Source: Variovorax sp. EL159
GTDB taxonomy: Bacteria > Pseudomonadota > Gammaproteobacteria > Burkholderiales > Burkholderiaceae_C
Length of the DNA stretch: 64,000 nucleotides
Assembly: GCF_900100965.1 (NCBI RefSeq)
Contig: NZ_FMUJ01000003.1
Location: 310,001 to 374,000, forward strand
Direction: 5' to 3'
Below are positions 1 to 64,000 of this stretch, one piece after another. Each line of letters starts with the position of its first letter. Positions within the stretch are counted from its first letter, which is position 1. The notes below the pieces were generated by a model. It searched no databases and was not told where the DNA came from. It was given only the letters and a program-made list of their open reading frames with translations. Made by a program: the position numbers and the translations under genes.

Positions 1-354
1 CATGGCGGCGCGCAGTGCCAGCGCCAGGCTCTGCACCAGCCGGCCCGGATCGTCATGGCTCTGCGCCGAGACCCAGGCGACCGGCAGACCCAAGCTCAGG
101 TACTCCAGTCGCCATTGCGCCAGCAGCGATGTCTTGCCGAACCCCGATGGCGCCTGCACCACGAGAACCGCGCAGTCCCGCAGCGCTTCGGCGCTCGACA
201 AGAGGCGGGCGCGCGACACCAGGTGGCGCGGCACGCGCGGCGGTGTCACTTTGAGCAGAAGGTCGCGCGGGGCGCCGGTCAAGCCGGTCGTCGAGAAGGT
301 CGCCAAGGGTACGTGTCCGTGGAAGGGGCTGGGCCGATTCTCCGCGTCAATCAC
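1..354 (-). CDS. LAL-type (MalT-like) LuxR regulator, N-terminal fragment cut by the window edge
   Basis: Only the first ~118 codons lie in the window. They contain a P-loop (APSGFGKTS, residues 68-76) preceded by a short segment with Pro-Arg-x-Pro-Arg, the usual opening of MalT-like signal-transduction ATPases with a C-terminal LuxR helix-turn-helix. The HTH itself lies outside the window. The GTG start (354-352) overlaps the TGA stop of the upstream AraC gene (349-347), which implies translational coupling and one operon with it. A TTG six bases further upstream is an alternative start. The ATPase family is clear from the P-loop context. The LuxR assignment is inferred from similarity to the full-length relative at 20484-23270. 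Confidence 0.7.
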   Translation of the reverse strand, partial: MIDAENRPSPFHGHVPLATFSTTGLTGAPRDLLLKVTPPRVPRHLVSRARLLSSAEALRDCAVLVVQAPSGFGKTSLLAQWRLEYLSLGLPVAWVSAQSHDDPGRLVQSLALALRAAM

Positions 355-1387
355 CGGCAAGCGGGGAGGCCGCCCGGCGGCGCCCCGCGCTGCGCCTTGC
401 CCGGCTCTCCTTGGCGCTGCAACCGAATTGCGCATGGAACCAGCGCGACAGCCCGCTGGGTGCGGAGAAGCCGAGCAAGGTCGCAACCTCGGCCAGCGGA
501 CGGTCGCTTTCAAGGACATGGCGCGTGGCGAGCTCCGTGCGCACGTCGTTGACGATCGAAGAGAAGGTCTGCCCTTCGTCCGCCAGGCGGCGCTGGATCG
601 TTCGGCACACCACGCCCAGATGGTCCGACACCTGCTCGATCGTGCAGCGCCCGCTGGGGAGCAGCAGCAAGATGGTGCGCCGCACGTCGTCGAGCATGGT
701 GTCCGTGGGCAGCTTGGCCGATGCGTCCAGCAGTTGCTGCGCGTAGCGCGCCATGGCCGGGTCTGCCGACGGGTTGCGCATGGCCAGGTCTTCCCTGGCG
801 CAGACGATGCAGTTGAAGTCGTTATCGAACTCGACCACGCGGCCGATCAACCGTTGATGGGTGCGAAGGTCTCGCGGTGCGGAGTGCGCGAAGCACACGC
901 GCCGGGGCTGCCAGTCCGCGCCGAGAAACTGGCGCATCAGGCGCAGCAACACACCCAGCGCAAGCTCGATGCGTTGTCGCGTGGCCTGGTTCCCCTTGCC
1001 GGGCCGGACTTCCTCGCGGATGACCACCACATGGTCGAACTCTTCGAGCATCAGCGAGAGCGAGCTGTTCAGCAGCGACTGGTAGCGGATCAGCACATCG
1101 AGCGAATCCCGCAAGGTCGCCTGGTCGCGGATCAGCAGGCCAACCGCCCCAAGATTCGACAGGCGCCGCGATTCCGCCATGCACAGGCCGAAGCTCTCAT
1201 TGCCCGAACTGGTGGCCGACGACTGGAGCAGCGACGCGACGTTCTCGACCGGAATCATCAGGTCGGGTTCGTGCAGAACGCTGGGGCTCAGGCCTGCATC
1301 CAGGAGCATGCGCACCGGATCGAGGCCACTGGCGCGGGCGACCTCGCTGTAGTTGGTAAGACTTGCCGCGCGGACCAGGGAAGACAT
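347..1387 (-). CDS. AraC-family transcriptional regulator (OruR/ArgR-like architecture)
   Basis: 346 residues. The N-terminal ~230 residues match the Arabinose_bd-type sensor half found in OruR-like regulators. The C-terminal ~100 residues form the double HTH, with recognition segments around CRTIQRRL and SGLSRWFHAQFG. The ATG at 1387 gives the normal family length; the frame stays open further upstream without a better start. Its recognition helices differ from those of the two AraC genes at 4556 and 6957, so it probably reads another operator. It overlaps the start of the MalT-like gene downstream by 8 bases. It is divergent from the hydrolase at 1560. The effector is unknown. Confidence 0.88.
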   Translation of the reverse strand: MSSLVRAASLTNYSEVARASGLDPVRMLLDAGLSPSVLHEPDLMIPVENVASLLQSSATSSGNESFGLCMAESRRLSNLGAVGLLIRDQATLRDSLDVLIRYQSLLNSSLSLMLEEFDHVVVIREEVRPGKGNQATRQRIELALGVLLRLMRQFLGADWQPRRVCFAHSAPRDLRTHQRLIGRVVEFDNDFNCIVCAREDLAMRNPSADPAMARYAQQLLDASAKLPTDTMLDDVRRTILLLLPSGRCTIEQVSDHLGVVCRTIQRRLADEGQTFSSIVNDVRTELATRHVLESDRPLAEVATLLGFSAPSGLSRWFHAQFGCSAKESRARRSAGRRRAASPLAGD

Positions 1388-1416
1388 CGAAAGCCTGAGC
1401 ACTGAAGTGGCACCGA

Positions 1417-1444
1417 AGGGTAAGTGGCTGGCGCGCAATGTCAA
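1417..1444 (-). promoter_or_regulatory. Candidate sigma70 promoter for the AraC gene at 347-1387
   Basis: On the minus strand a perfect TTGACA (1444-1439) is followed after 16 bases by TACCCT (1422-1417), 30 bases before the ATG. The -35 is ideal and the -10 is weak. This is motif reading only. Confidence 0.3.
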
Positions 1445-1559
1445 TCGGGAGAACACGGCCGTCACCAGAATCCGGGGCATCGCGATGTACGGCCCGCCTT
1501 GCACGCGACGAATGCAACGCACGGCCATTGCCGGCGACCGACCCCGTTGAACAGCTGCC

Positions 1560-2123
1560 ATGAATACCTCGATCCCTTCCACCGTTCTCATCGTGCCCGG
1601 CCTTCGCGACCACGTGCCCGACCATTGGCAGACACTGCTGGCGGCCCGGCTTCCACGGGTGCGCAGCGTGCCCCCGCTCGAACACGACAAGCTGAGCTGC
1701 GCGGCGCGCGTCGGCGCCATCGACCGAGCCCTGCAGGGCATCGATGGACCGGTGGTCATCGTGGCGCACAGCGCTGGCGCGATCATGGTCGCGCACTGGG
1801 CGGCGACGCATCCTGCGCGCGACATCCGCGGCGCGCTGCTGGCCACGCCGGCGGACCTCGAAACGCCTTTGCCCGCGGGCTACCCGGCCATCGACATGCT
1901 GAAGGACAACGGCTGGTTGCCGATTCCACGCGCACCGCTGCCGTTCCCGAGCATCGTGGCCGCGAGCAGCAACGATCCGCTTGCGCGGCTCGAGCGTGCG
2001 CGCGAGTTGGCGCGGTCGTGGGGCAGCCGCCTCGTCGAACTGGGCGCCGTCGGGCACCTGAACCCGCAAGCGGGGTTCGGCGACTGGCCGGGTGCCGACG
2101 CCTTGATTCGCGAACTCGGCTGA
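1560..2123 (+). CDS. RBBP9/YdeN-type alpha/beta serine hydrolase
   Basis: 187 residues, the normal length for the RBBP9/YdeN (DUF1234) family of small cytoplasmic serine hydrolases. The catalytic triad is visible: Ser71 in the HSAG elbow, Asp139 in SSNDP and His166 in VGHLNP. The opening VLIVPGL followed by DHWQ is typical of the family. The physiological substrate of the family is not established. It is divergent from the AraC gene and lies just upstream of the porin, 81 bases apart, so it may be the first gene of a short unit. Confidence 0.85.
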   Translation: MNTSIPSTVLIVPGLRDHVPDHWQTLLAARLPRVRSVPPLEHDKLSCAARVGAIDRALQGIDGPVVIVAHSAGAIMVAHWAATHPARDIRGALLATPADLETPLPAGYPAIDMLKDNGWLPIPRAPLPFPSIVAASSNDPLARLERARELARSWGSRLVELGAVGHLNPQAGFGDWPGADALIRELG

Positions 2124-2204
2124 TCGAGTCGCCGGTCCGCCGGGCCGCGCACGGGCCCGTTCCCACAAGAAAAATTTCATCCACAGCCATCGGAGACACC
2201 GGGC

Positions 2205-3443
2205 ATGCTCATCCAACGTTTCGTTCTTGTTGCGGGGTCCCTTTGCGCCGCCAGCGCAGGGGCCCAGTCCTCATTGACCGTGTTCGGCGTCGTCGATGCC
2301 GGGGTCAGCCACTATTCGACGAAGAGTTCGACCTATGGCCCCGCCGCGGCGTTCGGCACGCGCACGATGCGCCAGAGTCAGACGGTGCTCTCGCCCTCGG
2401 GATTGAGTTCGAGCCGCCTGGGGTTCCGTGGGACCGAAGACCTGGGCGGTGGCCTGGCCGCGAGCTTCTGGCTCGAGGCGCCGTTGAGCAACGACACGGG
2501 CGGTGGAACCTTGAACTTCGGGCGCCGCTCGACGCTCAGCCTGAGCGGGCCTTTCGGGGAAGTGCGCCTGGGCCGCGACTACACCGCATCGTTCTGGAAT
2601 GACGCGGTGTTCGACCCGATGGCCGTCAACGGTGTGGGTACGAACCTGATCGCTGTCGTCAACAGCAACATCGCGGCTTCGCGCGCATTGGCCACGGGTG
2701 GCTTGCTGAACGGCGGCCTTTCCGCCGGAACCGACAGCTACCTGCGCACCAGCAACGCGATCAGCTACTTTCTGCCGCAGGACCTGGCCGGCTTCTACGG
2801 GCAGGTGCAGTACGCGTTTCCGGAGAACGTCAAGGTCGATGGCGCCGCCACGCCTGCCGCAACGGCTCAACGCGGGCGCTATGCGGGCGCACGGGCCGGA
2901 TGGTCCAATGGCCCCATCGACGTGGCGCTGGCCTACGGCGAAAGCACGCTGGCCGACACGTCGCTCAACAAGGAGCGGATCAAGACGATCAACTTCGGTG
3001 CGTCCTACGATCTCGTGTGGTCGAAGCTGTTTGGCGAACTGTCCCGCGTGAAGGACGACAGGGCTGCGTCGCTGGGTGCCCGCGTCAGCGACAGGTACAA
3101 CGGTGCCTTGATAGGCATCACGGTGCCGGTTGGCGTGGGCCTGGTTCGCGTGTCCTATGCCAAAGTGAAGTTCGACAGCGGTGCGGCTGTGCCGAACTCG
3201 GATGCCAGCACCAACAAGCTCGCGATCAGCTATGTGCACAACCTGTCGAAGCGAACGGCGCTGTATGCGTCAGTGGCCCGGATCAGCATCCGGGACGGAC
3301 ACAACAACCCCACCGTGATGGGCGTGACGCCGCTGGTGGTGAGCCTGCCCGCGATCTTTCCGCAGCCGGGCTTCACCAACACGGGCGGGTTCCAGCCCCG
3401 CAGTTCGATGGGCTACGACGTCGGCATCCGACACGCGTTCTGA
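2205..3443 (+). CDS. Gram-negative general porin (trimeric outer-membrane porin)
   Basis: 412 residues. An N-terminal signal peptide (about residues 1-21, ending near AGAQ) is followed by SSLTVFGVVDAG, the usual first beta strand of betaproteobacterial OmpC-like porins. The protein contains the LGFRGTEDLGGGL segment and ends in a C-terminal aromatic (GIRHAF), the signal for beta-barrel assembly. It should form a diffusion channel in the outer membrane. A good ribosome binding site (GGAGACA) precedes the ATG. Only 7 bases separate its stop from the stop of the convergent oxidoreductase gene. Being next to catabolic genes it may help substrate entry, but that is inference. Confidence 0.9.
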   Translation: MLIQRFVLVAGSLCAASAGAQSSLTVFGVVDAGVSHYSTKSSTYGPAAAFGTRTMRQSQTVLSPSGLSSSRLGFRGTEDLGGGLAASFWLEAPLSNDTGGGTLNFGRRSTLSLSGPFGEVRLGRDYTASFWNDAVFDPMAVNGVGTNLIAVVNSNIAASRALATGGLLNGGLSAGTDSYLRTSNAISYFLPQDLAGFYGQVQYAFPENVKVDGAATPAATAQRGRYAGARAGWSNGPIDVALAYGESTLADTSLNKERIKTINFGASYDLVWSKLFGELSRVKDDRAASLGARVSDRYNGALIGITVPVGVGLVRVSYAKVKFDSGAAVPNSDASTNKLAISYVHNLSKRTALYASVARISIRDGHNNPTVMGVTPLVVSLPAIFPQPGFTNTGGFQPRSSMGYDVGIRHAF

Positions 3444-3450
3444 GCGTGCT

Positions 3451-4422
3451 TCACGGCACGAGCACCGTTGCACCGGTGGTCTTGCGGCCTTCGAGCGCGC
3501 GGTGCGCCTCGGCCGCATCGGCGAGCGCGAAGATCTGCTGCGGCTCGCTCACGATGCGGCCTGCCAGCACGTGGTCGAACAGCTCGCGCGCCATGTCGAG
3601 CATGTGCGGGCGCGGGTGGATGTAATGGATCATTGCCGGCCGCGTGAGCCAGATCGAACCCTTGCCCGCGAGCACCTTGGTGTCGATGACCACGGCCCCC
3701 GACGAGGTGCCGTTGCTCACCAGCGAGCCGCGCGGCTGCAGGCAGTCGAGCGAGGCTTCGAGCGTGTCCTTGCCCACCGAGTCGAAGACCACGGGCACGC
3801 CCTTGCCGTCGGTGATCTCTTTCACACGCTGCGCAATGTTCTCGCGCGACGTGACGATGGTGTGGGCACAGCCGTTGGCCTTGGCGACGGCCGCCTTCTC
3901 GTCGGTGCTGACGGTGCCGATCATCGTCACGCCCATTGCGCGTGCCCACTGGCAGGCGATCAAGCCGACACCACCCGCTGCCGCGTGATACAGGATGGTC
4001 TCGCCGCCCTGGAGCGGATAGACCTGACGGAACAGGTACTGCGCCGTCATGCCCTTCATCATCAGCGTGGCTGCCGTGCGGTCGTTGATGCCGTCGGGCA
4101 GCGGGATCAGCACGTCAGCCGGCATCACCCGCACCTGCGAGTACGCGCCCTGCGGTCCGATGAGATAGCCCACGCGGTCGCCCACGCGGATGTCGGTCAC
4201 GTCCGGTCCGATGGCTTCGACCACACCAACTGCATCGGAGCCCAACCCGTTGGGCAACGCCAGCGGATAGCGGCCGGTGCGAAAGTAGATGTCGATGAAG
4301 TTGACGGCGATGAGGCTGTGGCGCACGCGTGCCTGCCCGGGGCCGGGCTCATCGACTTCGACGTCTTCGAGCTTCAGAACCTCCGGACCGCCGGTCTCGT
4401 AGAAGCGGATGGCCTTGGTCAC
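3451..4422 (-). CDS. NADPH:quinone oxidoreductase, zinc-free MDR family
   Basis: 323 residues, matching the QOR branch of the medium-chain dehydrogenase/reductase family. The N-terminal GroES-like half starts IRFYETGGPEVL, and the NADPH-binding Rossmann motif AAAGGVGL lies around residue 150. The zinc-binding cysteine and histidine ligands of alcohol dehydrogenases are absent, as expected for quinone reductases. It should reduce quinones or enones with NADPH in the cytoplasm. A tandem AraC-type operator lies 79-115 bases upstream, and the AraC gene at 4556 precedes it on the same strand, so it may belong to that regulon. Confidence 0.85.
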   Translation of the reverse strand: MTKAIRFYETGGPEVLKLEDVEVDEPGPGQARVRHSLIAVNFIDIYFRTGRYPLALPNGLGSDAVGVVEAIGPDVTDIRVGDRVGYLIGPQGAYSQVRVMPADVLIPLPDGINDRTAATLMMKGMTAQYLFRQVYPLQGGETILYHAAAGGVGLIACQWARAMGVTMIGTVSTDEKAAVAKANGCAHTIVTSRENIAQRVKEITDGKGVPVVFDSVGKDTLEASLDCLQPRGSLVSNGTSSGAVVIDTKVLAGKGSIWLTRPAMIHYIHPRPHMLDMARELFDHVLAGRIVSEPQQIFALADAAEAHRALEGRKTTGATVLVP

Positions 4423-4500
4423 GATCTGTCTCCTGAGGAATGCATAGGAAGACAGGATTCTTGCGAGGTGCCGCCGGGACGGGAAGCGCGGGCTTCGCGA

Positions 4501-4537
4501 TGTCCCGCATCAGCAAATCAATGTCCCCGATAAGCAA
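4501..4537 (+). promoter_or_regulatory. Tandem AraC-type operator, copy 1 (TGTCCC-N6-GCAA repeated at 21 bp)
   Basis: Half-site 1 is TGTCCCGCATCAGCAA (4501-4516) and half-site 2 is TGTCCCCGATAAGCAA (4522-4537). They match in 6 of 6 left and 4 of 4 right positions and are spaced exactly 21 bp, two helical turns, as expected for AraC-family dimers. The site lies between the AraC gene at 4556 and the quinone oxidoreductase start at 4422. Its orientation points away from the oxidoreductase, unlike the other two copies relative to their genes. Confidence 0.6.
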
Positions 4538-4555
4538 GGAGGAGGGCGCCATCGA

Positions 4556-5581
4556 TCAACGCCACTCGGACGCACTGCATCCGAACTGCTTGCGAAACCA
4601 GTGGCTGAAGCTGCTCGGCCCCGAAAAGCCCAGCAGCTCGGCCACCTCGCCCAACGGCAGATCGCTGTCGCGCAGATGGCGCTTGACGATGTCGCCGCGC
4701 ACCTGGTCGAGCATGCGGCTGAAGGTGAGCCCTTCGGCGTCGAGCCGGCGGTGCAGCGTGCGGCGGTCGATGCGAAGGTGCCGAGCCACTTCCTGCACCG
4801 TGCACGCGCCCCCGGGCAGCAACGCGAGGATGAGCTCGCGGCAGGTTTCCTGCATGGTCTCGCCGCGGTCGCGCAGGCCTGCTTCGAGGTATTTGCGCGC
4901 CAGCCGGGCAGAGCCTTCATCGATGAGTTCGCGCGGCTTGGCCAGGTCGGTGGCCGAGCAGACAAGCCCGTTGAATTCCTCGTTGAACTTCACGTTGCGG
5001 CCGAAGAATGCGCGGTGCCGCGATACGTCCGATGGAGCGCGGTGCGTGAAGCACACCTGCAGCGGCCGCCATTGCGGATCGATCAGCTCGCGCAGCATGC
5101 GAAAGATGATGCCCACGGCCAGCTCCACCGCCTGGCGCATCGGCAGGCCGGGACTGGGCAGCAGGTCTTCGCGGATGACGACCACGCTGCCCGTGTCTTC
5201 CACGCGCGTGATGAGCGAGGCATTCACGAGCTTGAGGTAGCGGCACAGCGTGTCGAGCGCGTCGCGCGGCGTGGGCTCTTCGCGCAGCACGAGGCTGATC
5301 GGGCCGAGGTGCGAGAGCTTGCGTTGTGCCGCCAGGCGCAGCGCAAAGTCTTCAGTGCGCGTGGCGCGTGCGGTGATCTCCAGCAGCTCGCGCACCGCGT
5401 CTTCCGGGATCATGGTCTCGGGCTCTTCGAGCAGCCTGGCGCGCAGCCCGACGGTTCGCATGAAGGCGTAGGGGTCGCGCCCGAGCGACTTCACAAGCTC
5501 GACATAGCCGCTGAGGCTGGCGCTGCGTATCAATCGGCCGACAGGTTTCATGGGGGCATTGGCGCGCCCCACGCATTTCAT
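4556..5581 (-). CDS. AraC-family regulator paired with BKACE gene 1
   Basis: 341 residues from the ATG at 5581. A second ATG at 5551 aligns better with the start of the paralogue at 6957-8000 and cannot be excluded. The N-terminal Arabinose_bd-like sensor half is followed by a C-terminal AraC double HTH with RRTLHRRL and SSFSHWFRKQFGCSASEW. The sequence is closely related throughout to the AraC protein at 6957-8000, including the recognition helices, so both probably read the same operator. It is divergent from the BKACE gene at 5891. An operator-like tandem repeat lies in that shared intergenic region, and another lies downstream at 4501. Confidence 0.9.
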   Translation of the reverse strand: MKCVGRANAPMKPVGRLIRSASLSGYVELVKSLGRDPYAFMRTVGLRARLLEEPETMIPEDAVRELLEITARATRTEDFALRLAAQRKLSHLGPISLVLREEPTPRDALDTLCRYLKLVNASLITRVEDTGSVVVIREDLLPSPGLPMRQAVELAVGIIFRMLRELIDPQWRPLQVCFTHRAPSDVSRHRAFFGRNVKFNEEFNGLVCSATDLAKPRELIDEGSARLARKYLEAGLRDRGETMQETCRELILALLPGGACTVQEVARHLRIDRRTLHRRLDAEGLTFSRMLDQVRGDIVKRHLRDSDLPLGEVAELLGFSGPSSFSHWFRKQFGCSASEWR

Positions 5582-5890
5582 TCGGGGCCGATCTTCAGTT
5601 TCAGTTTCTCGATGACGGCCTTATTGTGGGCCGTGGTGGCCTCGGGTATCTGGCGCAGTTGCTCCATCGACGCGGCTGCGGAAATAGCGCTGACAAGCCC
5701 TGATGCACCCGGCCTTGCGCGACACGCGCCGTCATGCATGCAGCTGCATGCGCCGGTGGGCGGCCACTGCCCCAAATTGACAAATACACATCCCAAATTG
5801 GCAAGCCTCGTGCGAAGGTGCACCGGATACTGAATTTCGAAGTCGCGCAACCCCGCTCGACATCAACTTTCAACCCGCAGCCCCATCACC
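5582..5890. other. 309-bp divergent intergenic region between AraC and BKACE gene 1
   Basis: Contains the tandem operator at 5768-5804. The minus strand also has an open frame whose last 29 codons (ATG at 5667, stop 5580-5578) overlap the AraC ATG in an ATGA. That frame has no clear ribosome binding site and no recognisable family, so it is not called as a gene. Confidence 0.5.
5768..5804 (+). promoter_or_regulatory. Tandem AraC-type operator, copy 2, upstream of BKACE gene 1
   Basis: Half-sites TGCCCC-AAATTG-ACAA (5768-5783) and CATCCC-AAATTG-GCAA (5789-5804) repeat at 21 bp. The left CCC and right CAA blocks match the copies at 4501 and 8048. The middle six bases are identical within this copy but differ from the other copies. 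The site ends 86 bases before the ATG of the BKACE gene and points towards it. Confidence 0.6.
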
Positions 5891-6949
5891 ATGAACTTCC
5901 TCGACGGCCACCTCTACCCGGAGAACCAGCAACCCCTGATCATCACCGCCGCGCCTTACGCGCCGGGCTGGATTCCCTCGGACTTTCCGGAAGACATCCC
6001 GGTCACGATGGAAGAGCAGATCCAGAAGGCCGTGGACTGCTACGAGGCCGGCGCCACGGTGCTGCACCTGCATGTGCGCGAGGCCAACGGCAAGGGCAGC
6101 AAGCGCCTGTCGATGTTCAACGAGCTGATTGCCGGCGTGCGTGCACGTGTGCCGGAAATGATCATCCAGGTGGGGGGCTCCATCAGCTTCGCGCCCGAGG
6201 ACGATGGCGCTGCAGCCAAATGGCTGAGCGACGACACGCGGCACATGCTCGCCGAACTCACGCCCAAGCCCGACCAGGTCACGGTCACCGTCAACACCAC
6301 GCAGATGAACGTGACGGAGCATGCCGGCATCGACGACTTCAAGGGCGTGTCGCGCGGAGACCCGCGCCTGTACTCGACCTACAAGGACATGATCGTGCCC
6401 TCGAATCCGAGCTGGGTCGAAGAGCACATACGGCGTCTGACGGCCGCCGGCATCCAGAGCGAGTTCCAGTGCTACAACATCAACAGCTTCGAGACGATCG
6501 AGCGGATGATCCGCCGCGGCATCTACAAGGGCCCGTTGGTCATGAACTGGGTCGCCATCAGCGGTGGCATGGACCAGGCGAACATCTACAACCTGGCCAA
6601 CTTCCTGCGCGCCGCGCCCGACGGTTCGGTGGTCACGGTGGAAAGCTCGGTGCTGAACGTGCTGCCCGTGAACATGATCGGTATCGCGCTGGGCCTGCAT
6701 GTGCGCTGCGGCATCGAAGACGTGCTCTGGAACCAGACGCGCACGGGCAAGGCGAGTTCCGTCGAGCAGATCAGGCAGTTGGTGCGCATCTCGACCGAGT
6801 TCGGTCGCCCCATCGCGACGGCGCAGCAGGCACGCGAGATCATGAAGATCGGCGTCTTCTACGAAACGACCGAAGAGACGCTGCAAGCCAACGGCTTCGC
6901 ACCCAACCGCAACGGCGGCAACCAGGGCTTTCTGCGCAAGCCGGTCTGA
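5891..6949 (+). CDS. BKACE-family beta-keto acid cleavage enzyme (DUF849), copy 1
   Basis: 352 residues. BKACE enzymes are zinc-dependent and cleave a beta-keto acid with acetyl-CoA, giving acetoacetate and a new CoA thioester; Kce of lysine fermentation is the prototype. The HxH zinc ligands are visible as His59 and His61 in VLHLHVRE, and the late GLHVRCGIED segment corresponds to the conserved Glu region of the family. The protein is longer than the usual 270-310 residues, with extra sequence around residues 150-190. A near-identical-length paralogue lies at 10032. Activation by the divergent AraC protein is likely. The actual keto acid is unknown. Confidence 0.88.
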   Translation: MNFLDGHLYPENQQPLIITAAPYAPGWIPSDFPEDIPVTMEEQIQKAVDCYEAGATVLHLHVREANGKGSKRLSMFNELIAGVRARVPEMIIQVGGSISFAPEDDGAAAKWLSDDTRHMLAELTPKPDQVTVTVNTTQMNVTEHAGIDDFKGVSRGDPRLYSTYKDMIVPSNPSWVEEHIRRLTAAGIQSEFQCYNINSFETIERMIRRGIYKGPLVMNWVAISGGMDQANIYNLANFLRAAPDGSVVTVESSVLNVLPVNMIGIALGLHVRCGIEDVLWNQTRTGKASSVEQIRQLVRISTEFGRPIATAQQAREIMKIGVFYETTEETLQANGFAPNRNGGNQGFLRKPV

Positions 6950-6956
6950 GGGCCTC

Positions 6957-8000
6957 TTACCGGACTGTTGATCCCGGCCCCTCGGCGGCCTGCTTGCGCC
7001 ACTGCGAGGCGCTGCAGCCGAAGAGGTTGTGAAACCAGTGGCTGAAGCTGCTGAGCCTGGCGAAGCCCAGCCGCTCGGCCACTTCGCCCAGCGGCAGGTC
7101 GCTCTCGCGCAGATGGCGCTTGACCAGGTCCGATCGCACGTCGTCGAGCAGGCGGCTGAAGCTGAGTCCCTCCGCATCGAGCTGGCGATGCAGCGTGCGG
7201 CGATCGACATGCAGAAGGCGCGCGACTTCCTGTGCGCTGCAGGCGCCGCCGGGCAGCAATGCCAGGATGATCTGGCGGCAGCTTTCCTGCGCGCTTTCGG
7301 TGCGGTCCTTCATGGCCGCATCCAGGTACTTGCGCGCGAAACCCGCCGACACCTGGTCCGCGGACTCGCGCGGGCGTGACAAGTCGCTCGCCCTGCAGAC
7401 CAGGCCATTGAATTCCTGATTGAACTTGACGCTGCGTCCGAAGAACGCGCGATGCGCGGAGGCGTCCTTGGGCGGTCGGTGCGTGAAGCACACGTCGAGC
7501 GGCTGCCAGTGCGGCCCGATCAGGTCGCCCAGCATGCGAAACAGGGTGCCCACGGCCAGTTCCACCGACTGCCGCATGGCGAGCCCAGGGCTGGGCAGCA
7601 AGTCTTCCCGGATCACAACCACGCTGCCAGCGTCTTCCACCCGGATGATGAGCGAGGTGTTCACCAGCTTCAGGTAGCGGCACAGCGTGTCCAGGGCGGC
7701 CCTGGGCGTGGGCTCTTCCCTCAGCACGAGGCTGATGGGCCCGAGGGCCGAGAGCTTGCGCCTTGCCGCAAGGCGCAGCGCCAGGTCTTCCGTTTGCGTG
7801 GCGCGGGCCGTGATTTCCAGCAGCTCGCGTGCGGCATCGCGGGGGATCAGCGTCTCGGGGTCTTCCAGAAACCTCGCGTGCAGCCCCACGGTTCGCATGA
7901 ACACGTGAGGGTCTCGCCCGAGCGACGCCACCAGCTCGACGTAGCCACCCAGGGAGGCGCTGCGCATCAGTCGGGAGATCGGTCTCGCGGGCTCGGTCAT
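6957..8000 (-). CDS. AraC-family regulator paired with the Bug/TauD/BKACE unit
   Basis: 347 residues from the ATG at 8000, the normal length for this AraC type; the frame is open far upstream but that part is antisense to the next genes. It has an N-terminal sensor half beginning RLMRSASLGGYVELV and a C-terminal double HTH with RRTLHRQL and SSFSHWFHNLFG. It is a clear paralogue of the protein at 4556-5581. It is divergent from the Bug receptor at 8160 with a tandem operator in the gap, and convergent with BKACE gene 1, 7 bases apart. Confidence 0.9.
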   Translation of the reverse strand: MTEPARPISRLMRSASLGGYVELVASLGRDPHVFMRTVGLHARFLEDPETLIPRDAARELLEITARATQTEDLALRLAARRKLSALGPISLVLREEPTPRAALDTLCRYLKLVNTSLIIRVEDAGSVVVIREDLLPSPGLAMRQSVELAVGTLFRMLGDLIGPHWQPLDVCFTHRPPKDASAHRAFFGRSVKFNQEFNGLVCRASDLSRPRESADQVSAGFARKYLDAAMKDRTESAQESCRQIILALLPGGACSAQEVARLLHVDRRTLHRQLDAEGLSFSRLLDDVRSDLVKRHLRESDLPLGEVAERLGFARLSSFSHWFHNLFGCSASQWRKQAAEGPGSTVR

Positions 8001-8047
8001 GGGCGCGATTCTGGCACCGCGCGGCGACCATGGCAGCAACGATGGGC

Positions 8048-8084
8048 TGTCTCGCAAAGGCAATTTGCTGTCCCCGATAAGCAA
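8048..8084 (+). promoter_or_regulatory. Tandem AraC-type operator, copy 3, between AraC and the Bug gene
   Basis: Half-sites TGTCTCGCAAAGGCAA (8048-8063) and TGTCCCCGATAAGCAA (8069-8084) repeat at 21 bp. The second half-site is identical over 16 bases to the second half-site at 4522-4537. The site ends 75 bases before the Bug receptor ATG, a plausible activator position. Confidence 0.65.
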
Positions 8085-8159
8085 GTCGCCACCGGTCCTC
8101 GCGCCAGATACTGAGGGCGTCCGCACATCGGTGCGACACCACAAGAACCGGAGACAGAA

Positions 8160-9128
8160 ATGAAGATCAAGCAGTTTTTGCGCGCCACGCTGGCGCTGGC
8201 CGGATGGTCGTTGGCGCTGAGCGTGTGGGCTTTCGGCGAAAAGCCCATGCGGCTCATCGTGCCCGCACCGCCGGGCGGCACGATGGACATCGTCGCCCGT
8301 GTGCTCGGCCAACAGATGTCCATCGACATCGGGCGCCCCGTGATCGTCGAGAACCGCCCCGGCGCCGGGGGATCGATCGGCTTGCAGGCCATGCTGCAGG
8401 CGGCCCCCGACGGCAACACCATCGTGCTCGCAGCGAGCAACGTGCTGGCCGAAACGCCGCAGATCGTGAAGATGCCGTTCGATCCGCTGAAGGACGTGGT
8501 GCCCATCGCATCGCTCGCGCGCTCGGGCATCGTGCTCGTGACGGCCGCCTCTTATCCGGCCAAGGACTTCGCCAGCCTGGTCGCGCAACTGAAGGCACGC
8601 AAGGGCAAGTCGAGCTTTGCGAGCTACAGCCCCGGCACCACGTCGCAGTACGCGGGGCTGATCCTGAGCGATCGCGCCGGCCTCGATCTGCAGCACGTGG
8701 GCTATGCGGGCTCTCCGCCTGCGCTGCAGGACATCCTGGGCGGCCAGGTCGACATCATGTTCGACGGCATGGTGACCTCGATGCCGCTGATCCGCGGCGG
8801 CAAGCTGCGCCCCTATGCCTTCACCGGCAACGTGCGCTCGCGCTACCTGCCCGATATTCCGACCACCACCGAACTCGGCTTTCCTGATCTGCAGTTCCGC
8901 GGCTGGGTCGGTGTGATCGGCTCCAGCAAGCTGCCGCCCGACGTGATGGCAAGGCTGCACGCCACGATCGACAAGGCGGCAAGGTCGCAGCTCGTGCAAC
9001 AGAAGCTCGTCGACGTGGGGCTGGAGCCCGAAGTCAGCGTCGACACGCCCGCGCTGATGGCCGAGACGCGCACGCTGTCGGAGCGCAACGCGGCCATCGT
9101 CAAGAAGTACCACATCCAGGCGAACTGA
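8160..9128 (+). CDS. Bug-family (TctC-like) periplasmic solute-binding receptor
   Basis: 322 residues. A signal peptide (about residues 1-24) is followed by the family opening MRLIVPAPPGGTMDIVAR and the VIVENRPGAGG motif. Bug proteins bind carboxylates or related small molecules in the periplasm. No TctA or TctB membrane partner is present in the window, so this is an orphan receptor. It is the first gene of a unit with the TauD dioxygenase (3 bases downstream) and BKACE gene 2. The AraC operator at 8048 lies in its promoter region. Confidence 0.92.
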   Translation: MKIKQFLRATLALAGWSLALSVWAFGEKPMRLIVPAPPGGTMDIVARVLGQQMSIDIGRPVIVENRPGAGGSIGLQAMLQAAPDGNTIVLAASNVLAETPQIVKMPFDPLKDVVPIASLARSGIVLVTAASYPAKDFASLVAQLKARKGKSSFASYSPGTTSQYAGLILSDRAGLDLQHVGYAGSPPALQDILGGQVDIMFDGMVTSMPLIRGGKLRPYAFTGNVRSRYLPDIPTTTELGFPDLQFRGWVGVIGSSKLPPDVMARLHATIDKAARSQLVQQKLVDVGLEPEVSVDTPALMAETRTLSERNAAIVKKYHIQAN

Positions 9129-9131
9129 ATC

Positions 9132-9974
9132 ATGAACATCCGCCCCGTCACGCCCGCCATCGGCGCGCAAGTTTCGGACGTGCATCTCGGCGAGGCCGCG
9201 CGCAACCCCGACACCTTCGCGCAGATCCACGCCGCGCTGCTCAAGCACAAAGTGCTGTTCTTCCGCGGACAGGACATCACACGTGCCGAGCATGTCGCCT
9301 TCGCTACCTGCTTCGGCCCGCTGGAAGACCACCCCGTGGTCGGCAGCGACCCCGAGCATCCGGGCCTCGTGCGCATCTACCGCAGCGACAACAAGCACAG
9401 CTACGAGAACACCTACCACTGCGATGGCCTGTGGCGCCAGGCACCCGCAATGGGTGCGGTGTTGCGCTGCATCGAGTGCCCCGAGATCGGCGGCGACACC
9501 ATCTGGGTGAACATGGTGCAGGCGCATGAAGAGCTGCCCGAAGAGATCAAGCAGAAGATCGCCAACCTGCGCGCCAAGGCCAGCATCGAACATTCGTTCG
9601 GTGCCGTGATGGCGCCCGAGGCACGCAGGAAGCTGGGGCAAGACCATCCGCCCGTAGAGCACCCCGTGGTGCGCACGCACCCCGAGACCAAAGAGAAAGT
9701 GCTGTACGTCGGCAGCTTCACCACGCACTTTGCGAACTACAGCACGCCCGACAACGTGCGCCACGGCATCGACAAGACACCGGGCGCTGCACTGCTGCTG
9801 AACTACCTGCTGAGCCGCGCCACCATTCCCGAATACCAGGTGCGCTGGTCGTGGCAGCCCGGCGACGTGGTGGTCTGGGACAACCGCAGCACGCAGCACT
9901 ACGCGCTGAACGACTACTGGCCGGCGCCGCGAAAGATGGAGCGCGCCGGCATCGTCGGCGACGTGCCGTACTGA
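9132..9974 (+). CDS. TauD/TfdA-family Fe(II)/2-oxoglutarate-dependent dioxygenase
   Basis: 280 residues, the usual family length. The iron-binding facial triad is visible: His96 and Asp98 in YHCDGLW, and the distal His256 in WDNRSTQHYA, with the 2-oxoglutarate-binding Arg a few residues later (267 or 271). TauD/TfdA enzymes hydroxylate sulfonates, aryloxyacids, carnitine-like betaines and others at the cost of 2-oxoglutarate. Placement between a Bug receptor and a BKACE gene suggests that it acts on the imported acid before keto-acid cleavage; this order is inference. It sits 3 bases after the Bug stop, so co-translation is likely. Confidence 0.9.
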   Translation: MNIRPVTPAIGAQVSDVHLGEAARNPDTFAQIHAALLKHKVLFFRGQDITRAEHVAFATCFGPLEDHPVVGSDPEHPGLVRIYRSDNKHSYENTYHCDGLWRQAPAMGAVLRCIECPEIGGDTIWVNMVQAHEELPEEIKQKIANLRAKASIEHSFGAVMAPEARRKLGQDHPPVEHPVVRTHPETKEKVLYVGSFTTHFANYSTPDNVRHGIDKTPGAALLLNYLLSRATIPEYQVRWSWQPGDVVVWDNRSTQHYALNDYWPAPRKMERAGIVGDVPY

Positions 9975-10031
9975 ACGCGCGCCTTTTCAGGCATCCACAT
10001 CGCACGTATCCCATTTTTGAGACGCAACGAC

Positions 10032-11090
10032 ATGAACTTCCTCGACGGCCACCTGTTCCCGGAAAACCAGCAGCCCCTGATCATCACTGCCGCCCCTTAT
10101 GCGCCGGGTTGGCTGCCTTCCGACTTTCCGGGGGAAATCCCGGTCACGATGGACGAGCAGATCCAGAAGGCGGTCGACTGCTACAACGCCGGTGCCACCG
10201 TGCTGCATCTGCATGTGCGCGAGCTCGACGGCAAGGGCAGCAAGCGGCTGTCGAAATTCAACGAGCTCATCGCCGGTGTGCGCAAGGCCGTGCCCGAGAT
10301 GATCATCCAGGTGGGTGGGTCGATCAGCTTCGCACCGGAGAGCGAAGGCGCCGCCGCCAAGTGGCTGAGCGACGATACGCGCCACATGCTGGCCGAGCTG
10401 GAGCCCACGCCCGACCAGGTCACGGTGACCGTCAACACTTCGCAGATGAACGTGACGGAGCACGCCGAGCTGGCCGACTTCAAGGGCACCTCGCGCGAGA
10501 ACCCCGCCATCTTCGAGGCCTACAAGGAGATGACGGTGCCGGCCCAGCCCGGCTGGGTCGAGGAGCACATCCGCCGCCTCACCGCGGCAGGCATCCAGAG
10601 TGCGTTCCAGTGCTACAACATCAACAGCTTCGAGTCGGTGGAGCGGCTCATGCGCCGCGGGATCTACAAGGGCCCGCTGGTCATGAACTGGGTGGCCATC
10701 AGCGGTGGCATGGATGCGCCCAACATCTACAACCTGTCGAACTTCGTGCGCGCCGTGCCCGACGGCGCGGTGCTCACGCTCGAAAGCTCGGTGCGCAACG
10801 TGCTGCCCGTGAACATGTTCGGCGTAGCCATGGGCCTGCACGTGCGCTGCGGCACCGAGGACGTGCTGTGGAACCAGACGCGCACCGCGAAGATCGGCAC
10901 CGTCGCGCAGATCGAGCAACTGGTGCGCATCGCGCGCGAGTTCGGCCGGCCGATTGCGACAGCGCAGCAGGCGCGCGAGATCTCGAAGATCGGTGTGTTC
11001 TACAAGACCACCGAAGAATCGCTGTTGGCCAACGGTTTCGCACCGAACCGCAACGGCGGCAACCAGGGTTTCTTGCGCAAGGCCGCATGA
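10032..11090 (+). CDS. BKACE-family beta-keto acid cleavage enzyme (DUF849), copy 2
   Basis: 352 residues from the ATG at 10032, the same length and start context (MNFLDGHL) as copy 1 at 5891; an ATG five codons upstream is less likely. His59 and His61 of the HxH zinc motif and the GLHVRCGTEDV segment are conserved. The two copies are alike along their whole length, with differences concentrated around residues 150-180. It is the last gene of the Bug-TauD-BKACE unit, 57 bases after the dioxygenase. The two copies may handle different side chains or be differently induced. Confidence 0.88.
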   Translation: MNFLDGHLFPENQQPLIITAAPYAPGWLPSDFPGEIPVTMDEQIQKAVDCYNAGATVLHLHVRELDGKGSKRLSKFNELIAGVRKAVPEMIIQVGGSISFAPESEGAAAKWLSDDTRHMLAELEPTPDQVTVTVNTSQMNVTEHAELADFKGTSRENPAIFEAYKEMTVPAQPGWVEEHIRRLTAAGIQSAFQCYNINSFESVERLMRRGIYKGPLVMNWVAISGGMDAPNIYNLSNFVRAVPDGAVLTLESSVRNVLPVNMFGVAMGLHVRCGTEDVLWNQTRTAKIGTVAQIEQLVRIAREFGRPIATAQQAREISKIGVFYKTTEESLLANGFAPNRNGGNQGFLRKAA

Positions 11091-11282
11091 CTCCTCGTCG
11101 AGGCCGTTTCACACGGCCTTCGCCATGAGTGCGGGCACGAAATGATGCGAGTCGATCGAGACCACTTGCATTGAAGGAGCCCGCCGAATCTGCGATGAAA
11201 GCGCGCAACGCGCACGTCCCTCGCACGCGCGCATGCCTGCTGCGCGGCCCTTCGCGATCCATGGCGCATTGCAGCAAACACC

Positions 11283-11301
11283 CGATACGCCACGCGTATC
11301 G
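11283..11301. promoter_or_regulatory. Inverted repeat CGATACG-N5-CGTATCG, candidate operator
   Basis: Perfect 7-bp arms around a 5-bp spacer (CCACG). It lies 150 bases before the CoA-transferase ATG in an otherwise gene-free region. The size and symmetry fit a dimeric repressor site. No matching regulator was identified. Confidence 0.4.
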
Positions 11302-11347
11302 CCCGACATGAAGACGGTATTTCACGGCGAACATCCGTTCCCCTAGC

Positions 11348-11361
11348 ATCGTTCCAACGAT
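11348..11361. promoter_or_regulatory. Inverted repeat ATCGTT-CC-AACGAT, candidate operator
   Basis: Perfect 6-bp arms with a 2-bp centre, lying just after a TAGCAT that could serve as a -10 element and just before the leader frame. Motif reading only. Confidence 0.3.
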
Positions 11362-11373
11362 ACGGGAGACCGA

Positions 11374-11454
11374 ATGGATACCAAGCCGAAAGCGGTGAAT
11401 CGCTTCCTTCTTCACACTGAAACGCCGACGCCGGAAAGCCGGGTTTCCCCATGA
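11374..11454 (+). CDS. Possible 26-codon leader peptide coupled to the CoA-transferase
   Basis: An ATG preceded by GGGAGACCGA opens a 26-codon frame whose TGA stop (11452-11454) overlaps the ATG of the CoA-transferase (11451-11453) as ATGA. The CoA-transferase has no Shine-Dalgarno sequence of its own (GGGTTTCCCC precedes it), so its translation may depend on ribosomes ending this frame. The peptide matches nothing recognised and has no run of one amino acid typical of attenuators. Confidence 0.3.
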   Translation: MDTKPKAVNRFLLHTETPTPESRVSP

Positions 11455-12674
11455 GCGGGCCGCTCGAAGGTGTGCGCATCGTCGACATGACGGCGGTGCT
11501 GATGGGCCCTTATGCCACCCAGATCCTCGGGGATCTGGGCGCCGACGTCATCAAGATTGAGTCACCCGGGGGCGACACCGTTCGCGGCATCGGCCCCGGC
11601 CGGAACCCCGGCATGGGCGGCATCTTCCTGCACGCCAATCGCAGCAAGCGCAGCGTGGTGCTGGATCTCAAGCAACCCGACGGCCGCGAGGCGCTGTTGC
11701 GGCTCGCCGCCGATGCCGACGTGCTCATCTACAACGTCCGGCCGCAGGCCATGGCGCGCCTGGGGTTGGACTACGCGGCCATTGCCGCCGTCAATCCACG
11801 CATCCTGTATGTCGGTGTGTACGGCTATGGGCAAGACGGGCCCTATGCGGCCAAGCCCGCCTATGACGACCTGATCCAGGGCGCGACAGCGATCCCCACC
11901 TTGAGCGTGCGCGCGGGCGCCGACGTGCCGCGCTATGTTCCCAGTGCGATGGTCGACCGCATCGTGGGCATGAGCGCGGCCAATGCGGTGTCGGCGGGCC
12001 TGTTCCACCGCGAGCGCACGGGCAGGGGGCAATCGATCGACGTGCCCATGTTCGAGACCATGGCGCAGTTCGTTCTCGGCGACCACATGGGCGGCCAGAC
12101 CTTCGAGCCGCCGATCGGCCCTGCCGGCTATGCGCGGCTGCTCAACGAGCACCGCCGTCCCTATGCCACGCTGGACGGCCACCTGTGCGTGCTGATCTAC
12201 AACGACAAGCAGTGGAAGACCTTCTTCGGCCTGATCGGCAAGGCACAGGAGATGGAGGCCGATCCGCGTTTCAGCACCATCGGCCGGCGCACCGAGAACA
12301 TCGGCGAGCTGTATCAACTGGTCGGCCAGGTGATGAAGACCCGCACATCGGCCGACTGGACCGCACGGTTCGAAGCCGCCGACATCCCGGTCATGCCGAT
12401 GCACACCCTCGAGTCGCTGATGCAAGACCCACATCTCGAAGCCGTGGGTTTCTTCGAGACCGTCGAGCACCCCAGCGAAGGGCGCCTGCGTGCCATGGCG
12501 ATCCCCACGCGGTGGTCCGACTCGCCACCGGCGGTGTCGCGCCAGGCGCCCCGGCTCGGCGAGCACAGCGCCGAGGTGCTCGCCGAGGCCGGCTACAGCA
12601 CGGCGCAGATCGAAGCGCTTGCCGCGCAAGGCGCCACGCTGTTGCCCGCCGAACTGATTTCCGAGGCGAGCTGA
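11451..12674 (+). CDS. CaiB/BaiF (family III) CoA-transferase
   Basis: 407 residues. The catalytic Asp of family III CoA-transferases is visible as Asp169 in SAMVDRIVG, the same number as in formyl-CoA transferase. The opening PLEGVRIVDMT and the LGADVIKIE segment are family signatures. It should move CoA from an acyl-CoA donor to a free acid, activating the acid without ATP. It begins a same-strand unit with a MaoC-like protein, a crotonase and two Bug receptors, so it probably activates the acid those receptors help capture. The exact acid is unknown. Confidence 0.9.
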   Translation: MSGPLEGVRIVDMTAVLMGPYATQILGDLGADVIKIESPGGDTVRGIGPGRNPGMGGIFLHANRSKRSVVLDLKQPDGREALLRLAADADVLIYNVRPQAMARLGLDYAAIAAVNPRILYVGVYGYGQDGPYAAKPAYDDLIQGATAIPTLSVRAGADVPRYVPSAMVDRIVGMSAANAVSAGLFHRERTGRGQSIDVPMFETMAQFVLGDHMGGQTFEPPIGPAGYARLLNEHRRPYATLDGHLCVLIYNDKQWKTFFGLIGKAQEMEADPRFSTIGRRTENIGELYQLVGQVMKTRTSADWTARFEAADIPVMPMHTLESLMQDPHLEAVGFFETVEHPSEGRLRAMAIPTRWSDSPPAVSRQAPRLGEHSAEVLAEAGYSTAQIEALAAQGATLLPAELISEAS

Positions 12675-12716
12675 AGCCTCGCGATGTGGACCCTTTGACC
12701 CGAACGGAGCAACCGC

Positions 12717-13187
12717 TTGATCCAGCTGAACACCGGTTTCCATTTTGACGACCTCTCATTGGGCATGCGCTTTCGTTCCCGCGCCCGCACCGTGACCGAG
12801 GCAGACCTCGTGAACTTCATCAACCTGAGCTGGCTGAACGAGGAGCTGTTCACCGACACCAGCGACCGGGCGCACATGGCGATTCCGGGCCGGGTGGTGC
12901 CGGGCGCACTGATCTATGCCTTCGCCGAAGGACTGATCACGCCGTCCATGCAGGGCACGGGCCTCGCGTTCCTGAATGCCGAACTCGACATCGCCGCGCC
13001 GACCTTCGTGGGCGACACGATCCATGTCGAGTGCGAAGTGATCGAGCGTCGCCCGACCGCCAAGCCGGGGCGCGGCCTCGTGCGCACCCGTAATGCGGTC
13101 CTCAACCAGCACGGCCAGACCGTCCTGACCTACACGCCGCTGCGCATGATGCGCATGAAGCCGGCAGACGAAACGAAAGCGCACTGA
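12717..13187 (+). CDS. MaoC-like hot-dog protein lacking the catalytic Asp/His pair
   Basis: 156 residues, starting at TTG (12717). The overall fold signature (VTEADLVNFINLSW, then IPGRVVPGALIYAF) is that of MaoC/acyl dehydratases. However, the catalytic block G-D-x-N-P-x-H is replaced by WLNEELFTD, so the Asp and His needed for hydration are missing. It may therefore be a thioesterase-like or accessory hot-dog protein. It lies 42 bases after the CoA-transferase and 1 base before the crotonase gene, clearly in one operon. Confidence 0.75.
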   Translation: MIQLNTGFHFDDLSLGMRFRSRARTVTEADLVNFINLSWLNEELFTDTSDRAHMAIPGRVVPGALIYAFAEGLITPSMQGTGLAFLNAELDIAAPTFVGDTIHVECEVIERRPTAKPGRGLVRTRNAVLNQHGQTVLTYTPLRMMRMKPADETKAH

Positions 13188-13188
13188 C

Positions 13189-13992
13189 ATGGAAGACTTC
13201 CTCAGGATCGAGCGCGACGGCGGTGTCGCCGTGGTGACGATGAACCGTCCGCAGACCCGCAACGCACTGTCCGACGCGGACGCCGTCGAGTCGCTGATCG
13301 CGCTCTGCGACACCGTCAACCGCGACCTGTCTGTGCGCGCCGTGGTGCTGACCGGTGCCGGCACGGCGTTCTCGTCGGGTGGCAACCTGAAGACCTTGCG
13401 CGACACCGTCGGCAGCGGGTTGGGCGAGTCTGTGCACAGCCGCTACGCCTACCGCGACGGTATCCAGCGTCTGCCACTGGCGCTGTGCAACCTCGAAGTG
13501 CCGACCATCGCGGCCGTCAACGGTCCGGCCTATGGCGCGGGCAGCGACCTGGCCTGCATGTGCGACATCCGCATCGCCTCTCGCATGGCCGTGTTCGCCG
13601 AGAGCTTCGTCAAGCTCGGTCTGATTCCGGGCGACGGCGGCGCGTGGCTGCTGCCGCGCGCGGTCGGCATGTCGCGCGCCTGCGAGATGGCCTTCACCGG
13701 CGATCCCATCGATGCCACGCAGGCCCTGCAATGGGGGCTGGTCTCCGATGTGGTCGAGCCCGATGCGTTGATGCCCACCGCGTTGCGGCTCGCACAGCGC
13801 ATCGCCAGCAATCCGTCGCATGCCCTGCGCATGACCAAGCGGCTGCTGCGCGAAGCACAGCATGCGCGGCTCGACACGGTGCTGGAGATGTCGGCGGGCT
13901 TCCAGGCGCTGGCCCACCACACCGCCGCGCACGAAGCCGCGCTCGATGCCTTTCTCGATGCTGCGGCGGCCCGTGCCGCTGCGCGTGGCTGA
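13189..13992 (+). CDS. Enoyl-CoA hydratase/isomerase (crotonase) family protein, atypical active site
   Basis: 267 residues. The oxyanion hole segment GPAYGAG (112-118) is intact. The two glutamates of true enoyl-CoA hydratase are not: the Glu144 position holds Asp120 (GSDL) and the Glu164 position holds Phe140 (AESF). An acidic residue is present later as Asp149 in IPGDGG, near the place where PaaG-type isomerases have their Asp. An isomerase or other crotonase reaction is therefore more likely than simple hydration. It sits between the MaoC-like gene and the first Bug receptor of this operon. Confidence 0.85.
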   Translation: MEDFLRIERDGGVAVVTMNRPQTRNALSDADAVESLIALCDTVNRDLSVRAVVLTGAGTAFSSGGNLKTLRDTVGSGLGESVHSRYAYRDGIQRLPLALCNLEVPTIAAVNGPAYGAGSDLACMCDIRIASRMAVFAESFVKLGLIPGDGGAWLLPRAVGMSRACEMAFTGDPIDATQALQWGLVSDVVEPDALMPTALRLAQRIASNPSHALRMTKRLLREAQHARLDTVLEMSAGFQALAHHTAAHEAALDAFLDAAAARAAARG

Positions 13993-14007
13993 TACGGGGA
14001 AATGAAG

Positions 14008-14988
14008 ATGTCCTTTCAACGACGCCGCATCCTTGCCGCAGCGGGCGCGCTTGCCGCGATGCCGCTGGCCCGCGCAGCCAGCGATCCGAACGCCTGGCCA
14101 CAGAAGTCGATCCGGCTGGTGCTGCCTTACGCCGCGGGCGGGCCCACCGACGTCGTGGCGCGCGCCATCGGGTTCAGGCTCTCGCAGCTGCTGGGGCAAC
14201 CGGTAGTCGTCGACAACCGCACCGGTGCCAGCGGCAACATCGCGACCGAGTTCGTGGCGCGCTCGGCGCCGGACGGCTACACCGTGCTGTACCACTCGTC
14301 AGGCCTGGCCATCAGCCCGGCGCTGCACAAGAACCTGCCCTACGACACGCTGCGCGACCTCGTGCCGGTGGCGCTGCCCGCGCTGATCCCGACCGTGCTC
14401 ATGGCAAGCCCGAGCCTGCCCGTCGCCAACATCGAGGAGTTCGTGCAGTACATGAAGGCGCGGCCCGGCAAGCTCAGCTACGGCTCGGGCGGGCAGGGCA
14501 ACGTCACGCACCTGGGTGTCGCGCTGTTCCTTCAGGCGCTGAAGCTCGATGCGGTGCATGTGCCGTACAAGGGCACCGCACCCGCCATGGCCGACCTGAT
14601 GAGCGGGCAGACCCAGTTTCTGCTCGACGCCGTGAACTCGTCGCTGCCGTTCATCCGCGACGGCCGTGTGCGCGCGCTGGCCGTGGCCGGCAAGACGCGC
14701 ATCGGCGTGCTGCCCGGCGTGCCGGCGCTGGGCGAGTCGCTGATTCCGGGCTTCGACGCACCCACCTGGCACGGTCTGCTGGTGCCCAGGGGCACGCCGT
14801 CGGCCATCGTCAAGGCGCTCAATGACGCCGTCAACAAGGCGGTGGCCGACCCGGGCCTGCGCAGCCAGTTCGAGCCGCAGGGCGTGATGCTCCAGTCTTC
14901 GTCGCCCGAGCAGTTCGGCACCTACCTGCGCGCGGAACTCAAGCGCTGGGCCGGGGCAGTGCAGGCCGCGGGCATCGAGGCGGAGTAA
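14008..14988 (+). CDS. Bug-family (TctC-like) solute-binding receptor
   Basis: 326 residues from the ATG at 14008, which sits 7 bases after a GGGGA ribosome binding site; the ATG at 14002 is too close to it. The leader contains three arginines followed by a hydrophobic stretch (QRRRILAAAG), resembling a twin-arginine signal, so Tat export is possible. The family motifs LVLPYAAGGPTDVVAR and VVDNRTGASG are present. It is followed by a second Bug gene 62 bases away. No TctA/B partner is nearby. Confidence 0.92.
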   Translation: MSFQRRRILAAAGALAAMPLARAASDPNAWPQKSIRLVLPYAAGGPTDVVARAIGFRLSQLLGQPVVVDNRTGASGNIATEFVARSAPDGYTVLYHSSGLAISPALHKNLPYDTLRDLVPVALPALIPTVLMASPSLPVANIEEFVQYMKARPGKLSYGSGGQGNVTHLGVALFLQALKLDAVHVPYKGTAPAMADLMSGQTQFLLDAVNSSLPFIRDGRVRALAVAGKTRIGVLPGVPALGESLIPGFDAPTWHGLLVPRGTPSAIVKALNDAVNKAVADPGLRSQFEPQGVMLQSSSPEQFGTYLRAELKRWAGAVQAAGIEAE

Positions 14989-15050
14989 GAAGACAGACAC
15001 AACGGACCCGTAATCAACGGGCCGGCCAAGAACTACAAGGAACCAGAGAC

Positions 15051-16022
15051 ATGAAGACCTCTTTGCTCGCGCGCTGGCTGCTGGCGCTTTCATTGGGCTG
15101 CGCCGCCACCTTGGCGGCCGCGGCCGGCTACCCGGACAAGCCCGTCAAGATCATCGTGTCGCTGCCGCCCGGCAGCGGCGCCGACACCACCGCGCGCTTC
15201 CTGGCCAGGCACCTGAGCGAAAAGCTCGGCCAGCCTTTCCTCGTGGACAACCGGCCCGGCGCCGACAGCTTCATCGCCGCGCGCGCCGTGGCCACCGCAC
15301 CGGCCGACGGCTACACCATGTTCGTTGCCAGCAACTCGCCGATGGTGACCAACGTGGCCGTGTTCCGGCAGTTGCCCTACGACGCGGTGAAAGACTTCCA
15401 GCCGCTGGCGCGCATCGCCCGTTTTCCGATGGTGCTGGTCGTGCCCGCCAATTCGCCCTTCAAGACCCTGCAGGACCTGGTGGCCGCCGCGCGCCTGGCG
15501 CCGGGCAAGCTCAACTTCGGCAGCGGCACCGCCACCTATCGCGTCGCGTTGGAGCTGCTGCACGAACGCAACCAGATCAAGGCCACGGCCGTTCCCTACA
15601 AGGGCACATCGGCCGCCATGACCGACTTGGCCGGCGGCAACATCGACTACACGATGGCCGAGGTCAGTGCGGTGATGCCGCTGGTGCGCGGCGGCAAGGT
15701 GCGTGCGCTGGCCGTCGCCGCCAACGAGCGCATCAAGGAACTGCCGCAGGTGCCGACCGTAGGCGAGAGCGGCACGCCCGGCTACGAGTCGTATGCCTGG
15801 ACCGGTGTGTTCTTTCCCGCGGGGGTGCCCGAGCCCGTGCTCGCCCGGGCATCGCAGGCCATCAAAGAGCTGATGGAAAGCGACGAAGCCAAGGCCTTCA
15901 TCACCCTGCAGGGCGGGGCGGTGTTCTACGGCGCACCGCAAGCCTTCGGCGAGTTCCAGCGCGCTGAGATCGAGAAGACCCGGCGCATCGTGAAGACCGC
16001 CAACATCGGCTATGAAGATTGA
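15051..16022 (+). CDS. Bug-family (TctC-like) solute-binding receptor
   Basis: 323 residues with a Sec-type signal peptide (about residues 1-25) and family motifs KIIVSLPPGSGADTTAR and LVDNRPGAD. It is the last gene of the 11451-16022 unit. Its last 13 bases overlap the end of the convergent LysR gene. Two adjacent receptors in one operon suggest two related ligands or one of each for uptake and sensing; which is not decidable here. Confidence 0.92.
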   Translation: MKTSLLARWLLALSLGCAATLAAAAGYPDKPVKIIVSLPPGSGADTTARFLARHLSEKLGQPFLVDNRPGADSFIAARAVATAPADGYTMFVASNSPMVTNVAVFRQLPYDAVKDFQPLARIARFPMVLVVPANSPFKTLQDLVAAARLAPGKLNFGSGTATYRVALELLHERNQIKATAVPYKGTSAAMTDLAGGNIDYTMAEVSAVMPLVRGGKVRALAVAANERIKELPQVPTVGESGTPGYESYAWTGVFFPAGVPEPVLARASQAIKELMESDEAKAFITLQGGAVFYGAPQAFGEFQRAEIEKTRRIVKTANIGYED

Positions 16023-16933
16023 TCCGGTGGCTGCGTTGCAGACGGATGAACGGCCGCATGCGCCACCGCGATGAAATTGCGTGCGGCCGGCGTCAGGGCA
16101 TCGGGCAGCGAGGCCATGGCGATGCCCACGGTGTACTTGGACGGCATGTCGGTCAGCGGGATCAGGCGCACGCCGCTGCTGGCGTACCGCTGCACCACTG
16201 CCGGCACCAGCGCCATGCCGAGGCCACTTTCCACCAGGCCGAGGATCGTTTGAACCTGCACCGCCTCTTGGGTGATGCGCGGCTGCACGCCGGCATCCTG
16301 GAACACCTGCATGGTCAGCACGTGCATGGTGGGCACCAGCGTGCGCGAGTACGCGACGAAGGGCTCGCCCTCCAGCTCGGCAATGGCGATCTCGCTGCGC
16401 TGCGCGAAGGGCGAATCGGCGCTCACGGCCAGCACCAGGTGGTCAACCTGCAGCAGCGTGAGCTGCGCGGCGGTCGGGGTCAACACGGGGTGGCGCACCA
16501 GCGCAAGGTCGAGCGAGTGGTCTTCGATGCGCCGCAGCAGTTCGGTGGTGGTCGATTCCTCGATCTCCAGGTCCACGCGCGGGTACTGGCGGTGAAAGCT
16601 GCGCACGATCTGCGGCATCAGCGAATAGGTGGCCGAGCCGACGAAGCCGATGCGCAGCAGGCCTTCTTCGCCGGCCACGCCGTCACGGGCCGCGCGGCGA
16701 ACCTCGTCGACGAAGAACAGCGCGCGCTTGGCGTTCTGCAGCACGGCTTCGCCGGCGGCCGTGAGCCGCAGGCCGGTGGAGAGCCGGTCGAACAGGAGCA
16801 CGCCCAGCTCTTCCTCGAGCTTCTTGATCGAGGTGGACAACGGCGGCTGCGCCATGTGCAGCCGTTCCGCGGCACGGTGAAAGTTGAGCGTCTCCGACAG
16901 GACGATGACCTGTCGCAACTGGCGAAGCTCCAT
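16010..16933 (-). CDS. LysR-family transcriptional regulator
   Basis: 307 residues from the ATG at 16933 (MELRQLRQVIVLSETLNF), the usual LysR length and opening; the frame continues upstream but lacks family sequence there. The winged HTH occupies residues 1-60 (AAERLHMAQPPLSTSIKKLE), followed by a LysR substrate-binding domain. It is divergent from the acyl-CoA dehydrogenase gene at 17077 (143-bp gap), the classical arrangement for LysR control of the neighbouring operon. It also overlaps the end of the Bug gene by 13 bases, tail to tail. The inducer is unknown, possibly a CoA ester or its acid. Confidence 0.93.
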   Translation of the reverse strand: MELRQLRQVIVLSETLNFHRAAERLHMAQPPLSTSIKKLEEELGVLLFDRLSTGLRLTAAGEAVLQNAKRALFFVDEVRRAARDGVAGEEGLLRIGFVGSATYSLMPQIVRSFHRQYPRVDLEIEESTTTELLRRIEDHSLDLALVRHPVLTPTAAQLTLLQVDHLVLAVSADSPFAQRSEIAIAELEGEPFVAYSRTLVPTMHVLTMQVFQDAGVQPRITQEAVQVQTILGLVESGLGMALVPAVVQRYASSGVRLIPLTDMPSKYTVGIAMASLPDALTPAARNFIAVAHAAVHPSATQPPDQSS

Positions 16934-17076
16934 GGGGGCGAATGTCTCGGTGATTGCGGCAGTGACGGGTGGCCCGCTGCGGCTGCCGAACGGTGCAGGA
17001 GCCACACGGATTATGGCGCCCGCATCCATCGCCCGAAGCGGGCAAAACCCGATGAAGCATCTGTGAGGACACACCA

Positions 17077-18234
17077 TTGAACACTCTGCAATCTTTCTCG
17101 CTGGTCGCGATTCCACCGGAGGACGAAGCCTTGCGCGCGCCGGTTCGCGCCTTCCTGCAATCAGCGCTGCATGGCGTGCCGCCGGCCGTACGGGCGCGCT
17201 CCTGGATGGGCTTCGACGCTGACTTCAGCCGCGCGCTCGGGCGCCAGGGCTGGATCGGCCTGACGCTGCCCACGGCCTATGGCGGCGCGGGGCGCAGCAG
17301 CTTTGCGCGCTTCGTGCTGCTCGAAGAGTTGCTCGCGGCGGGCGCACCCGTGTCGGCCCACTGGATCGCGGATCGGCAGACCGCGCCGCTGATCCTGCGC
17401 TACGGCACCGAAGCGCAGCGCGCGTTCTTCGTGCCTCGCATCGCGCGCGGCGAGCTCTTCACCAGCATCGGCATGAGCGAGCCCAACACCGGCTCCGACC
17501 TGGCCGGCGTCCGCTCGCGGGCCGTTCCCAGCGCCACCGGCTGGCGCCTGAACGGCCGCAAGATCTGGACGACCAATGCGCACCGCGCGCACTACATGTG
17601 CACCCTGGTGCGCACCTCGGGCATGCCTGAAGACCGGCACAAGGGCCTGTCGCAGTTGCTGGTCGACCTGTCGCTGCCCGGCATCACGGTGCGGCCGATC
17701 CGCGATCTCAGCGGCGACGGGCATTTCTGCGAAGTACTTTTTGAAGACGTCGAGCTGCCGGCCGATGCACTGATCGGCGAAGAGGGCGCGGGCTGGCAAC
17801 AGGTGACCGCCGAACTGGCTTTCGAGCGCAGCGGACCCGAGCGCATCTACTCCAGCCTGGTGCTTGCCGAAGCGTGGCTCGCCGAATTGCGCCAGGGCCC
17901 GGCGCCGGCTGCCGGCGTGCAGGTCATCGCGGGGCGTATCGCTGGTCGCATGGCGGTGCTGCGCGCGATGTCGATGGCCGTGGCGGAGCAATTGGGCCGT
18001 GGGCTCGATCCCGCGTTCGAGGCCTCGCTGGTGAAAGACTTGGGCACCGAGTTCGAACAGGCGATACCCGGATGGATCGAGGAGGCCTTCGACGCACCCG
18101 GCCATCCAGTGCCATCGGCCGGCCTGTTGCAAACCCTGGCCTACGTGACGCAACTGGCGCCCAGTTTTTCTCTGCGCGGCGGCACGCGCCAGATCATGCG
18201 CGGCATCATCGCTCGCGGGCTGGGCGTTCGCTGA
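17077..18234 (+). CDS. Acyl-CoA dehydrogenase (FAD), first of a probable heteromeric pair
   Basis: 385 residues, starting at TTG 17077 after a GAGGA ribosome binding site. Family segments are present: the FAD/substrate loop IGMSEPNTGSDLAG around residue 130 and the C-terminal RGGTRQIMRG. The MCAD-type catalytic Glu near the C-terminus is absent. Acidic residues Glu250 and Glu255 (AFERSGPER) occupy the region used as base by IVD/LCAD-type enzymes. The next gene encodes a more diverged, shorter dehydrogenase, as in two-subunit alpha2beta2 steroid side-chain dehydrogenases. Heteromer formation is inference from that adjacency. Confidence 0.88.
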   Translation: MNTLQSFSLVAIPPEDEALRAPVRAFLQSALHGVPPAVRARSWMGFDADFSRALGRQGWIGLTLPTAYGGAGRSSFARFVLLEELLAAGAPVSAHWIADRQTAPLILRYGTEAQRAFFVPRIARGELFTSIGMSEPNTGSDLAGVRSRAVPSATGWRLNGRKIWTTNAHRAHYMCTLVRTSGMPEDRHKGLSQLLVDLSLPGITVRPIRDLSGDGHFCEVLFEDVELPADALIGEEGAGWQQVTAELAFERSGPERIYSSLVLAEAWLAELRQGPAPAAGVQVIAGRIAGRMAVLRAMSMAVAEQLGRGLDPAFEASLVKDLGTEFEQAIPGWIEEAFDAPGHPVPSAGLLQTLAYVTQLAPSFSLRGGTRQIMRGIIARGLGVR

Positions 18235-18260
18235 TAGCGCGGCACAAACAAGGACATCTG

Positions 18261-19277
18261 ATGAACGACACACTCCTTGACGATTTCGAACGCCCGCTGC
18301 GCGCGCTGTGCACCGACGACAGCTTGCGCGCCATCGAAGCCGGCGCGCCCACCGATGCACTGTGGCAGGCCATCGACGCGCTCGGCTACACCGATGCACT
18401 CGTGGCGCAAGAGCAGGGCGGTGCGGGCCTGTCGCTGCGCGAGCTGTTCGCGCTCGTGTTCGCGGCAGGCAAGGCCGGGCTCGGACTTCCCTTCGGCGAG
18501 ACCGCCGTTGCTCGCGCACTGCTGGCCGCGGCGGGTCATGGCGAGCGGCGCGGCGCTGGTCCCATCGCGATCGCACCGGGCTCCCCCGGCGATGCAGGCG
18601 CCATCGTTTGCCGCGATGTGCCCGGCGGTGCGCTGGCGCAGCATGTGCTCGTGAGCTGGCAAGGCGAATGGCTTCTGTTGCCGCGCGAGCGTGCAGCTGC
18701 AACGCCGGGTGCGTGGCGCCCGCAGGCCTCGGTCACCTTGCAATGGCACACGCCCGATCTTGCGGTGATGCGTTTCGATGCGGGCACCGCCGACGCCGTC
18801 GCGCTTTGCAACGCGCTGCACGCCACAGGCATGGCGGGCGCGATGGAACGCGTGCTTCAACTGGTGACCGACTACGCGCGCGACCGCAAGCAGTTCGGCC
18901 GACCCATCGCGCAGTTCCAGGCCGTGCAGCAGGAACTCAGCGTGCTGGGCGAGCAGGCGCATTCGGCCACGCTGGCCGCACGCCTGGGCTGCAGCACGGC
19001 GGGCATACAACCCGATCCGCTGCTGGCGGCCACCGCGAAGCTGCGGGCCTGCGAGGCGGCACGCAGCGCCTGCGCCATCGCCCACGCCGTGTTCGGAGCC
19101 ATCGGCATCACCGAGGAGCATGTGCTCGGCCTGTACACGCGCCGCCTGCATGAATGGCGGGCCGCGCCGGGCACCGAGACGCAATGCGCGCGCCAGCTGG
19201 GCCAGGCCCTGCTGGAGCAGCCCGACGGGTTGTTCGATTTCGTCCGGCTGCGCTTGTCTGCGCCGGCCTTTGCCTGA
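18261..19277 (+). CDS. Acyl-CoA dehydrogenase-like protein, probable partner subunit
   Basis: 338 residues from the ATG at 18261. The C-terminal half carries the recognisable ACAD helical domain (LVTDYARDRKQFGRPIAQFQAVQQ). The N-terminal half is short and weakly conserved, and the FAD-loop motif seen in the first gene is missing. This pattern is typical of the non-catalytic or FAD-sharing partner in heteromeric dehydrogenases. It starts 26 bases after the first dehydrogenase gene. Alone it would probably be inactive; this is inference from missing motifs. Confidence 0.82.
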   Translation: MNDTLLDDFERPLRALCTDDSLRAIEAGAPTDALWQAIDALGYTDALVAQEQGGAGLSLRELFALVFAAGKAGLGLPFGETAVARALLAAAGHGERRGAGPIAIAPGSPGDAGAIVCRDVPGGALAQHVLVSWQGEWLLLPRERAAATPGAWRPQASVTLQWHTPDLAVMRFDAGTADAVALCNALHATGMAGAMERVLQLVTDYARDRKQFGRPIAQFQAVQQELSVLGEQAHSATLAARLGCSTAGIQPDPLLAATAKLRACEAARSACAIAHAVFGAIGITEEHVLGLYTRRLHEWRAAPGTETQCARQLGQALLEQPDGLFDFVRLRLSAPAFA

Positions 19278-19331
19278 GTTTTGACCAATCAGCGTGGCCT
19301 GCAGTGGCCACGCATCGAAGGAGACAAGCGA

Positions 19332-20441
19332 ATGGGACCCCTGCAAGGAATCAGGATCGTGGAGCTTGCCGGCATCGGCCCGGGCCCCATGGCCTGCATG
19401 CTGCTGGCCGACCTGGGTGCGACGGTGCTGCGCATCGACCGCACCGAAGCGGCCGACCTGGGCGTCAAGCGCCCGGCCAAATACAACCTGCTGCTGCGCA
19501 ACCGCCGATGCGCAACGCTCGACCTGAAGCAGCCCGCGGCCATCGAGCAGGTGCTGGAACTCGTGGAGAACGCCGATGTGCTGATCGAGGGGTTCAGGCC
19601 CGGGGTGGCGGAGCGTCTCGGGCTCGGGCCTGAGACCTGCCTGGCGCGCAACGAACGCCTCGTGTACGGCCGCATGACCGGTTGGGGCCAGACCGGCCCG
19701 CTCGCGCACGCCGCCGGCCACGACGTGAACTACCTCGCGCTGACCGGCGCCCTGAACGCCATCGGCCGCAAAGACCAGGCGCCTTCGATTCCACTGGCCC
19801 TGGCCGGCGACATGGGCGGCGGCGCGCTCTACCTGGTGATGGGCGTGCTCGCGGCGCTGCTGGAAGCACGCAGCTCCGGCAAGGGCCAGGTCGTCGATGC
19901 CGCCATCGTCGACGGCGCGGCTTCGCTGGCCACCTCTTTCTACGGCCTGCATGCGGCAGGGCTGTGGGACGAACGGCGCGGCACCAACATCCTGGACTCC
20001 GGCGCGCCTTTCTACGAGGTTTACGAATGCCAGGACGGCGGATGGATCTCGGTCGGCCCGATCGAGGCGCGCTTCTATGCGCAGCTTCTGCAGAAGCTGG
20101 ACCTCGATGCCGAAGCGCTCGGCAGCCAGCACGACCGCGGCGCATGGGCGCAGGCCAAGGTGCAGATCGCGCAGCGCTTCAAGTCGCGCACGCGACAGCA
20201 GTGGTGCGACCTGCTCGAAGGCAGCGATGTCTGCTTTGCGCCGGTGCTGTCGTTCGCAGAGGCGCCGCAGCATGCGCACATGAAAGCGCGCGGCACCTTC
20301 GTCGAGGTCGATGGCGTGGTGCAGCCGGCCCCGGCGCCGCGCTTCAGCCGCACCGTGCCGGACATACCCCGAGCACCGCAGGAATTGCCGGACGCCGATC
20401 TCCCCACCATCGCCGCTGAATGGCGCACCGCGCGAAACTGA
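19332..20441 (+). CDS. Alpha-methylacyl-CoA racemase (CaiB/BaiF superfamily)
   Basis: 369 residues from the ATG at 19332. The catalytic residues of the racemase branch are visible: His130 in AAGHDVNY and Asp160 in AGDMGGG, matching the His126/Asp156 pair of the mycobacterial enzyme. A Glu lies near residues 229-232 (FYEVYE). It interconverts the 2R and 2S epimers of 2-methylacyl-CoA so that branched chains can enter beta-oxidation. The gene follows the dehydrogenase pair in the same operon. The racemase is the best sequence hint that the pathway handles methyl-branched acyl-CoAs. Confidence 0.9.
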   Translation: MGPLQGIRIVELAGIGPGPMACMLLADLGATVLRIDRTEAADLGVKRPAKYNLLLRNRRCATLDLKQPAAIEQVLELVENADVLIEGFRPGVAERLGLGPETCLARNERLVYGRMTGWGQTGPLAHAAGHDVNYLALTGALNAIGRKDQAPSIPLALAGDMGGGALYLVMGVLAALLEARSSGKGQVVDAAIVDGAASLATSFYGLHAAGLWDERRGTNILDSGAPFYEVYECQDGGWISVGPIEARFYAQLLQKLDLDAEALGSQHDRGAWAQAKVQIAQRFKSRTRQQWCDLLEGSDVCFAPVLSFAEAPQHAHMKARGTFVEVDGVVQPAPAPRFSRTVPDIPRAPQELPDADLPTIAAEWRTARN

Positions 20442-20483
20442 TTTGCGCATCGACGCTCCATACTGCGAGGAATCTCTTCCTTC

Positions 20484-23270
20484 GTGTCCATGGATGAATC
20501 CCTGAACAACAGCCTAGCGGTGGCGTCAGACCGCAGGATCGAGCCGGTGGCCAGCACCAAGCTGCTTCCGCCGCGTCCGTCGCGCCGGCTGGTGCCGCGC
20601 GATGCATTGCAGGCGCGGCTGCTGGAGGCCCGGCGCCAGCGTTGCGTGGTCGTGCAGGGCCCGGCAGGCAGCGGCAAGACCAGCACGCTGGTGGCGTGGC
20701 GGCAGGCACTGCTGGCGCTGGACTTCGACGTTGCCTGGCTGTCGCTGTCCGCCGAAGACTGCGAGCCCACGCGCTTCTTCGACTGCCTGCTGGCCAGCAT
20801 CGGCGAGGTCGACCCGGACGCGGTGCGCGAGGCGGCGCTCCTGATGGGGCGGGACAGCGACGAGTCGGCGCTCGAGCACGCCGTGATCACCGTCGTGCAG
20901 GCCATCTCGTCCCGCCCGCGCGAGCTGGTGCTGATGCTCGACGACCTGCAGCACCTGGAGGACGCGCGCATCTTCCAGGTGCTGCAATGGCTGCTCGACT
21001 ACGCACCGCCGAAACTGCACCTGGCCTTTGCTTCGCGCAACGCCTTGCCGCTGTCCTTCGCACGGCTGCGCTCGCAAGGCCTCGTGAGCGAGTTCGACCT
21101 GCGCGACCTGCGCTTCACCGCTGAAGAAACCGAGCACTTCCTGCGCGAGCAACTGGGCAGCATCGACAAGCGCGATGTGCAGGTGCTGCACGAACTCACC
21201 GATGGCTGGGTGGCCGGCCTGCAACTGTTCGTGGTCGACATGCAGGCCAAGCAGGGCGCCGCCTATGCCCGGGTTCAGGTGCGCGATGCGCAGGCCTTCG
21301 CCAGCTACTTCGAAGGCGAGGTGCTGGCGCACCTGCCGCCCGAAGAGCTTGCGCTGCTCACGCGGCTGGCCGTCTGCAACCGTTTCTGCGCCTCCCTGTG
21401 CGCCGCGTTGCTGGCGCTGCCGCATGCCGGCGCGGGTGTGGGCATGGCGTTGCGGCTGGCACGGATGGACAGCGAGAACCTGTTCATCAGCCAGGTCAGC
21501 AGCCACGACCGCGAGATCTGGTATCGCGTGCATCCACTCCTGCGCGAGATCCTGCTGGCCCGCCTGGAAAGGCTGCCGGGCGACGAACGCCGCGCACTGC
21601 ACGGCGCGGCCTGGCGATGGTTCGAGGCGCACGGGCACTTCGACGAGGCCGTGCGCCATGCGGTGCTGGCGGGCGACGCGCACGCAGCCGCCGACATCGT
21701 GGAGGCCTGTGCGTTCGACCTGCTGGCCGGGGGCGAGCTGGCCTCATTGGGCGGCCTCATGCGACGCCTGCCCGCGACGCAGGTGCAGGCACGCTTCGGG
21801 CTTCGGCTCGTGGCCGCGTACCTGCGCCTGTATGCGCGCGACATCGAAGCGCTCGAAGGCAGCATCGCGCAATTCGAAGCGGAGTTCGACACGCTGGATG
21901 CATTGCAGCGCCGGGGCCTCACGCTGCTGCGCGGCGGCCTGGCGCTTCAGCGCGACGACACCGAGACCCTGCTGGCGATCGCACCGCAGCTCGAAGCCAT
22001 TCCAGACGACGCGCAGGCCATCTTCGCCGGGCGCAACCACCTGCTGGCCTGGATGCACATGTACCGCGACGCCTACGCCGAGGCCCGCACGCTGCTGGAA
22101 GATGCCGCGCAGCAGTACGCCCCCTCGACCGGGCGCGGCCTGGTCGGGCGCTGCCTCGCGGGCATGAGTTACGCGCTCGAAGGCCGCATGACCGAGGCGG
22201 AGCACCTGTTCCGCGAGGTCCTGCAGGAAGCGCAAGGGCACGGCGCCGCCCGCATCGGCGCGGCCAGCATGGCCGCGGGCCTGCAAAGCGACGTGCTCTA
22301 CGAGTGGAACGAACTCGAAGCCGCCTGCAGCCTGCTGGCGCCCCGCATCGAAGTGCTGGAGCGCGCCTCGATTCCCGATGCGGTGCTGCGTGCCTTCGTC
22401 GTCCTGGCATGCGCACACTGGCTGGCGGGCCGGCGCCTCGAAGCGCTGGACCACCTCGACCACCTGGAAGACTATGCCGTACGCAACGGCCTGGACCGCT
22501 TGCTCGCGCACGCGCTGGTCCTGCGCATGCGCCTGTACTTGAAGCAAGGCGAGACCGCGCAGGCCGACCAGGTGTTCGAGCGCATCAAGGTGCTGAATGC
22601 GCGCCATGCCGATGCGGACAAGGGCACGGCCGCCGAAACCTGGCGCATCACCGAACGTGCGCGCGCCGACATGTGCCTGCACTGGAACGACTTCGATGGC
22701 GCCGTCGATTGCCTGAAGCCCCTCATCGAGTGCACCGCGGCGGCCGGCCGGTTGCGCATCCTGGCCGCGCTTCGGCTGCAACTGGCCATCGCGGAGGCGG
22801 GGCGCGGCAACCGGCGGCCCGCGCGCCAGCAGGCGATTGAAGCCTTGCGGCTGGGCCATCGGCTCGGGCTGGTGCGCAGCCTGCTGGACGTGTCGGCGAA
22901 CGTGCCGTCGCTGCTCGATGCGCTGCTGGCGGACGCGGCACTCGACCCGGTGCTCGCGTTCTATGCGCAGCGGCTGGTGGATGCGGCCGCAACCACGCGA
23001 CGCGCACGCGCGGGCGCCGGCGTGGCAGCAAGCGCGGCGGCCGAAGGCGTTGCTGTCGACCTGCTCAACGAGCGCGAGCGCGAGGTGCTCGACCTCGTGG
23101 CACAGGCCATGCCCAACAAGAAGATCGCCCGCGTGCTGGGCGTCACGCCCCACACCGTGAAGTGGCATCTGCGCAAGATCTACAGCAAGCTGGGCGTCGC
23201 CGAGCGCGACGAAGCGGTTGCGCGCATGCGCGATCTCTCGCTGCTGCGGGAAACCCCCAAGCCGCGCTGA
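20484..23270 (+). CDS. LAL-type (MalT-like) LuxR transcriptional regulator, full length
   Basis: 928 residues from GTG 20484 (GAGGA 12 bases upstream); ATG 20490 is an alternative. Order of parts: a P-loop ATPase with Walker A at 59-67 (GPAGSGKTS) and Walker B LVLMLDDLQ near 150, a long helical TPR-like middle, and a C-terminal LuxR HTH (about 855-915; LNEREREVLDLVA, then HTVKWHLRKIYSKLGV). Such proteins are ATP-dependent activators sensing an inducer. It is 42 bases after the racemase gene, probably in the LysR-linked operon. Seven bases after its stop lies the first of three identical-type boxes, so it is the leading candidate to bind them. Confidence 0.92.
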   Translation: MSMDESLNNSLAVASDRRIEPVASTKLLPPRPSRRLVPRDALQARLLEARRQRCVVVQGPAGSGKTSTLVAWRQALLALDFDVAWLSLSAEDCEPTRFFDCLLASIGEVDPDAVREAALLMGRDSDESALEHAVITVVQAISSRPRELVLMLDDLQHLEDARIFQVLQWLLDYAPPKLHLAFASRNALPLSFARLRSQGLVSEFDLRDLRFTAEETEHFLREQLGSIDKRDVQVLHELTDGWVAGLQLFVVDMQAKQGAAYARVQVRDAQAFASYFEGEVLAHLPPEELALLTRLAVCNRFCASLCAALLALPHAGAGVGMALRLARMDSENLFISQVSSHDREIWYRVHPLLREILLARLERLPGDERRALHGAAWRWFEAHGHFDEAVRHAVLAGDAHAAADIVEACAFDLLAGGELASLGGLMRRLPATQVQARFGLRLVAAYLRLYARDIEALEGSIAQFEAEFDTLDALQRRGLTLLRGGLALQRDDTETLLAIAPQLEAIPDDAQAIFAGRNHLLAWMHMYRDAYAEARTLLEDAAQQYAPSTGRGLVGRCLAGMSYALEGRMTEAEHLFREVLQEAQGHGAARIGAASMAAGLQSDVLYEWNELEAACSLLAPRIEVLERASIPDAVLRAFVVLACAHWLAGRRLEALDHLDHLEDYAVRNGLDRLLAHALVLRMRLYLKQGETAQADQVFERIKVLNARHADADKGTAAETWRITERARADMCLHWNDFDGAVDCLKPLIECTAAAGRLRILAALRLQLAIAEAGRGNRRPARQQAIEALRLGHRLGLVRSLLDVSANVPSLLDALLADAALDPVLAFYAQRLVDAAATTRRARAGAGVAASAAAEGVAVDLLNEREREVLDLVAQAMPNKKIARVLGVTPHTVKWHLRKIYSKLGVAERDEAVARMRDLSLLRETPKPR

Positions 23271-23277
23271 ACGCCGG

Positions 23278-23296
23278 CTAGCCATCGCGGCTAGTG
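23278..23296 (+). promoter_or_regulatory. LAL box 1 (CTAGCC-N6-GGCTAGTG), upstream of the SDR operon
   Basis: Sequence CTAGCCATCGCGGCTAGTG with CTAG repeated at a 13-bp period. It shares 17 to 18 of 19 positions with the box at 39388-39370 and 15 of 19 with the box at 30151. CTAG is otherwise rare here. An ATCAT element begins 22 bases after the box. The box ends 114 bases before the SDR ATG. Assignment to the LAL regulator is inference. Confidence 0.6.
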
Positions 23297-23410
23297 GCTC
23301 GCGGCCTTCGGCTTCGCATCATCGATGCATGCGGCATTGCCTGTGTGGCAACCGCCGCTGCGGACCGCCCGGTCCGGCACATCGATCCCAGCGAAACGAA
23401 AGGAATGCAG

Positions 23411-24349
23411 ATGCAGCAACTGTGCAAGGACCGCGTGGCCGTCATCACCGGCGCGGGCCGCGGCCTCGGCCGCGAATACGCATTGGAGTTCGCGCGGCAG
23501 GGCGCGAAGGTGGTCGTCAACGACCTGGGCGCCAGGCCCGACGGCACGGGCGCCATGAACGGCCCCGCGCAGGAAGTGGTGGCCGAGATCCGCGCAATGG
23601 GCGGCGAGGCCGTGGCCAACACCGACGACGTGTCCGACTGGGAGGGCGCAAAGCGGCTGATCCAGACCGCGATCACCGCGTTCGGCGGGCTCGACGTGCT
23701 GGTCAACAACGCCGGCATCCTGCGCGACAAGACGCTGGTGAACATGGACATCGACGATTTCGACGCCGTGATCCGCGTCCACCTGCGCGGCACTTTCGCG
23801 CCGATGCGCCACGCCGCCGCGTACTGGCGCGAAGAGGCCAAGGCCGGGCGCCCGCGCGTGGCGCGCGTGGTCAACACCAGTTCGTCGTCCGGCCTGTACG
23901 GCATCGTGGGGCAGACCAACTACGGCGCGGCCAAGGCCGGCATCGCCAACATGACCATCGTGGCGTCGCGCGAGCTGGAACGCTATGGCGCGACCGTCAA
24001 TGCGATCTACCCGACCGCGATGAGCCGCCTGACGGAAGACCTTTTCAAGAGCGGCCAGCTCAACCCCAAGGCACCCGCCGGCGCCGCCGGGTTCGATCCG
24101 CTGGATGCGGCCAACGTGGCGCCGCTGGTCGTGTGGCTGGGCAGCGTGCATTCAAGCGCCGTCACCGGCCGAGTGTTCGGCGCCAAGGGCGGGCGTATCA
24201 CGGTGGCCGAAGGCTGGCGCGCCGGCCCCCATGTGCAGAAAGACAGCCGCTGGACCGCCGCCGAGCTGGGCGAGGTGCTGCCCGGCCTGGTCGCGCGCGC
24301 GGCGCCGAACGCCGACCTGAGCGGCCAGTTGAACCCGTCGAACGCGTGA
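23411..24349 (+). CDS. SDR-family 3-hydroxyacyl-CoA dehydrogenase (MFE-2-like)
   Basis: 312 residues from the ATG at 23411, six bases after AGGA; ATG 23405 is an alternative. The Rossmann motif TGAGRGLG is at the N-terminus, followed by NNAG and the catalytic Tyr171/Lys175 pair (YGAAK) with serines near 155-158. The sequence between and the long C-terminus resemble the dehydrogenase part of peroxisomal multifunctional enzyme 2, which oxidises 3-hydroxyacyl-CoA including branched and steroid side-chain substrates. It is the first gene after LAL box 1 and heads a unit with ligase, crotonase, thiolase and two Bug genes. Confidence 0.87.
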   Translation: MQQLCKDRVAVITGAGRGLGREYALEFARQGAKVVVNDLGARPDGTGAMNGPAQEVVAEIRAMGGEAVANTDDVSDWEGAKRLIQTAITAFGGLDVLVNNAGILRDKTLVNMDIDDFDAVIRVHLRGTFAPMRHAAAYWREEAKAGRPRVARVVNTSSSSGLYGIVGQTNYGAAKAGIANMTIVASRELERYGATVNAIYPTAMSRLTEDLFKSGQLNPKAPAGAAGFDPLDAANVAPLVVWLGSVHSSAVTGRVFGAKGGRITVAEGWRAGPHVQKDSRWTAAELGEVLPGLVARAAPNADLSGQLNPSNA

Positions 24350-24394
24350 CATGGACAAGGACTGTGGACACCGGTCCGCGTCAGGAGGCACCGC

Positions 24395-25966
24395 ATGAAA
24401 AAGGCGAACTACCTCGGCGACTTTGCCGCCCTGACGCCGGACAAGCCCGCCGTCATCAACGGCAGCAGCGGCGAGAGCCTCAGCTACCGCGAACTGGATG
24501 AACGCTCCAACCGGCTCGCGCAGGTGCTGTACGCCCAGGGCCTGCGCCGCGGCGATCGCATCGCGATGCTGCTGGAGAACCACATGCGTTGCTTCGAGGT
24601 GGCCTGGGCCGCCTTCCGCTCGGGGCTGCTGCTGACGGCGGTCAACCGGTACCTGACGGCGGGGGAGGTGGCCTACATCGTGGAGGACAGCGGCGCGCAG
24701 GTGTTGATCTCTTCGTTGGCGATGGCCGGCGTCGCGGCGGAACTCGTCGGCACCACGCCGCACTGCGCGCGCCGGCTGATGATGGACGGCACCATCCCCG
24801 GCTGGGAGTCCTACGAGCAGGCCGTGGCCGCCGCACCGGCGCAGCGGCTGGCCGAGGAGTGGGTGGGTGGCACGCTGCTGTACAGCTCGGGTACGACGGG
24901 CCGGCCCAAGGGCATCGTGCGCGCGGTGGCCCGTGCGCGCTTCGACGACGACGTGGCAGACCCGCGCCTGACGATGATGCACAGGTACGCGTTCGATGCC
25001 GATTCGGTCTACCTGTCCACCGCGCCGCTGTACCACGCGGCCCCGCTGTCCTATGCGACCAACACGCAGTTCCTGGGCGGCACCGTGGTGTTCATGCCCA
25101 AGTTCGACGCGCTCGGGTCGCTGGCGCTGATCGAGCGCTACCGCGTCACCCACAGCCAGTGGGTGCCGACCATGTTCATCCGCCTGCTGAAGCTGCCGGA
25201 CGCATCCCGCGAGGCCTTCGACTTGTCCAGCCACCGCGTGGCCATCCATGCCGCGGCGCCGTGCCCCGTCGAGGTCAAGCGCCGCATGATCGATTGGTGG
25301 GGCCCGATCGTGCGCGAGTACTACGGCGGCAGCGAAGGCAACGGCCTCACTTCCATCGACAGCGGGGAAGCGCTCGCGCATCCCGGCTCGGTGGGCCGCG
25401 CAGTGCTGGGCGTGCTGCGCATCTGCGACGACGATGGCAACGAACTCGCGGCGGGCCAGGACGGGCTGATCTATTTCGAGCGCGACAGCCTGCCTTTTCA
25501 CTATCACCGCGACCCCGGCAAGACCCGTGCGGCCCAGCACCCGCGGCACCCGGGCTGGACCACGATCGGCGACATCGGCCACGTGGACGCGGACGGCTAC
25601 CTGTATCTGACCGACCGGCTCTTTCACATGATCATCTCGGGCGGGGTGAACATCTACCCGCAGGCCATCGAAGATGCGCTGGCCCTGCACCCCAGCGTGC
25701 AGGACGCCGCCGTGATCGGCGTGCCCGACGCCGAGATGGGCGAGGCCGTGAAGGCCGTCATCGAGCCCGCGCCCGGCGTGGCGCCCACGCCGGCATTGGC
25801 CGAAGCGCTCATCGCCTTCCTTCGCGGCAAGGTCGCGAGCTACATGCTGCCGCGCTCGGTGGACTTCATCGACGAGATGCCGCGCCTTCCCACCGGAAAA
25901 CTCTACAAGCGCGCGCTGCGCGAGCGCTATGCCAAGGCCGAACCGAACAAGGAGACCCGGACATGA
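24395..25966 (+). CDS. AMP-forming acyl-CoA synthetase
   Basis: 523 residues. The ANL-superfamily motifs are present: phosphate-binding YSSGTTGRPKG (A3), EYYGGSEGNG (A5), TIGDIGHVDADGYLYLTDR (A7-A8 hinge) and the catalytic Lys near the end in PTGKLYKR (A10). It should activate a carboxylic acid with ATP and CoA. The acid-binding region is not close to any family I can name. Its last bases overlap the next crotonase start as ATGA, so the two are translationally coupled. Confidence 0.9.
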   Translation: MKKANYLGDFAALTPDKPAVINGSSGESLSYRELDERSNRLAQVLYAQGLRRGDRIAMLLENHMRCFEVAWAAFRSGLLLTAVNRYLTAGEVAYIVEDSGAQVLISSLAMAGVAAELVGTTPHCARRLMMDGTIPGWESYEQAVAAAPAQRLAEEWVGGTLLYSSGTTGRPKGIVRAVARARFDDDVADPRLTMMHRYAFDADSVYLSTAPLYHAAPLSYATNTQFLGGTVVFMPKFDALGSLALIERYRVTHSQWVPTMFIRLLKLPDASREAFDLSSHRVAIHAAAPCPVEVKRRMIDWWGPIVREYYGGSEGNGLTSIDSGEALAHPGSVGRAVLGVLRICDDDGNELAAGQDGLIYFERDSLPFHYHRDPGKTRAAQHPRHPGWTTIGDIGHVDADGYLYLTDRLFHMIISGGVNIYPQAIEDALALHPSVQDAAVIGVPDAEMGEAVKAVIEPAPGVAPTPALAEALIAFLRGKVASYMLPRSVDFIDEMPRLPTGKLYKRALRERYAKAEPNKETRT

Positions 25967-26808
25967 ACGACACCAGCACCGAAACCCTGCGCGCGTCGCA
26001 GTTGCGCATCGAGGGCGGCATTGCCGAACTCAGCCACCAGCGCCCGGCGCTGCGCAACGCGCTGTCCACCGAACTGCAGATGGATTACGTCGACGTCATC
26101 GCGCGCGTCGAGGGCGACCGCGAGATCCGCGTGCTGCTGATCACCGGCTCGGGCGGCAGCTTCTCGGCCGGTGGCGACGTCAAGTTCATGCGCGAGCGGC
26201 TGACCGACCCGAGCGTGGCGACGGCGGACTACATGCGGAGCCGGCTGCGCAAGGCGCACCAGTGGCTGACCCGCTTGCGCGAGCTGGAGGTGCCGGTCGT
26301 TGCCGCAGTCGACGGGCCGGCCTACGGCGCGGGCTTCGGCCTGGCGTTGCAGGCCGACTTCGTGCTCGCATCGACGCGCGCCGTGTTCTGCGCTTCATTC
26401 GCGCGCCTGGGTGCCGTGCCCGACTTCGGCCTGCTGCACACGCTGCCGCGCATCGTGGGCCTGTCCCGCGCGAAGGAGCTGATGCTGACGGCGCGTCGCC
26501 TGGGGGCAGAAGAAGCGCTGGCCTGGGGCCTCGTGCATGCGGTCCATGCGGACGATGCGCTGCCAACCGAGGCGAGGGCGTTTGCGCAGCGCCTGTGCGC
26601 AGGCCCGCGCGAAGCGGCCGGCATGACCAAGAACCTGGTCAACAAGAGCTTCGAGACCGACTGCGCCGCGATGTTCATGGCCGAGGCCAGCGCGCAAGCC
26701 GTTGCCATGCAAACGCCTTACCACGCCCAGGCCGTGGCCGACTTCGCGCGCGACGGCGCCTTCCGCTACGACTGGGACCGCCTGGCCGCCGCGCGGCCCA
26801 CCTCCTGA
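25963..26808 (+). CDS. Crotonase-family protein with both hydratase glutamates replaced
   Basis: 281 residues from the ATG at 25963, overlapping the ligase stop by four bases. The oxyanion segment GPAYGAG is present. At the Glu144 position there is Gly (GFGL), and at the Glu164 position there is Phe (CASF). An Asp follows in VPDFG, in the place where PaaG-type isomerases carry their catalytic Asp. This predicts a double-bond or epoxide isomerase rather than a hydratase. Hydration in this pathway is more likely done by the MaoC pair at 32664-33540. Confidence 0.83.
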   Translation: MNDTSTETLRASQLRIEGGIAELSHQRPALRNALSTELQMDYVDVIARVEGDREIRVLLITGSGGSFSAGGDVKFMRERLTDPSVATADYMRSRLRKAHQWLTRLRELEVPVVAAVDGPAYGAGFGLALQADFVLASTRAVFCASFARLGAVPDFGLLHTLPRIVGLSRAKELMLTARRLGAEEALAWGLVHAVHADDALPTEARAFAQRLCAGPREAAGMTKNLVNKSFETDCAAMFMAEASAQAVAMQTPYHAQAVADFARDGAFRYDWDRLAAARPTS

Positions 26809-26829
26809 ATTGCAAAAAGGAACAAGCGC

Positions 26830-28017
26830 ATGACTGAAAACGTTCTGGTCGCCGGCGTCGGCATGGTGCCCTTCACCAAGCCCGGCGCCGGTCCCAGCTA
26901 TCTCGAGATGGGCAGCGATGCCGTGCGCCTGGCATTGGCCGATGCCGGCATCGGCTACGGGCAGTTGCAGATGGCCTTCGCCGGCTATGTCTATGGCGAC
27001 ACCAGTTGCGGGCAGGGCGTGCTGTACCGCGTGGGCCGTACGGCCATTCCGGTGTTCAACGTCAACAACGCCTGCGCCACCGGCTCCAGCGCGCTCTACC
27101 TGGCGCGTGCGGCGGTGCAGAGCGGGCAGGTCGAGTGCGCGCTGGCGCTGGGCTTCGAGCAGATGCAGCCGGGCGCCACGCGCTCCAACTTTCCGGATCG
27201 CCCGATCCCGCGCGGCGACGTGCTGCCGATACAGGACGCGCTGTGCGGCGATGCCGGCGAGATCCCGCGCAACCTGGTGACCTTCGGCGGCGCCGGCCGC
27301 GAGCACATGCGCCAGTACGGCACCCGCATGTCCACCTTCGCAGCGATCCGCGCCAAGGCCAGCCGCCATGCGGCAAACAACCCGTTGGCGCTGTTCAGGA
27401 AGATCGTGACGACCGAAGACGTCATGAACGACCCGATCATGTGGGAAGGCGTGATGACCCGCATGATGGCCTGCCCGCCCACCTGCGGTGCGGCTGCAGC
27501 GGTCGTCTGCTCGCCCGCGTTCGCACGGCGGCATGGCCTGCGCACCGATGTCGCCATCCTGGCGCAGGCCATGGTCACGGACCCGGAGGAATCCTTCGAG
27601 CCGCCGACCATGAAAGGCTTCGTCGGCAGCTACATGGCGCAGCGCGCTTCGCACGCGGTCTACGAACAGGCCGGCGTCGATCCGCGGGACATCCCGGTGG
27701 TCGAGCTGCACGACTGCTTTGCGCACAACGAACTGCTGAGCTACGAATCGCTGGGCCTGTGCCCCGAAGGTGGCGCCGAGCAGTTCGTGCTGGACGGCGA
27801 CAACACCTATGGCGGCCGCGTCGTCACCAATCCTTCCGGCGGCCTGCTGTGCAAAGGCCATCCGCTGGGCGCCACCGGCCTGGCCCAGTGCTACGAGTTG
27901 ACGCACCAGCTGCGCGGCACGGCGGACAAGCGGCAGGTCGAGGGTGCGCGGCTGGCGCTACAGCACAACCTGGGCCTGGGCGGCGCCTGCGTGGTCACGC
28001 TGTACGGCAAGCATTGA
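26830..28017 (+). CDS. SCP-x-like thiolase (lipid-transfer protein type), copy 1
   Basis: 395 residues, the length of the SCP-x/lipid-transfer thiolase group that lacks a fused SCP-2 domain. The nucleophilic Cys82 lies in NNACATGSSA. The later active-site blocks ELHDCFAHNE and GHPLGATG are present. These thiolases cleave 3-ketoacyl-CoA, in known cases of branched or steroid side chains. It follows the crotonase gene by 21 bases. It is closely related along its length to the thiolase at 31463. Confidence 0.9.
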   Translation: MTENVLVAGVGMVPFTKPGAGPSYLEMGSDAVRLALADAGIGYGQLQMAFAGYVYGDTSCGQGVLYRVGRTAIPVFNVNNACATGSSALYLARAAVQSGQVECALALGFEQMQPGATRSNFPDRPIPRGDVLPIQDALCGDAGEIPRNLVTFGGAGREHMRQYGTRMSTFAAIRAKASRHAANNPLALFRKIVTTEDVMNDPIMWEGVMTRMMACPPTCGAAAAVVCSPAFARRHGLRTDVAILAQAMVTDPEESFEPPTMKGFVGSYMAQRASHAVYEQAGVDPRDIPVVELHDCFAHNELLSYESLGLCPEGGAEQFVLDGDNTYGGRVVTNPSGGLLCKGHPLGATGLAQCYELTHQLRGTADKRQVEGARLALQHNLGLGGACVVTLYGKH

Positions 28018-28046
28018 TTTCTTTCAGAACAACAGGAGACAAGGCC

Positions 28047-29048
28047 ATGCGCAAGACCCCCAAAGATTTCACTGCCCGGCATCGACGGTGCCTGCTGGCC
28101 GGCATTTGCTGCACCTGGCTGGGCTTGTCCGTGCCGGCGATAGCGCAGCCGGCGTCTTACCCCGCGCACCCGGTGCGCATCGTGTCGGTCAGCGGCGCGG
28201 GCACCGGCGTCGACGACTTCACGCGGCTGGCGGCAGGCTACCTGAGCCAGAAGACCGGCCAGAACTTCTATGTGGAGAACCGGCCCGGCGCCAACAGCAT
28301 CCTGGCGTCCGACCACGTCTCCAAGGCCGCGCCGGACGGCTACACGTTGCTGCTGACCGCGGCCAGCGCGATCACGGCGAACCCCTACCTCTACAAGAAG
28401 CTGCCCTACGACGCCAACAAGGACCTGGTGCCGATCGCTCGCATGTCCGTGGTGCCCATCGTGGTGATGGTGCCGGCCACCTCGCCGTACCGCAGCCTGG
28501 ATGCCTTGATGGCCGCCGCGCGCGCCCAGCCCGGCAAGCTCAGCTACGGCACGAGCACCACCGGCTACAAGGTGATGGTGGCCGCGATCAACGGGCTCGC
28601 GCGGGTGCGCGCGCTGGAGATTCCCTACAAGAGCTCGACCGCGCTGCTGCCCGACCTGATCTCCGGCACCCTCGACTACGCGATGCTGGAGGTGTCGCAG
28701 GCCGTGCCGCAGGTGGAGGGCGGCAAGCTGCGTGCGCTGGCGGTGTCGAGCCCGGTGCGCGTTCCCGCGCTGCCCGACGTACCCACGCTGAACGAGCTGG
28801 GTCTGGGCGACGCCACGCTGACGAGCTGGCTGGGCCTGTTCGCGCCGGCCGGCACGCCGCGCGCCATCGTGGACAAGCTCTCGAAGCTGGCCGTGGAGTT
28901 CGCGGCTTCGCCCGAAGCCACCCTGCATTTCACGCGGCGCGGCACCGCTGCTTACCCGGCCGCATCGGCCGAGTTCGCGAAAGCCATCCTGGAAGACCAG
29001 GCGCGGTGGAAGCACTACATCACCACCTCGGGTCTTCAGCCGGAGTAG
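28047..29048 (+). CDS. Bug-family (TctC-like) solute-binding receptor
   Basis: 333 residues from the ATG at 28047 after AGGAG. An unusually long N-terminal basic stretch precedes the hydrophobic core of the signal peptide (cleavage near residue 35, after PAIAQ). Family motifs VRIVSVSGAGTGVDDFTR and YVENRPGANS are present. It lies 29 bases after the thiolase in the LAL box 1 unit. Confidence 0.92.
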   Translation: MRKTPKDFTARHRRCLLAGICCTWLGLSVPAIAQPASYPAHPVRIVSVSGAGTGVDDFTRLAAGYLSQKTGQNFYVENRPGANSILASDHVSKAAPDGYTLLLTAASAITANPYLYKKLPYDANKDLVPIARMSVVPIVVMVPATSPYRSLDALMAAARAQPGKLSYGTSTTGYKVMVAAINGLARVRALEIPYKSSTALLPDLISGTLDYAMLEVSQAVPQVEGGKLRALAVSSPVRVPALPDVPTLNELGLGDATLTSWLGLFAPAGTPRAIVDKLSKLAVEFAASPEATLHFTRRGTAAYPAASAEFAKAILEDQARWKHYITTSGLQPE

Positions 29049-29136
29049 CACGGCCGCTTCTTCTCGCGTCCGATCGTTTCGCATCCGCCAACCGCCTGGC
29101 CCCATTCGGGTCCATTGACCAGGCAAGGAACCCGCC

Positions 29137-30108
29137 ATGAACCGCATCCGGACATTCGTGCTCGCCGTTGCCTTCGCCTGGAGCGCGCTGGGCTTCGCCC
29201 AGGGCTATCCCACGCGGCCCATCACCATGGTCGTGCCCGCGCCGGCCGGAGGCGCTTCCGATGCGATCGCGCGATCGCTCGCCGAGACCATGGGCAAGGC
29301 GCTGGGCCAGGTCGTCATCGTCGACAACAAGCCCGGTGCGTCGGGCATGCTGGCCACGCAGGCGGTGGCCCGTGCCCCCGCCGATGGCCACACTGTGCTG
29401 GTGACGCACACCACGCCCATCTACTACGCGCACCACATGTTCTCGAAGGTGCCCTACGACGTGCGCCGCGATCTCGCATTCGTGACGCACATCTGCGATG
29501 CGACGCTGGTGCTGGCGGTGCACAGGGACATTCCCGCCAGGAACATGAAGGAGTTCATCGCATGGGCCAAGGGCAACAAGGGCAAGCTCAGCTACGGTTC
29601 CTACGGGGTGGGCTCGGCCGGGCACCTGATGAGCGCACACCTCAGCGAATCGCGGCAACTCGGCATGTCCCATGTTCCCTACAAGGGAGAGGCTCCGATG
29701 ATCCAGGAGCTGGTGGGCGGACATATCCCGTGGGCGCTTGCCACGGCGGGCTCCTTGTTGCCGCATGTCAGCAGCGGCCGGCTGCGGCCATTGGCTGTGG
29801 TGGGTGAGCATCGGCTCGATGACCTGCCCGACGTGCCGACGCTGGCCGAGGCCGGCTTTCCCGACCCGGAGTTTCGGATCATCGGCGGGCTGACCATGAT
29901 GGTGCCCGCCGGCACGCCGCCGCCCGTGCTGGCCCGCCTCGAACAGGAGGCGCGCGCCGCGATCCAGAGCGCGCAGTTGAAGGCGCGCTTCCAGGTCTTC
30001 GGCCTCATCGGTGTCGGGAACAGCGCCAGGGAGGCGCGCCAGGGTTTCGAGGACAGCGGGCCGCTCATCGAGAAGCTGGTCCGCATCTCGGGCGCGAAGT
30101 TGGATTGA
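29137..30108 (+). CDS. Bug-family (TctC-like) solute-binding receptor
   Basis: 323 residues with a signal peptide of about 22 residues and family motifs ITMVVPAPAGGASDAIAR and VIVDNKPGASG. It is the second of two adjacent receptors, 88 bases after the first, and probably the last gene of the unit starting at 23411. The next unit has its own box at 30151. Confidence 0.92.
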   Translation: MNRIRTFVLAVAFAWSALGFAQGYPTRPITMVVPAPAGGASDAIARSLAETMGKALGQVVIVDNKPGASGMLATQAVARAPADGHTVLVTHTTPIYYAHHMFSKVPYDVRRDLAFVTHICDATLVLAVHRDIPARNMKEFIAWAKGNKGKLSYGSYGVGSAGHLMSAHLSESRQLGMSHVPYKGEAPMIQELVGGHIPWALATAGSLLPHVSSGRLRPLAVVGEHRLDDLPDVPTLAEAGFPDPEFRIIGGLTMMVPAGTPPPVLARLEQEARAAIQSAQLKARFQVFGLIGVGNSAREARQGFEDSGPLIEKLVRISGAKLD

Positions 30109-30150
30109 GCGCGCGCCGCCATCAAGAAAAGAACGCCTGCACCCGCTCGA

Positions 30151-30169
30151 CTCGCCAATACGGCTAGTG
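30151..30169 (+). promoter_or_regulatory. LAL box 2, upstream of the acyl-CoA dehydrogenase operon
   Basis: Sequence CTCGCCAATACGGCTAGTG, matching box 1 in 15 of 19 positions with the right half GGCTAGTG intact. ATCAT begins 22 bases after the box, exactly as at box 1. It ends 95 bases before the GTG start of the dehydrogenase at 30265. Confidence 0.55.
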
Positions 30170-30264
30170 ATTTACCCAGCCTGGCTCGCGATCATGAACC
30201 TCAAGGCGGCAGGATTTTTTCGAAGCCGCAGTTCCGTCAACAGACGCATCGAGAGGAGCCTCCA

Positions 30265-31404
30265 GTGGATGTGAATCGCACGGTCTTTCGCGAAGACCAC
30301 GAAATGCTGCGGCCCAGCGCGCAGCGCTTCTTTGAACGCGAGTGCGTGCCCCACCAGGCCGCGTGGGACAGGGCCGGAAAAATCGACCGCGAGACCTGGC
30401 TCAAGGCCGGCCGCGAAGGCCTGCTTTGCGTGACCGTGCCCACCGAATACGGCGGCGGTGGCGGCGACTTCGGCCACGCGGCCGTCGTGCTCGAAGAAGT
30501 GCACCGCGCGGGTGTGTCGGGTGCCGGCTTCTCGCTGCACTCCGACATCGTCGCGCCCTACATCGTGCGGCTTGGCACCGAGGCGCAAAAGCAGCAGTGG
30601 CTGCCGGGCATCTGCCGTGGCGAGAAGATCCTGGCGGTGGCGATCACCGAGCCGGGCGGCGGATCGGACGTGAAGGCGATCCGCACCACCGCCGTGCGCG
30701 ACGGCGACGACTACGTCATCAACGGCAGCAAGATCTTCATCAGCAACGGCCTGAGTTGCGACCTGCTGCTGCTGGTGTGCAAGACCGATCCGGCCGCCGG
30801 CGCCAAGGGCGTGAGCCTGGTCATGGTCGAGGCCGACCGCGCGGGCTTTCGCCGCGGCCGCAAGCTCGACAAGGTGGGCCAGCCCGCGGCTGATACCGCC
30901 GAGCTGTTCTTCGACAACGTCCGCGTTCCGGTTGCCAATCGTTTGGGCGAAGAGAACCAGGGCTTTGCCTACCTGATGCAGGAGCTGGCGCAGGAGCGTT
31001 TGATCATCGCCCTGTACGCAGCGGTTGCGCTGGAGCGCCTGCTCGGCATCACCCTCGAATACGTGAAGGACCGCCGCGCCTTCAACCAGACCGTGTGGGA
31101 TTTCCAGAACACGAAGTTCAAGCTGGCCGACGTCAAGGCCCAGTCGGTGGCCGTGCGCACGCTGGTCGACTACTACCTGGGCGAACACCTGCGCCGCAAG
31201 CTCAGCGTGCAGGAGGCGGCCATTGCCAAGATGTACGCCACCGAGGCCCTGTGGAAGTGCCTGGACGACATGGTGCAGCTGCACGGCGGCTACGGCTACA
31301 TGCTGGAGTACCCGATTGCACGCGCCTTCACCGACTACCGCGTCTCGCGCGTGGTGGGCGGCGCCAACGAGGTCATGCGCGACCTCATCGCACGCAAGCT
31401 GTAG
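30265..31404 (+). CDS. LCAD-like acyl-CoA dehydrogenase, copy 1
   Basis: 379 residues, starting at GTG 30265 after GAGAGGAG. The FAD loop AVAITEPGGGSDVK lies near residues 124-137, and the helix bundle contains YVKDRRAFNQTVWDFQNTKFKLAD. The C-terminal MCAD-type Glu is replaced (VVGGANEVMRD). The LCAD/IVD alternative is present: Glu244 in MQELAQERL, where long-chain and isovaleryl dehydrogenases place the base. The enzyme should therefore be active and introduce the 2,3-double bond in an acyl-CoA. It heads the most complete beta-oxidation operon of the window. A close paralogue lies at 38132. Confidence 0.92.
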   Translation: MDVNRTVFREDHEMLRPSAQRFFERECVPHQAAWDRAGKIDRETWLKAGREGLLCVTVPTEYGGGGGDFGHAAVVLEEVHRAGVSGAGFSLHSDIVAPYIVRLGTEAQKQQWLPGICRGEKILAVAITEPGGGSDVKAIRTTAVRDGDDYVINGSKIFISNGLSCDLLLLVCKTDPAAGAKGVSLVMVEADRAGFRRGRKLDKVGQPAADTAELFFDNVRVPVANRLGEENQGFAYLMQELAQERLIIALYAAVALERLLGITLEYVKDRRAFNQTVWDFQNTKFKLADVKAQSVAVRTLVDYYLGEHLRRKLSVQEAAIAKMYATEALWKCLDDMVQLHGGYGYMLEYPIARAFTDYRVSRVVGGANEVMRDLIARKL

Positions 31405-31462
31405 GCACCGAGCTGCCTGCAACTTTCCTTCCTTCTTTCCCCTTTACTGAACTGGAGAAACC

Positions 31463-32650
31463 ATGAGTGAAAAAGTCCTGGTCGGCGGTGTCGGCATGAT
31501 CCCGTTTTCCAAACCTGGCGCGAGCCCGAGCTACACCGACATGGGGGCCGATGCAGTGCGCCGCGCGCTGGCCGATGCCGGCATCGGCTACGAGCTGGTG
31601 CAGCAAGCGTACGTGGGCTACGTGTACGGCGACTCGACCTGCGGGCAGACGGCGCTGTACGAAGTCGGGCTCACCGGCATTCCGGTCGTCAACGTCAACA
31701 ACAACTGCTCGACCGGATCGACCGCGCTCTACCTGGCGCGCCAGGCCGTGGCGCTGGGCGACGCCGACTGCGTGCTGGCACTGGGCTTCGAGCAGATGCA
31801 GGCCGGCGCGCTCAAGTCGCACTGGGACGACCGGCCGCGCACGCGTGCACGCGTCGCGCACATCGTGAGCGACCTCACGGCCGATGTGCCCGAGCTGCCG
31901 CAGGCCCTGCGCACCTTCGGCGGTGCGGGCCGCGAGCACATGCAGAAGTACGGCACGAAGATGCAGACCTTCGCCGCCATCCGCGCCAAGGCCAGCCGGC
32001 ATGCCGCGAGCAATCCACTGGCCATCTTCAGGAACGTGCTCAGCACCGAGGACGTGATGAACGACAAGGTGATGTGGCCCGGCGTGATGACGCGCCTGAT
32101 GGCCTGCCCGCCGACCTGCGGCGCGGCCGCCGCGCTGATCGTGTCCGAGAAGTTCGCGAAGAAGCACGGCCTGCGCAGCGACGTGCAGATCCTAGCGCAG
32201 GCGATGACCACCGACCCGGTCGCGTCCTTCGATCCGCCGTCGATGATCAGCTACGCCGGCTTCCACATGGCGCAGGCGGCGGCGCACAAGGTCTACGAGA
32301 AGGCCGGCGTCGACCCCATGGACATCCGCGTCTGCGAGCTGCACGACTGCTTTGCCCAGAACGAACTGCTGACCTACGAAGCGCTGGGCCTGTGCCCGGT
32401 GGGCGAGGGCGAGAAGTTCGTCGAGGACGGCGACAACACCTATGGCGGACGGGTGGTGACCAATCCGTCGGGCGGCCTGTTGTCCAAGGGCCATCCGTTG
32501 GGCGCCACGGGCCTTGCGCAGTGCTACGAGCTGACGCACCAGTTGCGCGGCACGGCCGACCAGCGGCAGGTGGACGGCGTGACGCTGGCGCTGCAGCACA
32601 ACCTCGGCCTTGGCGGCGCCTGCGTGGTGACGCTGTACGGCCGCAACTGA
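31463..32650 (+). CDS. SCP-x-like thiolase (lipid-transfer protein type), copy 2
   Basis: 395 residues, the same length as the thiolase at 26830 and alike throughout. The nucleophile is the Cys of NNNCSTGSTA (residue 82). The ELHDCFAQNE and GHPLGATG blocks follow. It lies 58 bases after the dehydrogenase and 13 bases before the MaoC-like gene. Having two such thiolases under the same box suggests two rounds or two chain types of cleavage. Confidence 0.9.
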   Translation: MSEKVLVGGVGMIPFSKPGASPSYTDMGADAVRRALADAGIGYELVQQAYVGYVYGDSTCGQTALYEVGLTGIPVVNVNNNCSTGSTALYLARQAVALGDADCVLALGFEQMQAGALKSHWDDRPRTRARVAHIVSDLTADVPELPQALRTFGGAGREHMQKYGTKMQTFAAIRAKASRHAASNPLAIFRNVLSTEDVMNDKVMWPGVMTRLMACPPTCGAAAALIVSEKFAKKHGLRSDVQILAQAMTTDPVASFDPPSMISYAGFHMAQAAAHKVYEKAGVDPMDIRVCELHDCFAQNELLTYEALGLCPVGEGEKFVEDGDNTYGGRVVTNPSGGLLSKGHPLGATGLAQCYELTHQLRGTADQRQVDGVTLALQHNLGLGGACVVTLYGRN

Positions 32651-32663
32651 GCGCGGAGGCCAC

Positions 32664-33116
32664 ATGCTCGACCGCCAACTGATCGGCCACACGCTGGGCA
32701 AGCGCAGCCTCACCGTCGAAGAGGGTGCCGTGCGTTCCTACGCACAGGCCATCGGCGAGACCGATGCCACCTACCTCGATGCCTCGGCCGCACGCGATGC
32801 CGGCCACCGCGCGCTGCGCGTGCCGCCCACCTTCCTGTCGTGCCTGGAGGGCCGGCTGTTCCAGACGCGCGCGCTGCTGGAGCTGGCCCGCATCGACCTG
32901 AAGCGACTGCTGCATGCGGAGCAAAGCTACGAGTACCACGCGCAGGCCTATGCCGGCGACGTTCTCAGCTACGAGCCGAAGATCGTCGACGTTTACGACA
33001 AGAAGGGCGGGGCGCTCGAGTTTCTGGTGAAGCAGACCCGCGTGACCAACCAGGACGGCGTGCACATCGCCGACCTGCGCACGGCCCTCGTGCAACGCCA
33101 GCTCGCGGAGGCATGA
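32664..33116 (+). CDS. MaoC N-terminal-type (FAS1-like dehydratase) subunit
   Basis: 150 residues, a single hot-dog domain of the kind found as the N-terminal half of two-domain hydratases. It lacks the catalytic G-D-x-N-P-x-H block. Recognisable segments are YAQAIGETDATYLDA and VYDKKGGALEFLV. In two-subunit enoyl-CoA hydratases such as ChsH1/ChsH2 this type pairs with a catalytic MaoC subunit. The next gene, 4 bases downstream, is exactly that. A second such pair, with a frameshift in this subunit, lies at 37218-38093. Confidence 0.85.
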   Translation: MLDRQLIGHTLGKRSLTVEEGAVRSYAQAIGETDATYLDASAARDAGHRALRVPPTFLSCLEGRLFQTRALLELARIDLKRLLHAEQSYEYHAQAYAGDVLSYEPKIVDVYDKKGGALEFLVKQTRVTNQDGVHIADLRTALVQRQLAEA

Positions 33117-33120
33117 ACAC

Positions 33121-33540
33121 ATGACGACCCCGGCACTGAAAAACATGCAGGTGGGCGACAGCATTCCCGCGCTGCAGCTGCCCGCGATCTCCCGCACCAC
33201 GCTGGCGCTGTATGCCGGCGCGTCGGGCGATCACAACCCGATTCACATCGACATCGACTTCGCCCGCAATGCCGGCCTGGACGACGTGTTCGCGCACGGC
33301 ATGTTGTCGGCCGCCTACGTGGGGCGGCTGGTCACGAACTGGGCGGGGCAGGAGCGGCTGCGGCGCCTGCACGTGCGCTTCACCGGCATCACGCAGGTGC
33401 ATGACGTGCCGCTGTGCACCGGCCGCGTGACCCAACGCTTCGAACACGAAGGCGAGCCGCGGCTGCGCATCGAAGTGCAGTGCGCCAACCAGAACGGCGA
33501 CGTGAAGATTCTTGGCGAAGCCGTGGTGGCCGCCCTTTGA
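33121..33540 (+). CDS. Catalytic MaoC-type enoyl-CoA hydratase subunit
   Basis: 139 residues. The hydratase-2 motif is intact (YAGASGDHNPIHID) with the catalytic Asp and His, followed by FAHGMLSAAYVGRL. It should hydrate 2-enoyl-CoA to 3-hydroxyacyl-CoA, probably as a heteromer with the product of 32664-33116. It lies 4 bases after that gene and 25 bases before the SDR gene, which would take the hydration product. Confidence 0.9.
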   Translation: MTTPALKNMQVGDSIPALQLPAISRTTLALYAGASGDHNPIHIDIDFARNAGLDDVFAHGMLSAAYVGRLVTNWAGQERLRRLHVRFTGITQVHDVPLCTGRVTQRFEHEGEPRLRIEVQCANQNGDVKILGEAVVAAL

Positions 33541-33565
33541 CATTCATCCACAGGAGAAAGCAAGC

Positions 33566-34396
33566 ATGAACAGAAATCTCGAAGGCAAGGTGGCCATGGT
33601 CACCGGCGCAGGACGCGGCATCGGCCGGTGCATCGCGCTGAAGCTCGCCAATGAAGGCGCCAAGGTGGTGGTCAACGACCTCGATGCGGCACCGGCCGAT
33701 GAGGTGGTGGCGGAGATCCGTGCGGCCGGCGGCCAGGCCGTCGCGTTCGCCAGCAGCGTGACCGCGCCGGACTTCGGCACGAACTTCGTCAAGGCGACGC
33801 TCGACGCCTACGGTGCCATCGACATCATCGTCAACAACGCCGGCTACACCTGGGACAACGTGATCCAGAAGATGAGCGACGAGCAGTGGGACGCGATTCT
33901 CGACTGCCACCTGAAGGCACCGTTCCAGGTGCTGCGCGCCGCGCAGCCGTACTTCCGCGAAGTGAGCAAGGCCGAGGCCGAAAGCGGCAAGGAGGTGTTT
34001 CGCAAGGTGGTGAACATCTCCTCGATCTCGGGCACGCAGGGCAGCACGGGGCAGGTCAACTACTCGGCGGCCAAGGCGGGCCTGGTGGGCATGACCAAGA
34101 CGCTGGCCAAGGAATGGGGCCGCATGAAGGTCAACGTGAACTGCGTGGCCTTCGGCTTCATCGCCACGCGGCTCACGCAGCCGGTGAAGGAAGCCAAGAC
34201 GATCCAGATCGAGGGCAAGGAAATCCGCATCGGCGTGCGGCCAGAGACCATCGAACGCGCCAGCAGCGAGATCCCGCTGGGCCGCCCCGGCACGCCCGAG
34301 GAAGCGGCGGGCTCGGTCTACATGTTCTGCATTCCGGAATCGAACTACGTCACCGGCCAGACGCTGATCTGCGGCGGCGGGCGCGGCGGCTTCTAG
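33566..34396 (+). CDS. SDR-family 3-hydroxyacyl-CoA dehydrogenase-like protein, second copy
   Basis: 276 residues from the ATG at 33566 (AGGAG upstream). The TGAGRGIG nucleotide motif, NNAG and Tyr166/Lys170 (YSAAK) with the preceding SSISG serines are present. The C-terminus ends TGQTLICGGGRGGF, a normal SDR ending. Operon position after the MaoC pair fits oxidation of 3-hydroxyacyl-CoA. FabG-like activity is an alternative reading of the sequence. Confidence 0.88.
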   Translation: MNRNLEGKVAMVTGAGRGIGRCIALKLANEGAKVVVNDLDAAPADEVVAEIRAAGGQAVAFASSVTAPDFGTNFVKATLDAYGAIDIIVNNAGYTWDNVIQKMSDEQWDAILDCHLKAPFQVLRAAQPYFREVSKAEAESGKEVFRKVVNISSISGTQGSTGQVNYSAAKAGLVGMTKTLAKEWGRMKVNVNCVAFGFIATRLTQPVKEAKTIQIEGKEIRIGVRPETIERASSEIPLGRPGTPEEAAGSVYMFCIPESNYVTGQTLICGGGRGGF

Positions 34397-34426
34397 CAAG
34401 GCACCTCTCAAGGCAAGGCGCTTTTC

Positions 34427-36136
34427 ATGGCACGGTTGACCCGCCACTACGCACACTGGCCCGCCGGCGTTCCGCAGACGCTGGAGGTGGCCGATCGCAA
34501 CCTGTTCAGCCACCTCGCCAAAAGCGCCGAGGCCGCGCCGGACAAGGTCGCGATCTCTTACTACGGCCGCTCGACCAGCTACCGCAGCCTGCATGCGGAT
34601 GCACTGGCGCTGGCCGGCTATCTGCAACAGCGGCTGGGCGTGCGGCGCGGCGACCGCGTGCTGCTGCTGATGCAGAACTGCCCGCAGTTCGTCATCGCCT
34701 ACTACGCGGTGCTGCGATGCGATGCCGTGGTGGTGGCCATGAACGCCATGAGCACCGCCGAAGAGGTGGCCTACTACGCCAGCGATTCCGGCGCGCGGGT
34801 GCTGATCGCCACGCAGGACATGATGGACAGGGCGCAGTCCTTGCTCGATCAAAACCGCCTGGACGGGTGCGTAGTCGGCGCGGTCTCGGAGTTCGCCGGA
34901 CGGCCAGAGGAAGTTCCCTTTCTTGAAATCCCCGAGTTCGTGTGCGAAGCACGGCGACCGTTGGCTGGCGCCGGGCTGCACGCGTTCTCGGGCGCGCTTG
35001 CGGCCGGCATCGCGCCGACCCCGATGCAGGGCGGGGGCGGTGACCTCGCCGTGGTGGCCTACACCTCGGGCACCACCGGCAAGCCCAAGGGCGCGATGCT
35101 GACGCACCGCAACTTCGCCCACGCATCGCTGCAGCGCGTGGAGTGGCTGTCGGAGCAGGCCGACCAGACCGAGCTGCTGGTGCTGCCGGCCAGCCACCTG
35201 GCCGGCATGAACGTGATGAACCTGGCGATCTACGTCGGGCGCACCGTCGTGCTGCTGTCGCGCTGGGATGGCGACGCGGTGGTCGAGCTGATCGAGCGCC
35301 TGCGCCTGTACGCCTGGTGCGCCGTCACGCCGATGCTGGCCGAGGTGTTCTCGCGGCCCGACATCGCGCAGCGTGATCTTTCTTCGCTGCGGCGCCTCTA
35401 TGGCGGCGCCACGGCCATGCCCGAGGCGCTGATCCGCAAGATCGAGGAACGGCTGGGGCTGTCCTTCATCGAGAGCTACGGGCTGACGGAAGCCTGCGGC
35501 GCCTCGCACATCAACCCGCCGCAGGCCGCGCGGCGCCAGTGCGCGGGCGTGCCGCACATCAACTGCGATGCGCGGGTGATCGACCCCGACTCGGGTGCGG
35601 AACTGGGGCCCGCGCACGCCGGGGAAATCGTGATCCACGGCCCCACCTTGTTCGGCGGCTACTGGAACCAGCCGGAGGCCACGGCGGCGGCGACCATCGA
35701 GATCGACGGCAAGCGCTTCCTGCGCAGCGGCGACATCGGCCATCACGACGAGGACGGCTATTTCTACGTCACCGACCGGCTCAAGCGAATGATCAACGCG
35801 GCGGGCCTGAAGATCTGGCCCGCCGAGATCGAGACCTCGCTCTACGGCCATCCGGCCGTGCAGGAAGCCTGCGTGATCTCGGCCTTCGACGCGCGCCGCG
35901 GCGAGACCGTCAAGGCCTTCGTGGTGCTGCGCCCGGCGGCGCGCGGCACGTTGATGCCGGAGGCGGTGACGGAATGGGCGCGCACCCGCCTGTCGGCCTA
36001 CAAGGTGCCGCGCGTGGTGGAGTTCGTCGACGCGTTGCCCAAGACGGCAACGGGAAAGATCCTGTGGCGGGAACTGCAGGCGCAGCAGGACGAACGCGAC
36101 CGCGCCGCGCGCGCCGCCGCATCCGCACTGGCTTGA
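34427..36136 (+). CDS. AMP-forming long-chain-type acyl-CoA synthetase
   Basis: 569 residues. ANL motifs: AYTSGTTGKPKG (A3), SYGLTEACGASH (A5), RSGDIGHHDEDGYFYVTDR (A7-A8) and the terminal ATGKILWREL with the catalytic Lys. The overall layout resembles FadD-like ligases that open beta-oxidation pathways. It supplies the activation step of the 30265-37166 operon. It follows the SDR gene by 30 bases. Confidence 0.9.
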   Translation: MARLTRHYAHWPAGVPQTLEVADRNLFSHLAKSAEAAPDKVAISYYGRSTSYRSLHADALALAGYLQQRLGVRRGDRVLLLMQNCPQFVIAYYAVLRCDAVVVAMNAMSTAEEVAYYASDSGARVLIATQDMMDRAQSLLDQNRLDGCVVGAVSEFAGRPEEVPFLEIPEFVCEARRPLAGAGLHAFSGALAAGIAPTPMQGGGGDLAVVAYTSGTTGKPKGAMLTHRNFAHASLQRVEWLSEQADQTELLVLPASHLAGMNVMNLAIYVGRTVVLLSRWDGDAVVELIERLRLYAWCAVTPMLAEVFSRPDIAQRDLSSLRRLYGGATAMPEALIRKIEERLGLSFIESYGLTEACGASHINPPQAARRQCAGVPHINCDARVIDPDSGAELGPAHAGEIVIHGPTLFGGYWNQPEATAAATIEIDGKRFLRSGDIGHHDEDGYFYVTDRLKRMINAAGLKIWPAEIETSLYGHPAVQEACVISAFDARRGETVKAFVVLRPAARGTLMPEAVTEWARTRLSAYKVPRVVEFVDALPKTATGKILWRELQAQQDERDRAARAAASALA

Positions 36137-36191
36137 AAAAAATCCGGCCACGGGTGCGCCGCATCCAGTGGCTTCTGCAAGGAGACAAGAC

Positions 36192-37166
36192 ATGAAGAAG
36201 ACCGGTGTATTCGCGTTGCTGGCCCTGGCGATGGCCGTGCCCGCACTCTCGCAGGCCCAGGCTGATGAGGGCTATCCGTCCCGCGCGGTGCGCTTCATCG
36301 TGCCCATCGGGCCCGGCAGCAGCGGCGACACGCTCACGCGGTTGATGGCGGAGCAGTTCAGGGCGGTCTCGGGGCAGGCGACCTTCGTCGAGAACCGGCC
36401 CGGCGCCGACCTTGTCGTCGGCACGCAGAACCTGTTGGGCTCACCGCCGGATGGCCATTCGGTGGTGCTCATCAGCAACAGCACCATGGTGATCAATCCG
36501 CTGGTCATCAAGGACCTGCCGTACAAGGTGGAAGACCTCTCGCCGATGCTCGACCTGGTGCGCATTCCGGCCGTGCTGGTGACATCGCCCGACTCGCGGT
36601 TCAAGACGCTGGGCGATCTGCTCGATGCGGCGCGCAAGGTGCCGGGGTCGGTCAGCATCGGCGTTTATGGCAACTCGTACCGGCTGGGCGCGCTGGACCT
36701 GGCGCGCCGCGCGGGCGTGAAGTTCAACGCCATTCCCTACAAGGGCGCTTCGCAGGCCATTGCCGACGTGATCGGCGGCGTGGCCGATGCGGCGCTGATC
36801 GACGTCGGCGGTGCGGCGCCGCTGATCGCCTCGGGCAAGGTGCGGGGGCTGGCCGTGTCGTCGGGCAAGCGCCATGCGTTGATGCCGGCGGTGCCCACCG
36901 TGCAGGAAGGCGGCGTGACCGACTACACGCTCTTCACCTTCATCGGCTTTGCGATCCGCGCCCGGACGCCGGCGCCGATTGCCGGCAAGTTCGAGGCGCT
37001 GATGGTGCGCGCGGCCGCCGATCCGGCGTTCCGCGAGCAGGTGGTTCGCATCAGCGGCGGGGAGTTTGCCGGCACGGGCCGGGAGGCGTTCAGCACGATG
37101 ATCGCCGGCGAATCGGCGCGCACGCGCGAACTGGTCAAGCTCGCGGGGCCGGATTTCATGCGGTGA
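36192..37166 (+). CDS. Bug-family (TctC-like) solute-binding receptor
   Basis: 324 residues from the ATG at 36192 (GGAGACAAGAC upstream). A signal peptide of about 27 residues (cleavage near QAQA) is followed by VRFIVPIGPGSSGDTLTR and FVENRPGADL. It is the last gene of the operon led by the dehydrogenase at 30265 and ends before a hairpin at 37172. This placement again joins an orphan receptor with acyl-CoA catabolism. Confidence 0.92.
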   Translation: MKKTGVFALLALAMAVPALSQAQADEGYPSRAVRFIVPIGPGSSGDTLTRLMAEQFRAVSGQATFVENRPGADLVVGTQNLLGSPPDGHSVVLISNSTMVINPLVIKDLPYKVEDLSPMLDLVRIPAVLVTSPDSRFKTLGDLLDAARKVPGSVSIGVYGNSYRLGALDLARRAGVKFNAIPYKGASQAIADVIGGVADAALIDVGGAAPLIASGKVRGLAVSSGKRHALMPAVPTVQEGGVTDYTLFTFIGFAIRARTPAPIAGKFEALMVRAAADPAFREQVVRISGGEFAGTGREAFSTMIAGESARTRELVKLAGPDFMR

Positions 37167-37171
37167 TCGCA

Positions 37172-37201
37172 TGGTCCCTGGCGCCGCGGCACCGGGGACC
37201 A
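37172..37201. terminator. Hairpin between convergent genes, candidate bidirectional terminator
   Basis: A 10-bp stem (TGGTCCCTGG against CCGGGGACCA, one G-T pair) with a 10-base loop lies in the 51-bp gap between two convergent stops. No T-run follows on either side, so termination strength is uncertain. Confidence 0.45.
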
Positions 37202-37217
37202 CGCTGCGGCCGGGAGT

Positions 37218-37637
37218 TCAGCGTGCGATGACCGCGTCGCCCAGGATCTTCACCTCGCCGTCCTGGTTGGTGGTGCGGATCTCCACCTTCACACGCTCTT
37301 CGCCGTCGGCCTCGAACATGTCGATGACCTCGCCCGTGCAGGTGATGGCATTGCCCAGATGCGTGATGCCGGCAAAGCGCGCGTTGAACTGGCGCACCTT
37401 GCGCTGGTCGACCCACTGCGTCAGCAGGCGGCCCAGGTAGGCCATCGACAGCATGCCGTGCGCGAACACGTCGGGCATGCCGCCGCGCTGGGCGAAGTCC
37501 AGGTCGATGTGCATCGGGTTGTGGTCGTTCGATGCACCGGCGAAAAGCGCCAGGGTCGTGCGGGTGATCGGGGCGAGTGCCAGCGGCGGCAGGGTGTCGC
37601 CGGGTTCGAGGGCGTCGAAGTTCAGGGTCTTCATCAT
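37218..37637 (-). CDS. Catalytic MaoC-type enoyl-CoA hydratase subunit, second copy
   Basis: 139 residues from the first of two adjacent ATGs (37637), which lies 7 bases after AAGGA. The hydratase-2 motif FAGASNDHNPMHID is intact, followed by FAHGMLSMAYLGRLL. The sequence is clearly paralogous to 33121-33540. Its normal partner subunit, encoded just upstream at 37654-38093, carries a frameshift. Unless that is a sequencing error, this catalytic subunit must work alone or with the partner from 32664. Confidence 0.9.
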   Translation of the reverse strand: MMKTLNFDALEPGDTLPPLALAPITRTTLALFAGASNDHNPMHIDLDFAQRGGMPDVFAHGMLSMAYLGRLLTQWVDQRKVRQFNARFAGITHLGNAITCTGEVIDMFEADGEERVKVEIRTTNQDGEVKILGDAVIAR

Positions 37638-37653
37638 CGGATGTTCCTTGTGT

Positions 37654-38093
37654 TCAGCCATTGCGGTGCACCAGCACCTTGCGGATGTCGGCCACGTGTT
37701 CGGAGCGCTGGTTGGTGACGCGGGTTTCCATGACGACGAATTCGAGCGCGCCGCCTTTCTTGTCGTAGACGTCGGTGACGCGGCTGTCGAAGTGCAGCGT
37801 GTCGCCCGCGTAGGCCATGCGCCGATAGGTGAAGGACTGCTCGCCATGCAGCACGCGCGCCAGCTCGATGCCGGCTTCTTCGCGCCAGTTGCTCGGCGGA
37901 CGCGCAAGCTCCAGCGAGAACAGGAAGGTGGGCGGCAGTGGCAGGGCAGGGTGGCCGGCGTCGCGCGCGGCGGACTCGTCGAAGTAGACCGGATCGGTCT
38001 CGCCGATGGCCTTGGCGAAGAAGCGCAGCTGCCCGGCTTCGGCGGTGATGGCAAGGGCGGGAACGCCATGCCGATGATGTTCTTGTCGATCAT
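37654..38093 (-). pseudogene. Frameshifted MaoC N-terminal-type hydratase subunit
   Basis: The reading starts normally at ATG 38093 (AAGGAG upstream) with MIDKNIIGMAFPP, then the frame is lost within a G-run (38055-38057 on the plus strand). After adding one base there, the product continues ITAEAGQ, then AKAIGETD, to VYDKKGGALEFV and a stop at 37654. This gives a protein that aligns without a gap to the first 34 residues of the 32664 product. In the shifted frame after the break no ATG, GTG or TTG start exists near the N-terminus. It is a one-base deletion or a read error in a short homopolymer. The C-terminal 66 codons alone are open from an internal ATG at 37854. Confidence 0.8.
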
Positions 38094-38131
38094 GAAGATG
38101 CTCCTTGTTGTGAGGTGCCGGCTTGCCCGGT

Positions 38132-39271
38132 CTACAGCTTGCGCGAGATCAGGTCGCGCATCACTTCGCTGGTGCCGCCGTAGATACGGCTGACACGCAT
38201 GTCGACGAAGGCGCGTGCGATGGGGTACTCCAGCATGTAGCCGTAGCCGCCGTGCAGTTGCACCATGTCGTCGATGCACTTCCACAGCGTCTCGGTGGCG
38301 AACAGCTTGGCGATGGCGGCTTCTTCCACCGTGAGGCGTCGGCTCATGTGCGCTGCGAGGTAGTAATCGACCATCGTGCGCAACGCCACCGACTGGGCCT
38401 TGATGTCGGCCAACTTGAACTTCGTGTTCTGGAAGTCCCACACGGTCTGGTCGAAGGCGCGGCGGTCTTTCACGTACTCGAGGGTCTGCTGCAACAGCCG
38501 CTCGAGCTTGGTGGCGGCGCTGACGGCGATCATGAAGCGCTCTTGCGGCAGCTCCTGCATCAGGTAGGCGAAGCCCTTGCCTTCTTCGCCGAGCCGGTTG
38601 GCCACCGGCACGCGGATGTTGTCGAAGAAGAGCTCGGCCGTGTCCTGGGCGCGCATGCCGACCTTGTCGAGCTTGCGACCACGGCGAAAGCCCGCGCGGT
38701 CTGTCTCGACCACGACCAGGCTCACGCCCTTGGCGCCAGCGGCGGGGTCGGTCTTGCACACCACGACCACCAGATTGCTGAGGAAGCCGTTGCTGATGAA
38801 GGTCTTGCTGCCGTTGATGATGTAGTCGTCGCCGTCGCGGATTGCGGTGGTGCGCAGCGACTTCACGTCCGAGCCGCCGCCCGGTTCGGTGATGGCCACC
38901 GCCAGGATCTGCTCGCCTCGGCAGATGCCTGGCAGCCACTTCTGCTTTTGCGCCTCGGTGCCCAGGCGGTTGATGTAGGGCGCCACGATGTCCGAATGCA
39001 GCCCGATCGACAGGCCGCCGACACCGGCATGCGCGATCTCCTCGGCAACGATGGCCGCGTGGCCGAAGTCGCCGCCACCACCGCCGTACTCGGTGGGCAG
39101 CGTGGTGCACAGCAGGCCTTCGCGGCCGGCTTTGAGCCAGACCTCGCGGCTGACCTGGCCGTCGCGGTCCCATTCGGCCTGGTGCGGCACGCACTCGCGC
39201 TCGAGAAAGCGGCGCACCGTGGTGCGGAAAGTCTCGTGGTCCTCGCGATAGACGCTGCGTTCGACTTGCAT
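38132..39271 (-). CDS. LCAD-like acyl-CoA dehydrogenase, copy 2
   Basis: 379 residues, the same length as the product of 30265 and clearly paralogous over its whole length (identical LHSDIVAPYI, GGGSDVK and QLHGGYGYMLEYPIARAF blocks). The C-terminal Glu is replaced by Gly (IYGGTSEVMRD), and Glu244 in MQELPQERF is the likely base, as in LCAD. It heads the minus-strand unit that ends with the MaoC pair. LAL box 3 lies 99 bases upstream. Confidence 0.92.
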   Translation of the reverse strand: MQVERSVYREDHETFRTTVRRFLERECVPHQAEWDRDGQVSREVWLKAGREGLLCTTLPTEYGGGGGDFGHAAIVAEEIAHAGVGGLSIGLHSDIVAPYINRLGTEAQKQKWLPGICRGEQILAVAITEPGGGSDVKSLRTTAIRDGDDYIINGSKTFISNGFLSNLVVVVCKTDPAAGAKGVSLVVVETDRAGFRRGRKLDKVGMRAQDTAELFFDNIRVPVANRLGEEGKGFAYLMQELPQERFMIAVSAATKLERLLQQTLEYVKDRRAFDQTVWDFQNTKFKLADIKAQSVALRTMVDYYLAAHMSRRLTVEEAAIAKLFATETLWKCIDDMVQLHGGYGYMLEYPIARAFVDMRVSRIYGGTSEVMRDLISRKL

Positions 39272-39592
39272 GTCGCCAACTCCTTGAATGACGGAACGGA
39301 GCGATCCGCCGGAGGCGTCACGGCGAAATCCGTTCCTTCGGTGATCGTCGTGGGACGGAGGAGCCGGCGCACTAGCCGCGAAGGCTAGGGCGCTTTCGCG
39401 CGATCAAGGACGGCTGCTGGGTACGACGCGACGCCGGGCGCAAGTTGCTCGCTGGCGGCAGAGCGCGAAGCCCTTGCAGCAAGCCTCCGATTTACTTGTT
39501 TTCGGGTATGGCCCCGCTGGAAACGAAAGGACACACTCGCTCGCGTCCGGATCGCTCGTCGTCCCTTCTCGCTCTTCATCACAGGAAACACC
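39272..39592. other. 321-bp divergent intergenic region between the dehydrogenase and the adhesin
   Basis: Contains LAL box 3 (39370-39388) in the orientation of the dehydrogenase. The remainder shows no further clear repeat or open frame with family sequence. The adhesin has a good ribosome binding site (AGGAAACACC) immediately before its ATG. Confidence 0.5.
39370..39388 (-). promoter_or_regulatory. LAL box 3, upstream of the minus-strand dehydrogenase
   Basis: On the minus strand CTAGCCTTCGCGGCTAGTG, differing from box 1 in one position. An ATCAC element follows after 23 bases, close to the ATCAT spacing at boxes 1 and 2. The box ends 98 bases before the ATG at 39271. Confidence 0.6.
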
Positions 39593-41377
39593 ATGCTCAT
39601 TGAGGCCGATGCCAGCGGCGCCGCGACGAAAGCCACGAAAGGCCTGCGACGGTCGCGGGGCGCGACGAGGTACTGGCCCGTCATCGCCTTGCTCGCGGCT
39701 GGCAGCGCCTTCGCCGACGGCTTCGTCGGCGGAACAGCCGGAAGCAATGGGGCGACTGACTTCGGTGGAGCAGGCGGCGCCGGTGGTGTCGCGGCCACCG
39801 TCACGGCGGATGGCGGAACGGCAGTGGGCGCTGGTGGCAACGGCGGCACCGCCAACTCCGGCGGGACTGGCGGCACGGGCGGCGCCGGCGCGAGCGCCAC
39901 CGCAGCCGGTGCAACCGCCGTCGGTGGTGGAGGATCCGGTGGCGACGGCGCGGCTGGCGGCACAGGCGGCACGGGGGGCAGCGGCGCCAAGGCCTCGGCC
40001 GGCGGCGCCATCGCGCTTGGCGCGGGAGGCACCGGCAGCGACGGCTGTTGCGGCTTCGGCGGCCCGGCCGGCGGCAGCGGCGCCCAGGCGTCGGGCACCT
40101 CGGCCATCGCCATCGGCAGCGCCTCGGGCACCACGCAGGGCGCGTCGGCATCGGGCAACGGCAGCACGGCGATCGGTGGCGCGTACAACGGATCGGCCGG
40201 CGCATCGGCGCTGTCCACCGGCGGCGTGGCCATCGGCTCTGGTAGCCAGGTCGCGAGCGGCGCGACCAACAGCGTGGCCATCGGCGCCAACGCGGTCGCC
40301 ACGGCGGCGAACACCGTTTCCTTCGGCTCCGCGGGCCATACGCGCGCGCTCGTCAACGTGAGTGCAGGCGCGGTTAACGCCACCAGCACCGATGCCGTCA
40401 ACGGCAGCCAGCTCTACACGGTGCAGCAGACCTCCAACACGGCCCTGGGCCTTGCGCAGAACTCGGCGCAGTACGGCGCGGGCGGCACCTCGCTGCAGCT
40501 CAACGCCAACGGCGGCGCGGGCACCACCATCAGCAACGTGGCCGCCGGACAGGCGAGCACCGATGCGGCCAACGTCGGCCAGGTGCAGCAGGCGCAGCAG
40601 ACAGCCATCACCACCGCGAACAACTTCACCGTGCAGCAGGTCAACGCGCTGCAGACGCTGATGAACCAGGCCCTGTCCAGCGGCGTGTGCGCGGTGAATG
40701 CGGGCGGCTCCGTGGCTTGCGGCCCGGGCGCCGGCGCGAGCGGCGCGGGCAGCACCTCGATGGGCACCAATGCGCAGGCCAACGGCGACAACACCGTGGC
40801 CGTCGGGAACGGCGCGCGGGCCGATCACGCGGGCTCGGTCGCCATCGGCGCGGGCGCGAAGGCGCTGGCCGATCCCACCACCGCCGTAGGCAACAACGCC
40901 ATCGCCAGCGGCAACAACGCCGTCGCGCTGGGTGCCAACACGCTGGCCAGCGGCAACAACGCAGTGGCGCTGGGCCAGGGTTCGGTGGCCGATCGCGACA
41001 ACACCGTGTCGGTGGGCAACGCAGCCACCAACCAGTTGCGCGGCATCACGAATGTCGCGCCCGGCGTGCTGGGCACCGACGCTGTCAACGTCAACCAACT
41101 GCAGCAGGCCGTGGCCAACGCGACCAGCCAGGCCAACGCCTTCGCCGCACAGGGCGTCGTGGCAGCGCTGGCCATGCCGTCGATGCCGACGCTGCCAGCA
41201 GGCAGGAAGTGGATGGGCGCGGCCGTCGGCAGCTACGCAGGAGCGTCGGGCGTGGGCATCGCCTTCGGCTACCAGGTCAACGACAACCTGAACCTGGGCG
41301 CAGGGCTCTCGACGGCGACGAGCAGCGGGAACGGGAGCCGGGTGGCGGCGCGGGTGCAGGCGGGGTATGCGTGGTGA
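39593..41377 (+). CDS. YadA-like trimeric autotransporter adhesin with Gly-rich repeats
   Basis: 594 residues. A long leader with a hydrophobic core (PVIALLAAGSAFA, about 29-41) is followed by four 32-residue Gly-rich repeats (43-170). Next come YadA-head-type short repeats of the form xAxG (AIAIG, VAIG, AVALG), a stalk-like region rich in Asn/Gln/Ala, and a C-terminal ~70-residue membrane anchor beginning near LPAGRKWMGAAVG and ending RVQAGYAW. It should be displayed on the cell surface as a trimer and mediate adhesion. Two adjacent cysteines sit in the fourth repeat, unusual for an exported passenger. No partner gene is needed. Confidence 0.85.
   Translation: MLIEADASGAATKATKGLRRSRGATRYWPVIALLAAGSAFADGFVGGTAGSNGATDFGGAGGAGGVAATVTADGGTAVGAGGNGGTANSGGTGGTGGAGASATAAGATAVGGGGSGGDGAAGGTGGTGGSGAKASAGGAIALGAGGTGSDGCCGFGGPAGGSGAQASGTSAIAIGSASGTTQGASASGNGSTAIGGAYNGSAGASALSTGGVAIGSGSQVASGATNSVAIGANAVATAANTVSFGSAGHTRALVNVSAGAVNATSTDAVNGSQLYTVQQTSNTALGLAQNSAQYGAGGTSLQLNANGGAGTTISNVAAGQASTDAANVGQVQQAQQTAITTANNFTVQQVNALQTLMNQALSSGVCAVNAGGSVACGPGAGASGAGSTSMGTNAQANGDNTVAVGNGARADHAGSVAIGAGAKALADPTTAVGNNAIASGNNAVALGANTLASGNNAVALGQGSVADRDNTVSVGNAATNQLRGITNVAPGVLGTDAVNVNQLQQAVANATSQANAFAAQGVVAALAMPSMPTLPAGRKWMGAAVGSYAGASGVGIAFGYQVNDNLNLGAGLSTATSSGNGSRVAARVQAGYAW
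39719..40102 (+). repeat. Four tandem 96-bp units encoding 32-residue Gly-rich repeats
   Basis: Units start at 39719, 39815, 39911 and 40007. Repeats 2 to 4 begin with a YadA-head motif (GTAVG, ATAVG, AIALG) and continue with ~27 residues rich in Gly, Ser, Ala and Thr ending near GAxAS. Unit 1 is more diverged at its start. The length of 32 residues is exact in all four. Confidence 0.75.
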
Positions 41378-41436
41378 ACAGAAGAGTGTCCTGGCCCGGC
41401 GGTTCGAGCAACCGGGGAACGCCGGAAGCTCGACAT

Positions 41437-41475
41437 GAGGAAATTTCCTCGTGCATTTGATTTTACATAATGCAC
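41437..41475. repeat. Palindrome and inverted repeat between convergent genes
   Basis: GAGGAAATTTCCTC (41437-41450) is a perfect 14-bp palindrome. It is followed directly by GTGCATT (41451-41457) and AATGCAC (41469-41475), 7-bp inverted arms around an AT-rich 11-base loop. The place is the gap between the adhesin stop and the stop of the DUF2726 gene. A terminator or a protein site are both possible. Confidence 0.4.
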
Positions 41476-41494
41476 ATTGTGTAGATATCCGAGA

Positions 41495-41983
41495 TCACCC
41501 CAAAGGACTGACCGACGCCAACGAAGGATCGAAATCGGCCTCGACCCGACCAACGTCCGGAACCCTCGGATACCGCAGCACCCGGTACCCAGCCTCGATC
41601 AGCAACGCATCGCGCTCAGGGTCGCGTTGCGACTTGCCCGTGCGGCTCTTGCTCTTGTCACCAAGCTCGATCACAGCCACGACCTTGAATGCCTGGTCGC
41701 ACACGACGAAGTCAGCGATCTTGCGGCTGAACGTGCTTCGTGCCGCACGCGTGCGCGCCGTGAGCAACGCGCCGAAGCTGACCTGCGGGAGCACCACCAG
41801 ATCAGGCAGGGTCTGCACGAGGCGGTTGTACATCGCCTGTTCGCGTGCTGTGAGTGGTGCTCGCGCCTTGGGCTTGTCGACAAAGCCGCTGCTGCTGTTT
41901 CGAGCCGATCTGTTCCTGGTGATCAGTGCGAACGCAAGCACACCAACGACCAGCAAAAAGACCATGAATAGGAACGTATTCAT
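41495..41983 (-). CDS. Membrane-anchored DUF2726 protein (nuclease-fold-like domain)
   Basis: 162 residues from ATG 41983 after a good AGAAGGAG site. One N-terminal membrane segment (about residues 3-21) is followed by a DUF2726 domain with the pattern KIADFVVCD, VVAVIELGDKS, RDALLIEAGYRVLRY. That pattern resembles the (D/E)xK-like core of restriction-endonuclease-fold domains. The family's role is not established; a nucleic-acid function is inferred from the fold resemblance. It lies downstream of the ankyrin gene on the same strand, 134 bases away. Confidence 0.8.
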   Translation of the reverse strand: MNTFLFMVFLLVVGVLAFALITRNRSARNSSSGFVDKPKARAPLTAREQAMYNRLVQTLPDLVVLPQVSFGALLTARTRAARSTFSRKIADFVVCDQAFKVVAVIELGDKSKSRTGKSQRDPERDALLIEAGYRVLRYPRVPDVGRVEADFDPSLASVSPLG

Positions 41984-42117
41984 CTCTGCTTCTCCTTCTT
42001 TGCAGAGTCTCGCACGAGTGCGAAGACGCCCTTTTTTCGTGTCTCGCCGAACACGTTGAGGCGATGAATTCAACGCTCAATGCGCTGGCAAATCTCCAGT
42101 GATCGAGTCCGCGCGAC

Positions 42118-42798
42118 TCACCACTTTCCGTCTTTGGGCACGGCCTTCGGCGCGTTGGCTCTTGCCGTCGCCGCGGCCGTGATCATCGCGGCTGCATCCG
42201 AGCGATTCGCCTTGTTCGCGAAATCGACGGCAGTCATGCCGAGCTGGTTCTTCATCGTCGTATCTGCACCTTCGTCGAGCAGCAGCTTCACGGCATCGCT
42301 CGATCCGTACATCGCGGCCATCATCAGCGGCGTGGTGCCGTTGGGCGATTGCGCATCGATGAAGGCGTAGTTCTCGAGCAGCACCTTCATGATCGCCAGC
42401 TGGCCGCTGGTAGCGGCGTAATGCAGCGGGGTCCATCCGGTCTTGTTGACGGCGGCATCGCGCTTCAGCAGTTGGGCGACCAGGTCTTGCTGGCCCTTGA
42501 TGGCGGCCAGCATCAGCGGGGTTTCGTCCTTGGGGCTGGCCAGGTCGACATCGGTCTGCGGAGATTCGAGCAGCGCCTGGATGACCTTGGGCGACGGCTC
42601 GCGCATGGCAATCAGCAAGCCGGTCTGGCCATGTTCGTCACGCGTATTCGGATCGAACCCGCGCTTCAGCAGGCTGCGGACACCACTGCCGTTGTCGCCA
42701 CGCACGGCCCGGAAGAAGTCTTCGAACGAACCCGCATGTGCTGCAAAAGATGCAGCAATGACAACAAGATAAATTGATTTTTTAAAGTAGTTCTTCAT
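42118..42798 (-). CDS. Secreted ankyrin-repeat protein
   Basis: 226 residues from ATG 42798. A signal peptide (about 1-22, ending AAHA) is followed by about five ankyrin repeats, with clear TPLMLAAIKGQQDLV, TPLHYAATSGQLAIM and TPLMMAAMYGSSDAV helices. The protein is probably periplasmic and works in protein-protein binding. Its ATG overlaps the tatD stop as ATGA, so it is translated with tatD, although the family has no known link to TatD. Confidence 0.88.
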   Translation of the reverse strand: MKNYFKKSIYLVVIAASFAAHAGSFEDFFRAVRGDNGSGVRSLLKRGFDPNTRDEHGQTGLLIAMREPSPKVIQALLESPQTDVDLASPKDETPLMLAAIKGQQDLVAQLLKRDAAVNKTGWTPLHYAATSGQLAIMKVLLENYAFIDAQSPNGTTPLMMAAMYGSSDAVKLLLDEGADTTMKNQLGMTAVDFANKANRSDAAAMITAAATARANAPKAVPKDGKW

Positions 42799-43601
42799 GA
42801 TTTGACGTCCCTGAACAAAGTTTCGAAGTTGTCGCTTGTCGCTTTGGCGATGTCCTCTACGGGCACTTTTCGCAGCTCTGCGATCTGTCGCGCCACGAAG
42901 GGCACGTACGACGGGTTGTTGGTCTTGCCACGGTACGGCACAGGCGCCAGGTAGGGGCTGTCCGTCTCGATCAGCATGCGGTCGAGCGGCACGAAGGCCG
43001 CCACGTCGCGCAGGTCCTGGGCCTTCTTGAAAGTCAGGATGCCCGAGAACGAGATGTAGAAACCCAGGTCGAGCGCCGCGCGCGCGACCTCGGCGGTTTC
43101 GGTGAAGCAATGGAACACGCCGCCCGCCGCGTTGCCGGCGCCGTCTTCGCCCTCCTCCTTGAGGATCGCCAACGTGTCGGCCGATGCCTCGCGGGTGTGA
43201 ATGACAAGCGGCTTGCGCGTCTGCTGCGCGGCGCGGATGTGGACGCGGAAGCGGTCGCGCTGCCACTCCATGTCGGCGATGCTGCGGCCGCCCTTGCGCT
43301 CTTCCATCTGGTAGTAGTCGAGGCCGGTTTCGCCGATGGCGACCACGCGGGGCCGGGCCGACAGCCGCACCAGGTCTTCGACGCTGGGTTCGGCGATGTC
43401 TTCGTTGTCGGGGTGCACGCCCACGCTGGCCCAGAAGTTGTCGTAGCTGGCGGCCAGGGCCTGCACGTCATCGAATTCTTCGAGCTTGGTGCATATGCAA
43501 AGGGCCCGATCGACCTGCGCGGCAGCCATGGCGGCGCGGATCTGCGGCATCTGGTCCGCGAACTCGGGAAAGGTCAGGTGGCAGTGGGAGTCGGTGAACA
43601 T
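42795..43601 (-). CDS. tatD: TatD-family metal-dependent DNase
   Basis: 268 residues. The metal-binding opening MFTDSHCHLTF gives His6 and His8. Further family blocks are IGETGLDYY, PLVIHTREA and LIETDSPYLAP. TatD proteins are Mg-dependent 3'-5' DNases of the amidohydrolase fold. Gene order tatD-pilZ-holB-tmk-mltG on one strand matches the arrangement known in Pseudomonas. It lies 84 bases downstream of pilZ. Paralogues YcfH and YjjV share these motifs, so the symbol is by context. Confidence 0.9.
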   Translation of the reverse strand: MFTDSHCHLTFPEFADQMPQIRAAMAAAQVDRALCICTKLEEFDDVQALAASYDNFWASVGVHPDNEDIAEPSVEDLVRLSARPRVVAIGETGLDYYQMEERKGGRSIADMEWQRDRFRVHIRAAQQTRKPLVIHTREASADTLAILKEEGEDGAGNAAGGVFHCFTETAEVARAALDLGFYISFSGILTFKKAQDLRDVAAFVPLDRMLIETDSPYLAPVPYRGKTNNPSYVPFVARQIAELRKVPVEDIAKATSDNFETLFRDVKS

Positions 43602-43685
43602 CGGAAATGGTGTGGTGCGCGGCGCGCACGCCTATGGGAGGCCGCGCCGTGTACGGAGTTCCGCGTCACGAAGACGGCAGAGAAC

Positions 43686-44066
43686 TCAAATGGTCTGGGT
43701 CGGACGATCGGAGGCCATCGAGCCGCCGAGCGCAGTCTCGATGCGCGCCTTGAGCTGGCGCGATTTCTCGTCGGACGGAAAACGGATGCCCACGCCGGGT
43801 GCCCGGTTGCCTGCGGCGCGTGCCGGCGTGATCCAGGCGACCTTGCCGGCGACCGGATAGCGCTGCGGGTCTTCCGGCAGCGTCAGCAGCACATAGACGT
43901 CGTCGCCCAGGCGGTATTCGCGCGAGGTCGGAATGAAGATGCCGCCCTCGGCAAACAACGGGATGTAAGCCGCGTACAGCGCGCCCTTCTCCTTGATGGC
44001 GAGCTGGATGACGCTCGGCCGGGCGGGCGTGGGGGCGGATGCAGCGGGGGCGACAGGTTGGTTCAT
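43686..44066 (-). CDS. pilZ: PilZ-domain protein of the type IV pilus subtype
   Basis: 126 residues from ATG 44066, which overlaps the holB stop by four bases. Segments LFAEGGIFIPT, YRLGDDVYVLLTLP and GKVAWITP are typical of the PilZ protein that acts in type IV pilus assembly. The RxxxR c-di-GMP-binding motif of other PilZ domains is absent, as in that subtype. Position next to holB and tmk is the same as for pilZ of Pseudomonas aeruginosa. Confidence 0.88.
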   Translation of the reverse strand: MNQPVAPAASAPTPARPSVIQLAIKEKGALYAAYIPLFAEGGIFIPTSREYRLGDDVYVLLTLPEDPQRYPVAGKVAWITPARAAGNRAPGVGIRFPSDEKSRQLKARIETALGGSMASDRPTQTI

Positions 44067-45079
44067 GTGCGACGAGCAGCTGAGTTTAGGGTGCTTCGCG
44101 CCTCGCTCACAAGCGCTTCGAGCATGAGGCCCGCATTGAACGGGTGTTCTGCGGTTCTGGCGGCGTTTGCCAGCGACTTGGACCACCGCGCCAGCGCCAG
44201 GCGCGGCGGAGCGGCTGGCAGGTCGGCGGCATCGAAGAACCGGGGTTCGGCGCCATTGCCGACAGCCATCAGGTCATGGCAGAGCTTTTGCAGCGCGCCG
44301 ACGGCCTGGGCCGGCGCGTGATCGGCCAGCGCACCGACGTCGCCACGAGTCATGGCTTTGGGCAGCAAGGACCAGGCCTTGGGCGATTGGCCCGAGCGGG
44401 CCAGCCGCAAGGCATCGCTGGGGCGGCCACCGGCGGCGCGCAGCAGCGCGGTCGCATCGGCAGCGGGCACGTCTTGCGCCACCAGCCAGGCCTCGGCTTC
44501 GGCGGTCTCGGGCCAGGGCAGCGTAAAGCCCAGGCAGCGGCTACGAATGGTGGGCAGCAATTGCCATGCGGCTTCGCTGGCGAGCACGAAGCGAACGTCG
44601 CCGACCGGCTCCTCCAGCGTCTTGAGCAGCGCATTGGCGGTGATGGTGTTCATGCGCTCGGCCGGATACACCAGCACCACCTTGCCGCGGCCGCGCGCGC
44701 TGGTGCGCTGGGCAAAGCCGACGGCATCGCGCATTGCCTCGACGCGGATCTCGCGGCTGGGCTTGCGCTTCTTGTCGTCGATGTCGGCTTGCGCCTTTTC
44801 ATCGAGCGGCCAGCCCAGCTCGCCCATCGCGACCTCGGGCATCAGCACGCACAGGTCGGCATGGGTGCGAACCTCGATGGCGTGGCAACTCGGGCAGTGG
44901 CCGCAGGCGGTACCGCCCTCCTCCGCCGGTTGCTCGCACAGCCAGGCGGCGGCCAGCGCCAACGCAAGTTCGTATTGGCCAATGCCCGACGGCCCCTGCA
45001 GCAGCCAGGCATGGCCGCGCTGGCGCAGAAGCTCCGCGAGCGGCTGGTGGAGCCAAGGCGAAAGTGCCTGAATGCTCAT
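44063..45079 (-). CDS. holB: DNA polymerase III delta' subunit
   Basis: 338 residues from ATG 45079, overlapping the tmk stop as ATGA. The P-loop region reads [11 protein letters not shown], with the Lys-Thr of an active Walker A lost, as expected for delta'. The zinc module [10 protein letters not shown] is intact. The ALLKTLEEP block is the clamp-loader signature. It is part of the clamp loader that places the sliding clamp on DNA. Confidence 0.92.
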
Positions 45080-45747
45080 CGGGCGACTCCACCCGCCGGC
45101 GACAGCACGCCGCGCGCCACCAGTGCGGTTTCGACCTGCTGCCAGACCTGGTCGCGCGACTGGCTGGCGTCGATGCGCACGAAGCGCTTTGCGTCGGCGG
45201 CCGCGCGGGCCGCATAGCCCTGGGCCACGCGGCGGAAAAACTCGACCGGCTGCGCCTCGAACTTGTCCGGCACGCGCGCACCGGCCAGCCGTTGCGCCGC
45301 GATCTCGGGAGCGAGGTCGAACCACAGCGTGACTTGCGGCTGCAGCAGCTGCGATGCGGGCAGCGACGCCCTGCCCGCCTGCGCCCATTGCTCCAGCGTC
45401 GCCAGCACGGCCTCGTCGAAGCCGCGCCCCGCGCCCTGGTAGGCAAAGGTGGCGTCGGTGAAGCGATCGCACAACACCACGTCGCCACGCGCAAGCGCCG
45501 GCTCGATGACCTGCGCGATGTGGTCGCGCCGCGCCGCGAACACCAGCAGCGATTCGGTGAGCGGGTCCATCGGCTGTTCGAGGATCAGCCGGCGTAGCGT
45601 TTCGGCCAGCGGCGTGCCGCCCGGCTCGCGCGTGCGCACGACATTGCGGCCCTGCGCCCTGAACAGGGCTTCGAGCGCGTCGAGGTGGCTCGACTTGCCC
45701 GCGCCGTCGATGCCTTCCAGCGTCAGAAACAGGCCGTTGTCACTCAT
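45076..45747 (-). CDS. tmk: Thymidylate kinase
   Basis: 223 residues. P-loop [11 protein letters not shown] at the N-terminus, the [16 protein letters not shown] block with the catalytic DR(F/Y) motif, and the LID region near RVPDKFE. It phosphorylates dTMP to dTDP. Its ATG overlaps the mltG stop by ATGA and its stop overlaps the holB start, so mltG-tmk-holB-pilZ are translationally chained. Confidence 0.95.
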
Positions 45748-46766
45748 GGGTTTGCCTTGGGTTTGGAGTCGCCGCCACCGCGCTGGTAGCGATTGACCGC
45801 GCGATTGTGGTCGTCGAGCGAGCTGCTGAACTGACTGGTGCCGTCGCCGCGCGACACGAAGTACAGCGACTTGCTCTGCGCCGGCTGCACCGCCGCCAGC
45901 AGCGCGGCCTTGCCGGGCATGGAGATCGGCGTGGGCGGCAGCCCACCGCGCGTGTAGGTGTTCCAGGGGGTATCGGTCTGCAGGTCTTTCTTGCGCAGGT
46001 TGCCGTCGAAGGCCGTGCCCATGCCGTAGATGACGGTCGGGTCGGTCTGCAGCGGCATGCCGATGCGCAGGCGGTTGGCGAACACGGCAGCGATTTCCGC
46101 GCGGTCGTTGGCCTTGCCTGTCTCCTTTTCGACAATGCTGGCCAAAATCAGCGCCTCATCGGCCGATTTGAGCGGCAAGTCGGCCGCCCGTGCGGCCCAG
46201 GCGGCTTCGAGCTTCTTGTCCATGGCCCGCATCGCGCGTTGCAGCAAGGCGATGTCGGTCGAGCCCTTCGAGTAGGTGTAGGTGTCCGGGAAGAAGCGGC
46301 CCTCGGGGTGCAGGCCCGGCTTGCCGAGCTTGGCCATCAGGGCTTCGTCGGTCATGCCCACGCTCTCGGGCTTGAGTTGGTCGGCCTTGGCCAGCGCGGC
46401 GCGCACCTGGCGGATGTTCCAGCCTTCCACCAGCACCACGCTGCGCGTGGCTTCTTCACCGCGCACCAGGATGTTGAGCAGCAGCTTGGGTGTGACGCCG
46501 CGCTCCAGCTCGTAGCTGCCCGCGCGCATCTGGCGGTCTTGCCCCGACACGCGGAACCACAGGTAGAGCAGTTGGGGCTGCACGTCGACGCCGGCATCCG
46601 CCACGGCCTGCGCGATGCCGCGCGGCGTGGTGCCGGGTTCGACCGACAGATCGACGCTGGGCGCCGACAGCTTGAGAGGCTGGTGCACCCACCAGAGGCC
46701 ACCACCGCCAAGCGCGAGCGCGACAAGGGCGGCGAGCAGGAAAAGCGTGAGGAAAAAGCTGCGCAC
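45744..46766 (-). CDS. mltG: Endolytic peptidoglycan transglycosylase MltG (YceG family)
   Basis: 340 residues from GTG 46766, chosen because the membrane anchor begins here ([20 protein letters not shown]); the frame is open up to an ATG at 46847. The YceG catalytic segment [15 protein letters not shown] with its Glu is present, followed by [10 protein letters not shown] and [13 protein letters not shown]. MltG cuts nascent glycan strands at the inner membrane. It is divergent from ygfZ, 134 bases apart. Confidence 0.92.
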
Positions 46767-46900
46767 GGATCCGATGGGAAGGTGGGAAAACGGGAGAAAA
46801 GAAAGAGCGCCCGGGAACTGAAAAAACGGTGGCCCTGCGTGCAGCAAGGCGGGAGCCCCTGCCGCCCCGAAGGAACAGGCCCGGCCATGATAATTCAGCG

Positions 46901-47830
46901 ATGACCACAGTCGTTCTCAATGGGGTGACCACCCTCTCCCACCTCGGCGTGATCCGCGCCGAAGGCCCCGATGCCGCCAGCTTCCTGCACGGCCAGCTCA
47001 CACAGGACTTCTCCCTGCTCGGCGCCACCGAGGCGCGCCTGGCCGCGCTGTGCACCGCCAAGGGCCGCGTCATCGCGAGCTTCATCGGCATCCGGCCGCA
47101 GCCCGAACTGATCCTGCTGGTGTGCAGCCGCGACATCCTGGCCGCCACGCTCAAGCGCCTATCGATGTATGTGCTGCGGGCCAAGGTCAAGCTCACCGAC
47201 GCCACCGAGCAGTTCGCGCTGCATGGCCTGGCAGGCACCGCATTGACCGCCAACGGCCTCGATGCCGAGACGCCGCCCGGCAAGCGCACGGCCATCGGCG
47301 ACGACATCAGCGCGGTGTCGCTGTACCCGGCCGATGGCGTGCCGCGCGCGCTCTGGATCGCGCCCGCCGGCCATGCCGCGCCGGTCGGCCCGGCCATCGA
47401 CCTGGCCCTGTGGCAATGGAGCGAGGTGCGCAGCGGCATCGTCACGCTGACCACCCCGGTCATCGAGGCTTTCGTGCCGCAGATGATCAACTACGAGTCG
47501 GTGGGCGGCGTCAACTTCAAGAAGGGCTGCTACCCCGGCCAGGAGATCGTGGCGCGCAGCCAGTTCCGTGGCACGCTGAAGCGCCGGACCTATCTCGTGC
47601 AGGCCGATGCGCCCCTTTCGGCCGGCCAGGAAGTCTTTGCCGGCAACGACGCCGAGCAACCCGTGGGCACCGTGGCACAGGCCGCACTGGCGCCCGATGG
47701 TGGCTGGGCCGCGCTGGTCTCGATCCAGATCGCGGCACTCGAAGCCGGCCCCCTGCGCGCCGGGGCGCCGGCCGATGGCGCATCGCTCACGGTCGAGCCG
47801 CTGCCCTACGCATTGCTCGAAGACATCTGA
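46901..47830 (+). CDS. ygfZ: Folate-binding Fe-S cluster repair protein YgfZ
   Basis: 309 residues from ATG 46901. The signature KGCYPGQEIVAR is intact, including the conserved Cys. The N-terminal half has the GcvT-like fold pattern (LHGQLTQDF, CTAKGRVIASF). YgfZ uses tetrahydrofolate to support certain Fe-S enzymes such as MiaB. A clear rho-independent terminator follows 38 bases after the stop. Confidence 0.93.
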   Translation: MTTVVLNGVTTLSHLGVIRAEGPDAASFLHGQLTQDFSLLGATEARLAALCTAKGRVIASFIGIRPQPELILLVCSRDILAATLKRLSMYVLRAKVKLTDATEQFALHGLAGTALTANGLDAETPPGKRTAIGDDISAVSLYPADGVPRALWIAPAGHAAPVGPAIDLALWQWSEVRSGIVTLTTPVIEAFVPQMINYESVGGVNFKKGCYPGQEIVARSQFRGTLKRRTYLVQADAPLSAGQEVFAGNDAEQPVGTVAQAALAPDGGWAALVSIQIAALEAGPLRAGAPADGASLTVEPLPYALLEDI

Positions 47831-47867
47831 AGCAGTAATTCCCCCAACGTCCCTGCAAATGGGCGTT

Positions 47868-47899
47868 TGGCGCTATCGAACAGATAGCGCCATTTTTTT
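47868..47899 (+). terminator. Rho-independent terminator after ygfZ
   Basis: A perfect 10-bp stem (TGGCGCTATC against GATAGCGCCA) with loop GAACA, followed by seven T residues. It lies 38 bases after the ygfZ stop. This is the best intrinsic terminator in the window. Confidence 0.92.
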
Positions 47900-47975
47900 G
47901 CGCCTCGTTTAACCCCGCCTGCGTTGCTGCGCCGTAGAAGCCTGCATCGATCCACTCCTGGCAAGGAAGAACACC

Positions 47976-48878
47976 ATGAAGCGCAGACTCTTCTCGACCG
48001 TCCTGGCACTCACCGCACTGGCGGCCTGCGCGGACAGCCCGGCCCGGCCCTACATTCCGCCGACGCCCACCAACGCCATCGGCACGCTGATGCAGATCAG
48101 CGTGGTCGACCGCAACAACGGCATCGAACTGCCGATCTACTTCTATCGCGGCGAATACTGGGTGGCCGGCCGCCCCGGCGCGCGCTATGCGATCCGGGCG
48201 CGCAATGTGATGAACGAACGCATCATGGCCGTGATGTCGGTGGACGGCGTGAACGTCGTCACCGGCGAGACCGCGAGCACCGGGCAGAACGGCTATGTCT
48301 TCAGCAGCCGCGAGCGCGGCGACATCACGGGCTGGCGCAAGAGCGACTCGCAGGTCGCAGCCTTCCAGTTCGCATCGGCCGGCAACTCCTACGCGAGCCG
48401 CACGGGCCGCCCGGACGACGTGGGCGTGATCGGTGTCGCGATGTTCCGCGAGCGCATGCCCGAGCCGCCACCGCCGCCGGTCGTGCCCTACTCGCGCCGC
48501 GGCGAATATGGCGCGGACCGGGAGCAGCGCGAGCCGTCGTCGTCGATGGGCGATGCACGCGCCAAGTCCAGCGCCGACAGCGCGGTCGCCGCCGAAGCGC
48601 CCGCTGGCAACCTCGCGCGCCCGCAGGCTGCGCCGAGCCCAAGCCTCGGTACCGCCCATGGCCGCCGAGAAAACTCGTACGTCGGCAAGACCACCTTCGA
48701 GCGCGCCCGGTCGTCACCCGACGACGTGGTCCGCATCCGGTACGACAGCCGCGAGAACCTCATCGCCGCCGGCGTGATTCCGCCCGAGCCTCCGCCGCGC
48801 TGGACGCGTCCGAGTGGCCCGTCGCCCTTCCCCGGCTCGGACTCCGGCTACGTGCCGGACCCGCCGCGCCGCTACTGA
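47976..48878 (+). CDS. Lipoprotein of unknown function
   Basis: 300 residues with a type II signal peptide (MKRRLFSTVLALTALAAC, lipobox Cys18). The N-terminal third after the Cys (30-160) is a compact domain rich in beta strands (NGIELPIYFYRGEYWVAGRPG). The C-terminal part is Pro- and Arg-rich and of low complexity, with RPSGPSPFPG near the end. I do not recognise the family. It has its own AAGGAAG site and follows the ygfZ terminator, so it is probably an independent unit. Confidence 0.8.
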   Translation: MKRRLFSTVLALTALAACADSPARPYIPPTPTNAIGTLMQISVVDRNNGIELPIYFYRGEYWVAGRPGARYAIRARNVMNERIMAVMSVDGVNVVTGETASTGQNGYVFSSRERGDITGWRKSDSQVAAFQFASAGNSYASRTGRPDDVGVIGVAMFRERMPEPPPPPVVPYSRRGEYGADREQREPSSSMGDARAKSSADSAVAAEAPAGNLARPQAAPSPSLGTAHGRRENSYVGKTTFERARSSPDDVVRIRYDSRENLIAAGVIPPEPPPRWTRPSGPSPFPGSDSGYVPDPPRRY

Positions 48879-48910
48879 ACGAAGAAAGAAGAAAGAAACA
48901 AGCCGCCGCT

Positions 48911-49786
48911 TCAGCGCAGCGTGCGGCGCATCTCGATGTGCGGAATGCCGGCTTCGTCGAAGCCGTCGCCGTGCGGCAGATAGCCCAGCCGAGCGTAGAA
49001 GCGCTCGGCGCTGCGCTGTGCATTCAGCGCCACTTCGCGGTCGCCGCGGGCCCGGGCCGCGTCTTCGAGCACCTTCATCACGGCCGCGCCGTGCCCGCCA
49101 CTGCGCAGGTTGCGGTGCACCGCCATGCGGCCGATGTGCGAGACACCGTCTTCGGCGGGCAGCAGGCGGCCGGTGGCAATGACCTGCCCGAGCCGGTTGC
49201 GCGCCACCGCATGCAGCACGACCGCATCGTGTTCGTCCCACTCCAGTTCCTTGGGAATGTTCTGCTCTTCGATGAACACCGCGCGACGCAGGGCGCTCGC
49301 GCCTTCGCCCAGCGCGTCCCAGCCGCCCGTCTCGACGGTGCGCATCGGCTCGCCGGCCTCGAAGCCCGTGAGCGCATCGCGCAAGGCGGCCGGCACCGGC
49401 TTGGAGGTCTGGGTGGCCGGATCGGCGAACACATAGACCAGCTCGCAACCGACCAGGAACTGGTCTTGCCGGAACAGCCCGCCCTCGAAGGTCATCGACG
49501 AATTGCCGATGCGCGCACAGCGCATGCCCACGTCGATCACGTCGTCCATGCGCGCCGACCCACGGAAATCGATGGTCGCCTTGCGCACGTACAGGTCGCC
49601 GTCCAGCGACTGCATTGCCTCTTCGTAGGGCAGCGCCATCGCACGCCAGTAGTCCGAGATGGCCGTGTCGAAGTACATCAGGTAGTGGGCGTTGAAGACG
49701 ATCTTCTGCATGTCGACTTCGGCCCAGCGCACGCGCAGGCGATGAAAGAAACGGAAATCCTTGCGTTGAGGTGTGGTGTCGGTCAT
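48911..49786 (-). CDS. Fusion of YbgC-like acyl-CoA thioesterase and ElaA-type GNAT acetyltransferase
   Basis: 291 residues from ATG 49786. The first ~140 residues are a hot-dog thioesterase (RLRVRWAEVDMQKIVFNAHYLMYFD, with the family Asp). The rest is a GNAT domain starting near GWDALGEG, with the ElaA-like RRAVFIEEQ and the acetyl-CoA loop RSGGHGAAV, ending ERFYARLGYLPHGDGF. Both parts handle acyl-CoA. Its ATG overlaps the stop of the esterase gene upstream by four bases. No frame break or linker stop is visible, so this is a true fusion in this sequence. Confidence 0.88.
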   Translation of the reverse strand: MTDTTPQRKDFRFFHRLRVRWAEVDMQKIVFNAHYLMYFDTAISDYWRAMALPYEEAMQSLDGDLYVRKATIDFRGSARMDDVIDVGMRCARIGNSSMTFEGGLFRQDQFLVGCELVYVFADPATQTSKPVPAALRDALTGFEAGEPMRTVETGGWDALGEGASALRRAVFIEEQNIPKELEWDEHDAVVLHAVARNRLGQVIATGRLLPAEDGVSHIGRMAVHRNLRSGGHGAAVMKVLEDAARARGDREVALNAQRSAERFYARLGYLPHGDGFDEAGIPHIEMRRTLR

Positions 49787-50748
49787 GGGTTCAGTGCTTC
49801 CTTGAGTGCCTGGGCCGCGTCGTTCTGCGCCTGCAGCGCTTCGGGGATCGCGCGGCCCATCTTGATGAATTCGTGGATCACGCCGCGGTAGATTTCGAGG
49901 TCGACCTGTACGCCCGCGGCGCGCAGCTTGTCGGCGTAGGCGATGCCTTCGTCCACCACCGGATCGCATTCGGCCAGGCCGATCCAGGCCGGTGCCACGC
50001 CGTCGACGTCATCGGCCTGCAGTGGCGCGAAGCGCCAGTCGTCGCGGTCGGCCGACGTGCGCACGTACTGGGCGAAGAAGAAATCGATCATCGCCTTCGT
50101 CAGCAGCGGACCATTGGCGTGACGCAGGTGCGAGGCAGTGTCCTGGTGCGCGGCGGTGCCGGGGTAGATCAGCATCTGCAGCGCCAGCGGCAGGCCGGCG
50201 TCGCGCGCAAGGATCGCGCATACGGCCGCCAGGGTGCCGCCGGCGCTGTCGCCGCCCACCGCCAGCCGGCGCGGATCGAGCCCAAGGCTTGCGCCTTCCT
50301 TCGCGATGAACTGGAAGGCGTCCCACGCATCGTTCGATGCGGTCGGAAACTTGAACGCGGGTGCGAGCCGGTAGTCGACCGACACCACCGCACAGCCGCT
50401 CTTCTGGCTCAGCACGCGGCACAGCGTGTCGTGCGTGCGGATGTTGCCAACCGTGAAGCCGCCGCCATGAAAGTAGATCAGCACCGGCAGCACCGCCGAC
50501 GACGGCGCATAGAGCCGTGCAGGCATCGCGAAGCCGTCGCGCGCGGCGATGCTGAAGTCTTCGACGCGCGCCAGCTCGGGCTTGGGCACTTCGAGCACGC
50601 CCGCGCCCTTTTCATAAGAGGCCTTGGCCTCGTCGGGCGTGAGCTGCTCGAGCGTGGGATGGCCGGCGCGCGCCATGCGCTCGACCACGCTCGCCATCTT
50701 CGCGGTGAGCGGTGGTTGCGCCGGTGTCGTAGGAGGGTTCATCGTCAT
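49783..50748 (-). CDS. HSL-family alpha/beta hydrolase (esterase/lipase)
   Basis: 321 residues from ATG 50748; ATG 50742 is an alternative. HSL motifs are clear: oxyanion HGGGF, nucleophile elbow GDSAGG, Asp in AECDPVVDEG and His in VIHEFI. It should hydrolyse short acyl esters in the cytoplasm, as no signal peptide is seen. It is coupled to the thioesterase-GNAT gene downstream and divergent from the iron alcohol dehydrogenase gene. Confidence 0.9.
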   Translation of the reverse strand: MTMNPPTTPAQPPLTAKMASVVERMARAGHPTLEQLTPDEAKASYEKGAGVLEVPKPELARVEDFSIAARDGFAMPARLYAPSSAVLPVLIYFHGGGFTVGNIRTHDTLCRVLSQKSGCAVVSVDYRLAPAFKFPTASNDAWDAFQFIAKEGASLGLDPRRLAVGGDSAGGTLAAVCAILARDAGLPLALQMLIYPGTAAHQDTASHLRHANGPLLTKAMIDFFFAQYVRTSADRDDWRFAPLQADDVDGVAPAWIGLAECDPVVDEGIAYADKLRAAGVQVDLEIYRGVIHEFIKMGRAIPEALQAQNDAAQALKEALNP

Positions 50749-50894
50749 GGAAACTGAAAAGGCATCCGCACCGCCGCAGCGGCCCGCCGTGTGCCGGGCG
50801 CGACAGCGGCAAGGGTTTTGTTCATGTGCAGGACGGCCCCTGCTTGTTAGATTTGGGTGGTCGGCAATCGTACTGCCCCACACACTCCACCCTC

Positions 50895-52031
50895 ATGGCC
50901 CTCATCCAATACCTCACCCAGATCCAGTTCGAATTCGGCGCCATCAAGCTCCTGTCGAGCGAATGCGCCCGCATCGGCATCAATCGCCCGCTGATCGTGA
51001 CCGACGCGGGTGTGCGTGCGGCCGGCGTGCTGCAAAAGGCGCTCGATGCCATCGCCGACCTCGAGGTCTCGGTGTTCGACCAGACCCCCTCCAACCCGAC
51101 CGAGGCGGCCGTGCGCGCCGCCGTCGAGCTGTACCGCAGCGGCCGCTGCGACGGGCTCATCGCCGTGGGCGGCGGCTCCGCCATCGACTGCGCCAAGGGC
51201 GTGGCCATCGCGGCCACGCACGAAGGGCCGCTCAAGACCTACGCCACCATCGAAGGCGGCTCGCCCAGGATCACCGAACGCGCGGTGCCGCTGATCGCCG
51301 TGCCCACCACCAGCGGCACCGGCAGCGAAGTGGCACGCGGTGCCATCGTCATCGTCGACGACCACCGCAAGCTTGGCTTCCATAGCTGGTTCCTGATGCC
51401 CAAGGCCGCCATCTGCGACCCCGAACTCACCCTCGGCCTGCCGCCCCGGCTCACGGCCGCGACCGGCATGGACGCCATCGCGCATTGCATGGAAACCTTC
51501 ATGTCGGCTGCCTTCAATCCGCCCGCTGACGGCATCGGACTGGATGGGCTGGAGCGCGCCTGGGGCCACATCGAACGCGCCACCAAGGACGGCAGCGACC
51601 GCGAGGCGCGCTTGAACCTCATGAGCGCGTCGATGCAAGGCGCCATGGCCTTCCAGAAGGGCCTGGGCTGCGTGCATTCGCTGAGCCACAGCCTGGGCGG
51701 CGTCGATCCGCGCCTGCACCACGGCACGCTCAACGCCCTCTTCCTGCCCGCCGTGATCCACTTCAACGCGGGCGCGGAATCGGTGCAGAAAGAACAGCGC
51801 CTGCAGCGCATGGCGCAGGCCATGCACCTCGATTCGGCCGGCGACCTCGGCGATGCCATCCGCGACATGAACGCGCGCCTGGGCCTGCCCAAGGGCCTGG
51901 CCGAAGTGGGCGTGACGCCCGCGCTGTTCGAGCAGATCATCGACGGCGCCATGGCCGACCACTGCCACAAGACCAATCCGCGGCTGGCCTCGCGCGACGA
52001 CTACAGGGCGATGCTCGAAGCGTCGATGTAG
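50895..52031 (+). CDS. Iron-containing (group III) alcohol dehydrogenase
   Basis: 378 residues from ATG 50895. The nucleotide-binding GGGSAIDCAKG is present, as is the PTTSGTGSE segment. The metal ligands are visible in GMDAIAHCMET and in GCVHSLSHSLGG followed by HHGTLNA. It oxidises or reduces alcohols and aldehydes with NAD(P). It is divergent from the esterase gene. The substrate cannot be told. Confidence 0.92.
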   Translation: MALIQYLTQIQFEFGAIKLLSSECARIGINRPLIVTDAGVRAAGVLQKALDAIADLEVSVFDQTPSNPTEAAVRAAVELYRSGRCDGLIAVGGGSAIDCAKGVAIAATHEGPLKTYATIEGGSPRITERAVPLIAVPTTSGTGSEVARGAIVIVDDHRKLGFHSWFLMPKAAICDPELTLGLPPRLTAATGMDAIAHCMETFMSAAFNPPADGIGLDGLERAWGHIERATKDGSDREARLNLMSASMQGAMAFQKGLGCVHSLSHSLGGVDPRLHHGTLNALFLPAVIHFNAGAESVQKEQRLQRMAQAMHLDSAGDLGDAIRDMNARLGLPKGLAEVGVTPALFEQIIDGAMADHCHKTNPRLASRDDYRAMLEASM

Positions 52032-52662
52032 GCACTGAACAAAGCCAGGCGGGCGCTGCAACGGCGTCCGCAGACCGACCTCCCGGTCTCGATCGGGCCC
52101 CGCAACGCGGATCGCCCGACACAAATCCCAACGCTTTTCCTTTCCCCTCTCGGTCGACGCTGCACAGTCACGCGCGGCATTTGCATTTCTTTTGAATCAA
52201 TTCAAGTCAGCTGACAGTCAGGTGGCAAAAAATAAATTCGCCTGCCAAATAATTAATTCACCGATTAAAGTCCTGAAATAAAAAGAATGCATTTCCCCAT
52301 GGTGTAAGAGATATTAATTAAACGTCATCTCGGACGAAATTAAAAACAACGTTCCATTTCCTGGAATTTTCCTTTAATGCTTGCATAGTATTTTTCGAGA
52401 AGCTGATTCAAAAACATTCATTTTCTGATTTTTGAAAACCAACGGCTCTGCCGTTCAATTCAGATTCGGCGAGCGTTTTTTGAATTCTCAGCGCAGAGGG
52501 AAGACTGAAAGATCATCGAATTTCGGTGCTTGCACAACGAGCACCGAAACGAACCGGGGCGCGCGTCCGTTCGCAGTCGGATGGCATTGCGCGACCTGGC
52601 TCGAAGGCGAACGGCGCCCACCAGCTTGCCGTTCTTTTTTTGACCTCTCGGAGATCGCATCC
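52032..52662. other. 631-bp AT-rich intergenic region and leader upstream of the S10 peptidase
   Basis: The stretch 52180-52440 is strikingly rich in A and T compared with everything around it, with short runs such as TTAATTAA. No family-like protein is encoded. A 10-bp perfect hairpin lies at 52521-52549. The in-frame sequence before 52663 has no signal peptide, so the true gene start is at 52663. This is probably a promoter plus a ~200-base leader, or remnant acquired DNA. Confidence 0.5.
52521..52549 (+). promoter_or_regulatory. Perfect 10-bp hairpin in the peptidase leader
   Basis: TTTCGGTGCT (52521-52530) and AGCACCGAAA (52540-52549) are perfectly complementary around a 9-base loop. No T-run follows, so a simple terminator is unlikely. 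It sits 113 bases before the ATG and could regulate mRNA stability or be a protein site. Confidence 0.4.
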
Positions 52663-54432
52663 ATGCATCGCAGAACTTTGAGTCGAGCCGTCTTCACGGC
52701 TTTTGCAGCGGCCGCCCTGGCGGCGTGCGGCGGCGGGGGCGACAGCGCCTCGTCATTCGCGCCGGTTTCAAGCGCACCCGCGTCCAAGGAAGCCGCAGAC
52801 GCACCCGCGCCGAACGCCAGCAATCCGCCGGCCAACGTGGCCGTGGTGGACAAGGTTCTGGACGATCCCAACACCTACAACACGACGCGGACCGGTTCGA
52901 TCGCGCTGTCGTCGATCAACGAGGACACCTCCCTCAAGCAGCACACGATCACCATCGACGGCCAGGCCCTGAACTACGTGGCGCGCGCGGGGCATCTGGT
53001 GGCCTACAAAGGTGTCGGCGCCACAAAGAAGGCCGAGGCGGCCATCTTCTACACCTCGTACACGCGGGACGACCTGCCCAAGCAAGACCGCCCCGTGACC
53101 TTCCTGTGGAACGGCGGCCCCGGCTCCGCCTCGATCTGGCTGCACATGGGCTCATGGGGCCCGAAGCGGCTGAAGTCGGACGCGCCCAACATGCCAGACC
53201 CCACGAAGCAGCCCGCGAGCTTCCCGTTCGAGGACAACGCGATCTCGCTGCTCGACAAGTCGGACATCGTCTTCGTCGATCCGCCCGGCACTGGGCTTTC
53301 GACGGCCATCTCGCCCTTGAAGAACGCGGACCTCTGGGGAACCGACATCGATGCCCAGGTGGTCGCCGACTTCATCGTCGCCTACACCAACAAGTTCAAC
53401 CGGCAGAGCTCGCCCAAGTACCTGTATGGCGAGTCGTACGGCGGCATTCGCACCCCCATCGTCGCCAACCTGCTGGAGCAGGCCGGCACCAGCGGCTATG
53501 TGCCCGACCCATCGGGCAAGCCGGCGAAGGTACTGGCCGGGTTCATCCTCAATTCGCCGCTGGTCAACTACAACTCCAACTGCGACATGATGGACGAGCA
53601 GTCTTCCTGCGAGGGCTACATCCCCTCGTATGCAATGACGGCGGACTATTTCGGGAAATCCACCAAGCGCGGAACCAAAACCCAGGATCAATACCTTGCC
53701 GAATTGCGCACGCTCGCGAAAACGACGTACGGAAATACGCTGACCACGTATTTCGGCCCGAGCGACTACAGCGTCCCCAAGAGTCAGAGCCAATGGAACG
53801 CCTTCACCGCCAGCACGGCCGGCCAGACGGTGCTCAACCAGATGGCGGCCTACACCGGGATTTCCGCGGCGACCTGGAAAGGCAGTTTCAACTACGGCCC
53901 CGGCAGCTTCCGGACGGCACTGGTTGCGGGCAATACGCTCGGCCGCTACGACGCGCGGATGAAGGTTCCCAATGGCAACAGCTTTGCGGCCGACGATTAC
54001 ATCAACGTCGCATTCCTGAACCAGCTCAAGACCTATTTCCCCGATTTCGTGAATTACAAGAACAAGACGGCCTACCAGCCGCTGAACAACCAGACGATCC
54101 AGTACTGGAAATGGCAGCGCGCCGGCAGCAACGACTTCTACCCGCAGAGCATCACCGACATCCAGGCGGTGCTGACCGCCAACCCCGACAGCAAGATGCT
54201 GATCCTGCACGGCTATGAAGACGTGGCGACGCCGGGCTTCCAGACCGAACTCGACCTGGAAAGCGTGAACCTGGGAAGCCGGATCCCGGTCAAATGGTTC
54301 GAAGGCGGCCACATGATCTACAACACCGAGGCATCGCGGGCGCCGCTCAAGCAGACGCTCAACGACTACTACGCCCTGCCGGCCCAGGACGCACTGGACA
54401 ACGCCAGTGCTTCGGCCGCTCAACTCCAGTAA
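52663..54432 (+). CDS. Secreted S10-family serine carboxypeptidase-like lipoprotein
   Basis: 589 residues from ATG 52663, with a lipoprotein signal (TAFAAAALAAC) and a linker rich in Ala, Ser and Pro. The S10 fold is shown by WNGGPGSAS near 149, the nucleophile Ser258 in YGESYGG, Asp520 in GYEDVATPG and His550 in FEGGHMIYN. S10 enzymes remove C-terminal residues at acid pH; bacterial members are less studied. It is probably outer-membrane or periplasm anchored. It is followed 14 bases later by an EF-hand-like gene. Cysteine pairs are few, unlike eukaryotic members. Confidence 0.9.
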   Translation: MHRRTLSRAVFTAFAAAALAACGGGGDSASSFAPVSSAPASKEAADAPAPNASNPPANVAVVDKVLDDPNTYNTTRTGSIALSSINEDTSLKQHTITIDGQALNYVARAGHLVAYKGVGATKKAEAAIFYTSYTRDDLPKQDRPVTFLWNGGPGSASIWLHMGSWGPKRLKSDAPNMPDPTKQPASFPFEDNAISLLDKSDIVFVDPPGTGLSTAISPLKNADLWGTDIDAQVVADFIVAYTNKFNRQSSPKYLYGESYGGIRTPIVANLLEQAGTSGYVPDPSGKPAKVLAGFILNSPLVNYNSNCDMMDEQSSCEGYIPSYAMTADYFGKSTKRGTKTQDQYLAELRTLAKTTYGNTLTTYFGPSDYSVPKSQSQWNAFTASTAGQTVLNQMAAYTGISAATWKGSFNYGPGSFRTALVAGNTLGRYDARMKVPNGNSFAADDYINVAFLNQLKTYFPDFVNYKNKTAYQPLNNQTIQYWKWQRAGSNDFYPQSITDIQAVLTANPDSKMLILHGYEDVATPGFQTELDLESVNLGSRIPVKWFEGGHMIYNTEASRAPLKQTLNDYYALPAQDALDNASASAAQLQ

Positions 54433-54446
54433 ACAAAAGGCTCACC

Positions 54447-54860
54447 ATGAAAAACACATCTTTCTGGTTGACCGCCAGCGCCATCGCCACCATCGTCCCG
54501 TTGATGGGCATGAGCACCGCACACGCCTACGACGACATGCCCAGGCCGCCGCCGCCGCCCAAGGGCTGGGTCCATCCGCCGAAGCCGACCGAAGACTCCG
54601 TGTCGCAGCATGTCGAGACCCAGACCCGCGAGCGCTTCGCCGCTGCCGCGGGGGGCGACGTCAACGGCATCCTGTCCCAGCAGCAGGCCAAGGCGGCAGG
54701 CTGGGGTTTCGTGAGCGACCATTTCAGCGAAATCGACCAGTCCGGCAGCGGCTATGTCCGGCTCGACGATGTGCTGCGCTTCCAGTCGCAACGCACGCCG
54801 CAGCGGGTCATGCGCATGAAGGCCGCGGCCAAGGCGAGTAGTCAGACCGACGGCAAGTAA
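54447..54860 (+). CDS. Exported EF-hand-like small protein
   Basis: 137 residues with a signal peptide (about 1-27, ending STAHA), a Pro-rich segment (PRPPPPPKGW), and one EF-hand-like loop in FSEIDQSGSGYVRLDDV. A second, degenerate loop may lie near AAGGDVNGILSQQQ. It probably binds calcium in the periplasm. It lies 14 bases after the peptidase gene and may be its partner; that link is inference from spacing. Confidence 0.78.
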   Translation: MKNTSFWLTASAIATIVPLMGMSTAHAYDDMPRPPPPPKGWVHPPKPTEDSVSQHVETQTRERFAAAAGGDVNGILSQQQAKAAGWGFVSDHFSEIDQSGSGYVRLDDVLRFQSQRTPQRVMRMKAAAKASSQTDGK

Positions 54861-54943
54861 GGGCAGAGCGAGGAGCTCGCGCAGGCGAAATGCGCGGGTT
54901 CCTCGGTGACAGGCACGCCGCGTGGAACGGCACGACGAGCACC

Positions 54944-54970
54944 TCGCGGCACTCGCCGCGAACGGTTTTT
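54944..54970 (+). terminator. Candidate rho-independent terminator after the EF-hand gene
   Basis: A 7-bp stem (TCGCGGC against GCCGCGA) with loop ACTC, then ACGG... and TTTTT four bases later. It lies 83 bases after the stop, between convergent genes. The T-run is short and slightly displaced. Confidence 0.5.
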
Positions 54971-54993
54971 ATCTTCCTGAATGCGCTGGGGCA

Positions 54994-56403
54994 TCAATGC
55001 GCCAACGGCAACCGCATGTCGAAGCGCGCTCCGCCACCGCTTTCATTCGCCGCCTCGATGCGCCCCCCGTGCCCATGCACCACGGCCTGCGACAGCGCGA
55101 GCCCAAGCCCGAGTCCGGGCGTCTTCTCATCCGATCGCGCCACGGCCCCGCGATAGAAGCGCTCGAACAGATGCGGCAGGTCGTCACTGCGGATGCCGGG
55201 GCCGCGGTCCGACACGCTGAGCACGGCCTCGTTGGCTTCTGCATCGGCCCGCAGGCTCACGCGCACGGTGGTGTCGGGTGGCGAGAACTTGAGCGCGTTG
55301 TCGAGCAGGTTCGCCAGCGCCAGGCTGGCCGCGCCGCGCGCCACCCGCGCGGCCACGGGCGGTGCGGGTTCGAGCAGGAGCGTCAAGCGCCGCTCGCGCG
55401 CCATCGGCTCCAGCCGGCGCACCGCTTCCTCGGCCAGCACATTGAGCGACACCGTCTCGGCCGCATCGCGTTCCTGGCCGGCATCGAGCCGGGCCAGCAC
55501 CAGCAGCTCTTCGACCAGCAGCGTGAGCGACTCGACCTCTTCGAGCGAGGAATGCAGCGTCTCTACATAGGCGGCCGGGTCGCGCGGGCGCCGCAGGGCC
55601 AGTTCGAGTTCGGTGCGCAGCCGCGACAGCGGCGAGCGCAGCTCGTGCGAGGCATCGGAGGTGAAGCGGCGCTGCGCCTCCATGCCGTTCTCGATCCGTC
55701 CCAGCATGTCGTTGAGCGTGTCGACCAATCGCCCGATCTCATCGTTCGTGCCCGGATGCGGCAGGCGCTCGCCCAGGTTCGCGTCGCCGATGCGGTGGGC
55801 CTGCTGCACCACGTCGTTGATGGCGCCGAAGGCCCGCCGCGTGATCAACGCGCCCGCCGCGCCCAGCGCCAGCAGCAGCGCGCCACCCAGGATCAGGAAG
55901 AGCACGCTGGCCATGGCGACGGTGCGGTTCACGTCGTCCAGCGAGCCGGCCACCTGCACCGCCAGCAACGAAGGCCGACCCGGCACGGGCACCGAGACCA
56001 TGCGGGTCGGCTCCTCGCCGAAGCCGTTGAGCGTTTCGAACACGGTCTCGCCGGCCGCGAGCCGGTTGCGCAGCACTTCGGGAATGGGCAGTTGCGCCTC
56101 GCCGAGGTTGGAGCTGCGCGCCAGCACCCGGCCATCGGTATCGACGATCTGCACCAGACGGTCGAGCCGCACGAACGAAGGCGCGCCGGGGCCGGGCGGC
56201 GCCTCGTGCACGATCACCGTGTCGCCGGACCCGGCGGACAGCAGCATGCCCATCTCGGTTTCGGCCAGCGCCAGCAGGGCCGCGTCGAGTTCGCGGTGCA
56301 CGTTGCGCGAGAACACGAGGTACGAGCCGAAGGCGGCAATCGCCATCACGACCACGATCACGCTGACATGCGCCAGCGCCAGCCGCCTGCGAAAACTAAG
56401 CAT
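54994..56403 (-). CDS. Two-component sensor histidine kinase beside a metal-type RND operon
   Basis: 469 residues from ATG 56403. Membrane segments lie near 12-32 and 163-186 with a ~130-residue periplasmic sensor between. A HAMP region is followed by the phospho-acceptor His253 in DASHELRSPL, the N-box LANLLDNALKFS and the G-box SDRGPGI. It senses an external signal and phosphorylates the response regulator upstream. Its start overlaps the regulator stop by 8 bases. Given the RND operon, a metal ion is the likely signal, but no metal-binding residues can be assigned with confidence. Confidence 0.92.
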   Translation of the reverse strand: MLSFRRRLALAHVSVIVVVMAIAAFGSYLVFSRNVHRELDAALLALAETEMGMLLSAGSGDTVIVHEAPPGPGAPSFVRLDRLVQIVDTDGRVLARSSNLGEAQLPIPEVLRNRLAAGETVFETLNGFGEEPTRMVSVPVPGRPSLLAVQVAGSLDDVNRTVAMASVLFLILGGALLLALGAAGALITRRAFGAINDVVQQAHRIGDANLGERLPHPGTNDEIGRLVDTLNDMLGRIENGMEAQRRFTSDASHELRSPLSRLRTELELALRRPRDPAAYVETLHSSLEEVESLTLLVEELLVLARLDAGQERDAAETVSLNVLAEEAVRRLEPMARERRLTLLLEPAPPVAARVARGAASLALANLLDNALKFSPPDTTVRVSLRADAEANEAVLSVSDRGPGIRSDDLPHLFERFYRGAVARSDEKTPGLGLGLALSQAVVHGHGGRIEAANESGGGARFDMRLPLAH

Positions 56404-57082
56404 GGGCATCGTCGGCCTGCGCCAGCCGGAAGCCGCGCCCACGCACGGTCTGGATCAGCGGCGCGGCCGGCGGCGCATCGACCTTGCGGCGCAGGTTGCC
56501 GATGTGCACGTCGATCAGGTTGTCGATGGCGATGAGGTCGTCTTTCCAGACCTGCTCGGCCAGCCGCGAGCGGCTCACCACCTCGCCGGCATGGCGCAGC
56601 AGGATCTGCAAAATCGCGAATTCCTTGTGGGTCAGCTCCAGCACCGTGCCGCCGCGCACCACGCGCTGGCTCAACGGGTCGAGGCTCAGGTCGGCCACGG
56701 CCAGCACCACCGGCCGCATGATTTCGGAGCGGCGCAGCAAGGCGCGCACGCGCGCCAGCAGTTCGTCGAAGGCAAAGGGCTTGGTCAGGTAGTCGTCGGC
56801 GCCGCTGTTCAGGCCGGTCACGCGGTCGGCCAGGGCGTCGCGGGCGGTGAGCATCAGCACCGGCGTCTTGCAACCGCGCTGGCGCAGGTCGCGGCACAGC
56901 GTGAGGCCGTCTTTGCCGGGCAGCATCCAATCGAGCACGATCAGGTCATAGGCAATGACGAAGGCTTCCTCGTCGCCCTCCTCTGCCGTGTGCACGACGT
57001 CGACGACAAAGCCTTCTTCCTGCAGGCCCCGGGCCAGCAGGCGCGCGGCCTTGCGGTCGTCTTCGATCAGCAGGATTCTCAT
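56396..57082 (-). CDS. OmpR/PhoB-family response regulator
   Basis: 228 residues. The receiver domain has the acidic pocket (EDD at 7-9), the phosphorylation site Asp51 in LIVLDWMLP and Lys101 in LTKPFAF. The C-terminal winged HTH ends in VRGRGFRL. It is the partner of the kinase at 54994 and divergent from the efflux operon. The inverted repeats at 57123-57163 lie between them and are candidates for its binding site. Confidence 0.94.
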   Translation of the reverse strand: MRILLIEDDRKAARLLARGLQEEGFVVDVVHTAEEGDEEAFVIAYDLIVLDWMLPGKDGLTLCRDLRQRGCKTPVLMLTARDALADRVTGLNSGADDYLTKPFAFDELLARVRALLRRSEIMRPVVLAVADLSLDPLSQRVVRGGTVLELTHKEFAILQILLRHAGEVVSRSRLAEQVWKDDLIAIDNLIDVHIGNLRRKVDAPPAAPLIQTVRGRGFRLAQADDAHA

Positions 57083-57122
57083 GGGGGTGGATCATGCCGC
57101 TCCTTCCTGACGGCAAGCCCCG

Positions 57123-57163
57123 ATCCTGAAGAAAACTTCAGGATTTCTTGGGATGTTCTTCAG
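57123..57163. promoter_or_regulatory. Inverted repeat and third CTTCAG half-site between response regulator and RND operon
   Basis: ATCCTGAAG (57123-57131) and CTTCAGGAT (57136-57144) form perfect 9-bp arms around AAAA. A further CTTCAG lies at 57158-57163, exactly 22 bases after the CTTCAG of the right arm. Regular half-site spacing of about two helical turns is typical of OmpR-family sites. Confidence 0.5.
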
Positions 57164-57264
57164 TCGCGTCTTCGTATTCTCGATCCGGGGCGACGGGGCG
57201 GGTCAAGGGCATGGGAAGGCGTCCCGTGCGCGGCGCGTCCGGCTCCAACGGACGCCGCATCGCG

Positions 57265-58416
57265 ATGAAAAAATCCCTCTACCAAATAACGCCGGCCCGC
57301 TTGGTCTTCGGCGTGCTGACCTGCGCGGCCCTGTGCGTCGACTCTTTCGGCGACGGTGCCCATGCCGCCACCGCCGTGGCCGCGGCGCCCGCACCGATGG
57401 TGGTGCGCCAGGGCAACCGCCTGACCATTCCCGCCGGCTCGCCGCTGCGCGACCGCCTGCTGGTCGCCACCGTCGGCGCCGAAGCCTCGCCGCATGAAGT
57501 CAGCCTGCCCGCCACGGTGGAAGCCAATCCGGCCAACACCGTCAACATCCTGCCGCCGCTGACGGGCAAGCTGATCGAGTTGAAGGTGCGCCTGGGCGAC
57601 ACGGTCAAGCGCGGCCAGGTGCTGGCCACGATCACCTCGCCCGACCTGGCACAGGCCGTGGCCGATGCCCAGAAGGCCCGCGACGCCCTCGACCTGGCGC
57701 AGCGCGCGCTGGTGCGGGCACGCGGCGTCAACGAAACGGGCTCCAACGCGACCAAGGACGTGGAAGCAGCCCAGAGCAGCGTCGCGCAGCAGGCGGCTGA
57801 GCTTCGCCGCAGCGAAACGCGGCTGCGCAGCCTCGGCGCCGATGGCTCCGGCACGCAGGCCGGGCAGTCGCTGAAGATCGTCGCCCCCACCTCGGGCACG
57901 ATCACCGCCCTGAACGGGGCCGTAGGCGCCAACCTGAACGACCCGAATGCGGTGCTGATGACGGTGTCGAACCTCGACTCGGTCTGGGTCACGGTCAACG
58001 TGCCCGAGAGCGTGGTGGGCGCCGTTGCGCCGGGGCAGAACGCGGTGGTCACGCTGGCCGCCTACCCGGGCCGCAGCTTCACCGGCAAGGTCGGCTTCGT
58101 GAGCGCGGTGCTCGACGCGGACACGCGCCGCGCCCGCGCGCGCATCGTCTTTGCCAACCCCGAAGGCCTGTTCAAGCCCAACATGTACGCGACGGCCGTG
58201 CTCGGCGTGCCACAGGCGCAGCAGCCGCAGGTGCCGGCATCGGCGCTGCTGATGAACAACGACAGCGTGAGCGTGTTCGTCGAGGCCGAGCCCTGGACAT
58301 TCGTGCGGCGCATGGTCGAACTGGGCCGCGAAGACGGCGACCGGGTCCGCATCCGCAGCGGCCTGGCCGCGGGCGAGCGCGTGGTGGTGCGTGGCGGTGT
58401 GCTGCTGAATGATTAA
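57265..58416 (+). CDS. RND efflux periplasmic adaptor (HlyD/CusB-CzcB type)
   Basis: 383 residues from ATG 57265, chosen because a typical signal peptide follows (MKKSLYQITPARLVFG, cleavage near GAHA); no clear ribosome binding site decides it. The lipoyl-like LPPLTGKLIELKVRLGDTVKRGQVLATI half-motif, an alpha-hairpin (about 145-195) and the beta-barrel domain follow in the normal order. It joins the inner-membrane pump to the outer-membrane channel. It overlaps the pump gene by 8 bases. Confidence 0.9.
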   Translation: MKKSLYQITPARLVFGVLTCAALCVDSFGDGAHAATAVAAAPAPMVVRQGNRLTIPAGSPLRDRLLVATVGAEASPHEVSLPATVEANPANTVNILPPLTGKLIELKVRLGDTVKRGQVLATITSPDLAQAVADAQKARDALDLAQRALVRARGVNETGSNATKDVEAAQSSVAQQAAELRRSETRLRSLGADGSGTQAGQSLKIVAPTSGTITALNGAVGANLNDPNAVLMTVSNLDSVWVTVNVPESVVGAVAPGQNAVVTLAAYPGRSFTGKVGFVSAVLDADTRRARARIVFANPEGLFKPNMYATAVLGVPQAQQPQVPASALLMNNDSVSVFVEAEPWTFVRRMVELGREDGDRVRIRSGLAAGERVVVRGGVLLND

Positions 58417-61400
58417 TCTCATCATCACCCAGTTCTTTCGCCGCAGGCACCTGGCCTGGGCGATGTCGATCGCGCTGGTGCTGTTCGGCGCCTGGTCGTG
58501 GACGCAGATGACGGTCGAGGCCTATCCGGACCTGGGCGACGTCACGGTGCAGGTCACGACGCAAGTCAACGGCCTGGCCGCCGAAGAGATCGAGCAGCAG
58601 ATCACCACACCGCTGGAGCGTGCGCTGAGCAACACGCCCGGGCTGGCCTCGATCCGTTCGAGCAGCACCTTCGGGCTGTCGCTCATCAACCTGAACTTCA
58701 AGGACGGCACCGACGACTACTTCGCGCGCCAGCGCGTGACCGAGCGCATCGGGCAGGTCAGCCTGCCTTCGGGCGCGCAGCCGGGCCTGGGGCCGGTCGC
58801 AGGGCCGGCCGGCGAGATCTACCGCTACACGCTGGAGTCGGACACCAAGAACCTGATGGAGCTGTCGGAGATCCAGCGCTGGAAGGTGATTCCCGCGCTC
58901 AAGCAGGTCGCGGGCGTGGTGGACATCAACAACTTCGGCGGCTTCACCAAGGAGTTTCAGCTCGAACTCGACCCGGCCCGCATGCAGAAATACGGACTGG
59001 TGCTGAACGACGTGGTCACGGCCATCAACAACAACAGCGCCAACGCGGGCGGCGGGCGCATCGCGCGCGGCGACCAGAGCTACGTGGTGCGCGGCATCGG
59101 CCAGATCCACACACTGGACGACCTGGGCACGGTGGTGGTCACGCAAAGCAGCGGCTCGCCGGTGCTGGTGCGCGACCTGGGCCGGCTGCAGTTCGGCCAC
59201 CAGGAGCGCGGCGGCATCCTGGGCAAGGACACGAACCCCGACACCATCGAGGGCATCGTGCTGATGCTCAAGTACGAGAACCCCTCGCGCGTGCTCGAAG
59301 GCGTGCACAAGAAGATCGACGAGCTGCAGGCGCAGCTGGCGCCCATGGGCGTGAAGATCGTGCCCTACATCGACCGCGACGACCTGGTGAAGCTCACGGT
59401 CGACAAGGTCACGCACACGGTGCTGGAAGGCATGGCGCTGGTGTGCTTCGTGCTCATTCTTTTCCTGGGCAGCCCGCGCAGCGCGGTGGTGGCGGCGGTG
59501 GCGATTCCGATGTCGCTGGTCACGGTGTTCATCGTGATGCACTTCACCCGCATGCCGGCCAACCTGTTCTCGCTGGGCGCGATCGACTTCGGCATCATCG
59601 TGGACGGCGCCATCGTGGTGATGGAAGCCATCCTGCGGCGGCGCGAGGAAGAACCCAACGCCACGCTGACCGAGGGCAACATCCTCGAGACCGTGAGCCA
59701 TGTGTCGGGGCCGATCTTCTTCGCCACGCTGATCATCATCACGGCGTACTTTCCGCTCTTTGCTTTCGAGCGCGCGGAGGGCAAGCTCTTCAAGCCGATG
59801 GCCTTCACCGTGGGCTATGCGCTGGTCGGTGCGCTGCTGTGCGCGCTGACGCTCATTCCCAGCCTGGCCTACGTGGCGCTGCGCAAGCCCAGCAAGCCGT
59901 TCGTCAACAAGCCGCTGGTGTGGCTTACCGGTGCCTACCGGCGCGTGCTGAGCCACCTGCTGAACGTGCCCGCCATTGCCTATGGCCTGAGCGCGCTGGC
60001 GCTGGCGGCCGTACTGGTGCTGGGCGCCACCGCGGGGCGCGAGTTCCTGCCCGACATCGACGAAGGCGCGCTCTGGCTGCAGGTGCAGTTGCCTTCGGGC
60101 CTGTCGCTGGACAAGGCCAGCGAGATGGCGACCGAAATGCGCCACGTGCTGCTCGAATATCCCGAGGTGTCTTACGTGGTGACCCAGCTCGGGCGCAACG
60201 ACGACGGCACCGACCCGTGGACGCCCTCGCACATGGAAGTGCCCGTGGGCCTGAAGCCCTACGACGAGTGGCCGGCCGGTGTGAACAAGGCGGCCTTCGT
60301 GCGCACGCTGACCGAGCGCTTCGCAAAGATGCCGGGCTTCGACGTGGGCATCAGCCAGCCGATCATCGACGGCGTGAACGACGCGGTGGGCGGCGCGCAC
60401 AGCCCGCTGGTGCTGCGCATCTACGGCGACGACCTGAAGGAAAGCCGCCGCATCGGCAACCAGATCGTCGAGCTGCTGGGCACGGTGCGCGGCACGGCCT
60501 CGGCCTCGCTGTTCCAGGAGCCGCCGATTCCGCAGGTGGTGATCCAGCTGAACCGCGAGGCGGCGGCACGCTTCGGCGTCAACGCAAATGACGTGGCCAA
60601 CCTGATCCAGACCGGCATCGGCGGCGCGCCGGTGATCACCGTGTACGCCGGCAACCGCACCTACAACGTGTCGGTGAAGCTGCCCAAGAGCGCCAAGGGC
60701 AACACCGAGGCCATCGGCGCGCTGCTGCTGAACAGCTCGAGCGGCGCCAAGGTGCCGCTGTCGCAGGTGGCCGACGTGCGGCTGCAGACCGGCGAAAGCA
60801 CCATCTCGCACGAGATGAACGAGCGCCAGATCACCGTGCGCGTGGACAACCGCGACCGCGACCTGGCCTCGTACCTGGTCGAGGCGCAGGAGCGCATCGG
60901 CAAGGAGGTCAAGTTCGACACCACGAAGTTCCGCCTGCAGTGGGCCGGCCAGTTCGAGAACCAGCAGCGGGCGCAGGCGCGCCTGGCGGTGTCGCTCGCG
61001 GTCGTGGTGTCGATCATGGCGGTGCTGCTGTTCTTCCAGTTCGGCAAGATCCGGCAGGTGGTGCTGATCCTGGGCGTGGTGCCGATGGCCATGCTGGGCG
61101 GGCTGATTGCCGTGCACGTGGCGGGCGAAACGCTCAACGTGGCCACGGCGGTGGGCTTCATCGCGCTCTTCGGGGTGTCGATACAGAACGGGATCATCAT
61201 GGTCGCCAACTTCCGGCGCGTGCGCGGCGAAGGGCTGGAGCTGCAGGCTTCGGTGCTCGAAGGCGCGGCCGAGCGGCTGCGGCCGGTGCTGATGACGGCG
61301 ACCGTCGCGTCCATCGGCATGCTGCCGGCGGCGCTGGCCACCGGTGTCGGCACCGACGTGCAACGCGGGCTGGCGACGGTGGTGGTCGGCGGGCTGGTGG

Positions 61401-61504
61401 TGTCCACGCTGCTGACGCTGTTCATCCTGCCGACGCTGTACTTCGCGCTGGAGCGCTTCTTCGAGCGCAAGGGCTGGGGCAACCGCCCGCGCCGCGACCG
61501 CTAA
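58409..61504 (+). CDS. Heavy-metal-type RND efflux pump (CzcA/CusA family)
   Basis: 1031 residues, the HME-RND length. The heavy-metal signature of transmembrane helix 4 is present as AIDFGIIVDGAIVVMEA, with the proton-relay Asp residues. About twelve membrane segments and two large periplasmic loops fit the family. It should export a cation from the periplasm or cytoplasm using the proton gradient. The exact metal is not predictable. The last base of its stop codon is the first base of the next ATG (TAATG). Confidence 0.93.
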   Translation: MINLIITQFFRRRHLAWAMSIALVLFGAWSWTQMTVEAYPDLGDVTVQVTTQVNGLAAEEIEQQITTPLERALSNTPGLASIRSSSTFGLSLINLNFKDGTDDYFARQRVTERIGQVSLPSGAQPGLGPVAGPAGEIYRYTLESDTKNLMELSEIQRWKVIPALKQVAGVVDINNFGGFTKEFQLELDPARMQKYGLVLNDVVTAINNNSANAGGGRIARGDQSYVVRGIGQIHTLDDLGTVVVTQSSGSPVLVRDLGRLQFGHQERGGILGKDTNPDTIEGIVLMLKYENPSRVLEGVHKKIDELQAQLAPMGVKIVPYIDRDDLVKLTVDKVTHTVLEGMALVCFVLILFLGSPRSAVVAAVAIPMSLVTVFIVMHFTRMPANLFSLGAIDFGIIVDGAIVVMEAILRRREEEPNATLTEGNILETVSHVSGPIFFATLIIITAYFPLFAFERAEGKLFKPMAFTVGYALVGALLCALTLIPSLAYVALRKPSKPFVNKPLVWLTGAYRRVLSHLLNVPAIAYGLSALALAAVLVLGATAGREFLPDIDEGALWLQVQLPSGLSLDKASEMATEMRHVLLEYPEVSYVVTQLGRNDDGTDPWTPSHMEVPVGLKPYDEWPAGVNKAAFVRTLTERFAKMPGFDVGISQPIIDGVNDAVGGAHSPLVLRIYGDDLKESRRIGNQIVELLGTVRGTASASLFQEPPIPQVVIQLNREAAARFGVNANDVANLIQTGIGGAPVITVYAGNRTYNVSVKLPKSAKGNTEAIGALLLNSSSGAKVPLSQVADVRLQTGESTISHEMNERQITVRVDNRDRDLASYLVEAQERIGKEVKFDTTKFRLQWAGQFENQQRAQARLAVSLAVVVSIMAVLLFFQFGKIRQVVLILGVVPMAMLGGLIAVHVAGETLNVATAVGFIALFGVSIQNGIIMVANFRRVRGEGLELQASVLEGAAERLRPVLMTATVASIGMLPAALATGVGTDVQRGLATVVVGGLVVSTLLTLFILPTLYFALERFFERKGWGNRPRRDR

Positions 61505-63057
61505 TGACAAGGCCCATCCATCCCATGACAACGAGAAGCTTCGTGCCCGGCGCCGCAGCGACGGCCGCAGCCGGCATTGCATTGCTGCTGGGCGGCTGCG
61601 CCGTCGGCCCCGACTACGTGCGCCCGCCGCTGGCCCTGCCCGCGCAGTACACCGCCGCGCCCCCGACCACCCAGCAGGCCGAAGGCGTGCCGCTGGCGCG
61701 CCTGTCGCCCGACCTCGACGTGCCCGCACAGTGGTGGCAGGCCTTCCGCTCCGAGCCGCTGAATGCACTGGTCACGCAGAGCCTGGCCGGCAATCCGACC
61801 ATCGAGGCGGCCGATGCCGCGCTGCGCGTGGCGCGCGAGAACGAGGCCGCCAACCAGGCCGCGTTCTGGCCGACCGTGGCGCTGAACTACTCGCCCACGC
61901 GGCAGCGCGTGGCAAGCACCGTGGCGAGCCCGGTGTCGTCCAACGCCAACCTGTACACGCTGCACACGGCGCAGGTGACGGTGTCGTACACGCCCGACGT
62001 GTTCGGCGCCACGCGCCGGCAGGTCGAGGGCGCGCAGGCACAGACCGAGCAGCAGCGCTTTCAGGCATTGGCCGCGCGGCTATCGCTGAGCAGCAACGTG
62101 GTGGCGGCCGCCATCACCGAAGCCTCGCTGCGCGCGCAGCAGCGCGCCACGCTGGCGATCATCGATGGCCAGAAAGAGATGTTGCAGGCCTTCCGCAAGC
62201 AGCAGGCCCTGGGCCAGGTGGCGCTGGCCGACGTCGATACGCAAGAAGCCTCTCTGGCCGCCACCGAGGCCACGCTGCCGCCAATCGACAAGCAACTCGC
62301 GCAGCAGCGCAACCTGCTCGCCACGCTGGCCGGCCGCTACCCCAGCGAGGGCGTGACGGCGCATTTCGAGTTGGATGCGCTCCAGTTGCCGAACGAACTG
62401 CCGCTGACGCTGCCGTCCACTTTGGTCGAGCATCGCCCCGATGTGCGCGCGGCCGAGGCGCAGCTACAGGCCGCCAGCGCCGGCATCGGCGTGGCCGTCG
62501 CGGCGCGCCTGCCCAACGTGACGCTGGGCGTGAACGCCTACGGTTCATCGGCCTACACGCTGTCGGATCTGTTCAAGTCGTCGTCGCTGTTCTGGACGAT
62601 TGCCGGCAGCGTGACACAACCGCTGTTCGACGGCGGCGCGCTCAAGCACCGCGAAGCGGCCGCCCGCGCCTCGTTCGACCAGGCTGCGGCGCAGTACCGC
62701 GCCACCGTGCTGGCCGCGTTCCAGGACGTGGCCAACACGCTCGAAGCCATCGACGCCGACACCCGCGCGCTGCAGGCCGCCATCAAGGCCGAGCGCACCG
62801 CGTCGCAGAGCCTTGCCCGCACCCGAAAGCAGGTGCAACTGGGCGATGCCAGCGCGCTGTCGTTGCGGCTGGCGCAGCAGGCCCAGCAGCAGGCGCTGTT
62901 GAACCTCGTGCAGGCGCGCGCGCTCCGGCTGACCGACGCGGCCGCCCTCTTCCAGGCCCTCGGCGGCGGCTGGTGGAATGCGCCGCCGGACGGCGTGGCC
63001 GCTGTTTCTGCTTCACACTCATCCATCGCAACTGCATCGAAGTCCACATCGCCATGA
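61504..63057 (+). CDS. Outer-membrane efflux lipoprotein (NodT/OprM type)
   Basis: 517 residues from ATG 61504; ATG 61525 is possible. The lipobox LLLGGC is followed by AVGPDYVRPP, the usual NodT opening. The two repeats of the TolC-like domain are seen, with EHRPDVRAAEAQLQAA and SVTQPLFDGGALKHR. It forms the outer-membrane duct for the RND pump. Its stop overlaps the start of the RidA gene as ATGA. Confidence 0.92.
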   Translation: MTRPIHPMTTRSFVPGAAATAAAGIALLLGGCAVGPDYVRPPLALPAQYTAAPPTTQQAEGVPLARLSPDLDVPAQWWQAFRSEPLNALVTQSLAGNPTIEAADAALRVARENEAANQAAFWPTVALNYSPTRQRVASTVASPVSSNANLYTLHTAQVTVSYTPDVFGATRRQVEGAQAQTEQQRFQALAARLSLSSNVVAAAITEASLRAQQRATLAIIDGQKEMLQAFRKQQALGQVALADVDTQEASLAATEATLPPIDKQLAQQRNLLATLAGRYPSEGVTAHFELDALQLPNELPLTLPSTLVEHRPDVRAAEAQLQAASAGIGVAVAARLPNVTLGVNAYGSSAYTLSDLFKSSSLFWTIAGSVTQPLFDGGALKHREAAARASFDQAAAQYRATVLAAFQDVANTLEAIDADTRALQAAIKAERTASQSLARTRKQVQLGDASALSLRLAQQAQQQALLNLVQARALRLTDAAALFQALGGGWWNAPPDGVAAVSASHSSIATASKSTSP

Positions 63058-63425
63058 ACATCATTCGCCACGAGATGGGACCACGCTTCAGCGAGATGGT
63101 GGTCGTCGACCTCGGCACGGCACGCCTGCTCTACCTGTCGGGCCAGGTGGCCGAGAACCCCTCGCTCGACATCACGGGCCAGATGCGCGAGATCCTGCAC
63201 CACATCGACAGCATGCTCGCCACCCAGGGCGCCACCAAGAAAGACCTGGTGAGCGTGACCATCTACCTGCGCACCGTGGGCGACTACGCCGCGATGAACT
63301 CGGTGTGGGACGAATGGGTGCCCGTGGGCCACACGCCGGCGCGCGCCACGGTCGGCGCCAAGCTGATCGACTCCGAGTACCGCATCGAGATCCAGGCCAC
63401 GGCCGCGATCGGGCCGGCACCATGA
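63054..63425 (+). CDS. RidA-family (YjgF) protein
   Basis: 123 residues. The segment YLSGQVAENP and the EYRIEIQATAAI end, with the Arg that binds the imine carboxylate, support the Rid family. Active members hydrolyse reactive enamine/imine intermediates from amino acid enzymes. Its presence after an efflux operon, coupled by ATGA to the outer-membrane gene, is unusual. Confidence 0.88.
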   Translation: MNIIRHEMGPRFSEMVVVDLGTARLLYLSGQVAENPSLDITGQMREILHHIDSMLATQGATKKDLVSVTIYLRTVGDYAAMNSVWDEWVPVGHTPARATVGAKLIDSEYRIEIQATAAIGPAP

Positions 63426-63754
63426 TCTCCAAGGGGCGCGTTGCCATGCTCTGGGCGCTGGCGCTCGGTGGCTGCACGGCCCTCGACGCGCATTCCTTCG
63501 ATCACGCGGAGGGCTGGCGCGCAGCGCAGGTCGTGAGCGTGGGGCAAGCGGGCGATCTGGCCGGCACGGCAGATCGCGATTGCGGCGCGGACGGTGGCGC
63601 CACGGCGCGCTACGCCGTCGTGCGCTATCGCAACGGCGGCGTGCACACGCGCTCGCTGGGCACGGGGCGCTGGCCTGCGGGGAGCGAGCCGAAGGTGGGC
63701 GATGCGGTGCACGTGAACATCCTTGATTGCACCGCGCCGCTGGCGCTGCGCTGA
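63422..63754 (+). CDS. Small putative lipoprotein
   Basis: 110 residues from ATG 63422, overlapping the RidA stop by ATGA. A short signal peptide ends at a lipobox-like LGGC (Cys18). The remainder is a compact domain with cysteines in DRDCGADGG and near the end in ILDC, which could form a disulphide. The family is not recognised. Coupling to the efflux-RidA chain is clear. Confidence 0.75.
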   Translation: MISKGRVAMLWALALGGCTALDAHSFDHAEGWRAAQVVSVGQAGDLAGTADRDCGADGGATARYAVVRYRNGGVHTRSLGTGRWPAGSEPKVGDAVHVNILDCTAPLALR

Positions 63755-63782
63755 AACCGGCCGCAAGGCCTGCCCCGCGTCC

Positions 63783-64000
63783 CTACTCCGCCGTCACCCC
63801 CGCCGTGCGGATGACCTTGCCCCACTTGGCAGTCTCCGCGGTGACGAAGGCATCGAACTCTTCGGGCGTGCTGCCCGCCGGAATCGTGCCCATGGCGTCG
63901 AGCTTCGCGCGCGTCTCGTCGCTGCGGATGATGCGTGCTACCTCTTCCGACATGCGCTTGACGACATCGCGCGGCGTGCCGGCCGGCGCCAGCATGCCCG
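63783..64000 (-). CDS. Bug-family (TctC-like) receptor, C-terminal fragment cut by the window edge
   Basis: The last ~72 codons of a Bug protein are seen, with the typical LAPAGTPRDVVKRM segment and the end AKWGKVIRTAGVTAE. The N-terminus lies outside the window. It is convergent with the small lipoprotein gene, 28 bases apart. It is the seventh Bug receptor of the window. Confidence 0.85.
   Translation of the reverse strand, partial: GMLAPAGTPRDVVKRMSEEVARIIRSDETRAKLDAMGTIPAGSTPEEFDAFVTAETAKWGKVIRTAGVTAE

Follow-up and report, generated by a model that had tools for sequence, protein, structure and literature searches.

We propose that three short inverted repeats in the window, the 64-kb stretch of DNA analysed here, are putative binding sites of the LAL regulator encoded at 20484-23270, which would act from them as a class II activator of three acyl-CoA-degradation units; judging from the sequence, we put the probability of this reading at about 0.85. 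The first-pass annotation had suggested such a regulon from a shared 19-base promoter box, and the suggestion is supported by conservation of the box across genera with rearranged gene order, by a half-site that changes together with the recognition helix of the regulator, and by a fixed spacing to a -10-like hexamer. As sequence evidence, this exceeds mere co-location. From it we infer binding, activation instead of repression, the transcription starts and the existence of an inducer. The predicted operator is new; the kind of switch is already known.

Structure of the boxes and the predicted promoters

The three sites lie where the first-pass annotation had placed them, and the sequence check bears out the identities it gave. 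Site 1 (23278-23296) reads CTAGCCATCGCGGCTAGTG; site 2 (30151-30169), CTCGCCAATACGGCTAGTG, matches it at 15 of 19 bases, and site 3 (39388-39370), CTAGCCTTCGCGGCTAGTG, at 18 of 19. Absent from that annotation is the symmetry of the box, a 6-5-6 inverted repeat CTMGCC-N5-GGCTAG followed by TG. The regulator, the predicted promoter elements and the predicted target units are as follows, with each unit presumably forming a single transcript.

20484..23270, forward: LAL/MalT-like regulator, 928 residues, with AAA ATPase, TPR_MalT region and GerE HTH (Pfam, NCBIfam)
23278..23294, forward: dyad of predicted operator P1 (site 1), CTAGCC-ATCGC-GGCTAG, then TG at 23295-23296
23317..23322, forward: -10-like hexamer CATCAT of P1, 22 bases after the dyad
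23411..30108, forward: unit 1, six genes from SDR to second TctC, downstream of P1
23411-24349, forward: unit 1 SDR
24395-25966, forward: unit 1 acyl-CoA ligase
Frame of 24589-26808, about 25990-26808, forward: unit 1 enoyl-CoA hydratase
26830-28017, forward: unit 1 LTP-type thiolase
Frame of 27006-29048, forward: unit 1 first TctC
29137-30108, forward: unit 1 second TctC
30151..30167, forward: dyad of predicted operator P2 (site 2), CTCGCC-AATAC-GGCTAG, then TG
30190..30195, forward: -10-like hexamer GATCAT of P2, 22 bases after the dyad
30265..37166, forward: unit 2, seven genes, downstream of P2
30265-31404, forward: unit 2 acyl-CoA dehydrogenase, GTG start
31463-32650, forward: unit 2 LTP-type thiolase
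32664-33116, forward: unit 2 FAS1-like dehydratase
33121-33540, forward: unit 2 MaoC
33512-34396, forward: unit 2 SDR
34427-36136, forward: unit 2 acyl-CoA ligase
36168-37166, forward: unit 2 TctC
39372..39388, reverse: dyad of predicted operator P3 (site 3), CTAGCC-TTCGC-GGCTAG, then TG at 39371-39370
39344..39349, reverse: -10-like hexamer GACGAT of P3, 22 bases after the dyad
37218..39271, reverse: unit 3, two genes, downstream of P3
39271-38132, reverse: unit 3 acyl-CoA dehydrogenase
38123-37218, reverse: unit 3 MaoC-domain protein

With up to three mismatches allowed, the site-1 19-mer is matched in the window by sites 1 and 3 alone, site 2 having four, and shuffled windows gave a mean of 0.02 matches, with none of 100 shuffles reaching two. 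CTAG is indeed as rare as had been claimed, with nine occurrences in 64 kb against 55.7 expected, five of the nine inside the boxes. The boxes precede the start codons by 114, 95 and 98 bases at sites 1, 2 and 3, in agreement with the earlier range of 95-114, and the stop of the LAL gene at 23270 falls 7 bases before box 1, as had also been noted.

The distance from the 17-base dyad to an nAnnAT hexamer is constant at 22 bases at all three sites, a feature the first-pass annotation did not contain. It had instead an ATCAT or ATCAC 22-23 bases downstream, a detail that is wrong: at sites 1 and 2, ATCAT follows the 19-mer by 21 bases, and at site 3 ATCAC follows it by 24. At P3, ATCAC begins three bases further on than the ATCAT of P1 and P2, and the hexamer at the common distance is GACGAT, a weak -10 hexamer. 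The -35 hexamers at 17-base spacing are poor (GTGGCT, GTGATT and GTGCGC).

The spacing recurs in a wider set of sites found with a box-only matrix, from which the hexamer columns were withheld and the seeds excluded. Among 177 sites left after thinning of 205, which include some related promoters, orthologues of the seeds among them,.A..AT stands at offset 22 in 26 and at offset 23 in five, with counts of 0-4 at the 33 other offsets. A separate count gives 21 sites outside the seeds that are distinct, both among themselves and relative to the seeds, at more than 10 of 45 bases. In a dyad-only search for a bare ATCAT tail, the peak at 23 bases was only modest (26 versus 4-20 at other offsets); as complementarity of the two halves is by itself too permissive, matrices were used.

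If the downstream hexamer is a sigma-70 -10 element (-12 to -7), the dyad would extend from about -51 to -35, with its centre near -43, and the GTG at its right edge would occupy the position of TTG in the -35 element, with a spacer of 17 bases. Bound to its inducer and ATP, the LAL protein would place two GerE domains on the dyad CTMGCC-N5-GGCTAG. With GTG in place of TTG, it would substitute for the poor -35 and recruit RNA polymerase in the class II manner, and would turn on the three acyl-CoA-degradation units jointly. The inverted repeat of AlkS is centred near -42, and an activator positioned near -43 over a weak -35 of a sigma-70 promoter, as with AlkS, is our best reading of the arrangement.

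Occurrence of the box in genomes and relative loci

The full pattern written from the three sites (dyad, TG, N21 and ANNAT) has three perfect places in the genome of 7,002,411 bases, and these are the three sites themselves. One further place has two mismatches. With up to three mismatches allowed there are 11 places on the forward and 10 on the reverse strand, against 11 and 13 for the reversed-pattern control; since the imperfect places do not exceed this control, we read the remainder as background. The scan of this and related genomes thus did not turn up many matches off promoters, an outcome that the first-pass annotation had named as a refutation of the shared box. The exact dyad CTAGCC-N5-GGCTAG occurs twice in the whole genome, both times in the window, and at four more places with one mismatch, site 2 among them; the other one-mismatch places (C6:434800, C8:33986 and C9:190108) overlap open frames, are not recovered by the composite pattern at up to three mismatches, and were rejected.

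Across 101 genomes of the genus, the full pattern has nine places; each of the three genomes that encode an orthologue of the regulator (at least 93% identity) contributes three, and the other 98 none. This co-occurrence of box and regulator is confounded by inheritance of the island as a whole. The looser CTMGCC-N5-GGCTAG occurs in 20 of the 101 genomes; 17 of the 20 have no orthologue and carry one place each (G487: two), and none of these places fits the full pattern, so they are read as background. Among 399 genomes of the family, CTAGCC-N5-GGCTAG occurs in four, our own included; the dyads of the other three (G219, G287 and G337) were set aside as chance background, since at E 1e-10 two of these genomes lack any LAL match and the one in G219 has 29% identity. 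A search for the LAL protein at E 1e-150 in 399 genomes of the order, with few candidates scored per genome, found it in our own genome only.

At P2 and P3, box and hexamer are kept over the three genus genomes while the linker and upstream DNA vary. P2 keeps 18 of 19 box and 6 of 6 hexamer positions versus 11 of 40 upstream and 7 of 20 in the linker; for P3 the figures are 17 of 19 and 5 of 6 versus 15 of 40 and 5 of 20. Not so P1, which is conserved along its whole stretch. The leaders keep 55/70 (P1), 55/70 (P2) and 39/70 (P3).

Relative loci were compared in a set of 43, made up of the window and 42 of 44 such loci (L058 and L059, HTH fragments only, were left out). Training sites were chosen by eye; ATC follows the 17-mer by 23 bases in 15 of 19, by 24 in two and by neither in two. 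The training set consists of the 15, and the spacing within it is therefore a matter of choice. The resulting box-plus-hexamer matrix gave 47 matches of at least 16 bits in 952,752 bases, 15 of them training sites and 14 of them within open frames according to a crude frame caller; the mirrored matrix gave none and Markov sequences gave 0, 2, 0, 2 and 0. There is no match of 16 bits in 14 of the 43 loci, nor is there one in the 1.5 kb of flank covered at each of 13 LAL loci with about 35% identity.

The box precedes the orthologue of the acyl-CoA dehydrogenase (30265) in all eight relative loci that have that gene. It stands directly before the SDR orthologue (23411) in five of eight, and in two of eight a TctC gene intervenes; L029 has the SDR orthologue without a box before it. 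Gene order and strand differ among the relative loci that keep these arrangements. The comparison took in 19 window proteins, two of them regulators, and of these two only the LAL protein is found in all eight box-bearing relative loci.

The regulator and the weighing of other explanations

The protein of 20484-23270 has the features of the LAL group: a Walker A motif, GPAGSGKT, at residue 59 within an N-terminal AAA_16 domain (Pfam), a MalT-type TPR region (PF17874), a large size of 928 residues, and a C-terminal LuxR-type GerE HTH (PF00196, residues 861-913), whose recognition helix is VTPHTVKWHLRKIY and whose best solved relative by sequence is NarL, 1je8. Its score of 284.3 bits against the NCBIfam MalT equivalog lies below the cut-off of 537, which sets it apart from MalT proper.

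The half-site GGCTAG, with dyad and hexamer, is found at 9 of 10 loci whose regulator has the helix HTVKWHLRK (17 sites) and at none of the 33 others; distinct dyads accompany the other LAL subgroups, mostly at the same spacing. The exception, L027, encodes the regulator with this helix but has no box, and neither the SDR nor the dehydrogenase target is present in its flanks. The helix has a single origin (10 rows, 100/100), and two pairs among the ten loci are nearly identical (L019/L020 and L023/L029), so the coupled change in helix and half-site counts as one event.

This co-variation and the analogous dyads beside other LAL subgroups argue against the boxes serving another regulator, with the LAL gene a mere neighbour, which we consider quite unlikely. 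The LysR of 16010-17116 might be such a regulator, or one elsewhere in the genome; it belongs to the same island and is also found in L017, L018, L048 and L021, but no LysR turned up in the flanks of the box-bearing L019 (cut short by its contig), L020, L023 and L029, and it is present in the boxless L027. That the LAL protein sits on the box as a repressor, blocking the -35 region until released by acyl-CoA, is unlikely too. The overlap of the dyad with the -35 position would suit such a role, and the Streptomyces LAL SCO6993 is described as a repressor whose sites contain short inverted repeats (PMC9628970); however, the poor -35 hexamers are those expected of activator-dependent promoters, and MalT and AlkS are described as activators. 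We give almost no credence to the dyads being intrinsic terminators, a dispersed repeat element or chance: P1 does come directly after the LAL stop codon, yet no T run follows the dyads, P2 and P3 precede genes, TG and hexamer fix the orientation of the dyad, and the genome has three composite places only, with controls equal to background. The terminator and repeat-element readings were rejected on these grounds.

Known switches and a possible operator code

The closest precedent in form is AlkS of Pseudomonas putida GPo1, a member of the LuxR/MalT group that activates PalkB and PalkS2 and is described as binding an inverted repeat of 20 bp that lies upstream of the -35 element (PMC8784404, PMC12740625). 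Like AlkS, the LAL protein would activate catabolic operons from an inverted repeat; by sequence only, its predicted dyad adjoins the -35 and keeps a constant distance to a -10-like hexamer. The dyad sequence is another one, AlkS serves alkane oxidation instead of acyl-CoA degradation, and AlkS activates its own promoter, whereas no box-only score of at least 10 bits was found before the LAL gene (10545-23277 of the window, both strands). With MalT of E. coli the protein shares the domain order AAA, MalT-type TPR, GerE. The short MalT box, given as GGA[TG]GA (PMC9628970), is found on the forward strand at none of the three window promoters; it is absent in both directions near P1 and P2 and has one reverse match (TCCTCC) near P3. 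The NarL heptamers of E. coli, TACYYMT, are described as a 7-2-7 inverted repeat (PMC4886647, PMC9314961), and their TACCC/GGGTA core is common to the CTACCC/GGGTAG half-sites of some sister LALs; however, there is one more base between the halves (TACCC-N6-GGGTA, as derived from 7-2-7), NarL is a response regulator and not a LAL, and the half-site of the window is GGCTAG. SCO6993 resembles our case in its footprinted short inverted repeats and differs in repressing; its authors are described as unable to derive a consensus (PMC9628970). The earlier statement that no box of this form had been published holds for this LAL group in open-access literature, mostly at the level of titles and abstract openings, where none was recognised; the form itself has a precedent in the inverted repeat of AlkS.

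The comparative data suggest an operator code for the LAL family, in which the third half-site base of the 6-5-6 dyad would track the residue before TVK and the dyad would usually lie 22 bases before the -10; we give this code an even chance. Within it, and with the same even odds, E or D would pair with GGG or GTG, and H with GGC. If the code is true, the operators and regulons of more LALs in catabolic islands of Burkholderiales would be predictable from protein sequence. For regulators described as a "poorly studied" family (PMC3282765), these data supply a predicted operator together with a rule for its spacing, a small putative regulon, and a rule linking helix to half-site that can be tested. 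They also make the catabolic island addressable, in that the pathway could be named from the genes that are induced and the boxes would provide a ready biosensor promoter, and the matching box and regulator pairs in related bacteria open a route to predicting such switches.

Three boxes and their rarity

The first-pass annotation had proposed a promoter box shared by three beta-oxidation units and probably governed by the LAL regulator, a large ATP-binding protein of the LuxR/MalT group. The three sites lie precisely where it placed them:

20484-23270 (+): LAL regulator, 928 residues, with AAA, TPR_MalT and GerE domains
23278-23294 (+): box 1 (promoter P1), before SDR, acyl-CoA ligase, enoyl-CoA hydratase, LTP-type thiolase and two TctC proteins
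30151-30167 (+): box 2 (P2), before acyl-CoA dehydrogenase, thiolase, FAS1-like dehydratase, MaoC, SDR, ligase and TctC
39388-39372 (-): box 3 (P3), before acyl-CoA dehydrogenase and MaoC

Each box is a dyad with 6-base arms and a 5-base spacer, CTAGCC-N5-GGCTAG (left arm CTCGCC at site 2), followed by TG. A hexamer resembling a -10 element lies 22 bases past the 17-mer: CATCAT, GATCAT and GACGAT at sites 1 to 3. The ATCAT or ATCAC that had been said to follow every box is thus present at sites 1 and 2, but at site 3 the ATCAC is three bases off the common spacing, where GACGAT stands instead.

The exact dyad occurs at two places in the 7,002,411 bases of the genome, both within the window, and with one mismatch at four, site 2 among them. 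The three sites themselves served to define the composite pattern (dyad, TG, N21, ANNAT), so that they match it perfectly by construction; the genome holds no further perfect place and a single one with two mismatches. At up to three mismatches the composite gives 11 and 10 places against 11 and 13 for the reversed-pattern control, which is not exceeded.

The closest named relative of the LAL is that of V. boronicumulans NBRC 103145 (93% identical). Within the genome that contains the window, four matches extend over most of the LAL query. Another LAL-type protein, a distant one at 30% identity, spans the window's left edge (1-252, minus strand; C7:307640-310252). Directly past the third unit lies a YadA-type trimeric autotransporter adhesin with head and stalk repeats (39593-41377, +), and close to it an ankyrin-repeat protein (42118-43266, -).

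Conservation of boxes and targets

The motif scan suggested at first pass, run over the genome and the genus, returned perfect composites only at the three sites in the own genome and at nine places in all in the 101 genomes of the genus: three copies each in G000, G403 and G454, and none in the remaining 98. The same three genomes carry a LAL orthologue of at least 93% identity, LALs elsewhere in the genus reaching at most 53%. Because the island is inherited as a whole, this co-occurrence is confounded, and the promoter footprint, the regulon and the family-wide tests therefore weigh more.

Aligned across the three genomes, P1 is kept nearly throughout and its footprint says little. P2 keeps 18/19 bases of the box and 6/6 of the hexamer, against 11/40 upstream and 7/20 in the linker; for P3 the figures are 17/19 and 5/6 against 15/40 and 5/20. 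Leaders past the hexamer are fairly conserved too (55/70, 55/70 and 39/70 at P1, P2 and P3), so the box is not the sole kept part of these promoters.

Among relative loci whose LAL carries the helix HTVKWHLRK, boxes occur in eight of nine, and all eight have one ahead of the dehydrogenase orthologue (30265 in the window). The SDR orthologue (23411 in the window) directly follows a box in five (L017, L019, L020, L021, L023); in L018 and L048 a TctC gene sits between, and in Cupriavidus the SDR unit lies away from the LAL on the opposite strand. In L029 this orthologue has no box before it, and one box precedes a different SDR, the orthologue of the SDR of 33512. L019 and L020 have a third box, placed before an acyl-CoA ligase-like gene that diverges from the LAL (27-28% identity to the ligase of 34427). 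L027 has the LAL with no box, and neither SDR nor dehydrogenase target in its flanks. Four box-bearing loci gave no match to the LysR-type protein of 16010-17116. The L048 LAL (Variovorax boronicumulans DE0202, 10001-12760) seems split over two frames, with stops at 12760 and 12725 and an open piece of 568 residues; its boxes are kept.

Recognition helix and dyads of the LAL family

HTVKWHLRK, preceded by TP, TT or TS, is found in the window LAL and nine relatives; in the other 33 LALs, E or D precedes TVK or TIK. The GGCTAG half-site with dyad and hexamer occurs in 9/10 loci with this helix (17 sites) versus 0/33 others, L018 and L048 each having one site that combines CTAGCC with GGGTAG. The ten form one clade (100/100) that includes near-identical pairs, and the change of helix and half-site thus counts as one event. 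Alignment with NarL puts the H, adjoining TVK, at NarL's S position. In DosR, the residue preceding TVK is presumably Lys179. The DosR residues that contact bases are Lys179, Lys182 and Asn183 (PMC4082495).

Related dyads lie downstream of other LALs: CYMCCC-N5-GGGTRG, CTACWC-N5-GGGTAG, CTACAC-N5-GTGTAG, CCCCCC-N5-GGGGAG and CCACCC-N5-GGGGTG. A matrix trained on 15 such sites gave 47 matches of at least 16 bits in 43 loci (952,752 bases), the 15 seeds and 32 others, against 0 in mirrored and 0-2 in Markov sequences; 21 of the 32 are distinct, at over 10 of 45 bases, both from one another and from the seeds. A crude frame caller places 14 of the 47 within an open frame and flags some of the seeds, too. 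Matches occur in 29 loci and, at this threshold, are absent from 14, four of which (L026, L030, L038, L050) have a GTGTAG dyad followed by CACACT at the common spacing. These four are a Cupriavidus LAL subgroup with CTACAC-N5-GTGTAG directly 3' of the LAL gene, CACACT replacing ATCAT, and helix SLDTVKYHLRN (KWHLRN in L026, SVDT in L050). In L036, L046, L049, L053 and L057 (helix SIDTVKWHLKN), the dyad CC(A/C)CCC-GATC(G/A)-GGGTAG lies on the minus strand, opposite the LAL gene, and CAGAAT follows it at the common spacing. In 74,019 bases from thirteen LAL loci (about 35% identity, flanks of 1.5 kb) the matrix matched nowhere, and the rule thus may not extend to all LALs.

Spacing and likeness to known switches

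With hexamer columns withheld and seeds excluded, sites of at least 10 bits numbered 177 after thinning (205 before; mirrored control 70). The pattern.A..AT stood at offset 22 in 26 of the 177 and at offset 23 in five, each of the remaining 33 offsets (range 2-36) having 0 to 4. Such a peak would be expected of a -10 element whose position is fixed relative to an activator site. If the hexamer is taken as -12 to -7, the dyad would span -51 to -35, centred at -43, and the GTG on its right edge would land on the -35 position.

No published account of this operator, spacing rule or helix link was found in the open-access literature, mostly titles and abstract starts. Among better-known regulators, AlkS of the LuxR/MalT group is an activator that binds an inverted repeat upstream of -35 (PMC8784404, PMC12740625). 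MalT differs in that its box, GGA[TG]GA (PMC9628970), was not found on the forward strand of the three promoters. The NarL site is a 7-2-7 dyad of the heptamer TACYYMT (PMC4886647, PMC9314961), and the heptamer core is common to some half-sites of sister LALs. The first-pass finding stands, and more strongly than it was worded, with the three boxes as predicted operators; these comparisons indicate that the kind of switch is already known.
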